Assembly (NCBI RefSeq): GCF_030867095.1
Contig: NC_081827.1
Coordinates: forward strand, 50,779,001 to 50,843,000
Direction of reading: 5' to 3'
From: Alligator mississippiensis
Taxonomy: Eukaryota > Chordata > Crocodylia > Alligatoridae
DNA length: 64,000 nt
Below the pieces are notes generated by a model that saw only the letters and a program-made list of their open reading frames with translations, made no database searches and was not told where the DNA came from. How positions within the stretch are numbered: the stretch's first letter is position 1; each line of letters starts with the position of its first letter. This document shows, piece after piece, positions 1 to 64,000 of the stretch. The translations under genes and the position numbers were made by a program.

Positions 1-961
1 ATATTTTACTCCTACCATATTTAAAGTATTAATGAAAATGCTGTAAAAGTAGTAAAGTATAATTTTATTTAACATTATCTTATATTATAAAGCCTTATAA
101 ACAGCATTATGTAAAGTTACATAAGCATCTATTTAGGGAGCTGAGATAGACATTTTTAACAGGCAAAAGATAATGTTACTAATAAGAAAATTACATTTGA
201 TAATTTCATAACCATCTAGCACAGTAGCCATTTTCAGGTTTTGTTAAAGAATATATATTTTAAAATGTAACTGGCTGGCAAATTATCTTATTCATGACTG
301 ACCAACTGAAAGAATAGAATCCTTTTTGTGGCTTTCTATAATGTATCTAGCAAGGTCTCTCTTTACAAAAGCATGAAGATCTCCTTTGTTTGTTTTGATT
401 TTGAATTGATCATTATTGGTTAATTTGATAACAGTAAATGTAAGCATTTGAAAAACAGAAGCTAAAGCCAAGCACCATTTGGACAGTTACAGTATCTGCT
501 GCAGTATCTAGTGTTTCAGTCTTGGATCTCTCATTATTTTACTGACTTTTCCAAATTGTGTTGTTTTAGTGACAGAGAAAATAGGACATTATGAATTTCA
601 CAGACTTAGACCTATGCTGACATTGGCCTGATATTCACTACAGAGTAGTGAAACCATTAAGCTCATTTTGACCTGAGGCTTGAAAAAGATCGGAGCCCTG
701 ATTTTTGTGTGTAAAGCTAGAAAATTAATCCGTACTCTCACCTGAATGCTATGTTTAAATCTGTACTTTTTGTCATTTCTATGCACATATCTAGACTGAA
801 TAAGTGGGAAATGTAATTTTTAATTAACCTTCATAAAGCAGCCAGTCCTGACCTCACTGTGCTATGCATTGTACAGATGGCTGGATCTCCGTTACTCAAT
901 CCTGTTCTCCTAGTGTAATCGCTGAAAAAGTTCTAACCCCAGAAGTCCTTTTTCATAGCAT
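1..961. other. AT-rich DNA without a recognised gene
   Basis: No coding, RNA or repeat signature is recognised. Short open frames here have no family motif and lie in AT-rich sequence, so they look like chance frames. Confidence 0.6.
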
Positions 962-1040
962 TTGATGGAGTAAGCTTTTGCTTACAAAAGCTTATGCATC
1001 TCTGATTTACTTACTCTATAAGGTGTAACTCTATTCTGCC
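962..1040 (+). mobile_element. Penelope-like terminal remnant with degenerate hammerhead fold
   Basis: The stretch has the layout of a hammerhead ribozyme core. A TTGATGGA box (962-969; canonical CTGATGA) is followed by a perfect 6-bp stem GTAAGC/GCTTAC (970-985) with a TTTT loop, then AAAA where GAAA is expected, then GCTTATGC. Penelope-like retroelements are known to carry hammerhead motifs in their terminal repeats, and the downstream text (CTATAAGGTGTAACTCT) resembles a terminal repeat common in reptile genomes. Two core boxes are mutated, so self-cleavage is unlikely now. The attribution to Penelope is inferred from the fold and from the related piece at 40.8 kb. Confidence 0.45.
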
Positions 1041-1699
1041 TTCTGCCCAGAGGTACTTTCATGGTATGGTTCCCATGAAAAGCAAATCTAGGATTTTGAA
1101 AATTGCCACTGGCTGCCCACGCAGCTTGGGAAAAGGCGCCAGGCAGCCTGACTGCAATAGGACTGGGTCCTCGACTCCTACAGAGCAAGAAGGGAGGAGA
1201 AATCAAAGGAGAGTGCAACTGCACCACTGCATTCCCCCTAAATCTGCTCCTGGTCCCTACCTGCTCCTCAGGAAATGGAATCCATAATTTTGCATCCTTG
1301 AGCCATTGAAGATGACATTGAAAAGCCTTTGAATTTTTGCTCAACGTACCTGTCTATATAACTTTTGAGGCTAAGAGCTGTGAAAAAAGAAATAACTTGG
1401 CTCAAAAACCAAAAGATGTCTGAAGCCCCCAGAATTAACCCTTATTTATTCCTCAGAGAATTGGGGAAAAGGGAGACTGTAGAGCATGGACATTATAGCC
1501 AGTCCTCTGATTTAATTTCCTAATATTTGAAGGTTCTTATCCCACAGTGATGTGAAAAGGATAGGAGCTACAGTACAATGGAATAGATTTGGTACTTTTA
1601 ATTATTTTAGTTTATGCTATGAATCCAATAGGGAAGAAATCAGTTGGAGATTTTTGTGTACAAGGATTTCAGCCTACATTTCATTAAAATCATTTAGAG
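1041..1699. other. Unassigned DNA
   Basis: No gene recognised. A GC-richer island at about 1100-1290 has overlapping short open frames on both strands, which is typical of composition rather than coding. It may be an old repeat that I cannot name. Confidence 0.4.
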
Positions 1700-3690
1700 G
1701 AGAATGTCAGCAGCACTTGGGGTGCCTTCAAGTCCAGTGTCATCAGTGCCGGTAAAGAGACAGTTGGATTCTCTACCAGGAAACATCAAGACTGATTTGA
1801 AAACAATGACCAGGAGATCCAAGAGTTGATTGACTGCAAGCACAAGGCCTTGTGTGCTTGGCAGAATGACATTAACGCCAAGCAAAATAAATTTTGCTTT
1901 CTTTTGGATCAGTAGACCTGATCAAGGAAAAGGGAGCCATCAATACCCACCAGAAGGAGCATTTTGAAGACCTTATCAAATTGGGATTCTGTTGTTGATG
2001 AAAGTGCTCTTAAGTCCATCCCACAACATCCAGTCAGAGATGGTGTTGAAATCTCCCCAACCTTTGATGAGGTGAGGAAAGCTATCAAACTGATGAAGAG
2101 CAAGTCATATGAAGTTCATGGATTCCCCACTGAAATCTTCAGGCAGGAAGAAGAGGAGCTCATATCACAGCTCCATGCCCTCATGTTAAGGATCCGGATA
2201 GTTGAGGAAATCTCAGATGACATTAGGGATGCCATGATCATAACAGTCTTCAAAAAGGGAGACTGGTCTGACTGTGGAATTACAGAGGGATCACCTTGCT
2301 GTCCACTACAGGAAAGATAATTGCAAGAACTCTCCTTCAAAGACCATTGCGAGAACAGGAAATGGAAAAGTGGGATTGTTTCCTTCCACTTGCTGAAGCG
2401 CTCCTCCCAGAATCTCAGTGTGGGTTTAGGGCATCAAAAGGCACAACTGACATATTCATTGCTCACCACCTGCAGGACAAATACCATGAACAACATAAAC
2501 CTCCCTACATGGCTTTCTTTGACCTTATGAAAGCCTTTGACTCTGTCAACCAAGAAGTACCATGGAGGATACTTCTGAAGTACAGATACCCACCAAATTC
2601 ATCACCATTCTTTGCCAGCTCCATGACATTATGCAAGCAGTGGTTCTTAGTAACAGATCTATTATAGATCTCTTTGAGTATACGATGGGAGTTAAGCAAG
2701 GTTCCGTGATTGCTCCAACACTCTTTTCAATATTCCTACTGTGATGCTACCTCTGGCCACCACTAACTTCCAGTTGAAATGGAGCTAAACTACCAAATGG
2801 ATGGTAAGCTATTTAATCTCAACCAACTTCAAGTCAAAATCAAGAACACCCTGACCTCAATCATTTACCTCCAGTATGCTGATGATGCTGTAGTTTGTGC
2901 TCACTAAGAAGCAGACCTTCAAGTAATCGTCAATGTCTTAACTGAGGCATACGTGAAAACGGGCCTGATGCTTAACTTTCAGAAGACTAAGATCCTCTAT
3001 CAATGAGCTCTTAATGAGCAGTTCCCAGGTCCTGTAATTCCCTCATGGTAAGACTCTGGAGAATGTTGAGTATTTCATGCACCTTAGAAGCTATTCCTCA
3101 TGAAAGACTGACCTAGACAGGGAAATTCAACATTGCCTTAAAAGTACAAGTGCAGCCTTCAGATGCCTGAGGAAACAGGTGTTCAAAGACTGCAACACCA
3201 GATCCAAAACCAAGCTTTTGGCTTATCAAGCAGTTGTGATCCCCACCTTACTGTGTAAAGCTGAGATGTGGAAAACATTCAGGCGGCACCTCAAATTGCT
3301 GGAGAAGTACTATCAACACTGCCTGCAGATGAGCCTTTGAATCCAGTGGGAAGACAGTTGCACCAACATTAGAAACCTCTCGCAAGCAAACACCATGAGC
3401 ACTGAGGTGATGATTCTCTAACATCAACTTCACTGGACTGGCCACATCATCCAGATATCCAACTCCAGACTCCTAGAGAAAATTTTATTCTCCCAGCTCA
3501 GCTAAGGCATACAATCAAGAGGAGGGCAGAGAAAGGATGTTCTCAAAGCCAACTTGAAAAAATGTAACATCAACATTAACTTGTAGGGGAATAGTACTCC
3601 AAAGAGAGGAAGAGTCTGCTGCAAGGATCTCAGTACTTTGAAACCTTATGATCAGGACCAACCCTAGGGGGATGCGGGGCCTGGGGCAAA
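1700..3690 (+). pseudogene. Decayed non-LTR retrotransposon reverse transcriptase
   Basis: This is a LINE polyprotein relic read across all three forward frames, with many stops and shifts. In order: a linker to the endonuclease (about 1720-1880), the fingers region (about 1960-2280), the RT blocks QCGFRASKGTTD (about 2415), FDLMKAFDSV (about 2515) and GVKQGSVIAPTLF (about 2690), the catalytic YADD (2875-2886), and the C-terminal connector with LLAYQAVVIPTLL (about 3215). The order and spacing match a non-LTR family common in fish and amphibians whose RT carries the DLTKAFDTV and GVKQGCVLAPTLF motifs. I did not settle the clade; it is not CR1. The 5' endonuclease was not found, so the copy is 5' truncated. 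It is not functional: an in-frame stop follows YADDAVVCAH and the frame changes several times. Confidence 0.85.
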
Positions 3691-4816
3691 TCAGCCTGTG
3701 AGGGACCCACTTAAGAGAACCTGGTGACATGGGCTGCAGAACAGGATGAAGGCAGCAGCCCTGGACCTGGCTTTGAAGGTAGATGCATAGAACACATGAA
3801 TGGCAAAAGATGTAATATAAAAGTATTTTATTCTAATCTATTTAGAAGGACAGACATGGTAACAGTAAGGCAAACCTATAACGCTAAAACAACTTTGAAA
3901 GGAAAGCTGCCGGTGTTATTAGGGAATAGTTAATAAAGTTCTGGGTTTTTCAACCCAAAGTTAACTCAAAATATTTCTTGCATTACAATTTGGAAGTAGT
4001 GCAGTTGTAACCTAACTTCATCAGATATGACAGGTCACAGATTACAGTCCTGAAGACAGCAAATATGTAAACATTGTAAATTAAAGTTGAAAGAATGATA
4101 ATACCATAGTAGCAAACTTACACTGAAATCTGTAATATTCATGGTATTATTTGTTGTTGCAATATAATTAGTTTGCAGGTAAGGTCTATTCTTAATTTAA
4201 ATGTATTAATATATTCTTTATAATTAGTTTGCAGGTAAGATCTATTCTTAATTTAAAATGTATTAATATATTCTTTTTACTTTTTCATATTAACAATGAC
4301 TGTAATGGTAATGATAATAAAGTTAATTTTGTTTTCTTGGCCTTTGACTGTATTTTATTTATTTATGCATGCAAAAATAGCTACTAGTATTTGGACAAAA
4401 AATGTCCAGGGCTTGCGTGGTTGAAGAGACTGATAATAGGACACAATTAGTTAAAGGAACTTGGCCATGTAGTGTGCAAAAATTTGCATTGCTGTATTGT
4501 CCTGCTATCTTACTATATTGCACAGATATATACTGTGCAATATCAGATTTCAGTTCCTAGCACTGTCTCCTCATGTTTCGGAAACATTGCATATGCTTAC
4601 AACATTTCAAACAAAATAAAGCTTTTGTTTCTATTTTTGAGCAGAATTTGCTTATGCTGACAACACTATTTAAAAGTTGCCTGGCCTGTACTATATTGTC
4701 ACAGCTGTGATCAGCAGAAACTTCTGAATTGGAACCATTGTAGCGTAAAAAGAGAGGCTTCTGCTCATAAGACACTCTGTACAGACCCTTCAAGTTTGGA
4801 ATTTACATACACACTC
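3691..4816. other. AT-rich DNA; local imperfect duplication
   Basis: No gene seen. A segment of about 50 bp containing AATTAGTTTGCAGGTAAG occurs twice in tandem (about 4165-4215 and 4220-4275), so there is a small local duplication. Confidence 0.5.
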
Positions 4817-4819
4817 ACT

Positions 4820-5052
4820 AGGTGCATCTACATGTGATGCTATGGCAAGGTGCTATGGCAACATAGCATCCACAGGTGTCTACATGTGGCCAGCAGCTAC
4901 TTTGCCATAGTGGTGCACTCCCCTGTAATAGTGCGCCACTATGGCAAAGTAGCTACTAAAAATAACTGCACCACACATACAGTGCAGTACAGGTGGTTAC
5001 TAAAGCACAGCACAGTAACAACGCCACCATAGGGCAACATGTAAACATGCCC
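4820..5052. mobile_element. MITE with GGTGCATCTACATG ends and 3-bp target duplication
   Basis: The left end AGGTGCATCTACATGTG is mirrored by the right end, which reads on the other strand as GGGCATGTTTACATGTTG; the similarity runs on to a shared CTATGG. Both sides are flanked by ACT (4817-4819 and 5053-5055). At 233 bp with no coding potential, it is a non-autonomous DNA element. It shares end sequence and 3-bp target duplication with 8851-9321 and 36100-38349. Confidence 0.75.
4892..4956. repeat. Long hairpin inside the MITE
   Basis: AGCAGCTACTTTGCCATAG on the left pairs with CTATGGCAAAGTAGCTACT on the right. The stem is about 26 bp with two or three mismatches and closes a loop of about 13 nt (CTCCCCTGTAATA). 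It lies near the centre of the 233-bp element. Confidence 0.8.
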
Positions 5053-5055
5053 ACT

Positions 5056-6369
5056 GTGTGGTACTAAATCATGGTAAATTTTGTTAGTAAATGGCAGCTG
5101 CACCTTGAGCCAAGGACAGGCACCTGGTTTTGTTATAGAAATTTTACTAAACAAACAAAGCACACTGGCAAAAATTATTAGAAATTTAAAGGCCAGAAGG
5201 ACACATTTGATCATTTAGTCAAACCTATAGCTTCTGGCAGGACTAAGACACATCTTACTGAAAGGCTTGATGTGCAGGATGAGCTCCTATAATATTGTAC
5301 AAAGAAATGCCAAATACAAATAAAATCCTTAGCCATTATTTGAGGCAAGAAATAATCTGAAATCTTGTGTGCTAAATTTAAATGGGGAGTTTAGCATGAA
5401 CATATTTTGTACAATCCTAGTGATAGCTTTTCCTACTAAGCCATAACTCTTTGCACTCTCCACATAAGTTACACCTAATTCAATTCATTATTTGATGTGA
5501 TACTCGCACTACTTTTCTGAATCCCTACATCTGGCTCATCACTCTCATGACCCACCAAATTCATATATAAATGTGTAATGTCTCTAAAACTTATTAATCC
5601 AGTTTGATTAAGGGAAAATGTTCTTGGTGGAGGAGTATATGAGGCAATTTATGGCTTTTGAGGATGATTAAATGCTGAAGTGAAGCTGAGGCATTTGATA
5701 ATCACAGAAGCTATTTATTGCTGGAATATTCCAAGCCCATGAACATTACTCATATCAAACAACCACTTAAATACATTTTTTTCTTATGTTGTTTGCTGAA
5801 TCTGCTTCTATCTACATATGTGAAAGTCTAAAATCTCTTGGACTAGATAACTTCATAAGGTCTCTTCCAGCCCTACTTTTCTATGACTCTATGATGCAAC
5901 CACTGCTTGACACTTCCCACTGACCATGTCTCATGAGGAACAAGCTTAAGTAAATATATGCAGTAACTCAAAGAAAATGCCAGTTTATTGAAAAACTGGT
6001 CTACAAATAAATAATTGTGAGAGGGAGTTACCTGGCTAGAAATGGATAAGACTAGATAATTCAATGTATCGTTTCTGATTTACACTCATATTGCCATTAT
6101 AAATGAATGGCAAGGGAAATTTTCTACTCACCCCTTTAGTAGGCATTTGAAACTTGTATTAAGCGGCTGAAATCCTGCTTTCCAGACTGTCAGATCTTCC
6201 TCTTAAACTCTAAAATGTTAATATTGCAAAAAAGTAAGGGATATGACATCATTGTGAGAATAATACATCTTCCACAAGTATATGGCACATTTCTCTTTTA
6301 CCTAAGCTAGTGTTACTTAGCCTTGTATCAACCTGCAAACTTGTATCATGTTACTTCCCTCTCTAATAG
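5056..6369. other. AT-rich DNA with a short CR1 tail
   Basis: No gene seen. At about 5836-5895 (+) there is a severely 5'-truncated CR1 3' end: it carries the GGTCTCTTCCAGCCCTAC text followed by the TCTATGACTCTATGA tail repeat that closes CR1 copies. Confidence 0.6.
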
Positions 6370-7170
6370 CAGCACTGGGAACACAGGAAATGCCATTTAC
6401 TGGGTCAGATGGTAGGTTCATTTAGCCCCGTATGCTGTCTACTACATTGGCAGAGTATGGATGTTGAGGGGGAAGGTAAAGAGATCATATCCAGAATCTT
6501 CCATCCCATGCTTCTTTCTCATTACCGCTTCCAGGAATAAGAGGTTTAGGAAGGTCAGATTTCAAGGCTACCATATTCAGAACCCTCTGTTAGACCTTTT
6601 CTCCAAGAAATTACTTAATTCCCTTTTGAACTAGGTTAAGCTACAAGCATCCAAAAGCTCTTGTAGCAATGAGTTCCACTAGTATATGGTATACAAAAAA
6701 ATCCCTTTTTTCAGTTTTAACCATACTACCTAATAGTTTCATTTTATGTCCGCTAGTATTTTCAGAGATGGTAAATAATAAACTATTTTCTCTGCACCAT
6801 TTAATATTTTGTAGAATTCTATCATGTCCTCAAGCATCTATTTTCTAAGCTGAAAAGCACTAGCCTACTTAGTCTCTTTTCATATGGAAGTTCCTCCATA
6901 CCTCTGATCATCCTAGTTACCCTTCTCTGTTTCTTTTCCTGTTTTTCTATGCCTTTTTGATGTATAAGAACGAAAGCTGCACCCAGTATTCAAGGTGTGG
7001 ATGCACAACAGACTTATAGAGGTATAGTGATACTTTCTGTTTGTTTACAATTCCCTTCTTTATAACTCCTAATAATTTATTTGTCTTTTCAGTGTTGCTG
7101 AACAATGAGCTGCCATTTTTTTCGTGAACTGTCTCATTGAGTCCAAAATCTCCTTTTTGTGTGATAACAT

Positions 7171-7892
7171 TGTGACAGGAGGCAAGTGGCAGCCTGCAGG
7201 TGTGGTTAAGGCTGATTATGGAGTCATCTAACCCTGTAGGAAGGCTGGGCTTAGGCAGGACATAAGCCCAGACCTGAATAGGGCCAGCAGTGAGATTTTG
7301 GAGGCTTCTGAGGGAACGTCGGCTCAGCAGGGTGGCTGCAGCTCCTGAAGGCTGGCAGGGAGAATCCAGCCACCTGTTCGGAGATTTAAGAAGAAACTAA
7401 GGGGTGGAGGAGGTTCCTGGGATCAAGGGAGGGGTCCAGAACCCACAGAAAGGTACTGAGTGTGTGGGACCTAGCGAGGGGTCTGGAGTCCAGAGAAAGG
7501 CTGAGTATATGGGACCTAATTTGGGGTCCAGGAGCCCAGAATGGGACTGAGGGTATTGAGGGACTGAGTGTGTTGTGGAACCCAGGGAAGGGCTGAGTGT
7601 ATTGAGGGATTAAGAGTGTGGATGAACAGGTGCGAGTGATTACACCTGCAATGCATGGGGCATGGTGGACAGGCAGAATGGAGCTACACAATATGCCCTT
7701 AAAGCAGAGATCATAGACACCTGGTAGTCATGTGAGAGATCAGATTGGGAAGCCCTGGGGCAGCCTCCTTTATATAAAAAACAATTACAAAAAGGCATGG
7801 CAGGAAAGAGAAGGGATAACTGCTCAATGAGAGTGTGGGTTGCAGGGACCCCAGGGGTTTCATGGCCACCCCTGAAGAGATGCTCTGCCACA
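7171..7892 (+). mobile_element. Solo LTR inside CR1
   Basis: It begins TGTGACAGG and ends TGCCACA, the TG...CA form of an LTR. The flanks AACAT (7166-7170) and AACAG (7893-7897) look like a 5-bp target duplication with one mismatch, and CR1 sequence continues on both sides. It contains a degenerate tandem repeat of about 46 bp (7430-7600) and the text GCATGGGGCATGG (about 7655), which recurs in the LTRs at 41.1 and 12.4 kb. No internal genes accompany it. The class (Gypsy-like or endogenous retrovirus) is unresolved; a 5-bp duplication leans towards Gypsy or some retroviruses. Confidence 0.65.
7430..7600. repeat. Degenerate ~46-bp tandem repeat in the LTR
   Basis: Three or more copies of a unit starting GGGGTCCAG or GGGGTCTGGAG and running through ...GACTGAG...GGGACCTA, with a spacing of about 46 bp. 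Confidence 0.6.
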
Positions 7893-8519
7893 AACAGCTA
7901 ATGCAGAGCTCATCATTTTCTGTATATATTTTGGAATAATGTTTCCCCATATGCATCATTTTGCATTTATCAACATCAAATTCCATCCACCATTCTGTTG
8001 TCCATTCACTCAATTTTGCAAGATACTTCAGTAGTTCTTTGCAGGCTGCCTTGTTCTTTACCATTCTGAATAATTTTGTGTCATCAGCAAACGTGGCAAC
8101 CTTCCTATATACCTCTGCTTGAATATATTCAACAGCATCAGTCCCAACACAGAACCCTGATGCACTATTTATACCCACTCTGTTTTGTACCCTTAAGCCA
8201 ATTTCTAATCCACATGTGAACATTTCTTCTAATTCAATGGCAAGCTAATTTCATTAAGAGCTTTTGGCATGGGACTTTGCTGAAGGCTTTTTGGAATTGC
8301 AGATTTACTCTGTCAACTAGATCAGCCTGATCCACATTCTTGTTGACACCCTAGAAGAACTTTAATATTCTGAGGTGGGATGCCCTCCCTTTGGAACAGT
8401 CGTGCTGATTTCCTGCCAGCATGTCCTATTTATCAATGTGCTGAACAGTCTTTTTTCATTATTGTGTCTAATATAATTTCCAGAAACAGGAGTTAAATTC
8501 ACAGACCTGTATTTCCCTC

Positions 8520-8700
8520 TGGAGCCAGTAGCATAACTAGACAGTGCAACAAGGGCAGCTGCCCCAGCTGCTGAATTGGGGGAAGAGAGTCCGGGGGGGT
8601 GGGGCATGGGAAAACAAAAAAATTTCTGCTGCAGTGGCAACCAGAAACTGCTGCTGTCCCTATGTATGGCAACTGCCCAGGCAATAGCCACCTCTGTCCA
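8520..8700. mobile_element. Small non-autonomous insertion in CR1
   Basis: CR1 antisense sequence stops near CTGTATTTCCC (about 8515) and resumes at TTTTTTAAAAGTTGGAG (about 8705). The insert starts AGTAGCATAACTAGACAG and includes GGGCAGCTGCCCC, which resembles a hAT-derived short repeat found in reptiles. CCTCTG occurs at both junctions as a possible target duplication. The exact ends are uncertain. Confidence 0.5.
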
Positions 8701-8850
8701 GAGTCCTTTTTTAAAAGTTGGAGTTACATTGGCAGGCTTCCAGTCCAAGGCTGTTTTTAACAACAGGCTGCATACTACAGAAAGTATGGGAAAGGTTATC
8801 ATCACTTAATTGTTCTTACCATTTGAAATGGTCACCATTGAGGTAACAGT

Positions 8851-9321
8851 GGGTGCACCTAAATGTGCATATTAATGTGATGCAATAAACTCTGGTGCTT
8901 ATCACACCAGAATTTATTGCTCCCAGGGACAGTGTTTACATGTGCGCCTGGGACTGCAGCACATTGAGCCGAGTTGCATTAGCCCTGTCTGGCAGGGAGC
9001 CCTGAAGGTCATCCTGCCAGCTTAGGGCTACTTCCCCTGACTCAACATGTTGTGGAGGGGTTCGCTAGGGTACAAGGGTGCTTCAGTGTGGGGTTAGGCA
9101 CTAGGCAGCTCCTGCATTGAAGCATACTTGTGCCTGAGCCAGTTGGGGCAGTGTCTACATGTGCACTGCTGCAGAGTTAAAACCTCCATAGCAGGATAGT
9201 ACTTGTATTTACAAGTGTAATTAATTCACTTCGACTAATAGAGGTGCATGTGTTGATGTGTGACATTTACTGCAGAGCTAATTAGTCTACTCTACAGTAA
9301 ATGTCTCATGTAACTGCACCC
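8851..9321. mobile_element. MITE with GGGTGCACCTAAATGTG ends, 3-bp target duplication
   Basis: The left end GGGTGCACCTAAATGTGC is mirrored by the right end, which reads GGGTGCAGTTACATGAGAC on the other strand. AGT flanks both sides (8848-8850 and 9322-9324). The 471-bp element has internal inverted text (TGGTGCTTATCACACCA) and no coding potential. Same family as 4820-5052. Confidence 0.75.
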
Positions 9322-9324
9322 AGT

Positions 9325-12300
9325 CTTAATCATTCTGCAACATAACCAGCTAGCATAGTAATTTGTTACATAAGATTATGTCCAGACTCAAATTTCATCC
9401 CTATCTATGGGTGCTCCTAAATCATGCCAGCTACCAAAGCCATATAAGGTTAGTCCAATGTGATTGCTTTTCAGCTCAAAAGTTCATACAGAAGCCATCA
9501 TGTGACAACCCCTATTTATGTATTACTTCCCAGTTCCCTAGATAGTTCAGAGTCTAGGTCCTGATTCTCCATGGTGTAGCATCTTCTATAATCATTTACA
9601 TTAATGAAAAACAGGTGTAAAACACTATAATTTGAATTTGTTTTAAATGAAATAAAAAAATACAAGCCAGTGCAGAATGGGGCCATGTGATTCCAGCATT
9701 TGTAAAGAGATTGTTTTTTGGCTGTAAGCTCCGTTTTCCTGACAGCTCAGGAGCAAAAAATGCCTCATTTTCAGTCTTTTTTGCTATCTTGCACTTTGTT
9801 CCCACAACCAATGAATACAGTGCCTGGAAGAAAAAAAGATGTGACTATTAACTTTGCCTTTTTATCACTGCCACTGGGGACGGGATCTTCCACCAGTTCA
9901 AAACAGATGAACATAGCTAATAGTCTTCTCAAGAGCTCTTTACCACAGATGGGGAAACATATCCAGCATCACACCAAACAACTTGAATATTTTAAATATA
10001 TAGTTACTACATGTCTAGAATCACAGTAATTCCTACTTCCTGGGTATCCAAGTAGAGGGAGAGAGAGGCAAGCATAGCAAGTAATACTGTTCCACCACAG
10101 GAAGCAGATTTACATGCATTTCTCATTACCCATGACTGTTCTGTTATTCCAGTTGGCAGAGGAGCATAGGAATTGCTATGCTGGATCACAACTGAGGTTC
10201 CCTAAGATCAGCATCTTGTTTCACACAGTGGTCAACACTACATATTTCAGGGCAAGGTGCAAGAACCCCATTATAGGCAGATGTAAAATAACTTGACTAC
10301 ATGTTAGGTTTCATTTTAATCTGAAATACATTTTTTCCTTTTGCTTTACACACTGATTTTGTCCTTTCAGTAGGTTACCATAGTTTATGGCTTGCACAGT
10401 TTAATTGCTTCTTAGTCTCCTCAAGCCTCACCCAAAGTGTATACTAAGTGCAGCTAAGGATTAAGCCCCACATGTGCTTTAACTTCTATACTTACCCTTA
10501 TGTATTGATTCTGGAATCTTTGGTTCTTGACTTTACTCCAAACTTCATTTACCAATTTACTTAATCCATTGGCATCTCTTTTTTCTAATTTGTAACATGG
10601 AGATGATAATATCCTCCTTGCAGGCATGGTGTGTGCTGTGCTGCTTGCAAAATACCACAACATTCTTGGATAGACGACACTATTGAATTCCAAAGTATAG
10701 TTATTTATTAAAAATCCTAAGGTAAGAATTCAGGAAATCAGCAAACGTGCCTACCTGTCACCTCTAGTTGGAGGGGTTAGGTGGCTCCATTGCAGAACAT
10801 TTTCATTTATGTTTGACTGTCAATGATAAAATCTGAACCATTTCACCTGAGGTATTATTGTCAAAGGTCACATTTGAGACACTTTCCTCAAAGATTTTGG
10901 AAGGATGTAATAACAAAGTAAGAGCTACCACTGAGATGGCAGGGTAGTTATTTCTGAAAGCATACTGGGCCACAGCTACAGAACAATCCCACAACACTAT
11001 TTAGAAGTCGACTGGCTTCTTGTTAAGGACACGGTAAATCAGTTTGTCCATTCTTGGGATAGCAATGTCATTTCACTGATGTATAACGTAGTTCTTTTTA
11101 CATTTCTGTGCGCCACATAAAAACACATAACAATACTGTTGAGCCTTCTGAAAAGAATACCTCTTGAAGCAATAAACTTGTTAAAGGAAAAATGGTTCCT
11201 GGGCACCAAGGCTATGTGTTTAAGGATTTGAACTTTCTTAATGCCTAAAACCTGAAAAAAGTCCAAAAAGGACACCCAATTAGAAAGATATTGACTCATC
11301 CTGACAAAGGAGGTGGGGGGAGAGAGATCAAGGCCCACAACAAAAGATCTATTCATTTATGGCTGCTTGCCTGTGAAACCATTTCAGCATGCTTAAAAAT
11401 ATTTTATCCATTAGCTTGGGAACTATTTTCTAAAAAACCCTCTGCCCACATTTGACCAGCTCACATCTCGTGCTATACATGGTACAGTTCCTATGGTCAA
11501 AAGCAGCTTATAGCCTTGTCAGCAGACAACGAAGGAGTGATGAAATGTGACTGACACAGAAGTGCACTGTGAAGGTATCTGACTTCCAACATTTATATGG
11601 AAGAATTAGAAGATATGTCAGTTCCTCACAGGCCGTTTTAAGAAGAAAAGATGACAAATGTATGAAATATTTAGCCCATCAAATACAGCTCAGGAAAAAC
11701 AGTTTAGGTATATCGAATGTTATCAAAAATAATTACCAAAATAAGGTCACTTAATAGCCTCAATAATTTTAACTCAGTAATAATATAATAATCCATTTTA
11801 TTATGATAGTAACAACTTTATGTTAGACTTCAATCACACAACTAAAAAAATCCATAATTATAAAGCATGCAGTACAAGAATATTTTGCATATATGCTACC
11901 AAATACACATTTCTAATGATAAAATATTACTATATTGAGTGGATTCTGTTGGACTTTATATCAAATAACCAACTATGAATGGCATTTTTTCACAGCTATA
12001 GTATATCACTAGTATTATTATTATTTTATGCAAAAACTCAGTGGATGAAACTTCATGAGTCTCCTTTAAAGTCTGCATTCAAATCTTTTTACAGTAGTTT
12101 GTTGAATTGTGTTTTTAGTGCTGTCTTGATAAGATGAAACCAGTTTTAATGAGTGCTTACTTCTCTGAACCAACCTGTTGAATGTTTCAGCACTATGTGT
12201 TAGTTTACTCATGTTAGTAATACTATTAACACCAGAATCTATAAAAATACATAAAAGCTATATGCGTATCTATAATTCCTGCATAAAATAAGAATGTAAT

Positions 12301-12434
12301 GATCACATATTATTGCATTCAAAACAAAAAAGTCAGTATTGTGCATTTGGATTTTAGCATGTGGAAGGTTTATGTTATTTCTCTTATTAATTTTAGTTGG
12401 TTATTTTCAAGATAAATAAAAAGTGAAAAGAACA
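9325..12434. other. AT-rich DNA without a recognised gene
   Basis: About 3.1 kb with no reverse-transcriptase, transposase or terminal-repeat signal recognised. The open frames are short (up to about 105 codons) and lack family motifs. It could be ancestral unique sequence or very old repeat. Confidence 0.55.
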
Positions 12435-13625
12435 TGTCATGGCGTGGGGTCCCCAGGGATGGCTGTGATGACCCTAGGGTTCCATGACTGTGTCTGTTCT
12501 GCCTTGTGGGCACCTTCTAATCTCACCCACCATTTCTTGTTGGTTGAAATAGTAAGTTGGGAGACTGCCCATGAGTTTGTGTGATCATGGTCCTGTTGAA
12601 CCCCACTAGATCCTGCCGATCTTGGATCCCTTTCTGGGTCTCACTCAAAGTCAGTGCCTCTCAAGACACACTAAGCCTTAGGGGCTAGACGCATGGCTCC
12701 AAAACTGTCCCTTTACCACGCCCCATGCCTCGCAGGTAGTATTCAAACATTGAACCTCTGAGGCCTTGATCTAGCTCAGCCTCCTGTCATCACTGTGCCC
12801 TTGACCCCTGTCTGCGCTCCCTCACTGGTGCTGGGCTCTCCACACTGTAGTGTGCCCCCCAATGAGGTCTTCTCCTCCCCAGTAGCCTCATCCAAGTCCA
12901 CCGGATTCAAATAACAACATATTTGTAACCGGGGGTTACAAGAAATAATGGCCACAAGCTAACAGAGAGCAGATTTAGACTGGACATTAGGAAGAACTTC
13001 TTCACAGTTCGAGTGGCCAAGGTCTGGAATGGGCTCCCAAGGGAGGTGGTGCTCTCCCCTACCCTGGGGGTCTTCAAGAGGAGGTTGGGGTCATCTAGAC
13101 CCAGCACTCTTTCCTGCCTATGCAGGGGGTCAGATTCAATGATCTATTGAGGTCCCTTCCAACCCTAATATCTATGAATCTATGAATAAATACAAGCCCC
13201 TGGGCTATAACATAACAACAGCAATAACATTGGAGGTCACACCCTGCCCCTTTAAGGAGACAAGCTTCTCCCTCAACAATGTGTGCTTCCTAGCTCCAGA
13301 TAGTTTAAGAGCTCCTAGAGCCCTTTAGTCTTACCAGCGGCAGAATAGGCAACCAAGTGTCTCTGAGTAGCATTTCTACAAGAGCTCCTTCCCCCTGGCT
13401 GCTGACAGAGAACTGTCCTCCTGCCAGCCCCAGCCCTGGGGCTTATATATGCCCAGGGTCCTGTTTTCTTCTGGTCAGCTGACCAGGTGCAGGTGCCAGC
13501 TAATACCATGATTAGCTTACTGCCAAGGCAACCTGCAGCTGTGGAGCTGTGCCTAGCTCTCAGGGCTCCATAGCTAAGCTGACTATCCTCTTGAAGGAGC
13601 TGGCACACCTTAGTGCCCTGTGACA
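12435..13625 (-). mobile_element. Solo LTR, reverse orientation, with a CR1 tail inside
   Basis: On the minus strand it starts TGTCACAGGGCACTA and ends CCATGACA. A TATA-like GGGCATATATAAGCC box lies at about 13438-13455. It matches the LTR at 41138-41808 along several stretches (AGCCCCAGGGCTGGG, GATGAGGCT...GACCTCATTGGGG, the CCCTAGGG...CCATGACA end) and is also related to 51146-52235. The flanks (GAACA and GAAGG) agree at only three of five bases, so the target duplication has decayed or a boundary is off by a little. No internal retroviral genes are present. Confidence 0.65.
12905..13190 (+). mobile_element. CR1 3' end fragment
   Basis: It encodes the last RT-linked segment (antisense of the [12 protein letters not shown] text). 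The CR1 terminal text GGTCCCTTCCAACCCTA and the tail ATCTATGAATCTATGAAT close it at about 13188. It is 5' truncated, as most CR1 copies are, and lies inside the LTR, so it is younger than that LTR. Confidence 0.85.
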
Positions 13626-14328
13626 GAAGGCATTGAACAAAACATTAAAATATGCACAGTATATGAATGTATTTACACAACTTAACTCAGTATGTACACA
13701 ATAACCACATTTTTAGTTCTCCCAAACATGATAACCATTAATCCAGGTTTGCAGACACATTGAAATGATTTATGCCCAATGCAATACAGCTTCTAAAATA
13801 TACATTTCTTTTATGAATTCTGGCACACAACAACCCATCTCTGCAAAAGATCTAAGAAAAATTACAGGGCAACATCAAACATTTGTTTACATCTGACCTC
13901 CAGCAAAATCTCATTTTACTTTGGCTGACCTTTAAGTAGATGCAATAATTTTGCAACAAAGTAAACAAAATAAAAATCAGAGGTGAGGTCACATAGCCTA
14001 GAAGGTACTGAAAACAAACCCACTGATCAGCACATGACTTCTACCGGTGTAATAGGATGCTGTCAAAATTTCATGTGCAGGGCTGGACCTGCCTTAAATG
14101 TTGTTAATCTAATGGAGACATCAACCCAGATCTTAATAGCTAATTTCATAAAGTAAGTCAGAGACAGGAGTCATCAAAGTACAGTATTGGGAAAAAGAGA
14201 CCCCTCAGTTTTAACCCCACTTCAAAACCTCAAGTCACTCAGTCTTTCCTAGCTATTATAGTATTATCCTAAATGAGGATAATAATAGTTACCCACCTTA
14301 ATATTAGTTTGTATAGCACTAGGAACAT
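13626..14328. other. Unassigned AT-rich DNA
   Basis: No gene or repeat signature recognised. Confidence 0.5.
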
Positions 14329-14331
14329 AAA

Positions 14332-15086
14332 GGCTAAGTACAGACATTTGAGGGTGTTAGGAGGAGGTTAAATCAATTCAGAATGGCTGCCCAATATCAG
14401 GTAAGCCATCCTGGCTAGCCAAGAGGTTGGAGGTTCAGCAGGCTGGAGAGGATTGGGGGTTCACTGGGGGATGAGGGGAAGGTGCAACACATGGGTGGAG
14501 TGGGAGGAGCAGGTATCACCCACAAGAGGTAGGGGAACAGGCATAACCTGTGGGTGGGGTGGGGTTCCCCCCCAGCAAACTTACACCCCCATCCCTCCAA
14601 CCACCAAGACTTACTTGTTTGGCTCTGGCAGCAGCAAATGCTGATAAAAGTGGCTGCATGCAGAGCAGCTTGTGGGATGGGCGTTGAGAGCACAGGCTGT
14701 GGGGGAGTAAGGTGCCGGGGGTGGGGGTTGGAAATTGATCAGTGTCGGGGAAGAGAGGAATAAAAAGAGAAGCCCGAGGACTGGGGCCAGTGGCTGAGTT
14801 TTCCCAGCTCTGGGGCTACACAGAGGAAGAGGACAGAAGTTCCCTGCACTAGTTTGACCTAAATCAAATGAGTCTGATACTACATAGATCAAGATTTATC
14901 TTAAACTGGGTTCTGCAATTTTTAGACCTGTTGTGTACATGGAACTTCTGTTCAGTTACAGGTTTAGACTGATTGCCTGTCACTGAGACCAGGTCTGTAA
15001 GTGTAAAGTTGGCACCAAGATGAGCTAAGTTTAAATCGGGTGGCTATTTTGAACTGATTTAACCTCCTGAATGTCTGTACTTAGCC
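14332..15086. mobile_element. MITE with GGCTAAGTACAGACATT ends
   Basis: The left end GGCTAAGTACAGACATT is matched exactly by the inverted right end (15070-15086), and subterminal GAGGTTAAATCA...TTCA is also mirrored. The flanking triplets are AAA and AGA, a 3-bp target duplication with one mismatch. The interior is GC-rich (14400-14830) and has no protein signature. Length 755 bp. Same family as 44089, 54514, 55751, 59394 and 60769. Confidence 0.75.
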
Positions 15087-15089
15087 AGA

Positions 15090-15550
15090 AAGTGCTAGAA
15101 AAAGGCTAAAGGTTTTTTAAAGTTGTTTTATGAATGTTTTCAAGTCTGGGTCCATTTCCACAGAGGTCACACTTGCCACTGGTTTTGATGCTTGGTTTTC
15201 CTGGACTGTAAGAACTTTTTCCTGAGCAATGGTGATGCCCTGTAACAGCTTGATCAATGCTAGGAATCAAATCTTTGCCCCAGAATTGCAAACGACACTC
15301 TGTTTACCCTTAACAAGTAGTCCAGATTTTTTCATTGGTTGAGTCTGGTTGCTTTATAGCACATGCCCCCTCAATATAAGGCAGTATGTCACAAAAGAGA
15401 GGGAACACCTTACTCTTAGCTCCTGTATTGATTCTTAGCTCTTCATTCTTAGCAAACAGATCCTTGGCTCCTGAACTGTGTGATTAGGCTGCTCTAAGTT
15501 ACTGAAGTAACTTAGAGCAGCCCCTTCAAACCAAAGATAGGGGGCATGCA
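15090..15550. other. Unassigned DNA with a short perfect palindrome
   Basis: No gene seen. GGCTGCTCTAAGTTACT at 15488-15504 is followed at once by its reverse complement AGTAACTTAGAGCAGCC, a 17-bp stem with a loop of only a few bases. Confidence 0.6.
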
Positions 15551-15554
15551 TATC

Positions 15555-16550
15555 GGCCAGGCATACAGCCTGGCAGCATGAAGAGCAGCATCTGGCCAGT
15601 AAGTCTGTGGGATGGAAAGGGCATGGGGGAGGGGAGGGGCATGGGAGGCAGATTGAAGCCCCCACAATTAGGGAGGGTGTAGGGCTGGGCCAGGAGCAGG
15701 AGCTGCCCAGCCAGGGTGGTGAATGGGTCCCTGGGGCAGGTTGTAAGGCACAGCTACAGGCAGTTTGTGTGGACAGCACAGGTGGGTGGGGAGGGGGGCA
15801 GCTCCCCACCACTGTACAGACTCCTGGGGGAGGCATGGGGGGCATGTGGCTCCCAGTTTTGTATGCAGGGTGAGGGGCAGGCTGCCTGCTGTAGGCTCAG
15901 AGCCAGGGGCTGTGCCAGCCTTTTCCCAGAGTGGGGTTGGCCAGGGCTGTGCTTAAGGCGGGTGGAGGCAGCGTAGGCAGTGGTGGCACTGGGAAGGTGG
16001 GCTATGGGGGTGGGTGACATCCACCCCAAAATTCTCTGTAGCCCCCACTCACAGTGCTGCCACCTGCCCCTGCCTGCCCTGAGTGCAGCCACAGCCCAGT
16101 CCCCCCACTGGGAAGAGACTGATGCAGCCGCTGGCCCCAAGCCCACAGCGGGCAGCCCACTCTCGTCCCATGGACAAATCCAGGGGGCATATGTCCCCCA
16201 TGCCTCCCCTGGGAATGTGTGCAGCAGCAGGGAACCACCCTCCATTCCCACGCCCTCTGGATGAGTTGCCTGCAGCTCCACGCCAAGATCACCTTGGAGG
16301 CCTATTCACCATACTGGCCAGGCAGCACCTGCCTCTGCTCCTCTCCCTCCCTTACTGTAGGGACCTCAATCAGTCTCCTTACTCCCCTTCCCTCCCCTAC
16401 ACCTCATCCCCCCACACAGACTTACTGTCCAGATGCTGCTTTCCAAGCTGCGAAGCTCCATATTGGCTATCGAATCAGTATAGGCTGATATGGCTGGTTA
16501 ATAATTGGCCATCAACCAAAAAAATCTTATTGGTGTACCCCTAATTTTTA
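15555..16550. mobile_element. Fold-back element with ~450-bp inverted arms
   Basis: The two halves are inverted copies. GCAGCATCTGG(C/A)CAGTAAGTCTGTG near 15585 is mirrored at 16417-16440. The G-rich purine tract at 15610-15720 is mirrored by the pyrimidine tract at 16300-16420. The inner text around 15885-15945 is mirrored at 16095-16160. The axis lies near 16012. The right arm runs on into GGGGTACACCAATAAGAT (read on the minus strand, to about 16540), which looks like a hAT end; no partner end was found on the left, so the left side seems truncated. It has no real gene; the long frames on both strands are composition artefacts. Confidence 0.7.
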
Positions 16551-18534
16551 CCAATCCAAATCATTCCATAACAAGCAACTATCTGCAAAAAAACAGTATT
16601 CCAAATAGAGAAAAATGAAAATAGATACATATATGAAGGGAGTGATAAATACATTAGATACAAGAGGAATTGTATGCATTTAATAGTGTGGAGCTATTTC
16701 AGAAGATTTGATTATGGATCTAGATGAAGGGTTGTACAATGAACAGTGATGCAGTTAAGATCACACTTTACATTAGACAGGGAAATACTAGGCATTTTAA
16801 AAAGGAAAAGCTTCATTAGGACTGACCCTGTAAACTGCTGGAGTAGCTTCAACTCCAATCGACTTGAAAGGGAATTAAACTCTCTCTGAACCTCACAGAT
16901 GCCAGTTTTAGACTATCAGAGAGAAATTAGATGTGATACAGGGCATAATATTCAGTGAAGTATAATGGGACACTGAAAGAAAAACTAGTTGGGATTGCAC
17001 TATGGGACACAATTATGTTAAACAGAAGAGGAGAGCAGATATTAGGGAAGATTTTAAACAGAATGCTAAGATAGGTATAAAGGAACACTTTGGTTTGCTT
17101 GGTAGTTGGCAATATACAGACATTCTTTATACATTTAATTGGGTAAAGTATTAGAGTTTGAATGCAGAAGTTTGGATAATACGATGGCTTCAAGCACTCA
17201 CAGCGGTAAAGGCTCTCTATATTTAGGATGACTGCCAGAGAGCAGTTTAGTGTTTAGTCATTCATTTAGAGTACATTTAACATTTGGCTTATAATCTGAA
17301 GAATCCCAGCCAAACCTGAAATACTATACTCTCAATGACTGATCGTCGTTCCTGTTACCTGCGGCACTTGGAGTCTCAATCAGCTGTTAGTGCTTCTCTT
17401 GTAGGATTATAAAGGAATTGCAAATTGCACAGACTAGGAAATGGGCTGTTACTTAAAGCTTACTGATGTTTCATGTGCTTTTCAATATTTTCTGTAAAAA
17501 AGTAGATGATGGTCTTTGGGGGGAAGGGTGGCAGAGGAATAGGAGCTGTTATATAACAATATAATAATAAATAACAACAGCAACATTAATCAGAGAATCC
17601 TAATTTTTTTAGTCATTCTACTATTCATAGGTAGCCAGTAGCCACTAATATTGATATAGCCAGAAGTACACTGCAAATATACTTCATGTTTCTAGTCCAT
17701 CATCTCAAGCAGGATAAGCAAGTTCTCATAAAGCACCAGAAATGCACAAAATAAATCAAAGGATGGGCTTTTAGTTAAGTACTAGACTGGCTTTTGGGAA
17801 ATCTGCTCTCAGCTATTTTACAGCTTTCCATCATGCTTTTTGAACAAGTCATTTAGACCCTGCAAAGAGAAAGAACAATACAATTTATTCATAGAATCAG
17901 ATAAGGCAGCAGCAGGAAAAAATGAATATGCTCAGAAACATCCATGGACATAAGGCCTTCATTAACTCAATGCATAAAAAAACTTCCCACATCCTGGAAG
18001 AGGGAAGCCAGAGGAGGCATTTGAAGACACAGAAGACATACTCAGGAAGGCAGAAGCTGGCAGCTTATCACCTTTGGTGACAGACAGCACTCCTCTTCTT
18101 CAGCTGTCCAGCTGGAAAACAGGCATGAAGCCCTGGCATCAGGCAAAAAGGTACCTGCTCCAGCAGCAGGAGAAGCCAAGCCATGAACCCCAAGGGGTGG
18201 GAAGATGGAGACCACTGCTTCCATGCTCATGAGCTTCCTCTTGACTAACACTTGCCTTGGGATGATTTAGTCAGGGATGATCCTGCCTTTAGCACAGGGA
18301 CCTTTTACTTTCCTCTGATCCTATGTTCTTTTCTCCTAACTTTTGACTATCTGATCTGTTTAACCTGTTCACTTTTGAGGGGTGGAGGTACCACTTACAA
18401 TGTATTTGACCAACTCTGTTTTTCAGTAAAAATTGGGGCATCTATGTATTTTGGTCTTCTGTAGGACTGAAAGCGGCAATGGTGGATGGCAAACTTCAAG
18501 GACTGGAGCATGTCAGTAGGTGTAGAGGAAATAT
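16551..18534. other. AT-rich DNA, possible CR1 scrap
   Basis: No gene recognised. At about 18258-18302 (+) the text GATGATTTAGTCAGGGATGA...CCTGCCTTTAGCA resembles part of the CR1 3' untranslated region; confidence in this piece is low. Confidence 0.45.
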
Positions 18535-20480
18535 AGAATCATAGACAATTAGAGTTGGAAGGGACCTCAGAAGGTCATCTACTACAAAACCCTGCTCAAA
18601 GCAGGACCATCTCCAACTAGATTATTCCAGTCAGGGCTTTGTCAAGCTGGGCCTTAAAAACCTCCAAAGATGGAGATTCCACCACCTCTCTAGGTAACTT
18701 GTTCCAGAGCTTCAACACCCTCCTAGTGAGAAAGTTTTTCCTAATATCCAACCTAAATGTCCCTTGCCACAACTTGAGATCATTGCTCCTTGTTCTGTCA
18801 TCTGCCATCACTGAGAACAGTCTAGGTCCATCCTTTTTGGAACCACGCTTCAGGTTGTTAAAGGCTCCTGTCAAATCCCCCCTCAGTCTTCCATTCTGCA
18901 GACTAAATAAGACCAGTTCTATTAGCCTCTCCTCAGAAGGCATGTGTCCCAACCCCCTAAACATTTTCATTGCCCTCTGCTGGACTCTGTCCAGTTTGTC
19001 CATATCCTTTCTGTAGTGGAGCATACAAAACTGGGCACAGTACTCCAGATGTGGCCTCACCAGTGCAGAGTAGAGGGGAATAATTACTTCCCTCGATCTA
19101 CTTGCAACCAAGGTTTCCTCTAAGGTGTGCACATGTGTGGCCACACACAAGTAAAAATCTTGCCACGCACAAACTTTTTGAGGCTGCGCACCCACCCAGG
19201 GAGGAGCTGGGAGTGGAGTGTAGTGGAGGCACTGGGGCCAGCGTGGGATACTTACCGAAAGTAAGCTCCTCACTCCAGGGCAGGCAGTGGTTCCTCCCCG
19301 AGGCAGGACAGGGGCTGAGGCTGGGGGCTGGCGTGGGCTTTGCTGGCTCTGGGAAACTACTCCGCACTCCCGTATCACCTCAGGGAGTGAGGAGGCACAT
19401 GGCATCAGGGCTGGGGAGCAGAGCAGTTCCCCGGAGCTGATGCAGCCTGCAGAGCAGTTCCCAGCCCCTGTCCCCACCTCGCCATGCCTCTGGGAGTGAG
19501 GAAGCACATGGCATTGGGGCTGGAAAGCAGACCAGTTCCATGGAGCCCATGCCAGCCCCCAGCCCCAGCCCTCAGCTAGGATGACATCTAGGATCGCACT
19601 CGTGAACTGACCCCAAGTGCCGAAGGTTGGGTACATCCATCCTCAATGAATACATCATCTACTAATGGAGGTAGTAAGAACCTATAATTAATGCTGATGA
19701 AGTGGTTGGAGATTCCAAAATAAAGATGCTAAAAACCTGCAAGTATTATTTCTATTATTTTTTGTTAGGGCAGAGAGGACCCTCTCACACCCCACTCCCC
19801 TCCCCAGACATTTTTCTCACACTCTTAAAAAGCTGCAAGACCAGATGAATTTTGTGCTGAAATAAAACACCAATACAGTGCTTACTCAGCCCCCAATGCT
19901 AACTTAGTGGCTCAACTGGTGATATTGTTATACAATAACATGAGAAGCACTGTGCAACTTAAAGGAAAGGAAGATAAATGTTAAATGTGCAACTGGAGAT
20001 GAATTTGGAGCCTATGTAAAATATATATAAATTTGCATTTGTAAAAGGTATCTAACCAGAAAAGCTCTACTTTTCTGCACCATGTTTCAATGGCAAACAA
20101 TATAATTACACTCTCCTTAGGGACTCTTACCGACGGGCTGCGCTGAAAGGGAGAGGTGGGACCAAAGTGGCACGCTCACAGACTGAAGTGGCATGCTCAT
20201 GGACCACTACTCCTTAGAGGAAATATTGCTTGCAATGCTCCTACTAACACACCCCAGTATGCTGTTAGCCTTCATGGCAACAAGGGCACACTATTGACTC
20301 ATATCCAGCTTATTGCCCACTGTAAACCCCATGTCTTTTTCTGTAGAGCTGCTACTTAGCCAGTTGGTCCCAAGCCTGTAGTGATGCATGGGATTCTTCT
20401 GTCCTAAGTGCAGGACATTGTACTTGTCCTTGTTGAACCTCATGAGATTTCTTTTGGCCCACACTGCTGCAAGCCCTTAA
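18535..20480 (-). pseudogene. CR1 LINE C-terminal RT region, antisense, split by hAT
   Basis: The CR1 3' tail is at 18535-18580 (AGAATCATAGA then GTTGGAAGGGACCTC). Reading on the minus strand gives the C-terminal region with LVRPHLEYCAQF, VQQRAMKMFRGL, EERLIELVLFSLQNGRLRGD, LFSVMADDRTRSND and VLKLWNKLPREVVES. This region is open from about 19095 to 18617, so the copy is fairly young. CR1 sequence resumes at 20236 (minus strand: text antisense to CTCCTACTAACACACCCCAG) and runs to about 20480. The gap is a hAT insertion with its own target duplication. The catalytic RT core is missing, so the copy is 5' truncated. Confidence 0.9.
19108..20227. mobile_element. Non-autonomous hAT-type element inside CR1
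   Basis: The left end is CCAAGGTTTCCTCTAAGG; the right end reads AATATTTCCTCTAAGG on the other strand. It is flanked by ACTTGCAA (19100-19107) and GCTTGCAA (20228-20235), an 8-bp target duplication with one mismatch, as expected for hAT. CR1 text is continuous if the element and one duplicate are removed. The 1.12-kb interior has no transposase signature. It contains the upstream part of a 339-codon frame only because CR1 reads out into it. Confidence 0.8.
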
Positions 20481-23400
20481 ACAATGCATGGAAATAAATT
20501 TACGTTTTAGCATGGGATCCATTAAAAGCCAGCACACTGAGTCAGCAGACAATGCCAAGGACAGGAGTTTGATTTAACCAAATACAGAAATACCACTGGG
20601 GACATGAGTAGGGGCTGGAGTAGTCCCCATGTCACTTTCGCTTTCTCCCCTTCAGGTTCTACCCATCTTCCCCACTTGGACGCACCATCAGTCATTTTCA
20701 GTAGGAGGGGCAGAAGACATTCTTAGCCCTACCTCACAATAGGCAGGGCACCATGACATTGTTTAGGAAGTAGGTAGGACATTGAATTAAGAGGTGGGAG
20801 GGACCTCTATCCTCTATTAAAGAGCTGGCCTGCTTGGTTTTACCTTCAATATACTCTTCCTATGCACTTTCCTAAGTGAAACAGAATCACTGAAGAACAA
20901 CTATGTATAGAGGAGCTTCCTTCCTATTTCCATGCCAGCTATAAAAATCTGTGTAATGGCAAAAATGTGTCTTATATCTCCACATTTAGGTGCATAAGTA
21001 GCAATTAGGCTTCTTCAGATGAAATAGGATTGTACCCTAAGTTTCTAGAGAACTTCACTGTTGGAAATTTGACTGCTTAGGAAAATGGTACTACCTTGAT
21101 TAGGTGGTACCTGAGTAGGTTTTATAAGAATCTAATTTGTGGAGTAAGGCACTTAAAGTGCAGGTTATTCACCAAAGTCCTGTGGATCTAACCTTCAAGA
21201 TCTACTTCCACTTCCCCATTTATAAAGATGTCCCCCACAATGGGGTAGGAGATTTTGCATTTTTTAATATTTGTAAAGTACTCTGAGATCCTTGAATAAA
21301 AAACATTATAGAAGAGTAAATTATTTATTTTGGTATAGCATGTACAAAAGGGAAGCAGACAAAGGGAATGTATTTTATTGAGCACTAAGAAGATTCTTTC
21401 ACATTCCTGGAATGCCTGGATAAAATCTAAGATGAATGACAGAAAAAGCATTACTAAGTCCCCATGTAGATAAAACACTACTTTTCAGCTTGTACAGACA
21501 GCAAGTAAAGTTTCAGTTTTCTGTGTATTTATGCACCAAAAAAATCTCTCAACCACCTGAAAGAATATTTTGTGCTTGAAGAATTTTTGTATCTATAATA
21601 TCACGCCAATAAAATAAACACATTTCTCACAGAAATTTTAACTTTTGATTAGAATAGAACTTAGTGCTGTGGCTAAGATACAGATATAGTAATAATGAAC
21701 TTTAGAAAGCAGGAAGCAGTATCCATTAAAATGTTCATAGCTAATACCATCTCCCACCACAATCTTTGCCATTTATGTACATGATAATTAAAAGACTAGA
21801 GATTTTTAGTCTTGAAAAATTACTGTCAGCAATAATGTTAGTAAGTGGATAGTGATACACAAATACAGTGTCAAAATCAGCAATATCATTAAATGATTAA
21901 GTTGGTATTATTATTATTACTATTATTATATCTCAATGCATAAAAAAGACAATCATATTTTTTCCACTGAAGACAGCGTTGAATTGTGAGCAAAGCTCAG
22001 AGGAAAAGTATATAGTAGATTTGATATCATAGAGTGTTTGATTAAATCAAGGGATGATATCACAACCTCTAATTTCATTTTGAATCTGTACTTTTCTGAC
22101 ACATCTTGGTTACTAAATGAGAAATCAGTCTACAGGACTTTGGTCCCATACAACTCAATGGAAGTTCTGCCTTTGGTTTCACTGGAGTGAGGTTTTACCC
22201 TAAAATTTTATCTAGAGAATTTGAGTGGCTATGGAAATGTTTATAAGTTCACAAAAACTGTTACCGTTGAACTAATTTAATTTTCTATTCTTGCTGGTGG
22301 AATACATTAGAAATACCTTATTTTAATTTCTGGCAAAGTAACTTGCAAATATTATAGTGTTATTGCCAGTAATTAGTTACACCTGTGCTTGTTATATCTT
22401 CCACACATTTAACATGACAAGATATAGATATACAACAGATACAGATAAGAGGTAGTTGACACAACTATACACATATATAAAAGCTGCCTGTCACTACCTT
22501 AAAAATAAATACATGACCAGTTATTTATTCTGTTAAAAATCCATTAATCTTCATTATAAAATATATACAGCAGTTATAATTCCAGCAATAATTACCAAAA
22601 CAGAAGTCTAAGTCACAATGAAGACACAGGGAAAGTGCATTAGTTATTGTGACAGGTCTCTATGAAGAAACACTTGACTAGTGTTTAAAAAGAAACATGA
22701 GTGATGAAATTCATCTGGTCTAATGACCAGTTAGCATAGCAAATGAATGGACACATTAAAATACTTCGGAGGCAAATGCCAAATAAAAATTCATATGTTG
22801 TTTTTGGTTATCTATGAATTTTTACCATACTACTGGATCATACAGAACTGATGCTGTCAAAGCAGCCATCAAGGACAGAAGTAATTGGAACTGCTAGGTA
22901 AAAAGACAAGCCCCATTCAGGTACTCCCTGCCACTCCACCAGTCGTGACAGAAAAGCTCTAAGAACTGCAGGTAGAGATTTAGAATGATGAATAGATGCT
23001 ACACGGTTAGTAAGGAAAAAAAAAAACAACCTTGCAAATTTAGTTTTACTTTTCTGGAAAAAGAGATAAAGTGTTATCAAAGAAGGTTTGGAATGTGTGA
23101 CTTTGAGCCTAGGCCCCAAAGATGACCACTGAAAACCAACAGATTTAGGTTTGCTTAATTTCTAGGGGAGAGAGGGTCTTTTTTTTTGTATTTTTTTAAT
23201 TACATATATGAGGTAGGACTAATTGATAGCCTCATTTCTCTAAAGAGTTTAAAAATAGTTTCTCAATTTGTTGTCTTCAAATATTTAAAGACCAATTCCC
23301 TTATTTGCCTTCACTTGTACTTGATATTGAAGTAAATATTGATTAGTTTGCCTGGCATTCTCCTGATAACCTTTTTGAAAACTGTTACAGTATTAACTTT

Positions 23401-26400
23401 CTCCATTCTCTTGACAGTGATGCCAAGCTATAAACCACTTTAAAAGCTAGATCCACAAAGGCTGCTTGGGCATGGCAAAGCCAGGCCTAACTCTAAAGTG
23501 ATATCCACAACCTTGAATTAGGCTTGTGCCCCATGTGCATTGTATGGGAGACATTTAAGAATGGGTTCCACTGAGACAAGAAAGCCAAAGAGTTAAATGT
23601 GACCTGGCCAGTAGGGAATACTAAAGAGAAGAATTGGTCTTACACTTTTCTCAAGGAGTTTGTGCGTCTAATTCCAGGTTGGAGAAAGATACCTCCTTCT
23701 ACTTAGTATTCATGGACATGAATCCTTTCCTAGTATCAGGCATCTAAGCCAGGTCAGTCCTTGCTCTAACAAAATACAGCTGAGAGAGAAGTTGGTCATC
23801 CAATATCCACTGGCTAGGACATGCATTTGAGGTGTGGGGGATTCAGGTTTAAATTTGCTCCTTTGCCTCATTTCGAGAAGCTGTTTAAACCCAGGCACCT
23901 TGTAGGAAAGTGCTCTAACCACTGGATAGTCTACTTCAATAGTGAAAACTCAGAGGCATCCACAGAGAGGGGGCAGTTAAGCAGAGGTTTGGTGTACCTA
24001 AATTTTAGGCTTAGTCATTATTAGGCACCTAAATAAATCACTAAGGATCCATTTCCTTTGTTTCTTCAGAACCAGTCTACTGGTTTCTTCACCTTATATC
24101 TTTTTAGTTTTAGTTTAGTTGATATGAATGGGCCTGTACCTGATTTCACCCATCTAGATCTAATTACAGGGTCTGGCACTTAATTAATTTTCTACAAAAG
24201 TGGGTTCCTGAGACATTAAAGTATAATTCTGGTGAAAAATCTATTTTTAATGAAAGAGCCTATCAAGAGTCTGTTAGAGAATCAAATAAAACTCATACGC
24301 ACTATGCATCCTAAAACAATCTTATTTAGTATATGATGTTCTAGACAGCTACAAAACCCTGCATGCAGCACACAGAATGACAGTAATCATCTTAACACCA
24401 TATCCTTTCCCTTTGTGAGGTGAGCCATAAACTGCAAGCAAAAAGAAGAGAACTTTTCATTAAATAAATAGCTTTCATAGAGACTGAGGCTGAAGTTACC
24501 CTCTTATGTTCTGCTAAATCAATATGAGGCACTAGAATAAGTTACTTTTGGGGGATGGATGCTCACTACAAAAGGAGATAAACAAACAAACAGAAACAAA
24601 AAACATATTACATGGAAGATTTGGACTTAGTTATATATTTGAGCTTTAGTGATTTCATAATTTATTTATGAGGATACACTTCTTAAAAACAAAGTAGCAC
24701 TAAATGCAAATACATGCACTTGATTATATTACAAAAATATGGAGACTCTCACTATATTTCCAATGTGTTTATTTTACCACTGAGAGTTAATTTAAGAAAA
24801 CTTCTAGGTTAGCTTAAGGAAGATTTACAGTGTCCATTAAATGGTTAATAATGAGCTTTCAGATCCCTAAAATAGCTGATGCTCTGTTTTCTCTATTCAC
24901 CTGCGCTTCCTTAGACAACTAAAAGAAAAAAAATTCCTTCAACATCTGCTTCTGCAAAATAACTTTTGAGAGGTTTGGCCATAAAAGAATAGAAGTCAAT
25001 GAGGTGCCAAATAGACACAACCATCTACTTGCATGCATCCAGTTACTGGATTGGTATCATTATTATATAGATCGTCTTCAATATTACATAACAAATAAGC
25101 ACAGTGATTGCATTTTATGGGCTGGACTGGAAACATTTCTTAGTCCTTAATATTCATTCAGCCAGTAAGGCGCTGATGCAAACCCTTCACTGAGTTTCTG
25201 ATCAAACCCTAAGAGGAATACAAAAATACCAACAGTATTTTTAACTGCACTGTTTCAAGACAGTATTTAATTAGATTAATTAAATAGAATTAGGCATTCC
25301 ACTATCATGAATTATGGGCATTTCCCATTAAATTTATTTTAACTGTATCCTGGTCCGATAAGGATTTTATCTTCAAGTCCCAAATGCTGCTCTATAAATA
25401 AAAATTCACCTCTTTCATCAATTTAAACATGATTAACATGTCTTTATGTATAGTAGGTGCCCAATCAGCCAGTCAATATAACTCTTGAGGTTTTGCCCAC
25501 CGTTAAAATCACATATAGTCCAATGTTCACAATCAAAAGAAATAAGGATGAAAAAGGAAAAAGAAACAGTTAAATTGGAAGCCTTATTTTACAAAAAAAT
25601 CCTTTATGAATTAGCGTTGTGATGGACAGTGAGAAAATGCAAGATGAAAAAGTGGGCTGACAGCTGTTGCCAAAACACCTTAAACCTACTGAAATATTCC
25701 ATGCAGGAACTCCTTTATATTACATGTTTGGAAGCATGGCAGCGGGTCAGGAAGTAGCCTAATAGTCTCACTTCGAGCCAGAGTCTGATAAAATTACTTT
25801 CACTGAACAGCATTAACCCTTGTGAGTAGTTGCACTCACATCAAACAAATCCTGTAGAATCAGTCTGAGGCCATGGTCATCTCTGCTGGTCTTTGACAAC
25901 CCTTTCATATTCTCTCAGCACCGTGGAACAGTTTGTGTTGTCAGAACCTTCTTCTGGAGAGGAACCCACTGAAGCAGTGTAGACTTTTATTTTTTTTAAA
26001 TAAGTTCTTTTTAAACTATAGGTATATTTCCAGCCTGCTCACATAGCTGATGCCAGTCATTTAAAATATTCTGGGACTAGGTGTCTTGAAACAAGTGTTG
26101 ATGTAAATGATATGATATGATATAGATTTTTAAAGTATGCTCACAGAATATTCATGTTGAGAAGTCAAGCCCTCAAAAATTAGGAAATGTTAGAATTAAG
26201 GTTATCTGTCTAACCTTAATTCTTCCTCCTTGCATGTATGCATCTGTAATCTTTAATTACTTGATAGTAGGCTATTTTTCACTTCACAGGTCAGCAATAG
26301 AATCAAATATTATGAAAATGAAAAGAGCCTTTAAAAATATCACACTGCACATGTTGTTCAGTTTTAAACAGTTAAAGTGAGGGAAATGAGATATTCATAT

Positions 26401-26689
26401 GATATGAAGCTTCCCAGGATGGAAATTAGGTTTTTCTTGCCAAAGGAAGCAAGCAACTTCTATAGAATATTTTGCTTGCCAGAAATATGGAATAAGCATT
26501 ACCTGACTTTTTAAAATTGCCCTTTCATTTGATTTTTTACCAGGTTGAAGTGAAATGTGAACTGTAGCTTTAAGGCCTCTCCAGAATTAATAAGCTCCAG
26601 GTGTATTGCAACCACCTAATTGCTTCTGAAGCGGGGTGGGGGTAAGTGAATACTAGTCCAAAAGCCTGCTATTTCTAAGGCTGCTGACA
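20481..26689. other. Repeat-poor AT-rich stretch
   Basis: About 6.2 kb in which I recognise no gene, RNA, LINE or terminal-repeat element. Simple runs occur, such as ATT repeats at about 21908-21932. Open frames are short and without motifs. This is the largest part of the window that could hold conserved non-coding sequence, but nothing in the sequence itself shows it. Confidence 0.5.
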
Positions 26690-26880
26690 GACATTCCTTT
26701 AAATGCATGATGGGATCTGATCCCCAATCCCAAACAGTTGTGCCTCCTCCCGTGACACATGTGCATGGCAGGACATGCAATTTTGGGATCAGGGATCAGA
26801 TACTGATGCACTGTGTTGTGATTCTGATGCACTGTGCTTGCCAATGCATGGGGGAGTCCAGAATCCCGACAAAGACATGT
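26690..26880. repeat. Short fold-back, possible MITE end
   Basis: ATCTGATCCCCAATCCCAAA (26716-26735) pairs with TTTGGGATCAGGGATCAGAT across a loop of about 50 nt. Just upstream, GGCTGCTGACAGACATTC resembles the left end of the GGCTAGGTACAGACATT family, but I could not find a convincing right end. Confidence 0.45.
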
Positions 26881-27517
26881 TAACCATGTTTAAATTGATG
26901 AAAAAGGTGGAGATCATGTTCTCGGCCTCCTCCTGCACTTGCAAGTTGAAAGCCAGGTACCAGCAATCAGCTGATCATTGGCTGGCTCTGGGGACCCCCC
27001 AGGGCCAGTTCAGGTCCCAGTGAGGAACTTCATTGTATCATTAAAATGAAACTTTGTTAACAATAGTTTGAAGAACATACTTTACCAAGCCCTTGTAAAT
27101 TCCAGTCCATTACAGGCAGCAAGCATCATAATACTTTTTTCTGATTACTCTCAACAATACTTACTTGGATAGGATGATGTTAAGTGTTAAAAGTGTATTA
27201 GAGTTTGATTGCAAAGCAACAGGCTTGAGAAATGAACTCTCCCTCCCACCCCAGTGTGCCACATTTAAATCAAGCCATACCCACCCCTTTGTCTTACTTG
27301 AAAAAGGATGGTCTTTGATTAAGACTGAGATTCCTGGCTCTTTCTCAAGTCTATTCATCCTGAATAGCTTTGAGCAAGTCACTTAATCTCTCTTTTTTTA
27401 AACCTTGTTTTTGGAAAAGGCAGGACTTTTGGTTCCAAAAAGTTCAACCTAACACAGACAGCTGACAGAAAATTAAGCACAAATAGTAAAGGTCTGGCAA
27501 ATTTCTAGGGCCAGATG
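26881..27517. other. Unassigned DNA
   Basis: No gene or named repeat recognised. Confidence 0.45.
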
Positions 27518-27945
27518 AGTAGTGCTTAGCCAGTCTGAGTGCTGGATCAGGTCTTCAAACCCAGGACCACTTCTTCCCTGCCCCAAACACCAGAATTGGA
27601 ACATAGGTGACTGGCACCATGCCCTTCTGTCCACCATGTGCTGGAATTGGATCCTGGGTGGGAGCAGTGCCACCTCCTCCCACTGGAATTGGGTCCTGGG
27701 GGCCCAGCAGTGTCCCCTCCCAGACCTTCACACTGAGATTTAGCCCTGTGGATTGGCAGTGCCCCAATTCAGACCTGCATGCTGGGATTGGGCTCCAGAT
27801 ATAGGGCCCAGGGCTCCTCATGAGTATAAAGATTGGGCAGCAGGAGAGCTGTGCCACTACTCTCCCATCACCCAATTTCTGGACCTGCAAGGAGCCCCCG
27901 GGTTGGATGACATGGTGCCATGACTGAAGGTTGAGTACTTTTCTT
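27518..27945. mobile_element. hAT-type short element of the GTGCTCAACC family, decayed
   Basis: The right end GAAGGTTGAGTACTTT and the left TAGTGCTTAGCCAGTCTGAG...CTGGATCAGG resemble the ends of 46669-47214. Near the right end, CCAATTTCTGGACC...AGGAGCCCC matches internal text at 62320-62350. No clear target duplication remains. The centre is a degenerate tandem array of about 55-60 bp (27640-27800) with GGAATTGG(A/G)TCCTGGG units. Confidence 0.5.
27640..27800. repeat. Degenerate minisatellite
   Basis: Three or four diverged copies of a unit with (A/T)GGGATTGG...CCTGGG...CAGTG(C/T)C..C, spaced by about 55-60 bp, inside the hAT-type element. Confidence 0.5.
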
Positions 27946-28129
27946 CTAAGCAACAGGAATCAAGTCTCACAACAAGAAGCATTAAGCAACCCTAACAATA
28001 AATATAACAAGTTCTGTATTTCATGACATGTTTCTAGGGTGTAGTATTTATAAAAAGATAGCTGTGTGACATTTCTTCCCTACTCTTCCTCTTTAAATTA
28101 TCAATTGAACCCCATTTTGATTTCTCACA

Positions 28130-28640
28130 TATTTATCCTCAATCTGTTTTTTTTCTATGCTTCATTCTCCATTTATGGCTTCAAGATCTTTAAGACTTTC
28201 AGCAAACAAGAAAATGTTATCTGCAAACCTGGAGTGATTTCACTGCTCTAATATTTGTGCCATTTTCTTCTTATTTAAACTTTCTTCAGACCTTTTTCAA
28301 GCACAAGGTGAAGAATTTCAATGAGACAGTATCTCCTTATCTAACTGTGCTTCAACTTGATTTCTTCACTCTCCTTGTCAAGACAAGCTTAAACATTTCT
28401 GTCCTAATAACGTGTTTCTAGATTATTATATACAGCCCTTCTGCACCTTCCTTTGCTATAGCTCTCAACACTACTTCCATTTCCATCAAGTCAAAGGCCT
28501 GTTCATAATTCCAGGAAGGTATAAACAATGGCTTGTTGTTTCTGGCAGTCTCTCTCAAAAGGTAATTCATTGTTTGCAGGTGATTGGTAGTTGAGGCACT
28601 ACTTCTAAATCCAACTACACTCTCAGCATGATTTAAATGT
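28130..28640 (-). pseudogene. Fossil RTE-like LINE reverse transcriptase fragment
   Basis: On the minus strand an RT core is legible with few gaps: VVGFRSSASTTNHLQT (about 28625-28580; template-binding block), NYEQAFD (about 28500; first catalytic aspartate block), GDTVSLKFFTLCLKKV (about 28330-28285; the RQGDTISPKLF block of RTE-like elements) and RFADNIFLFAESLKDLEA (about 28230-28180; FADD with the second aspartate changed to N). Stops interrupt it. The order, spacing and GDT-SPKLF text fit RTE-type LINEs and not CR1. It is an old inactive fragment of about 500 bp with no recognisable endonuclease or 3' end. Confidence 0.8.
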
Positions 28641-31600
28641 AATTAACATTCTTTTTTAAAATTTAAATGAAATGCTGGCTATAAAACCCAACCATCTGGC
28701 ATTGCTATGTCCGGGTGGTGGGTGAGACGGTAAAAGAACACATTCAACCATTTTTGGCCCTTAAATGAGAAAAACCTTAGAACTACTATAATCAATTGAG
28801 TGCAAATGTGTTTGCCAAAGAAATACTTTAGTAGTGGTGAGGTGAAAAAAAATTAATTAGTAAGCAGTCCAAATAAAACTGTTTTTGAAGGGCTGGATAC
28901 CAAGATTTTTATGGGAAACTGTACCATACAGTACCATTCATACTGGTCTTAGGTGAGACATGCACTCGACACTGATCAAGTGCTATTACTGCTAAAATTC
29001 TAAACGGCTTTTCAGTAAATTTCTAAAGTAGCTGCATTACATTATTTAATTAGTTTTACAACTGAAAGAATGGTGGACATGTCTGTCCTGGGGCTCCACA
29101 TATGTATCTTTTGAAGTTCAGCACAAAACAAAACAAAACAACTCCAAACCAGAAAGTAACAAAACCACTGATAGCCAATCCTTTTCACTGCTCCACTGCA
29201 CCAATAAGCACCATCCTGTGTTTCACCCCATATTCTTACAGCTTTAGAGAGAGATGAATCTTGCTGCATGACTGCCACCCAGTAGGTTCAGGTTATTTCA
29301 GACCAAGGCAAAAGAAAGATTCCAAGACACGAAGAACCCTCCTGAAGAACATCATCCCACCTTCATCTTCCTCTTTGGTTAGAAGTGGCTCCAGCTTAAG
29401 CACCTCTGAAGCAACTTCAGCATGATGTAACAGGAAGAGACATCCTCATAGATAGGCAAATATCAAGCATTTTAAGATTTTGACCTATAAAATCCTTATT
29501 TTCAACTATTTTTTCTATCAGCTAAAACCACAGCTCAGTTATATATTCCTCTTCAGTTTTCATTTAAAGGTCCACTATTTGTATCTCCCCATTAAATGCA
29601 AATTGCTATAATCAAACATCAGGGCTCCATACAAGAAGGAACAAAGGTATGGATTATAGTCAGCATCAGAAAGATAATAGGCTATTTTGCACTTTGGGAA
29701 ACCTGATACAGCTGCATTTTCCCAAACTGTAGATAACTATCATTGTCCCCAGCCTCTCCACTTCCCCAACCTTTTTTCTTCTTTTTTTTTGTTGTTGTTG
29801 TTGTTGTTAAATTTTGTGCCCCTTTCTCTAGCTTTCTAAACCCCTTATCATAATTGCATACAAGAAGGATGCAGCAAGTCCCTACCAGTTGCGTGGTTCC
29901 CTAAATGCATCTAAAATTATACCATCTCAAATTAGTCATGAAGCTGTGATCATGCCAGGCAGGAGTCTTTTTAACTAGTCATCTCAGTTTACCAAGGTAG
30001 CTTAAGCCCTCCAGCAAATTATTCAAAATCTCATTGCCCTTCCACTCTGCCGGGTCTGTATTTAAATATAAGCAACTGAACTGAAGCGAAATGGTGTGCC
30101 CAGTGGAGTGAGGCTATGAGTTTTGCAGAATTCACTACCCACATGTGTTACAGGCATTTTACAATATAATGGGTGAAACGTGTGTGCTACAATTCAACCT
30201 GCCCTGTCAGCTCTTCAGTCCTGCTGAACAGTGTCTGCTCCAATCATGAATCTTGTTACTACATGTCCTGTAGTTGGGAATGGCAAGAAGGTGAACTGTG
30301 TGACTGTGAAGCTAATGCTATTACACATATAATAAAGGCCAACCCATTTGCCAAGTTGGATGGTGTCATAGCCTATGTACAGTGCATGAAGCAGGCTCAG
30401 AAGGTGCTTTACAGTGGTAAAAAATTGTGATAATTTCATTTTCAATCTGTGAGAGTGTCTGTATACAACCAGGGACTTCCAAAGGTTACAAGAGTGTAAC
30501 TGAGAACAAAATCTGGTCTGTGCTGCACTATATATATATATTTGCCAGATTGTCAGATTCTAATTTCTCACAAGTTTTCCTGAAAGTTATTCTATTCTTT
30601 TTCCATATCAAGATTTACACAGTTAAAATAGCCCTTGCTTTGATAAATTGGGTAGTTGTTGTAGTCATGATTAAAACAAAACACGTGTGCATGTGTGTGC
30701 GCACACACAATTTCTGTAGAACAGATTCCATAATTTACATGAGTATCACAGTGATGGAAACTATACCTCTAAAATACAATCCAGACACATGGCCATTTTA
30801 GTACTATTCTTACCATTATATTGACATAAAAAGTATACAGGGAAATACATATCTTCAAAATTAAATTGGGCTGTTGTCCAGTTTACAGGTCTGACTACTA
30901 ACTGTCTATTCTAATACTGGTTCTATAGTTATCCAATTAGGTAGTGCTAGGAAACACACATCAAATATTCTCATCCACATCTGTATATGACAGACAGAAC
31001 TTCTGATAGTCAGTGAAGCACACGGAAAGTGGCTGATTAAATTCTTCCATCTGAATTTGTAGGCTGAAAATCTGATCTCAAGTTTTTCCACTCTCTAAAA
31101 TCTGACAGTTCGACATCCCCCCCCCCAACTTCAACGGATTCTTAGTGTGATTTAGAATGACATGAGGCTGCATTTTTACTCTATGAAATATGTATTGTAG
31201 TTTGCTCTAAATGTTAAAGGAAGATTAGTTAGATTTCTATATTAATAAGCACTCAAACCAAACAAAAATCAATGATTTCTGAGTATTTTGACCAAGTTAA
31301 AATTATGAGGGGTTGCTTCATCATAATGAATCTTTGCTTTAACAAAAGTTAATTTAATCATAATAATTAATACAACATCTTTCATATGTCTTGTTATAAA
31401 AATGCACACCCAGATCCTCTTATTGTTTTTTGGTTGGGGAAAACTGAGGGATCCTTTAAGAGGCTTAATACATGCAATGTGCTTTTACTTGATAAAAAAC
31501 ACAATATTTAAAACATTTCAGAGCAGAAAGCTCTTAATAAAATCTATTAGTAGTATTCACAAAATATTCAAAAAGTCAATTTATAAAACATTTACTTATA

Positions 31601-32611
31601 TTTCCTGTGTGCAAATCATTTTGTACGGACTACAAGGATCAGAGAATGAAATGTCAGCAAATAACTTCCCAAATACAAGATACCCTTGTAGTTAAATATT
31701 TCATTTCTGCATGAGTGGTCGTGAACATCTATGGATTTACCAGCCTTTTGTAGCCTATATAGCAGGATGATACGCAAGTACCTTCTACAAGTTAAATTGA
31801 ATTTTAAGATATTCAGATAAAGTGGGTCAGAATAGTATGGAATTATCAACAAACTTAAAACACTTCATGTCAATTTTTATTACATTGAGTAGAACAGAGC
31901 TCTCAAAAATGATATAATCTAACCTTTTCAATAATAAAAAAAGAATACTCCTCCTTTAAAAATCTGATCTCACAAGTATTTTTCTTTAGGGAAATACAGC
32001 TCATCTCAGAAATATCCCTCTCTTCTTCTCACTGTCATTTATCATTGAATTCAACTGAATTTCTTTCACTGATACTTTATAATTTCATCTCTAATACCCC
32101 CCACTAATCTCCCTCATGGTGGCCTTCAGCCAACAATATGTTCTTTACATTACAATACCCTCATTTATTCAATTCCCAAGAAACAGATTTATGAAAGGGT
32201 TAACCATTTGATTTTCAAAAGCTTGGTGTTCTGCTGAGTTACTAAATTTTATGTGCACTTATTACTCAGGTTAGGTTCAAGCCATTGCAGGACTAGCTCA
32301 GCATTCACCTAGCAGGAATATAAACCTCTGCAGGGAAAAATTAGACTATTAAATAATACTCTACACACCTGTATTTGTTCAGTATAAGCCATTTTGGTAT
32401 ACACTGAATAGTAAACCATTTTTCCTTATGACTTTTTGGGAAAGTAGGGTTCCACAGAAAGATCTTGCAAGTAAATCTAAATTAGAGCAATAAAGTTAGT
32501 CACTACCTCTGCCTCATTTACCAGATCCTATCTTCTTCTGCCCTGCATTATAAGATTGTACTATACTAACACTGTACTTTGTTTCAAAAGGTGAATAGAT
32601 ATTCCAAAGAA
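28641..32611. other. AT-rich DNA without a recognised gene
   Basis: About 4 kb with no confident feature except a (GTT)n run at about 29788-29808 and short AT or GT runs (30525-30540, 30680-30710). An 85-codon frame at 30173-30430 and a 124-codon frame at 30427-30801 lack family motifs and flanking gene structure. Confidence 0.5.
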
Positions 32612-33849
32612 TTATTTCATCAGGCTGTGCAAAATTTCAATGGATGTTTCGTTTTGAAGGTGTTTTGATGCATTTCCATCTCAAAACGCCATTACCAAAA
32701 TGAAACGCAAGGCTTTGAAACAGCTTCAAAATGAAATGAAAGCACTCAAAACATTTTAAAAACTTTGAAACGTTTCGAGGCCAGGCTTGCAGGGAAATAC
32801 AAACTAATGAGAGGGAGGGGGAAGAGGGGGGAAGGACTGCTCTGATATTGACTGTGTAGCTGGCCAGTGTCTGTCATCCTTCCCTGAGGTCCCTTCTGAT
32901 CCCAGTGCTCTGGGGGAGGGACAGAGAAGGAGCATAAAAGCATTGTTTGAAATGAGCTTTGTCAGCTCCATCTTTGTCAGCCTACTGAGCTGTGTCCTCC
33001 AGCAGCATCAGGAGCATCAAGAAGGCTCTCACTTCCTACTTGCTAGTCTGTTCCTAGCAAGTGGGATCCAATCCTTTCTGAAAAACCCTAATACCCTTTC
33101 CTAATCCATTCCTTTCAATTTATTCCGTCCCCGAATTTTCTTTTTGCTTTTGTTATTCTCTGTAATTCTTTCTCCACATAAAAGAAATCTGTGTTTTTCC
33201 CGACAGTCTGCATTGACTGTGCAGGAAAGCACAACATATATTACATAAATACATACATTACATTACAGAAACACACACAGATTTTCCAGCACACCAAACA
33301 TGAAGTGTGCTGGAAAGGCAGATGTCCACTCTTCTGGATGGAGAAGAAGAGGGGGTAGAGGGAGAGCTCTAAGTTCCACCCCTCCACCCAAAACGTAGCC
33401 TCTTTCCAACAACTAGCAGCTATGGCGCTTTTGCTGCTAGTGGCACCAAGGAGATGGGAGCAGTGTCTACATCCCCTCCAATAACACCTGCCATAATAAC
33501 AGCAACCCCAAGCACCACCACCATGACAACAAGAAGCATCACCAGCATTACAGTCTCCTCCACCCCAATGTGAATTTCTAGCCTGAGCCTTCCAGTGCCA
33601 GAGGAAGAGCTGGATCTGGATCTGGATCTGAGTGCCATAGCAAAGGGAATTCTGGGGAAGGAGGGGGAATCATCTGAGTTTGTGCTCCACACCCCTCAAG
33701 TTTCCCCTAAAGCCAGGTCTCCTTCCCCAGAAGGCACTTCTGAGGAGGTTGAGTAGAGGTTGTGGAGGCAAGTGGCTCAGCTGAGTTCGCTTCACTTGTT
33801 GCTGTGCCTCTGCCTGCTGAGGAAAGGGAAAAGGCCGCGTCTTCATACA

Positions 33850-35812
33850 CATCTGCCCCCCAGAAGTGAGGGGGTAGTGTGGTCTGGGATCATTTTGAGC
33901 TGGCAGATGATCCTACATATGCTACCTGCCTGCACTGCTAAGCCCAAACCAGCTGGGGCAAGGGAACGAAACACATGAGAACAATGGGGATGCTGATGCA
34001 TCTCCATAAGCACCACCCACTTGCCCTTGCTCCTCCTCAGCCTGGCACCAGTAGGAGCATGCCCAAAAAGAAGTCCCCCTCTGGCTTCAAAGCCCCCATT
34101 CCCCCCAAAGCAGAGGCAGGCCACTCTGGACCAGTGGGGGAAAGGTGGGCACACGGGGGGGTGTTCCCAAGGCAAGCAAGGTCACCCAGGGCATTGGGGA
34201 GATGCTTGCTCTGGATGGCAAACCCTGCTCCTTTGTTGAGTGGCCAGGGTTCAGGCAGCTTATGGCCCCATCCTACCAAGTGCCTACATGCACCACCTCC
34301 AGCAGGACAGTGATGCCCTCCCTGTATGAGGCCTGCAGGGAGACTTGAGGGAGGAACTGTGCAAAGCAGGTCAGGAAGTGGCCTTACACTTCACCTCGAA
34401 CATCTGGAGCAGCTGGGGTGGAGATCACGCTTATCTCTCCCTCACAGGGTATGGGTGCAACCACTCAGGCCGTTGGTAGGCTCTCCTTCAAGCCAAGGTG
34501 ATGGATGAGTCCCACACGGCAGCAGAGATCATGGGGGCCATGAACTGCATCATTCAGGGGTGGTTTATTGGGCAAGGTGAGCTCACCCATGAGTTCATGG
34601 TCACTGACAATGGGGCCAGTATAGTCAAGGCTGCCCGTGATGCCAACTTTGTTGGCATCTGCTGTGTGGCATGCAAGCTGCACCTCATAGTGAAGGACAC
34701 CTTGGAGGAGGACAGGGCTGCCAGGGAGGGTGCCATCACAACCAGCCACCTGATTTCAAAATGCAGGAAGGTGGTGGGCTACTTCCACCACAGCATCAAG
34801 CGGGGCAAGATGCTGCAGGTCAAATAGGCAGAGATGAAGATCCCACAACACAAAATCCTGCAGGAGGTGGAGAATCGGTGGAACTCTACATAACTGATGC
34901 TCAAAAGGCTGGTGGAGCAACAGAAGGCCTTCCATTAGATGGCCTTGAATGGAGAGATTGGGATAAGTGACCCACTTAACAAAGTGGAGTAGGATACCAT
35001 CTCCCAGATCATGGTCATCCTCAAGCTCTTCCTTGAGGGCACTGAAAGCCTCAGCAGTGGTTATGCCCTCCTGAGTCAGGTGATCCCTTTAGCAAGGGAA
35101 CTTGAAAATGAAATGCACAAGTTCCAGGGGATTGATGTTCCTGGCTTGGGCAAGCCGCTGTCACCAGAGGTGCAGGCACTGGTGAAGTGGCTGAAGGAGG
35201 GCATGAAGAAATGCCTAGATCCATTGCAGTCTAGTATGGTCCATGCGCTGATGACTATGTGTGACCCAAGGGTGAAGGGGAGCATATGCAGAAGCAAAAC
35301 TCTGGAGCACTGGATGGAGGTCCTGGTTAACAGAATCTGGGAAACAGAAGGGCACAGGTGGGGGGGGGGACATGGAAGAGGGGGATCCACTGTCCTGTGC
35401 CAGCATGCCATCCACTAGCTAGTCTCCTCCTCCACCACAGGTGCTGCCAATGTAGGCCAAGGTCATGGCTTCCATGGTGGGGTCCAGAGGCACCAGACTC
35501 CACCATCAAGCAGGTAGCATGCAGGCCTTGGTGGCTGCCTATCTCACTGAGGATGTGGAGCCACTGCTGTGCGACCCCTTGGCCTACTGGGCAAGCCGCA
35601 GTCAGATGTGGCAGGATCTGGCCATGGTTGCCCAGGAACACCTGTCCTGTCCACCAACCAGCGTTCTGAGTGAGCAGGTGTTCAGCATTGCTGGGGATGT
35701 TGCGGCACCCCACCACACCTCTTTGGATCCTGGTTTGGTGGAGTAGCTGGTGTTCCTCAAGGTGACCCTCCCGCTGCTGGGGTTCCCTGAGTTCCAGGTG
35801 CAGATGGAGTGA
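33850..35812 (+). pseudogene. hAT transposase, ZBED-like, frameshifted
   Basis: A BED zinc finger comes first: VVW.HFELADDPTYATCLHC-like text (about 33870-33940), then its histidine part HMRTMGMLMHLHKHH (about 33975-34020) after a shift. The hAT core follows: EMLALDGKPCSFVEWPGFR (about 34200-34255), PSLYEACRET then a stop (about 34318-34346), LHFTSNIWSS, HAYLSLTGYG and MDESHTAAEIMGAM (34501), FMVTDNGASIVKAARD (about 34595), CVACKLHLIVKDTL (about 34664-34705) and an ALARELENEM-like helix region near 35090. The C-terminal dimerisation domain lies in another frame: DPLAYWASRSQMWQDLA, LSCPPTSVLSEQVFSIAG (about 35643-35695), LVFLKVTLPLLG (35750-35783). This resembles ZBED-type hAT proteins. At least five stops or shifts make it non-functional. 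It lies in the sense direction of the element. Confidence 0.88.
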
Positions 35813-37129
35813 GTGCCACTCTTCTCACTCCATCCTCATCTATTTCCTTTTGGCTTCTGGTTTCTGAACCATTTAATGCCCTGCTGTCAGAGCTGGAGGT
35901 GGCACTCACTGCTGGCATGCAGTGCAGGCAAGAAAGTTAGCAAGTGAAAATGGAAATGGAGGTACCTGGGGGCGAAGGACAGGCTGGGGTCAGGGAGGAA
36001 GGGGGGGGTGTAGCAGGTAAAAGTGGAGAGAGACTTAGGGAATCAGATGTCCAGCAGGCTGTAGTGTGTCATAATTCCAATGTCTGTATTGAATCCATGG
36101 GTGTGTCCACATGTGCAAGCTTGTGCGTTTCCAGCACCTCAAATAGAAGCAGTACAAATTTGAGCTGTGGCTTTTTGCCTCAGCACACATGCTCGGACAT
36201 GCACTTTGTTGTGGAGCAAATTGTGCCACTTGGGGCAAAATAATCCTGCCTGGCTCCTCCCAGATCTGCAGCCAGGGGGAGCTAGAGCCCAGGTCCAGCA
36301 TCTGTGCTGTCCCCAGCAGTATAAAAGGCTGTCCTGTCCTGGCCCCATCAGTACAAATAAGTGTCCCGGCAAGTACCTCAGGGCTACTCGCTCTCAGGAG
36401 CTTCTGGGGCCCAGCCAATTGGTACCCAGGGACACTACCCCTTGTGCCAGCTGCACTGCTGAAGCAGCCCTAAGAGTTCCCTGCACCCTCTACCCACTGC
36501 AGCAGTCTGGCCGTGGGGGCTGCTGCCTGGCTGAGACCTGCTGTGCAGCTGCCAGACCCAGATGGGAACTGCACAGCCAGAGAGGCATCTGCCCCTCTGG
36601 GCCAGCTGCCAGTGGGCTGTGGCTGCAGGATTGGCCTTTGTGGCTGCAGGGTTGGCCACTACTGCCATGTGTACCCCTGCCTGGCTATCTGGGCAGCTAT
36701 CACCCAGAAGATGTTCCGGGTGTGGTGGCCTGCTTTGAACTGTCAAAGTATGTCCTCCTGGCCCCCTCCTGGCCCCATTTGGCCAGGAGGTCAGCCACCT
36801 TCAGCTGGGTCCAATATGCTAGCTCTGAGCAGGCAGGGTCCTGCCACTGGCCTCCCTAGCAGGAATTCTGGTGTTCCCTTTTGGAAAACTGAAAAGTCTC
36901 TGATAAAAAAATCCCAAAGTCACTCTGTAAAATACCCTGAAATCCATATTCCTCCACAATTAAAACAAAACACCACTATATATAGAGAGAGAGTGAGAGA
37001 CAGAGAGACAGCAATCAGTTGGGTATGTTTTATTGATATATCTACAGTGTTAAAGCAAGTTGGACACCTAGCAGTGTCTCTATCATCATAAAATGAATTC
37101 TAAATACCTATAAGTTTTGCTGTTCCCAT

Positions 37130-37262
37130 AGGGGCTACAGCCCCCACCAGGGGCTACAGACCCCACCAGAGGTTACAGTCCCCCAGAGGGGTAACAGCCC
37201 ACCCACATAGGCTACAGCCCTCCATCAGGGGTTACAGCCCCCCCAACAGGGGCCAAATGGCC
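37130..37262. repeat. Tandem array of ~24-bp GGGGCTACAGCCCCC units
   Basis: About five or six diverged copies of GGGG(C/T)TACAG(C/A)CCCCCACCA occur in a row. Each unit is itself partly palindromic (GGGGCT...AGCCCC), so each could form a small hairpin. Confidence 0.75.
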
Positions 37263-37639
37263 CCCTGCAGGGGCCGTCACTCCCCTGTAGGGCCCACATG
37301 CCCCACCCCAGCCACCCAATTGCTGCCTCACCTGGCCCCATCCCTCACCAGCTCCTGCAGCCCCCCTGATGGCTAACCCACCCAGGCACTTAAAAAAAAA
37401 AGAACCCCTACTTACAGAGCAGGGCCTATGGGGGCTCCAGGGCCTCCTGGCAGAGCCTCTTCAGGCAGCACAGAGGAGTGGGGGGCAGCAGGGCCTGGGC
37501 TGGGGCTGCTGGGGCTGACACCTGGCCCTGCACTGTGCAGGTGGGGCACCAGTGACCCTGACAGCAGCTAGAACTGCCAGTAAGTGCTGGGGGTTGTTTT
37601 TGGGGTGTTTTTTTTTGTAGGGATGCTGGGGTAGGGGTA

Positions 37640-37930
37640 TGGATTAGGGGCCTCAGAGGGCTGGGGGGGTTGGGGCCAGGTGGGGAAGGGATCGGGGGGC
37701 TCAGGGGGCAGGTGAGGGGTGGGGCCAGGTGACGCAGGGATCAGGGGGCTCAGGGGGCTCAGGGGCATGGGGCCAGGTGAAGCAGAGATCAAGGGGCTCA
37801 GGGGGCAGGCAGGGGGTGGGGCCAGGCAGGACAAGAATTAGGGGGGGTTCAGGTGGATGTTGGGAGGGAGCTGAGCAGGGCAGGGATCAGAGGGGGTTGG
37901 GAGGCAGGCAGGGGATGGGGCCGGGGGGGA
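37640..37930. repeat. G-rich minisatellite
   Basis: Repeated words GGGATCAGGGGGCTCAGGG and GGGGCAGG(T/C)(G/A)(A/G)GGGGTGGGGCCAGG recur every 45-60 bp for roughly five copies. There are many G-runs of three to six bases on this strand, so quadruplex formation is plausible. Confidence 0.65.
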
Positions 37931-38720
37931 AGGGATGGGAGGCTTGGGGAATGGGCGGGGCCAGCGGGGGTCCCCTCCATGGTCCCCTCCCTCATCCCCC
38001 CAACACTTTACTTACTGGCACTGAAGCCCGGGTCCAGCTCCCTGCTGCTGGCATGCTGCCTACCCTGCATGGGCAGGCAGCATGCTTCAGCACCAGGGTG
38101 AGGGCCAACCACAGAGATGCTCTGGCAGCCAGAGTATCTCTGTGGAGGACCCAGCCTCTGGTTGCCTGCTCCGCTTTTTTTCATTCCATTTTTTTTGACC
38201 CCTGGATATCCAGGGGTCTAATTTTGCTCCTGCGCTGCAAACCTGCAGTGGGGGGAAACTTTTCCCATTCCCACACATGCCACTTAAAGCATCTTAAAGG
38301 GGTTTGAGATGCTGCAAGAGACATGTGCAGGCTCATCTGGATGTGCCCCATGAGTTTCTGTATCCAGGAGGTTGAAGAAGTAAAGTTCATAGGTTCATCT
38401 GTGAAGAGTGGTTCATAAATTCTGTTTGAGGATCAGGCCTGAGAGACTGGAGACAGGTAGTTAGGTGTTCTTGTCTTTGATAGATTTTAGGTGTGTGCTC
38501 ATTCTGTTGTGCAATTATTGCTTGGTGTCTCCCATGTATTTTCCATCAGGGCATTTGGTGTCCTGATGGAGATTTGTATTGTTAAGATATCTCCATATTG
38601 GAGATATGGTTGGCAGGTTTTGTATGTCTTGTCATGGCATGGTCTATGTCCATTTGTTGCCCTGTGGAGTAAGGCCAACTCTCAGGATCTCAATATTGTG
38701 CTGTTAGATAGAAGGGTGTG

Positions 38721-39040
38721 ACACAATTGCACATATACAAACACACAAATCAAGTAGGTGCATATATACACACACTACCAACTAAGGCTCATACACATCC
38801 AAACTAGCCTAGGCACATGCATACCTATCACCAATTCAAGCATATACACTATACACCCCAAAAGTTAGACAAAATCAATTGTCCATACCCGCACACTCAG
38901 TACACATACACAGATCACTAATTAGTATATCATACATATAATGACATATATATATGTATACACACACACACACACACCAGTTCACACACATACAACCCAC
39001 CTACACATAGGTAAGTTCCTAATTTGGATGGTACGATATG
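38721..39040. repeat. AC/AT-rich low-complexity tract
   Basis: Dispersed ACACA and CATA words cover the tract, with an (AT)n run at about 38945-38957 and an (AC)n run at about 38959-38978. No gene. Confidence 0.7.
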
Positions 39041-40486
39041 TATGTGTGCGCTTGGGGTTCCTGGGATACTTGGGGGAAGGTTAAGGTGAGAGAGAGAGTT
39101 AAAGTGTAGGGAGTGAAAGTTGCCAGAACTGGGATTAGAACTGTGAACTAGAGAGAAGCTGGCTGAGGAACTGAGGCTTGGGGTTACTTAAGGTAGATTG
39201 GGCTGGAAACTGAGGCAGACAGCTGAGATACTGGGGGAGGCAGATAGGTGATGTCAAGGAGGAGACAGGCAGGAAGGAGAGAGAGGCAGAAACCTGGGAG
39301 CTTGGGGCTGGAAACTGAGGTTGGCAGTTTAGAGATTGGTGGGGGGTGCAGATAAGTGGTGGCAGGGAGGAAACAGTCAGGAAACAGACAAAAACCCAAC
39401 TCAGGGTTTCAAAATCACAGGTTTATTAAACAGACACAATACACAGCCTCATGAAATTATTGGTACACACACACACACACACACACACTCTCACAAGGGT
39501 AGCAGGAGAAAGAGACTCAGTGGAAGGGTTGGAGTCCAGGTAGGGAAGAGAAACAGAGTCCAAGTCTTTGGTTGAAGAGGGGGTGGGGGGTGATAGCTTC
39601 CTATCCAGGCTGGAAAGGGATCCTTGTCCAGCAGATGTTGTCCAGAGGGGAGTTACCAGCAGGGCCTCTGGGTGGATAAGTCATGTGGCATGGTGCTGGT
39701 CCAGATGGAGAGCGCATCCCAAAGAGTCAGACTTCACTATCCCTTTTTATGGGGCAGGCTACCTCTGATCTCCTATGGGGAAGGCCTGTCCAGGCAATGT
39801 CAGTCCTGTTCCAGAGGGCTCCAGGTGTTCTTACTGAGCATGTGCAGCTTGGCACAATGGGGTTGCCTCATCTTTTGTTTCTTGAATGCTGAGGGTGGTT
39901 CCAAAGGCTGTGTAGCTCGTCCAGGTATTGGTGTTCATGGTTTGGTCATTCAGAGGGAGCTATTTTTAGACCTACTGCCATTGTCTCTAAAGCACCCTTA
40001 TTTATCCCCATTCATTCAGGAACCAAGTTACATAGGAGGGGTAGTATGAGTCATAGGTTACACAACCAGCCATGGGGATAAGATGGAGGCTTGACATGAC
40101 TTATGCTAACTTACATATATAGGCCTAAAACATTAATCACACAATACAAAAGCAGTAAAAAAAAAATCAATAATTATCACTTATAAAACAGTGGATATCT
40201 ATATCAAAATAGCAGGACACTTATTTGCAGAGGGGAGAGAAAAATAAAACTTACTACCTAAAATAAATGTTAAAGCTTATCCTACATCTTAGCTTACTTA
40301 TACTTATCTATAGGGAATAGAGAGGGAGAGAAAAAGTCAGAAATGGTTGGGGAAGGGGAGGGAATGCATTTTAAAATAAATTAAAAAAAAGAAAAACTGG
40401 GGGTTTTGCTACACATTCAGTGTGTTTTGGGCTGTAGGATGTTGGCGCCTGGTGATAAGGTTAGCAAGTTTCAGTGCTTGTTTAAA
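39041..40486 (-). mobile_element. Putative LTR-derived sequence, reverse strand
   Basis: On the minus strand a TATA-like GCCCCATAAAAAGGG box (about 39744-39760) is followed about 320 bp later by an AATAAA polyadenylation signal (about 39419-39427), an arrangement expected of an LTR. I found no clean TG...CA ends or target duplication. It includes a roughly 105-bp direct duplication (GGCTGGAAACTGAGG at 39201 and 39306) and an (AC)n run at 39464-39488. It could instead be other filler in the hAT element. Confidence 0.35.
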
Positions 40487-40801
40487 TTTACAAACCACTT
40501 TTAACAGATGAGCCTATGAACTGCACTTCATGAACCTCCTAGGTACAGAAACTCAGGGACTCAATATAGACATTGGAATTATGACATCTGACTCCCCAGG
40601 TACCTCTCCTCAGGTACCTCTCCACTTTTATCTCCTACATCACCCTTCCCCCAAGCCCAGCCTATTTCTCACCCCCTTATGCCTCCATTTCCATTTTCAC
40701 TGACTGGCTTTCTTGCCTGTATTGCATGCCAGCCTCTGGTTTCTTTACTATTCATTCCATGCAGAAAGAGCACACACACCAACTGCAGGTGCTTCCTCAG
40801 C

Positions 40802-40834
40802 CTAACGAAGGATTTTTAACCCAGAAGCTTGCTA
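40802..40834 (+). ncRNA. Degenerate hammerhead ribozyme-like core
   Basis: CTAACGA stands for the canonical CTGANGA box. A stem II of AGG/CCC type with an ATTTTTAA-like loop follows, then CAGAA where CGAAA is expected, then GCTTGCTAAG as the start of stem III. Hammerhead motifs are known in the terminal repeats of Penelope-like elements. The mutated core boxes make present activity unlikely. Confidence 0.45.
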
Positions 40835-40913
40835 AGATATATTTCTCCATTTAGTTGGACGACTAAAAGATATCAGATTGACCCAAAGAACCTTGTCTGC
40901 CATGTCCTTAGAC

Positions 40914-41100
40914 CAGGGGTAGGCAATTATTTCGGGTGGAGGGCTGCTTGCTGAGTTTTGGCAAGCCATTGAGGGCCACATGACAGGCATCCAGAGGCAG
41001 ATAAATATTAATTTTCTTAATTTTGGGGGGGCCCTGTGGGCCAGATAAAATGGCCTGGTGGGTTGCATCCGGCCCCCAGGCTGCATTTTTCCTACCCCTG
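40914..41100. mobile_element. 187-bp hAT MITE
   Basis: A perfect 10-bp terminal inverted repeat CAGGGGTAGG/CCTACCCCTG is flanked by an exact 8-bp duplication CCTTAGAC (40906-40913 and 41101-41108). This is the hAT signature in full. It is non-coding and inserted in the Penelope-like 3' end. Confidence 0.93.
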
Positions 41101-41137
41101 CCTTAGACCAACATGGCTACAACCTACACCCCTAGCG

Positions 41138-41808
41138 CCTGTCCCCAATCAGCTGACTGGAAGGAGGCAGAGCTCTGGGCACATCTAAGCCCCAGGGCTG
41201 GGACTGGCAGGGAGAGTTCTCTGGCAGTTGCTGGAGAAGAAGCTCCAGCAGGAAAGGAAAGAAAGGCTCTGTGACAGTTTGGCTGTCTGAGATGCTAGTG
41301 CTACTGTGCTGCCTACCTGTTGTTATTTAAAGTGGTGGACACAGATGAGGCTGTAGGGGAGGAGGAGACCTCATTGGGGCATACTACCATGTCATGTAGA
41401 GGTCCCAGCACCAGTGAGGGCACAGGGAAAAGGGGTATAGAAAGCCCAGCAACAATAGAAGGTAGACCGAGACCTCATTACAGGGATGATATCAATATAC
41501 TATCTGCAAGGCATGGGGCATGGTAAGGGATGGTTGGAGCCACATATCCTACCCGTAAGGCTTAGGGTGTCCCCCTGAGGCACCTGCTTAGAGCAGGTCC
41601 AAGCAAGGGGTCCAAGAACCTATAGGGTGTAGTGGGGTCCATTAGGACTGTGACTGAGCTGAGACTTGAGGGCAGCCTCCCTATCAATGATCTTTTCCAA
41701 CAAGATGTGGTGGCAGGTGAGAAAAGAAGGCACCTGTAGGGTGGAGCTGGCATGGTGACAGGGCCCTAGGGGTATCATGGCCATCTCTAGGAACCCTACT
41801 CCATGACA
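41138..41808 (+). mobile_element. LTR copy, 5' truncated
   Basis: It matches the minus strand of 12435-13625 from GCCTGTCCCCAATCAGCTGAC through AGCCCCAGGGCTGGGACTGGCAG, GATGAGGCTGTAGGGG and GACCTCATTGGGG to CCCTAGGGGTATCATGGCC and the terminal CCATGACA (41801-41808). The first 80-100 bp (TGTCACAGGGCACTA...) are missing; the Penelope-like end abuts here. The hAT tandem array starts directly after it. No internal genes. Confidence 0.7.
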
Positions 41809-42365
41809 AAGTGTAGTTTCCCAGAAAACCCTACACCTATCTCCTTGAAAGCTGGCAGACTTCATGGACTCATAAGGGGCCAGCATCCCTGCTGTTTTCA
41901 TCCCACTCTGCCTTAACACACACACACACAAAGTCACACATGTCACAAGTTTTGCTCTGAACAGTTTGAGGTGTGGTTTCCCAGAAACCCCTGCACCTAT
42001 CTTTTTGAAAGGTGGCAGGCTTCATGGCCTTAGGAGGGGCTACCACACCAGCTGTTTTCATCCTCCTGTGCCTTCACACTCCCACAATCATGAGTTTTGC
42101 TCTGAACAATTTAAGGTGCTGTTTCCCCGAAAGCCCTGTACCTATCTCCTTGAAACTTGGCAGGCTTTGTGGTCCCAGAAGGGGCTAACATCTCTGCTGT
42201 CTTCAGCCCGCTGTGTGTTCACACTCACAAGTGACACAAGTTTTGCTTTCAAGACTTTGAGGTGCTTTTTCCCAGAAACTTCTGCACCTATCTCCTTGAA
42301 CTTGACAGGCTTCATGGCCTCAGAAGGGGCTACCATCCCTGCTGTTTTCATCTGAATCAGGCAAG
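41809..42365. repeat. ~145-bp tandem repeat near the hAT 3' end
   Basis: Four diverged copies start at about 41816, 41966, 42118 and 42264. Each runs TTTCCCAGAAA(A/C)CC(C/T)TGCACCTATCT, CTTGAAA..TGGCAGGCTTCATGG, AGGGGCTACCATCCCTGCTGTTTTCATC, then TTTTGCTCTGAACA..TT.AGGTG. Subterminal tandem arrays of this kind are common in non-coding parts of hAT elements. Confidence 0.85.
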
Positions 42366-42571
42366 AAACAACAAAGTTATAGGCATTTTCATGATTCCCC
42401 ATTATAGCCTATGGGCGAAACACAGGAATGTGTTGAAACAGTGTTGATACAGTTTCAGCAAAAAAAAACAGAACAGTGCTTCAAAACAGCAAAATGAAAC
42501 ACTGTCCCTTCAAAATGGTGAATCTGAAACCAAAACAAAATGTTGCTGTTTTGCACTGCCCTATTATTTCA

Positions 42572-44085
42572 GTTTAACAGATAGTCTAAAGAATTATTTT
42601 TCCCCACATCTATTTTCAGGGGGAATTTATGTAGCAAATAAATAAACATTATGTTACCTAAAATGTCAAAAAGCAACAGGAAATTTTTAAAAAACCAACC
42701 GTTCTACTCAATCACCCAAAAGTTTAGCTGCGTGTTCAACAGTAATCAAGCAAAAATTTAAGGTCTCTCCAACATGAGACTTCATGTAAATAATTATTAA
42801 TTGGAACAAGGATTTGAACATGTCTCTTTCACATCTCAGATAAGTGTTCTGCCCTAATCTTCATAATGGTTCTATTAGAAACAAAGAGACTTTAGTTGTA
42901 TTTAAACCAATTCTTCTGGATCAAGTCAGATAATAGAACTATATATAAGGAAAGAGATACTATATGCAGATTCCAGAGAGAGTCTAAATGTCAAGGAGCA
43001 AGAAAAAAGATAAATTTATATAATTTTATTCATACTTGGATATTCAAATAAAGACAATGTCACAATGATTCATATTTAGATAAAGATAACTCCTCTTTTT
43101 AAAGGCAGGGTAACTAAGGTATAGTCACATAACAAACCAGTGAATGAAATAGGAACAGTGTCCAGATGTCTGAATGTTGACAAGAAAGCTCTTGTCAAAT
43201 TCAGCTCTTACTAGTCAATTAATCAGTTAAATTGTACTCTATGGTTTGTTACACGTGGGTGAAATTCAATCCAATTTCCAAGTTTATTTTCTGTTTTTAT
43301 TGATGTTGATCCTTTTGGAGAGCCATAATGAAGAACGGCTTCCAGGGGATATTGCAGAAACATAGACTATCTCATCCACTGGCAATCGAGAGTCAGAGGA
43401 AAGTAGTTACAAACACACACACACACATATATAGTAAGTGCTAAAAAAGGCAACCACCAGTGTTAAAGATTTAACACATGCCCGCAACACAAATGATGGC
43501 CCCTAGCAGAAAATCCCATGCCTCTCAGCTTGAGTTCCATTGAGAGTTGGTGATCACTCAATACTGGCTATTCCTTATTTCTGGCAGGTAGGTTGCACTA
43601 AAACAACTGAAAATTCATCAAATATCACTTTTACTATGCATAAAATTGGTGTAGTTATTACAAGTACATTATTCAATAGTAGTTGCAAAGGGAGATAGTC
43701 CAAAGATACATATGTATCTCTCAATACGAAGAAGTCTGAGGAAAAATTCATATCTGTCAAATGAAAACCAAGACCCATATGATCGTATCTTTGCTGTGTA
43801 AATTTCTCTCTATCCTGAGTTGGAGCCTGGGAACAACACAGCTTCCAATACACTTTTTCTGTCACAAATGTTCATATTTCTTCAATGCCTATTATCTAAA
43901 ATAAGTGTGAATTCAAGTCTTGAGAGGAAGTGGAAAGAAACAAAGGTATATTGTGATAGCTATATTTCTGGTTCTCTTTTGACCATAGAATATAAGAAAA
44001 AGTTAAACTCTGCAACATCCCTTCTTTTGTGATTATGATTAATTCAGGGAAATTTAAAACATAACTCCAGGTTAACTTCAAACAT
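42572..44085. other. AT-rich DNA without a recognised gene
   Basis: No gene seen. A short (AC)n/(AT) run lies at about 43412-43432. A 96-codon frame at 43575-43865 (minus) has no family motif. Confidence 0.5.
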
Positions 44086-44088
44086 AGA

Positions 44089-45458
44089 GGCTAGGGATAG
44101 ATATTACACATAAACCAGTTCAAGTGATCAGAAACTGGTTTAAACCTGTAACAGAACAGACATTCAGTACACATAAACCAGTCTGAAAATGGCTGAAACT
44201 GGTTTGAGATAAACCTGGTTGAATGTAGTATCAGACTCAACTGATTTGGCTCAAACCGGTTTATACAATGTCTGTCCCAGATCCCTTGTTGGTTTAAGAT
44301 AAATCAGACTCCCCCAGCCTCCCGGCATGCTCTCTGGGCTGGGTGGAACTCTGTTCTCTGCTCCAGTGAGCTGGGCTGGCCCCTCCCCTCTGCTCTCTAG
44401 CCAGAGCAGGAGCAGGGTGTAGCTAGATGCTGGTCTGCCATGACCCCAGAGGTAAATTCCTCTCTCCATCCCCTTTCCCCAACTCCCCTCCACTGGCAAA
44501 CCCTGGGGACTGTAGCTGCTGTTTGCCAGCCCCAACTGTACCTCCATGGCTTGCCTGCAGCCAGGCAGGGGCAGAGTTGATTTCTCCCTCTGTCCCTTCT
44601 CTCCCATGGAACCCTTGGGGGTTTGGCTGCAGTCTCTGTGGCTTGTCTGCAGCCAGGCAGGGAGGGGATTAATTCCACAGTGGGTCCCAGAGGTGGAGGG
44701 AGAGAGGCAAGCTAGTCCCCTGTGTGCAGATCCTAGTCCTGCACCTGTGAGCCCAGAGCTAATACCTGCAGTACCAGACTTCCAAAGGTGGGAAGTGTTG
44801 GCAAAGATTTGACAATCATCACACATGCTGGAGATGTAGTTAAAAGAAGTTGCAGACAGCTTCGCCAAAGAATGCAGAGAGCTACAAACCTAAACAAAGC
44901 CTTTATGAATGCCTGGCTGTAAGGAGATACTCTGCCCTTAGGATCAGTAAAAATAATTATTGTCTTCCTGGATTACATTTCAAGTTAGACTAAATTGTGT
45001 TTGCTTTGTTTTACTTCATCTTATCTTAGGCAAGATTTTTGGTAGTTCCCTGTTGTATGCTTTGCAAATTGCTGTGTTCAATACATGCTTGGTTCAGAGA
45101 AAGGACTTTTTCCCCATCCCCACTCTTCAGTCTAGCAGCAGTTGCGCCCCCACCCTCCCTACACTGGTGGCTGGCTTCCCATGTATTGTGCTAGCCCTGA
45201 CTGGTGCCTGGCCATGCCCCCTCTGCTTCAGAGAGAGCCTTGGAGGGTGTCTCCTTCCCTGCCCTTTGGCAGTGGCTGGCAGGCATGCTCTAGCACCCCC
45301 AGCTTCTGGCTTGAGTCACTGCAGGCATGTGGCTTCATTTTCTAGTTTAACAGAGTATGTCTGTTCAGTGATTAATCGATTTAGGCTGTGCAGTTTAGAC
45401 TAAGGTGCAAAGAGTGAATCGATTCAGGCTTGGGCTTTTTGAATATCTGTCCCTAACC
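44089..45458. mobile_element. MITE-like element with GGCTAGGGATAGATATT ends
   Basis: The left end GGCTAGGGATAGATATTACA and the inverted right end GGTTAGGGACAGATATTC are flanked by AGA on both sides (44086-44088 and 45459-45461). Subterminal text has several AACCAGTTT/AAACTGGTT words that can pair. The GC-rich centre (44300-44800) matches the centre of 54514-55293 in the opposite direction (CTCCCCCAGC, AGCTGGGCTGGCCCCTCCCC). Length 1370 bp. The 205-codon frame on the minus strand has no transposase motif. Confidence 0.75.
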
Positions 45459-45461
45459 AGA

Positions 45462-45988
45462 AAGGTAAATCCCTTTTAAACAGTACAGGTATGCTTATAA
45501 CAAAAGGCAAGAGAGAAGTGTGTAATAATCAGGTGTGTGACTTATTAAAACAAGTCAACTGCCTAATTCAACCTCCTAGAATACAATTTACTTGCCAGAA
45601 TATCTAACCACAAATGTTCCTAGAAAAAGTCTTGGCGGTTTCAATATCTTCTTCATGAAAAATGGCAAAAGTGGTTGTGTTTTGGCTTCTGTATGCCAAC
45701 AGAGGTCTGGAAAGAATAGCATACAGTGTAAGTCTTACGGAGAGCATTTTTTCTACTTTTCTTGTTGCAGCTATAGCTCTTTCTGATTTATTCAGGCTTT
45801 AAGCTATTTAACTGTAATGATTTTATTCTTTTATGGTGAATCAGGCCCTTTGTGTTTCAGGTCAGAAATCTTAAATACAATACTACTTTAATTATAGTTA
45901 ATATATTTCATAGGTTAAAAGCAATGCAATATACATACATGTACACTTACATATGTATGTATACAGAATACATATACACTTATGTACA
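45462..45988. other. Unassigned DNA
   Basis: No gene seen; CATA/GTA-rich at its right end (about 45930-45988). Confidence 0.5.
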
Positions 45989-45990
45989 TA

Positions 45991-46555
45991 CAAACAGCCC
46001 TTGACTTACAATATTTTGAGTTACAATGTATCACACTTACAATGTTTATAAACTGACACCCTGTTTCAACTTTCTGATGTCAGTTTCAACTTTATAACAC
46101 TTGATCCAATGCCACGCTATGACATGCCACACCAGTGAACAAGTTCACTGTGTCACCCATCTCCCTGGAGATCATCTGTCCAAAATTCCTTGGACACTTT
46201 CTGTAAGAAAGCAGACAAGACTCCAGAAAAACCTGCAGCCAAGACTCCTGAGAAGACTCCAGCCAAGAACCCTTCAAAGAGTCCAGCAAATTCAGCTCAA
46301 AGAAGTCCTTCCTAGTCAATATGATTGCTGTTTACAATATAAATACATTAATGTAGTTATATTATTCATCTATAATTTATTGAGTACAACATTTTGGGTT
46401 ATTTTTAGTAAAAATAGGGTATCAGGCCTTGGTGTAGGAACCAATCCCTATTTATAACATTGTTTCCTATGGGCAAATCAGTTCCAAGTTACAACATTTT
46501 GACTTAAGACACGGTTTTTAGGAACCAATTGCATTGTAAGCCTGAGGACTGCCTG
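45991..46555 (+). mobile_element. pogo/Tigger-like non-autonomous element
   Basis: The left end CAAACAGCCCTTGACTTACAA and the inverted right end CAGGCAGTCCTCAGGCTTACAA match the CAG(G)CAGTCCTCGACTTACAA type of Tigger ends. TA lies on both sides (45989-45990 and 46556-46557), as Tc1/mariner-type insertion makes. The 565-bp length is far too short for a transposase. The internal text GTTTCCTATGGGCAAAT...AGTTACAACATTTTGACTTAAG is also typical of these elements. Confidence 0.82.
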
Positions 46556-46630
46556 TATAATGTATATATGCATATGTATATATCTGTGTATGTATATATG
46601 TATGTGTATATGCATATGTATGTGTAATGA
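46556..46630. repeat. TA/TG microsatellite
   Basis: Imperfect TATATG/TGTATA repeats directly after the Tigger-like element. Confidence 0.8.
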
Positions 46631-46668
46631 GGCAGGTATCTCCTATATTCCCTTGTAATATGTTAGGG

Positions 46669-47214
46669 CAGGAGTGCTCAACTTCTGGCCTGCTGGCCAA
46701 GCGTGGCCCACAAAGCCATTACATCTGGCCTGCAGGGCTCCCCATGGGTCAGGATATTTGGTGGCAGGGTAGCAGTGGTCATTGATATGGCCACCCTCCC
46801 CCTGTCAAATGACCAAATCCCAAGTTCAGCGCAGCTGGTCAGAAGCAATTGACTCAGGCTGCAAGTCCTTCCCCTGTGGGATGGGTCAGGCTCCCCTCCA
46901 TCCCCTTCCACTTCTAGATTGGGGCTGGGCCACACTCCCTTCCCTCCCTGCAGGACGGGTTGAGGCCTGGCCATGCCCCCTTCCCCCACAGGGTTGGGTC
47001 ATGCATTATTCCCTCTCCATGGGGTCAAATCAATCTCCTTTCTCTTACAAGGCTGTGTTAGTGCTGGCCTGCCCCTTCATCCCCATCCATGTGGCCAGAT
47101 GCTGCCCGCTGTGCCTGCTTGGATGCTGGATTGGGAACACTGGCTGGATCCGGCCTGTAGATAGACCGGGAACTGTCAATCTGGCCCCTCAGGCAAAAAG
47201 ATTGAGCACCATTG
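46669..47214. mobile_element. hAT-type short element of the GTGCTCAACC family
   Basis: The left end CAGGAGTGCTCAACTTCTGG and the inverted right end CAATGGTGCTCAATCTTTTTG are flanked by TGTTAGGG (46661-46668) and TGTTAAGG (47215-47222), an 8-bp duplication with one mismatch. Subterminal GGCCTGCAGGGCTCC and GGATCCGGCCTGTAG are mirrored. It is non-coding; a 148-codon frame is compositional. Related to 27518-27945 and 62196-62722. Confidence 0.82.
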
Positions 47215-47222
47215 TGTTAAGG

Positions 47223-47853
47223 AAATGAATCTTATGATCTGACCATCAGGTTTTCTTTCCTAGCCAATATTCAGTGATGATGACTGCAATGCTAGTCATT
47301 TGTATACTTTTCAGCATTTCTTGCTTTATCAGGTATTCACTTCAATTTTTACCATTCTTTATAGAAGCTATAGTAGAGGGTATGTTCTCCTGTTTGCTTC
47401 TTATTTGACAGCAATTTATAGTTTATGGTTCAGTCATATTGCTGACATTTTTCACTTTTTTGAGTATTTCAAAATTGGTAAGAATCATTACACTGTTCTT
47501 TACAGTCTAGCTGTTGCTAAACAAATGCTTACAAAAGCCTTGTTTAAAGAAATGTTGGAGAGAAGAACAATTTGCTTTGATCTGCTGTTAACGTTAGTCT
47601 TCTCAGGCACAAGTAGTCTGTTAAGATGTAAAAGCAGACAAACACACAGCATTTTGAGGCAACAAGTTTCATCAATAACAAATAGCACCACTTTACTGAT
47701 TTTCCAGGTTTCTTTAGGCATTCTGTGGATTTGGGCGGGGTCTTCTAAATATGTGCGAGTTGTGCTATAAATTAACAGGCATTTTTTAAGATTGCATTTA
47801 TGGCTAGAATATCCTCCAAGTACAGCCTTAATAAACAGTGTCCAGTGAATATA

Positions 47854-47891
<38 letters not shown>

Positions 47892-50800
47892 CTCCATGCT
47901 GCAGGACCAATCTTTATCACCATCCTCTCTCAAGCTTTTCTTTGCGCTGAAAGGAGTTTGCCTTTAATGCCCAAGGTAGGTCCTGAATGACTACTTCTAT
48001 TTATCAGCATGGCAAAAACGACTGAGACAGCAGCAATGTAAATTTATTCACATCACCCCATCAACACATCTCAACTCTGAGTTAGAACCTCTTCTAGGAG
48101 TGAAAGTATAGTTTGCCTTAGCCCAGTCTTTTACAATTTTGCATTGGTACTGCCAGTAAAGGTGGAAATCAGAGCAAGCAGTGGGAATGGGATAGCTCTT
48201 TTGATGTGGGCACATGTTGGAATGTCTAATATCAGATTCCTACAAGTCATGCCACTGAAGTTTCCCAATGGCCCTCTTAAACCACTAGCAGTCTTGGAGT
48301 CATCCAGGCCCCTCATCAAATCACTAGTTTACCTTAAACAAATTTCAGTAGTACTGAAGAACTCTTAAGATACACGTATTCACCTTCTTCTCATGCTGGC
48401 TCCATCCAAATATTAATGTAATATTAAAATGTAATTGAAATAATCTAAATTAAAAAGGATTTCCAATTATCTGAAAGCAGTCAGAGACTGCCAGCAGGTT
48501 TGTTTTCTCCATTTATATGGAAAATTATACTTTTACCTACACACTATAGTGAGGTTTCCTGGGATGATATTAAAGGCCCAAACTTATTGGTAAATGGATA
48601 TTACATATAAGCACAAACCCATTTGAAATATATTTGTTTTAAGCTCTCTCTCTTTTGACAGCTCTTCAGCCATGTAGATGCACCCCTTTAAAAGCAATAA
48701 TTTCTAAGATGTTTACAGAGCAGAAATAATGATAGAAAAGGAACAAAAAAACACCCTGTCAATAAGTTTAATCCAAGGGTCTGTGGTGCAGAAATAAACA
48801 GGGAGAAATCAACTAATTACAGTCTTTTACTGTATTTATCTCTGATCTAGTTTATTCTCTCACTATTGATGCACTCCTAGTGAAAATACAGGTGTGGGGA
48901 AGGACACAGAGAGAAAACTAAACACTCCCATCAGAGCTAAACACTAACACCAAACTCCTAGTTCCTTGTCTAGGAAGTCTGATTTTAGCAGTTTCAAGAA
49001 AGAAAATGGGGTTTTAGATGCCTTCAGATGTTAATAGATTTTTGTGTTGTACATTTCAAGAGCCTGAAAGCAAATGCCTGACAACATATAGTAAGAGACA
49101 TAAGGCAAAATAGAATCAGATTTGATGTGAAACAATGCAGAAAGTGTTGAAGATGGGTATGGAATTATACTTAGCAAGTTAGGCATGGAGAGAAACCATT
49201 TGTGAGATCTCTAAGGAACAGATTGTGCCTGTCAAAAGCACTGAGTTTAAGTGTTGTTATATTGCATGCCTTCCACATTCAAAGAAGTGAATGTTCCCCT
49301 ATCCTTTTAAAGAGTCCCAAGGTAGTCCAATTTGCATGGAAATGTTTACACATCTTTCAGAGGAAATCAGCTAAACTCAGTTTTTCACTACGTTGAGGTA
49401 AAAGTCAAGTTGCCATTTTGCTATGTATGGTAATTAGCCTTTTTGGTTCCTAGCACCTACCATAAATTAATGCATCTCAAGCTTACATTAACTTGCATCT
49501 TTTGCTCTCAAGAACAACCTGCAGAACAGCCTTTATTTGGCTTTGGTCCTGCAAAGCTATCATTTTACCTATTTTTAAGAACTGTTACCAGATTCTTTAC
49601 ACTGGAATCACTAAATAAATGAATAAACACTATCTGCACAATGCACATTAGAGCCTTGATCTAGCAGTTTAAAAAGCTCTTACCCAGCTCTGGGTGGCAC
49701 ATGCCATAGGGGGATTGTTTGGTTGCAAAGAGTCAGCATCATAAGCACTCTTATGACATCCCTCGTCACTGCCAAAAGCATAGGAATTGTAGCTAGGGGT
49801 AAATGGCTTGTCTACGGTCCTGCAGCAGCATGGGGGTAGAGCAGTAGGGAACAAACACAAATATATGCACACCATATTTTTTAAGTTGGCTGAATCTCTT
49901 TAATACAGTTCGGGTCTCATAGCCATGGTTTCCATCAATCCCAAATGTCAAAGGAAAATAAATAGCTTATGGTTTGGGGGAGGGAGTTGGAAATCACTAT
50001 GACTGACTTTTAACCCTACTGACCATTTTACATTTCTAAGCCTCTCTTTACTATCAATGACTGCTGGGAAATTCCCCTTTTAGATCAATATGGGGATACA
50101 AATATTTGGATTTGCCTTGACATATAGAGCCCCCATGATTCAGGGGAACCCTCAGTGGTGGACAGCAGGACCACAACAGCCAACTCTGATTCCTTTATTG
50201 CTTGCGATTTATTAATTATATATTTCAGTCACTGAAAGAAGTTCAAACACTGGAAACTAAAAACCACACATTTTTATAAATACTATGACTGATTCCATGA
50301 TTTATTCATGAGGTTATGAGGTACTGTTGGGTTTAGCAATCACGCCATAAATAGGGCAATAAAAGCACAGACCAACACCTTTCACTTACCTAGTAAGTAA
50401 CTTCATGGTCAGATTTGTATGGTATACTGAGCAGAAAGCCATTTTCTATCACATAATGAAAATATTTAGAAAACCACTAGAGCAATAAGAGTTATAGAAC
50501 TCCTAAAACTGTAATTGTCTTATTCCATTATTAGAGATGAAAATATTGGGAAAATGTTGGAGTTTCTCAGAAAATAGGGAGTTATAACATCAAAAGCCCA
50601 GGTTGTTAAAAAAGATATTGATTACTAAACTGTCATTTAAAAAAAGAAAAAATAGAGGGAAAATGATTTATATCACTTACACAATCTTTTAACATTTGTT
50701 TTTCCCATCTACCAAACTTGGTTACAGGAACATAGGGAACCAACATGCCATACTAATTATACTATATTTTGTATAATTTATGAGAACCTTTCTTTTAGTT

Positions 50801-51140
50801 ATTTTTTATAAATATGATTATGCAATGCACATCAAATGCAAGAATGGATAGCCTGCAGCCAAAACACCTCAGACTATGATCTCACAATCTTTCAAAAAGT
50901 AGAAATGATCTTGAGCCACAAAATTTGCATCTAGAAATGGATTATAATCCAGTTACACAAAATTCAGATCTTTAAAACAGCATGCCAGGTCAATTTATTA
51001 CACAGATAAGATGCGGGAGGAGGGTGGGGGAAGGAGCTAAACTGGATCTAACTCCTGATGTGACTTTCCCCCGAGGTTTGGTGTGGAAGGACTATGTGAT
51101 TCAAATCCAGCATTCCCATTTGACCCATTTCTACTTAAAG
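47223..51140. other. AT-rich DNA without a recognised gene
   Basis: About 3.9 kb. An (AC)n run lies at 47855-47889. At 48674-48690, CCATGTAGATGCACCCC is the mirror of the GGGTGCATCTACATG end family, but no left partner was found. A 156-codon open frame (47300-47770, +) has no start context, motif or splice context that I can support. Confidence 0.5.
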
Positions 51141-51145
51141 GTAAG

Positions 51146-52235
51146 TGTGGCAGGGCACTAGTAGTCCCTGCCACTTTAAGGACTGAGCCGGGGGGGGCAG
51201 GTGCCTAATAAGGGCGGCCATTTTAAGGCCCAGCTCCCTGAACTGAGGGCAGTTTGTGATCAGCCAGCAGAGTAGAAACATCTCTCTGCTGAGCTCTGCC
51301 AGGAACACTGTGGAGGACAGGATGAGGCTATGGGGGTAGAGGAGGCCTCATTTGTCCTGAGTAGGGTGATCATTCATCTGGTTTTATAGAAGACAGCCCA
51401 GTTTTCTGCTACTCTGTCCTCTGTCCTTTTGATACGAAACTGGACACCTTTTTGTCAGACTGGTGGAAGTCTGCAGAGGAAAACAGAGGGCATAAAGGCG
51501 TCCAGTCTCGTAATAATAGGACAGAGAACAGAGTAGCAGAAAACATGGCTGTCCTCTATAAAACCAGATGAATTGTCATCCATTCCTGGGTAAGACATGA
51601 AACTGCACCCTGCCAGGCAAAGCCGGGGGGGGGGGTATGATGGGGCTCCCTGTGGCAGGGGAGTCCCCAAGAAATGCCAGGTCAATTGCCTTACTGGCAA
51701 AAGGCAAGTGTGGAGCACCTTGTAACCCCAGCCCCCACATCCTTGGTGGGTTCAACTGGTCCAGGGGAGCCCAGGCTCATGGGAGTCCTGAGACAGGGCT
51801 GAGGTTGGAGGAGGGACCTGGAGCAGCACCTAGGCTCTGCATGAGTCCTGTGGCTTCAGGGACCCTGAGAGGGGGCCAGGTATGGCTATGGCCACCTGAG
51901 CCTCACAGGGAGGCAGACCCCAGTGAGCCCCAGTGAGGGGGCCAAGGGCTTGGAGCCCAGTATGTGTTTGTTTATCCATTCATGTATGTGTTATGAATGA
52001 CCCAGTGTAAACCACTGGTGGATGCCATTTACAAGGCTTGGGCCGCAGTGTAGCGGTGGAATGGAGCTGCGGAGATCCCCCTAAAAGTCGGGGTTCAAAA
52101 TGGGCAACCTCCCACCTGATTAACATCCTAATACTATGACATCAAGGCATGGAAAACGAGTGAGGTAGGCAGCTAGCCCATAGACAGGAGGCAGGCTGGT
52201 GTTTGCACTGGGTGTGAAAGCTTGTCCCTGTCACA
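51146..52235 (+). mobile_element. Solo LTR with exact 5-bp target duplication
   Basis: It starts TGTGGCAGGGCACTAG and ends CTGTCACA, so it has the TG...CA form. GTAAG lies at 51141-51145 and again at 52236-52240. It shares the opening and the GATGAGGCTATGGGGG...GGCCTCATTTG block with the LTRs at 41138 and 12435. It is interrupted by a 221-bp hairpin element at 51364-51584. No retroviral genes accompany it, so it is most likely the product of LTR-LTR recombination. Confidence 0.82.
51364..51584. mobile_element. Hairpin MITE inside the LTR
   Basis: Two arms of about 83 bp (51366-51448 and 51497-51580) are near-perfect inverted copies: CATCTGGTTTTATAGA.GACAGCC and TTTTCTGCTACTCTGT on the left are mirrored on the right. 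The loop is about 48 nt. The flanks CCTGAGTA (51356-51363) and CCTGGGTA (51585-51592) form an 8-bp duplication with one mismatch, pointing to hAT-type insertion. Confidence 0.82.
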
Positions 52236-52240
52236 GTAAG

Positions 52241-54510
52241 GTATGCTAGACTAGGTGGTATTATCAATGGATCTGATGAAATTTTACAACCTAAATTTAT
52301 TTCAAGGGGCTGTGTTATTACACAGTGCAGTATTTTAATATCCAGATTTTAGCCTGCAAACAGAAGCATCACAGAAATCCAATTCTGTAGTAATACAAAT
52401 TAAATTTGAATAAAAGTACTATAATTCAACCAAAATGGTTATTAATCTAATGAGATACCAGTGAATATCTACTTTTTTCTAGTGTACACTGAGGCATAAA
52501 AAAAGAGACATAGATGAAAAAATCTGCTAAAACCCTCCTAAAAGACTTATTACAAGAAAACTGGCCCTGACATTCTTTATTGTTCAGTGAAAGTTGGTTA
52601 TAAATACTTAAAAAAATTACTTTTAAAATAGTAATTTACCAGTGCACATGATTGCATAGCATCATTATCTATGAAGAATTACTTGGCATTTTAAGACATC
52701 ATTCATGCTTTATTAACAGGGTTAGTCAATGCATTACTAAAAATGAAATGTCAATAGCAATGTCTACACAAATAGAAAACAGAAGGTCTGGTTTTGTTAA
52801 TATGAATTACCAGATCTGGCTCAAGCTTAATTTGCCTATTGTCCTTTAGAGACATTTCCTTCCTCCACACACTGCCCCCTGTCCCATATTATTATAACTC
52901 TCTTTTACAATTAGAGTCAAATCCTGGGATGCTGTGAATGAACTTCACTAAGAATGTAAGCGCTGAGTACTTCTCAGCACTTCTCTATTAGCTACCAGAA
53001 TAGAAACTCCAGTAATCAGATTAGTGACTAGTTTCTTCATTGCCAGATCTGTTTTAATATACTTAACATTTTTCCTCTTCAGAACACTTTACTAAAGAAT
53101 CCTCAAAAGATTCCTCTACATTCTCCATTTTACAGTGGGGCAATCAAAAGCACAGCAATTATATGAGACAAGGAATTTGGTGTCTGAAAAGGAGTTAGAA
53201 CTAAACTAAGAGTCCCTAGCTACCAAACAAGGTATATGGTATGCTTCTTCTCTCATGAGTCCCTTCCTTCATTAATTGATCAGTTTGGGCATCAATAAAA
53301 AAGAACAATTGTTTAAACTGCAAGCTCAAATATAGTCTCTCTATCATGTTACTGTGACAACCCCCCCCCAATATTTTAGATAGTTGTTTTGATATTTTCC
53401 ACTGTTGTTTCCTGCTTTTCCCTTCCTGCTTTTAAGGATGTCTCAATTCAGGAAGTGCCAAGCCTGCAAAAATTAAAAGCAAATGCCAAGTCAAATAAAC
53501 CTTACTGACCCAAGACAAGTTTTTCACATAAATACCATTCTCTCAGGTTTTCTGACCCAAACAAACACTAAAGCAAGTTTGGGCTCTTATGACCCACTTT
53601 CAGCATCTCACTGCTGAAAGGCAAAGGAAGATAAACCAAGCTGATAACAGATTTACTGCCAAGCTGATTAAGCTAAAAAAGAGAAAATATATCCTGAATT
53701 TTATAAGTAAAGAAATAATTTTTAATGGAAAATTGTGTGCATGAGAAAAACAGATGCACATTATACCAGAGCTAATGCTCTCACACTCTTCAGCCACTTA
53801 GACTTTGCCCTAGGACAAATAAAACAACTTCTTAAAATAATATATTAATTGTAAATTATTTTGCAAAGCTTTTATACAGAGATTGGAAAGTAAAATATAG
53901 TTGCACTCTTCTGCAAAATCACCACTATGTATTTACTTTTGTAGAAAATAATCAATATTGTCACCTACTTCTGCATTAATAGTTTGATCCAACTTCCATT
54001 AAAGTTTTACAATGTATTGCAAGTGACATTAAAATTCCATTTTTCTGAAGATACTCTTCAACATATTCCCAAAGAAAAGTAAATCTTAGTAAAAAATCTG
54101 ACAGAATTTGAGAAATATTGGTCACACCATTGGAACACACAGGTCTATTGTATGTTTTATATAAAGCAATTTTAATAGCCATCTAGAAGGAAAAAAACAG
54201 TTTATGACAAAGTGGGCTAATGACACTGGATCAGAAATTAGTGCTGAAGAATGGAAGACTATCTGGAACAATGTTCCTACACATCCATCTGCACAATAAT
54301 AAAATAAAATAATTTTACAATCCTACATATCCTATATCAACAGTATCTCATGACACTTAAAATTAAATGCATTTATGGTATAGAAATAAGAATAGTTGGA
54401 GGGAGTTTCAATTGGGAGGATTCTACCACATGTAATGGACTTGATCCAGAATTAAACTGGTTGGAGATCTGGTGAGGGAAATAAAAGGACAGCAACTACA
54501 TGATAACCCC
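52241..54510. other. AT-rich DNA without a recognised gene
   Basis: About 2.3 kb with no gene or element signature recognised. Confidence 0.5.
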
Positions 54511-54513
54511 TTA

Positions 54514-55293
54514 GGTTAGGTACAGACAGTCAAAAAGCCTTAGGCTGAATCAATTCAGTCTTTGCAGGTTAGTCTACTTATACAGATTAAATTGAAACAG
54601 AAGTGAACAGACATTTACCACATGCCTGCAGTGGCTAAGGCCAGAAGCCAGGAGGCACAAGAGCATGACTCTTTGGCTGTGTTTATTTCCTCTTCCTGCT
54701 GCCCCTGAAGTCTCTGGGATTTATGGTCCAGAATTACAGCAGCAGGACTCTGCAGGGTTGCTCATCACTTCCTCTTCCTGCTTCCAGGTGCCTCTGGGAT
54801 TTGTAGTCCACAGTTGCAGGCAGCAGTAAGTTTGAGTGGAAGGAGGGGTGTTTAACTCTCCTCCCTGGGCCCAGACTCCAGCTGGGGTTTGCCTGGGGCA
54901 GGGGGCAGTCCCAGCCCCCACTGCAGACTGGGCTGCATCCACATCCAGGTTTGCATGCCTGCCCTTGTCAAACATCCTTTTGCTCCAGCTAGGGAGCAGA
55001 GGGGCAGGGCCAGCCCTGCTTTCTAGAGCAGACAGCACAGTTCAGCCCAGGGCTGGAAAACATGCTGGGGGACTGTGATATAACTTGAACTAGGAAGGGG
55101 TCTGGAACAGAAGTTTCATAAACTGGTTGGATCTAAATCAGTTAAATCTAATACTACATTCAACCAGGTTTATCTTAAAACAGTTTCAGCCATTTTGAAA
55201 CTGGTGTATGTACACTAAGCTTCTATTCTGTTACAGGTTTAAACCAGTTTCTCATCACTTAAACTGGTTTGTGTGTAACTTTTGTTCCTAGCC
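54514..55293. mobile_element. MITE with GGTTAGGTACAGACA ends, TTA duplication
   Basis: The left end GGTTAGGTACAGACAGTC and the inverted right end GGCTAGGAACAAAAGTTAC are flanked by TTA on both sides (54511-54513 and 55294-55296). The subterminal right part (AAACTGGTTTGTGTGTAAC...) matches the left part of 44089-45458 inverted, so the two are the same subfamily in opposite directions. The interior has two similar CCTCTTCCTGCT blocks (54690 and 54770). Length 780 bp, no protein motif. Confidence 0.78.
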
Positions 55294-55371
55294 TTAGTGT
55301 TCCTACTGAACCTTCCTGAGAACTCTGCAACATAGAAGTGTACAGGGAATTCATCAATCATCTTCTAGGCT

Positions 55372-55746
55372 AGTGTTTCTCAACCTGTGGGTCATGACCC
55401 AAAAGTGGGTCTCAAGAATATATGAGAGAGTCATGAACACACTTAAAAAAATGGAGCAACAAAAATTTAAAAAAGGATTCTCCTTTAAAGGAGAAAAATG
55501 TGGGAAATCATGGCTTTTCCCTTGCAGGCCAGCAGAGTTCCAGCCTGCAAGGAGCTACTTGGTTCTGCTTGGGACCCCCCACACCTTACATCTCCCACCC
55601 CCCGCCCCACACACCCATCCCCTGCCCCACAAGCTGGGGGCCTCAGGGCAGGGGACAGTGGATCAGGAGTGAGGGACACTGTGCTAAGATTGGCCATCAA
55701 TGTTTACAAATGGGCCCTGGTACAAAAAAGGTTGAGAACCATAATA
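55372..55746. mobile_element. hAT MITE (GTTTCTCAACC type) inserted at the tip of another MITE
   Basis: The left end AGTGTTTCTCAACCTGTGGG and the right GGTTGAGAACCATAATA are inverted. TCTAGGCT lies exactly on both sides (55364-55371 and 55747-55754). The right duplicate includes the first bases (GGCT) of the element at 55751-56897, so this insertion came after that one. The 375-bp interior has the CTGTGGGTCATGACCCAAAAG text seen in common hAT-derived short repeats. Confidence 0.82.
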
Positions 55747-55750
55747 TCTA

Positions 55751-56897
55751 GGCTAAATACAGACAGTCAAAAAGCCTGAGGTTGAATCAATCTCTGCAGG
55801 TTAGTCTAAACTGTGCAGGTTGAGCAGTGAGCAGACTTTGATTCTTGAAATGTAGCCACATACCTGCAGTGGCCCAGCCAGAAGCTGGGAGTAGGCCTGT
55901 GTGAAGCAGCTAGTATTCACTTCGTATTTGGATTCAGTCGATTCAGGAGACAGTGATTCGATTTAGTGATTTGAATCACTGTCCTGAATTGATTCAGCCG
56001 AATCTGATTTGGAGATTTGGTCACCGCTGAATCAACCAAATCTCCAAATCAAGCAGGACCCATTCCCTGCCTGCTCTCCCAGCCCCCCTCCCATCCCCCC
56101 GCTACCAGCAGAGGCCCCGATGGCAGCTGCAGCATCCGGTGAGTGCGGGGCTTTTTTTTTTAAGAACTGGGAGCTGTGGCGGGGTGGGCAGCCATTAACG
56201 GGGCTGGGAGAGTGGGCAGGGGTCAGGGGGTGCTCAGGGTGGCTGAGGGAGCAGGCAGGTCATGGGGCCTGGGGGGGGTCCCCCTCCCTCCTCCATCCCC
56301 CCCACCCCGCCCCACCACACACACACCTTACTCACAGGCATGGAGTCCAGATCCAGCTCCCTGCAGCAGCGGTGAGTGGGGACTGCCCAAATCTCCAAAG
56401 CTCTCTGAATCTTTTCCGAATTGATTCGGAGAGCTTCGAATTGATTTAGACCTTTTTAGTGGTCTCCCGATTCAATTCGGATTTGGAGATTCGGACACCG
56501 AATTGGGCCGAATCCCCTCCAAATCAAATCAGCACCCGAAGCTTTGCACAGTCCTACTGCGGGGCACTAGAGCACACTTCCCTGCTTGGCTGGAGGAGAC
56601 AGGTTGGTCCAAGGCCACCCACCCTGTGGGGCAGGGGTTTGAAGGGAAGTGTAAAGCATCCTGGAGTCCTGGAAGACTATGAGTTAACTTGAATCTGGGG
56701 AGGATCTGACACAGAATTTCAATAAACTGTTTTAGCCTAAATCAGTTAAGTTTGATACTACATCCATCTAGGTTTATCTTAAATCAGTTTCAGCCACTTT
56801 GAAAGTGGCTTATGTGCACTGAAATTCTGTTGTGTTACAGATTTGAACCAGTTTCTGATAACTTATACTGTTTTATATGTAATTTCTATCCCTAGCC
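55751..56897. mobile_element. MITE with GGCTAAATACAGACA ends, split by a hAT element
   Basis: The left end GGCTAAATACAGACAGTC and the inverted right end GGCTAGGGATAGAAATTAC are flanked by CTA on both sides (55748-55750 and 56898-56900). The parts outside 55892-56556 match the element at 54514-55293 (CAAAAAGCCTGAGGTTGAATC; CAGTTTCAGCCACTTTGAAA). About 480 bp without the nested insert. Confidence 0.8.
55892..56556. mobile_element. Non-autonomous hAT element (GGCCTGTGTGAAGC ends)
   Basis: The left end TAGGCCTGTGTGAAGC and the inverted right end TAGGACTGTGCAAAGC agree at most positions. Subterminal regions are full of GATTCGGA/TCCGAATC and CAAATCTCCAAATC words, mirrored on the two sides. The flanking 8-mers agree only partly. 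The end GGCTGTGCAAA resembles the 10-kb hAT at 32620, so the two may be related. The interior is GC-rich with no transposase. Confidence 0.75.
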
Positions 56898-56900
56898 CTA

Positions 56901-59390
56901 TTGATTGCAAGAATTACAAAGGTAAAAGCCTGAAAGAGAAGTGACACCCCTAAAACTACTGGGAAACCTTGGAAAGTTCTAGTAATGGAAAAGTTGTCCT
57001 ATTAAGTCAGTGTTCTACAGGGAGAAAGTAAAAAGTGGCTGGCTTGCTTGGAAATCGGGTGGAAATTTTTGGAATTAGCTAAAAAAAGGAACAAAAATGA
57101 GAAACCTTTAAAAATACTGATGGGCAAGATATATGAGTTAACGCTTGTGAATGGATTTGGAATCAATTTAAGGTTTGGGGGTAGAGATGAGTGGAGGGTA
57201 GTGAGATTTGTATTGTGCAGAGTTCTGTGGGGGGAAGGAGGGGTAAATTATTATGGAGATGGAGAACCATCAATGGAGGCAGTGGGAAGCTGCTCAGGGG
57301 CTTGGGGTGGGAGGGGAAAGGAGCACAAGACCTCTGTAGTGGACATTGATTTGGGTTGTGGTTCCATTGCTGGTGGTGGAGATTGTTAACTGTCTGTTGA
57401 TATATTTTGGGGGATTGGATATGTTTTAGAACACTGGATCTGTTATTTTATAAGTTGGATTCACTAATGAAGTTAAAAACAAACAAAACAAAGTGAACAC
57501 GCCCCCCCCCCCCCTCCCCCAAGTCTTTAGCTGCTTCTTTTCAATTTCTTCTAAAGCAGATTTACAAGAACCTTCCCATAGATCCAGAGATTTTCCAGGT
57601 TGTAACATTATGGACCTGCTCATGCAAAGTCTTCAATGTAGTTCAGATCCTTAGATCAAAACTTTTGTCAGCTCTCTGTGATAGAAATCATAATACAACA
57701 CTATTCTTTTTCAGTCAAAACAAGATTTTAACTATAGTCCAACTATCCAGTCATTGGCATCTTCTCATAAAATGGCTATCAGAATCAGAGAGTTGCTAAA
57801 GAAATCATGTTATTTTTATAGTGCAGAAGGATTCTAAGCTTTTGCCTCTTTTTTGATTAATTTCATGCCTGACTCAGTCAGAGATTAGGCCCTGACACAG
57901 GTTATAATTAAATATTGAAATCATGAAGTGCAAGAATGTTTAATTTTTAAAATATGAGTTTTAATTTACCTCATACAGAGAATAGCTCTGGTCACCTGCA
58001 GAGATGCATTACACACTACATTGCCTAATGTAGGATGCCTGAATAAGGCTGAGCATACAGTTAAAGTAAACTAATGCAATTTACTGAACAGCAGTCAAAT
58101 ATTTATCCAGTTGATGAAGCAGACTTTATGTGAAACTCAGACAATAATTAAAGAGAAGTCTTGCTTAAAACATGCTTATTCTGGTTTTCACAAATATGTT
58201 ATACCAAAGCAGCATCTTCCTTTTCTCAAATATTGATGTTCTCCTAACACACTGTACAGTGAGTTTGTCCTTGGCATTCTCTTGACCATTTAATGAATAC
58301 ATTTTCTGGCATTTGCCTTATCTTTGTTATGTTGTTCTTTGGAGAGCTGAAACTATTAGTCAGCTCTTGACAGGAAAACATCAAAGCATGCTGGTAAAAG
58401 GTCTCACAGTATCAGAGTTATTAACATGGCATTTGATTAAACCATATAAAGATGGAGAATAGATGCTACATAATGCATCCAATATAGTTCAGATTTTCAG
58501 GACATTGGATATTGCCTCATAACACTTTTATTTCTTTTTGTTATATTATTTGAACAATATTCTGAGTGGTGATTGGTGAAAAGTGACCCCAAGACAAAAT
58601 TATTTTGTAATTTTGAAGCCTTGCCATTTGAAAATGAATGGGAAAATGTTTGATACCTTCCAAGTTTTGAAAACAGCAGGCATTTTTGCTTGAGTTTAAT
58701 TTTTTCCAGTAGATATATTTTCTCACTTACTTTGTACCAAAATAATTTAATTGCTGGAAAATCACTGATAAAAATCTATTCCATTTTCCTTTGTTTTATC
58801 CATTCTGAAATAGAAGCAAGCAATTCAAAATTGGGATACCTGCAAAGCCTCAATCCTGCAGTTGAATTTTGACCTGTAAAGTTTATAGGTCCAGTAAAAT
58901 GAATAAGTGATATAAATCCTCATGTTTCCAACCACTATTTAGAGTCCAGAAATGTGAGCAGATATTCTTCTGAAGCATCTATTATTGGCTAGAGTAAAAG
59001 TGAAGAGAAACCCCTGGGCCTGGTCTGGTATGGCAATTTCTAAGTTTCTCAAATAGATCTCACCATAGAAAGTATTAGCATAACATTCTATTGATTAACA
59101 GTTATGAGTGGATCTACTTATTGGTTATAATAATAACCTTTGGTGGCTTGTAGTATCCCCATAGATATCTATATTCAGTTGAATGACATATCTAATAGAA
59201 CTAGTGTCTGGTGTGTGGTAAAATAAGGGCTGAACCACAAGAAGGTTTGTTTAATGATGATAAATATTAGGTGAAAATGTTAAATAAAATATGAGGCTAC
59301 CTAAAGAATAGGCAGACTTAGGGTCTACATATTTACAAGGTTCACTTATGACTTCTTCCATGCATAATCTTTAAAATAGTATTCTGTCAT
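56901..59390. other. AT-rich DNA without a recognised gene
   Basis: About 2.5 kb. A run of 13 C lies at about 57502-57514. A 113-codon frame at 57048-57389 (+) in GT-rich sequence has no recognisable domain. Confidence 0.5.
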
Positions 59391-59393
59391 ATA

Positions 59394-59677
59394 AACCAGG
59401 TACAGACATTACACTTTTACTGGTATAAGTGATTGGAAACCAGTCTATACCTGTAACAGAAATGGAGTTTGGCACACAAAACCACTCTATACCAAAAACA
59501 GAACAGAAGTTCAGGACAGCCTGGTTTAAAAAGGATGAAACCTGGTCTAAAATTTGCTTCCCCCTCCTCCCCCCACCCCCCGGGCAAATATGTTTTGTTT
59601 GCTACAAATTTAACCTACGCTGCTTGCAAAAAAAACATTGATTCCACCTCAAGCTTTTTAAATGTCTGTACCTAGCC
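59394..59677. mobile_element. Short MITE of the GGCTAGGTACAGACATT family
   Basis: The left end AACCAGGTACAGACATT and the inverted right end GGCTAGGTACAGACATTTAAA are flanked by ATA and ACA, a 3-bp duplication with one mismatch. Length 284 bp; a C-rich stretch in the centre. Confidence 0.7.
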
Positions 59678-59680
59678 ACA

Positions 59681-60765
59681 AACACTAAGTATGATCCAAA
59701 AAAATAATTACTCCTTGCAACCTAACTAGCTGATGCAGTCTGGAGCCACAGGGTGAGACATTATGGTACGTTTTCTTTCAGTGTTTCACTGATACAAAGC
59801 TGCCCCAAATCCAACAGACCAATCATGTCTTTTTATACAAGCACAATTATTTTAACTGGAACAGACCAGCAACGAAAAAGAAACTAAACTAATAATAAAA
59901 TAATCAAGTTAGCACAGTGGGTGGGTTGTTGAGCCAGCTCCTCAGCCAGTTTAAACTGACGTAGCTCTGCTGACTTCACGTAATTATGCCAACCTGTATC
60001 AGCTGGGGTTCTGGCTTCATAGTTAGAGGCTGCATCCAGCCACACTTCATTTTTAGGTTCATTCTCCAAACAATTCAAGCTACAATTGTGAACAACTGAA
60101 AAGCCACTTTTGCAAACTCCATATCTGGAATACTCTGGATCTTAAAGATTCAGTATTCACACAGAGTTCCCATAGGTCTTAAAACTTACAGAGCATAAAA
60201 CCTTGCAAGTGTTTAAGGTTTAATTCCATAGTATTCACAAACCCTAAAAGCCACTGAAATATAAAAGATTTTTGGGTGTGCAATGGCAAATGCTCATGAA
60301 AGGTGCAGAATAGCAGCGTTAGTTTGAGTTGGAGTTATGTGCTGCACAAGATTTGGCACCCCAGCTCCAGCTTGCACCACTCGTGTCATTGTCTCAGATG
60401 TGAAGAAAGACAAGGTACAAAAAATGTAGTTTTAGTTTGCCACCAATTATTAACTAAACTCAGCTGGGAGTATAGATATCTTTTCCAAAGTCTGCAGGGG
60501 TTCAATGCTGTTTCTGCATTTTCCACTGAAGAGTCTATGGCTGCATACAAACATTCCTTTCTAGCCGTGGAAATTCCCCACCTCTAGGAATGATTCCAGG
60601 AAAGTACGCAGTACAAGCATTCATCTTGCAACCACCCCCTCTCCCCTACTCCTTGTTCCTCTTGAAACTGGATGTTCCCAGTTCAGGGAAAGGATGGGCT
60701 GCACCAGTCCTCCCATTCTCAGAGAGACTAGAGCAGCAGGGAAAAGGCCCCTGCTCACTTCTCAC
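59681..60765. other. Unassigned DNA
   Basis: No gene seen. At 60541-60560 GGCTGCATACAAACATTCC resembles a left end of the GGCTAGGTACAGACATT family without a clear partner. Confidence 0.45.
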
Positions 60766-61395
60766 ACAGGCTATGTACAGACATTCAAAGAGGTCAGGGA
60801 GAGGCGTGACTGAGTTAAAAATGGTCACCTGATCTCAAGTAAGTCAGGATGGGGGGAGTTTGAGGATAGCAGTGGGGCAAGCAGGCTCTGAGACAGGGGA
60901 TCGGTGGGGCAGGTGACATCCATGGGGGGGGAAACAGGGAATTGGGGGCCAAGTGGTATCTATGGGGATATCAAGGGGGCAGGCAGGGTTTGTAGAAGGG
61001 ATCAGGGAGATAGGGGAGTCTGCAAAGGGATTGCAGGGGCATACAGGGTCTGCAAGGCATTGTTGGGATCTGGGGTTTGGTGGGATCAGAGGGCTGGGGA
61101 GCTCTCTTCCGTACTCCCTGGGAACATGGGTTATTTTTAGCTCCCCAAACCCCCTTATCTCCAGATGAACAATCCCCACTGTGCAAACCTACCCTACCCT
61201 CCTCCTGCCCCTCCCACCACCTAACTTACTTCCTCAGCTCCCAACATCAGTGAACAGTGATAAAACCAGCAATGGGAGAAGCTTATAGGATGATGGAGTG
61301 TGTTTGGGGGGTGGGGGGCAGCTTCCCTTCTGGGAGGGGGTTGTACATCTGGGATGGGGAAAGAGGCTGGAGAGGGCAGGTAGGAAAAGTGCAGC

Positions 61396-61420
61396 CCTGG
61401 GGCTGGGGCTGGGGCTGGGG
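61396..61420. repeat. GGGGCT hexamer tandem run
   Basis: Four copies of GGGGCT in a row inside the MITE. Confidence 0.9.
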
Positions 61421-61458
61421 CAAGTAACTTGGCTTTCCCACCCCTAGGGCTTCACTGG

Positions 61459-61602
61459 GAACTGTATAGAAATTCAAGACAGTTAGATCAGTCTAAAAAT
61501 GGCCAAACTAATATAAGTTAGACAACCTCAGAGGTAGGGTTAACTTGGATCATGTCGGCCATTTTTAGACTGATCTAACTGTCCTGAACTTCCATACAGT
61601 TC
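61459..61602. repeat. 46-bp-arm hairpin inside the MITE
   Basis: 61459-61504 (starting GAACTGTATAGAAATTC, ending AAAAATGGCC) is the reverse complement of 61557-61602 with about three mismatches; the loop is 52 nt. The arm text TTAGATCAGTCTAAAAATGG resembles a subterminal region of the family, so it may mark an element fused to an inverted copy of itself. Confidence 0.85.
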
Positions 61603-61721
61603 TCACTTAGATTGACCTAACTAGGGATCTAAGTCTAAGGGCTGCATCCAGCCAAACTAAATTAGATTGGGTGGCTATTTTTATGTGATCTAACCTCCCT
61701 GACCAACTGTATGTATTCACA

Positions 61722-62195
61722 GGGGCCTTTAGGAGAGAAGGAGATAGAGGGCTTGCAGCACTGCTCCCTCCATTCAGTTTCCAGTGCCTGGGGGCTGAGC
61801 AGACTGAACAGGATGGCAAAGACCCCTGGGCTGCTTGTCAGTCTGGGGACACCTGTGTGAGAAGCCAGCAGGAAGCAGCTGCCAGCTCCCCTCCTGGTCT
61901 ATGGCAGGGGTAGGAGCAGCTTCCCCCTGAGCACAGACCAGAGTGACCCTGGTCTCAGGAAGATACAGGGGCTTTTATTCATGGCTGCACTCCTATTCCC
62001 TAGGAAGAGCTAATCTGAGGGAAAGTATATGACCATGCATTCTCTTGGATGGATTTTGAATGGGTTGGAGTTAGGTTATTGATTACCAAGAAGTGCCTGT
62101 TTGGGCCAAGAGAAGCAATGTGAATGCTTCTACATATGTGGTTACAGCATAATGGTGACTCTCCTGGTAGAAACAGAACATTCGGTGGTACTCAA
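61722..62195. other. Unassigned DNA
   Basis: No gene or named element recognised. Confidence 0.45.
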
Positions 62196-62722
62196 CGGTG
62201 GTGTTCAACCTGGAGCCTGCAGGCCAGATCCAGCTCAGGAGGTCATGTCATCTGACTTAAGATGGGTCCAGAAATTTAGCAGCAAGAGAGTAGTGAGAGT
62301 ATTAATTACAATTCCCCTGCTACCAAATTTTTGGACCCATCAGGAGCCCCATGGGCCAGATGCTATGGCCCTGCATGGTAGATCAGGCTGGTTCAGAGAC
62401 AGATCACACTTGCAAACCAAGCCCACGGACACAGAGGGGTCCAGTCCAGCCATGTGAAGGGCGTGGGGTGACAGGGCATGGCCCAGCCTGATCCAGCCAC
62501 ATATGGGGGAAGAGGGTGTGGCCTGGTTTGGATATGGCTGTGCTGGGGAAGTGGCATGGCCATGTGGGGATTGGGAATCTGGCAGTGGGGGAAGGGTGGC
62601 AGTATTAATTGCCACTGCTACTCCATCACCAAATTTCCCAACTTGTGGGGAGCCTTGCAAGCCAGATGCCATGGCTCTATGGGCTGGATTTGGCCTGCAG
62701 GCCAGGGGTTGAGCACTCTTGG
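62196..62722. mobile_element. hAT-type short element of the GTGCTCAACC family
   Basis: The left end GGTGGTGTTCAACCTGGAGCC and the inverted right end AAGAGTGCTCAACCCCTGGCC match the ends of 46669-47214. GCCTGCAGGCC occurs near both ends. No clean target duplication found. The interior carries two internal GGAGCCCC/GGAGCCTTG plus CCAGATGC(T/C)ATGGC(C/T)CT blocks, as if a segment were duplicated. Confidence 0.7.
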
Positions 62723-63229
62723 TCCAGCCTATGACCTGGTGGTTAGGGAAGTTCAAACATCACCTAGCTTGACAGAGGAGTGAGGAGCTAGAACCTAGTC
62801 AAGTGTCCTAATGACTAGAACATCTTTACATTCTTGGAAAATGCCAGTTCTTTGCTTTTGCTCATTTTTTACAACAAAAATAACAGAACAATTCTTGTGT
62901 TTCTAAAAAACTTGGAAAACCACATGAGATCAAACTGTTTTTGACACTGGATTCCCATATAAAATCTTTCATTTATCTTGTGAATCATGTGCAGGTGTTT
63001 CCATATCTAACAGGACACCCTGCTTGAGGACAGCTACACTAGGATATTGGGCTAAAAGATTTGTCTGGGGACTGGGGGGGGGGAGTTAGGGTGAAGAGGA
63101 TGGAGGGACAGACAGCTTCATCCCTAGGTTGTATTTTTTCTCTGACTGAACTTTTGGATACTTATACAAAATGTATACACTTTTCCCAGTAGATTCTGAG
63201 ACAGGCAGCTAACTAGCTATATTAGATTA
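62723..63229. other. Unassigned DNA
   Basis: No gene seen. Confidence 0.45.
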
Positions 63230-63237
63230 CTTCTGAG

Positions 63238-63496
63238 CAGAGGTGGCACCAACCTTTTCCTTCCTGGTGGAGTGGCTGAGGTGGGCTAGACAGAAAATTG
63301 TAGGGGCTGTACTATACATCTTCTGGCCAAACATACTTTTTCAGCCCAGCTGGGAGTGCTGTGCCTCTACGGCAGGGGGGGGTAGGGTGTTTGAACAGAG
63401 GCGATGCTGGGAGGGATGGCTACAGGAGGGCTAAGGCAAATTTTGGGTGGCTATAGCACCCTAAGACCACCCCCCCCCACCCGAGTGCTGCCCCTG
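63238..63496. mobile_element. 259-bp hAT MITE
   Basis: The left end CAGAGGTGGCA and the inverted right end CAGGGGCAGCA are flanked by an exact 8-bp duplication CTTCTGAG (63230-63237 and 63497-63504). Non-coding, with a C-run near the right end. Confidence 0.87.
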
Positions 63497-63504
63497 CTTC
63501 TGAG

Positions 63505-64000
63505 CATGTGAAGTTGGGCAAGGTAGGAGACTGCTCAGAGTGGAATCAATGTCAAATCTATGCAAGTGGCAAGGACTTTAACTTACTCATCACTCTGATC
63601 ACTCTAACTCTTCTTTGCCCCACCATTAAGTATACTTTTTATCATTTATCCATCTTGTGACTAAGTATAAGGGATGCTATGGGGAGATAGATCCTGTGCT
63701 GTCAGGAAGAGCCTGACCTTATGCTCACATGACTAAGTGTATTTAATGGATCTGTTCAAAGGGGTTGCAAGAATGGGTCTTAGCAGTTAATATGTTTCTC
63801 AACTCCCTGCCCCCTCCACCTCCCCAGCAAACGTATAGCTGTTTGGCATATATACATGAGGACTAAGGCCTGAGTGGTATGTCTGAGAAAGTGCCATGAA
63901 AGAAATGGCCATGAGTGTAGACCTTTAAAGGAGCAGATCTTCACATTGAAATGCTTGCTGCAGCAGGATACATGGGCACATGCTGACTTGTGACAATTAT
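63505..64000. other. Unassigned DNA
   Basis: No gene or named element recognised up to the window edge. Confidence 0.45.

Follow-up and report, generated by a model that had tools for sequence, protein, structure and literature searches.

MITE-like elements with three-base target duplications in an alligator genome window and their probable relationship to Harbinger-type transposons

The 64,000-nucleotide stretch of Alligator mississippiensis DNA analysed here (contig NC_081827.1, positions 50,779,001 to 50,843,000; hereafter the window) carries nine elements with GG-starting inverted ends and triplets on either side that look duplicated. This raises the questions of whether the duplication is really three bases long and which transposon superfamily the elements belong to.

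Elements in the window and their relatives

A motif scan combined with reading of the ends recovered all nine of the elements described in an earlier note on this DNA, with small corrections (Table 1). Their flanking triplets are as that note gave them, seven of the nine pairs being exact and two (E1 and E5) agreeing at two of three bases. The start of the longest element had been put at 36100 with the triplet ATG and is here set at 36099 with CAT; the junction itself stands, and the two descriptions are a one-base shift of the same junction because both flanks read CATG. For three of the nine elements (60769, 4820 and 36099) the right end was chosen knowing the claimed duplication, and the other six right ends were located by the end motif (0-4 mismatches), giving four exact triplets and two with one mismatch.

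Table 1. Positions of the elements and associated sites in the window.
Feature	Coordinates	Strand	Ends	Flanking triplets (left / right)	Remarks
Group-1 E1	14332-15086	.	GGCTAAGTACAGACATT	AAA / AGA	
Group-1 E2	44089-45458	.	A end left, B end right	AGA / AGA	
Group-1 E3	54514-55293	.	B end left, A end right	TTA / TTA	
Group-1 E4	55751-56897	.	B end left, A end right	CTA / CTA	
Group-1 E5	59394-59677	.		ATA / ACA	Short, 284 bp
Group-1 E6	60769-61718	.		ACA / ACA	Right end much degraded
Group-2-like element	4820-5052	.	AGGTGCATCTACATG / GGGCATGTTTACATG	ACT / ACT	233 bp
Group-2 element	8851-9321	.		AGT / AGT	471 bp
Group-2-like element	36099-38348	.	GGGTGTGTCCACATG / GGGCACATCCAGATG		2250 bp
Target duplication of the 36099-38348 element	36096-36098 and 38349-38351			CAT / CAT	
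Empty paralogue of the 36099-38348 insertion site	40495-40586	-			80/92 identical, no gap

The group-1 ends are 17 bp long (GGCTAGGTACAGACATT). E1 has a variant beginning GGCTAAG, with one mismatch to the motif at each end, while the right end of E5 matches the motif perfectly; in E6 the left end has one mismatch and the right subterminal part is 84% identical to E1 over 37 bp. The A end is common to E2, E3 and E4 over about 200-320 bp (78-83%), the B end is more weakly alike, and E1 resembles these three elements over 121-138 bp (72-78%). E3-type copies are about 810 bp long with 54% G+C, and the longest reading frame of their consensus has at most 113 codons. Eighteen E3-type copies differ from their own consensus by a mean of 10.0% (8.0-13.5%), a figure that sets a minimum for the family, since the copies were drawn from the best matches to E3; the family may for this reason be older than the figure implies. 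The odd interior of E2 (44420-45270) was considered as captured host DNA, and this was rejected: at least 39 other scored places resemble it (75-87% identity), in 23 of these over almost its whole length, and to judge from these matches it would be the interior of a distinct, more diverged subfamily. No match to the E4 interior was found among the other copies compared.

Group-2 elements are mostly about 460 bp long (318-524 bp among 16 copies with a right end), with the left end GGGTGCATCTACATGTGCATATTAATG and the right end GGGTGCATCTACATGAGACATTTACTG. The 4820 and 36099 elements are similar to group 2 in their first 15 bases and have different inner sequences. Five reading frames from the window elements (one each from E2, E3 and E4, and two from the 36099 element) matched no Pfam family at E 0.01, and the copies of both groups look old and dead.

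Both groups are populous in the genome. The first 69 bases of E1 have at least 39 other scored matches at 87-93% identity, and the first 90 bases of the 8851-9321 element at least 39 at 82-94%. Chompy elements are MITE-type elements of crocodilian DNA, and a relic in the window that we take, by eye, to be CR1-like was counted toward the crocodilian look of the genome. The abundance of MITE-like elements in a crocodilian genome is what favours identifying one or both groups with the published Chompy family, in which case they would already have a name; we regard this identity as possible but doubtful.

Length and base preference of the target duplication

The group-1 test started from 49 loci, excluding L001 and L029, which hold copies from the window itself, and seven loci that repeat later ones. 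Right ends were picked by similarity alone; four loci had no right end, seven had a weak one and 38 were used. On the 3-bp diagonal, 74 of 114 flank bases match, compared with a mean of 39.6±5.2 when partners are shuffled, and none of 20,000 shuffles reaches 74. The three diagonal cells hold 27, 25 and 22 matches out of 38, and all other pairings of flank positions hold 3-16. Exact triplets number 13 (2.2 by shuffling partners; 0/20,000), 11 further pairs match at two bases, 13 at one and one at none; the 14 pairs matching at one base or none suggest that some right ends are probably misplaced.

For group 2, a right end was obtained at 16 of 30 loci, one of the 16 being the window's own copy, and the right-end consensus was built from hand-picked candidates, which makes this set less clean than that of group 1. 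Matches are found at 32 of 48 flank bases (shuffled mean 16.2±3.0; 0/20,000 shuffles), with diagonal cells of 12, 9 and 11 out of 16 and 1-9 elsewhere. Five triplets are exact, against 1.05 expected (18/20,000 shuffles), and the other pairs match at two bases (seven), one (three) or none (one).

Empty sites were sought by comparing 58 joined flanks with the DNA retrieved for the analysis, and three gave informative relatives. The 36099-38348 element is inserted in a repeat, another copy of which (Table 1) runs continuously across the site; L023 and L055 are also continuous there, apart from one-base gaps close by (one in L023, two in L055). The group-1 copy L028 (AAG/AAT) has ungapped relatives in L088 (39/50) and in L038/L039 (33/40), the latter being one shared duplicated stretch and not two independent relatives. 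The empty sites of these two insertions show exactly three duplicated bases. The third relative, that of the group-2 copy L075, lies at 18748-18639 on the minus strand of the window, in a piece that is presumably CR1-like from its appearance, and has a one-base gap; the right end of L075 is off by one or carries an extra base, and this site is consistent with 3 bp only if that is allowed for. Other candidates were set aside: the joined flanks of L041 and L052 match only themselves, and L058 gave a 26-base match at chance level. The 3-bp duplication, which the earlier note had deduced from the window alone, is thus real, as borne out by genome-wide copies of both ends and by ungapped empty sites.

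The target shows a base preference at and around the duplicated triplet. The positions were picked after inspection, and single-position tests are uncorrected for that choice: the 38 group-1 copies have C at -6 (26 copies on either side), Y at -4 (34 left, 32 right) and again at -3 (31 left, 28 right), and R at -1 (32 left, 30 right), and the target can therefore be written C-N-Y-[YNR]-R-N-G, a palindrome. The whole Y-N-R, with Y at -3 and R at -1 together, is present in 26/38 left and 23/38 right triplets, and TWA in 6/38 left triplets. The exact group-1 duplications are TGA (three), CAG and TTA (two each), and ATT, ATG, TGT, CTA, CTG and AAG (one each). In group 2, the 30 left flanks have C at -4 in 17, A at -3 in 14 and T at -1 in 17, and further out T at -11 in 18, A at -10 in 17 and T at -7 in 18. 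ANT accounts for 9/30 left triplets and for four of the five exact duplications (AGT and ACT twice each, CTT once), none of which is TWA. The exact duplications of both groups thus span many triplets other than TAA/TTA, as the earlier note had observed in the window. With two well-populated vertebrate families, the target preference of the superfamily becomes readable base by base.

Harbinger-type transposases and assignment of the two groups

At least 150 matches to PF13359 (DDE_Tnp_4, PIF/Harbinger) lie over the cut-off in this genome, these being the 150 that were scored out of 2,994 initial candidates. One family, HarbA, has the copies L090 and L091, which are 78-85% alike over long stretches and whose proteins score 72.3 and 94.9 bits, respectively, against PF13359 (cut-off 24.8); the upstream reading frame of L091 has no PF13359 match. 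Of the remaining pieces examined, L092 exceeds the cut-off and one from L089, at 18.4 bits, falls short of it. The 3' end of HarbA was placed at the downstream limit of the L090/L091 homology, and in L091 reads inward GGGTGCGTGTAGACAACATGGGCATTAATG. A search with this end gave 183 candidates; in the best 40, itself included, the match begins between bases 1 and 9 with a single exception. Compared with the 150 listed transposase hits, seven of these 40 places have a hit at a distance of 1.3-1.7 kb (chance expectation 0.015), and L090 and L091, from which the end was defined, account for two of the seven. The consensus of the end, GGGTGTGTGTAGATGACATGGGCATTAATG, was made from 20 of the other 38 places, hand-picked and with 60 bases read. 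The 5' end of HarbA was not found, and its flanks are seen from one side only; in these 22 flanks (the 20 places plus L090 and L091), position -4 is C in 15, -3 is Y in 16 and -1 is R in 17, and the triplet is Y-W-R in 12 and TWA in only five. HarbA and group 1 have the same Y-N-R register beside their ends, and the group-2 target, in which ANT is favoured, differs from that of HarbA.

The earlier note had read the variety of triplets as an argument against Harbinger. That argument falls with HarbA, which encodes DDE_Tnp_4, has GGG-starting ends like those of group 2 and adjoins mostly triplets other than TWA, and with the published PHIS duplications ANT, CWG and TNA (PMC4482050); a 3-bp duplication that departs from TWA does not count against a Harbinger-type element. 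Aligned with the group-2 end, the HarbA end scores 29.5 (shuffled mean 13.8, sd 3.5, z 4.4; 0.13% of 3,000 shuffles as high), a likeness that was tested after it had been noticed. With three group-1 ends the HarbA end has no significant likeness (z 0.2-0.4 over 40 bases and -0.3 to 1.6 over 30).

The longer copy with a transposase and the same ends, which the earlier note had proposed to look for, was not found for group-1 or exact group-2 ends. The 4 x 39 end positions of the two groups, the best 39 per list, include none within 100 kb of the 150 listed transposase hits (nearest 105 kb), which is a weak test on lists of this length, and no group-1 end with up to four mismatches lies within about 3.5 kb of the four transposase copies L089-L092. 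Near the same four copies, six group-2-like stretches at four mismatches were rejected, none being at a homology boundary; the resemblance to group 2 emerged solely at the downstream limit of the L090/L091 homology. The transposase piece in the group-2 locus L070 is outside the element of that locus. Several candidate element boundaries were likewise discarded. Position 569 of the L093/L091 stretch was dismissed as a HarbA left end, L086 being alike on both sides of it; in the L089 downstream query, the boundary at position 2053 was attributed to an insertion that, from its look, we assume to be CR1-like; a sharp-edged repeat with TG...CA ends, at about 4607-5717 of L092, was interpreted as an LTR; and an 820-bp repeat at 910-1730 of L093 is a separate family. 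For a second Harbinger family, HarbB (L089), neither end was reached.

Both groups have 3-bp target duplications, as do most PHIS subgroups, and terminal inverted repeats of the GG- or AG-starting PHIS kind. The TWA duplication of PIF/Harbinger in the narrow sense is not characteristic of either group, and the CWG and C|TNA|G of NuwaI and NuwaII both occur in group 1 as members of a broader Y-N-R range in which -4 is C or T. The evidence for placing group 2 in the PHIS superfamily is good, and for group 1 such a placement is likely; we consider it probable that both are non-autonomous (MITE-like) PHIS/Harbinger-type families that were moved in trans. A DDE transposase from longer copies would bind the GG-starting ends, excise the element and join it across a 3-bp stagger of the target, and repair of the stagger would leave the 3-bp duplication; the movers of groups 1 and 2 would be Harbinger-type transposases. 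The landing site of these Harbinger-like relics is most likely somewhat looser and longer than the textbook version.

It is rather unlikely that only group 2 is Harbinger-type and that group 1 belongs to another superfamily with 3-bp duplications (Zator, Academ or a branch of CMC). The dissimilarity of the group-1 ends to the HarbA end and the lack of a transposase-bearing group-1 copy speak for such an origin, but group 1 has the GG start and Y-N-R triplets in common with HarbA, its target is palindromic, and the genome abounds in Harbinger-type transposase matches. CMC ends usually start with CAC, which was counted against that branch. That the ends arose by chance or from repeats lying within repeats, with coincidental triplets, is exceedingly improbable: it could draw on the three right ends placed with the duplication in view and on the 14 poorly matching group-1 pairs, but no shuffle equals the matched bases of either group and the empty sites are ungapped.

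Returning to a Harbinger-type origin of both groups, group 1 might, as a tentative proposal, represent a PHIS lineage not yet described, with a transposase that recognises C-N-Y-[YNR]-R-N-G, a relaxed target spanning TWA, CWG and TNA. If so, the lineage would link the specificities of PIF/Harbinger and Nuwa, and if its transposase is found, it could be asked which protein change relaxes TWA to YNR.

Comparison with known systems

Han et al. 2015 (PMC4482050) give the duplications of PHIS subgroups as TWA (PIF/Harbinger), ANT (Pangu), CWG (NuwaI) and C|TNA|G (NuwaII), with ends starting with GG or AG, and PMC9179366 records Harbinger-like elements already identified in crocodilians and turtles. 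PIF/Harbinger elements and Tourist-like MITEs resemble the two groups in their GG-starting inverted ends, their 3-bp duplication, their short copies without recognisable genes and the presence of DDE_Tnp_4 in the genome; they differ in the published TWA duplication, which group 1 has in only a small minority of its left triplets. Pangu has ANT duplications and AG or GG as the first end bases, and group 2 favours ANT, a statistical fit; the species named in the relevant section of PMC4482050 include no vertebrate. NuwaI and NuwaII have GGG or GG ends, as described in the same paper, and duplications of CWG or C|TNA|G, and group 1 includes CAG, CTG, TTA, TGA and CTA; it differs in mixing these target classes within one family, its most fixed outer base being C at -6, with C or T at -4. 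Group 1 has no exact fit to the published classes and mixes TWA, CWG and TNA as Y-N-R, and group 2 is nearest to the ANT class.

Probable transposase relic and LINE relics

The stretch at 34480-35746 (+) is probably the relic of a hAT transposase, with a PF05699 dimerisation domain at 35456-35746 (Pfam comparison, E 3.4e-9); the frames upstream of this domain (34480-34827 and 34993-35418) gave no Pfam matches. The repeat that holds the group-2-like, GG-ended element at 36099 lies just downstream of this relic. One of the LINE pieces, which we take to be CR1-like by eye, gave no matches in the Pfam comparison.

Palindrome and repeats

The window palindrome, which stops 14 bases short of the group-2-like end CATGAAACTGCACCC, is possibly a further fold-back element. 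In L093, a stretch of the same genome outside the window (as is L092), the two ends of an interspersed repeat are nearly constant across 39 other scored places (the best 39 of 9,457 candidates).

Relics, repeats and ends in the window, L092 and L093
Feature	Location	Strand	Details
LINE relic	window 2272-2667	+	RVT_1 match, E 2e-8
LINE relic, presumably CR1-like	window 18617-19642	-	3' coding piece, recognised by eye
Probable hAT transposase relic	window 34480-35746	+	C-terminal dimerisation domain PF05699
Direct repeats, three to four	window 41783-42352		spacing 145-160 bp, likeness 68-88%
End motif GGGTGCATCTACATG	window 48671-48685	-	perfect match; no partner end identified
Palindrome, 218 bp	window 51364-51610		arms 91 nt, 86% complementary
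Interspersed repeat, 820 bp	L093 910-1730		
LTR-like repeat, 1.1 kb	L092 4607-5717		many copies; ends TG...CA
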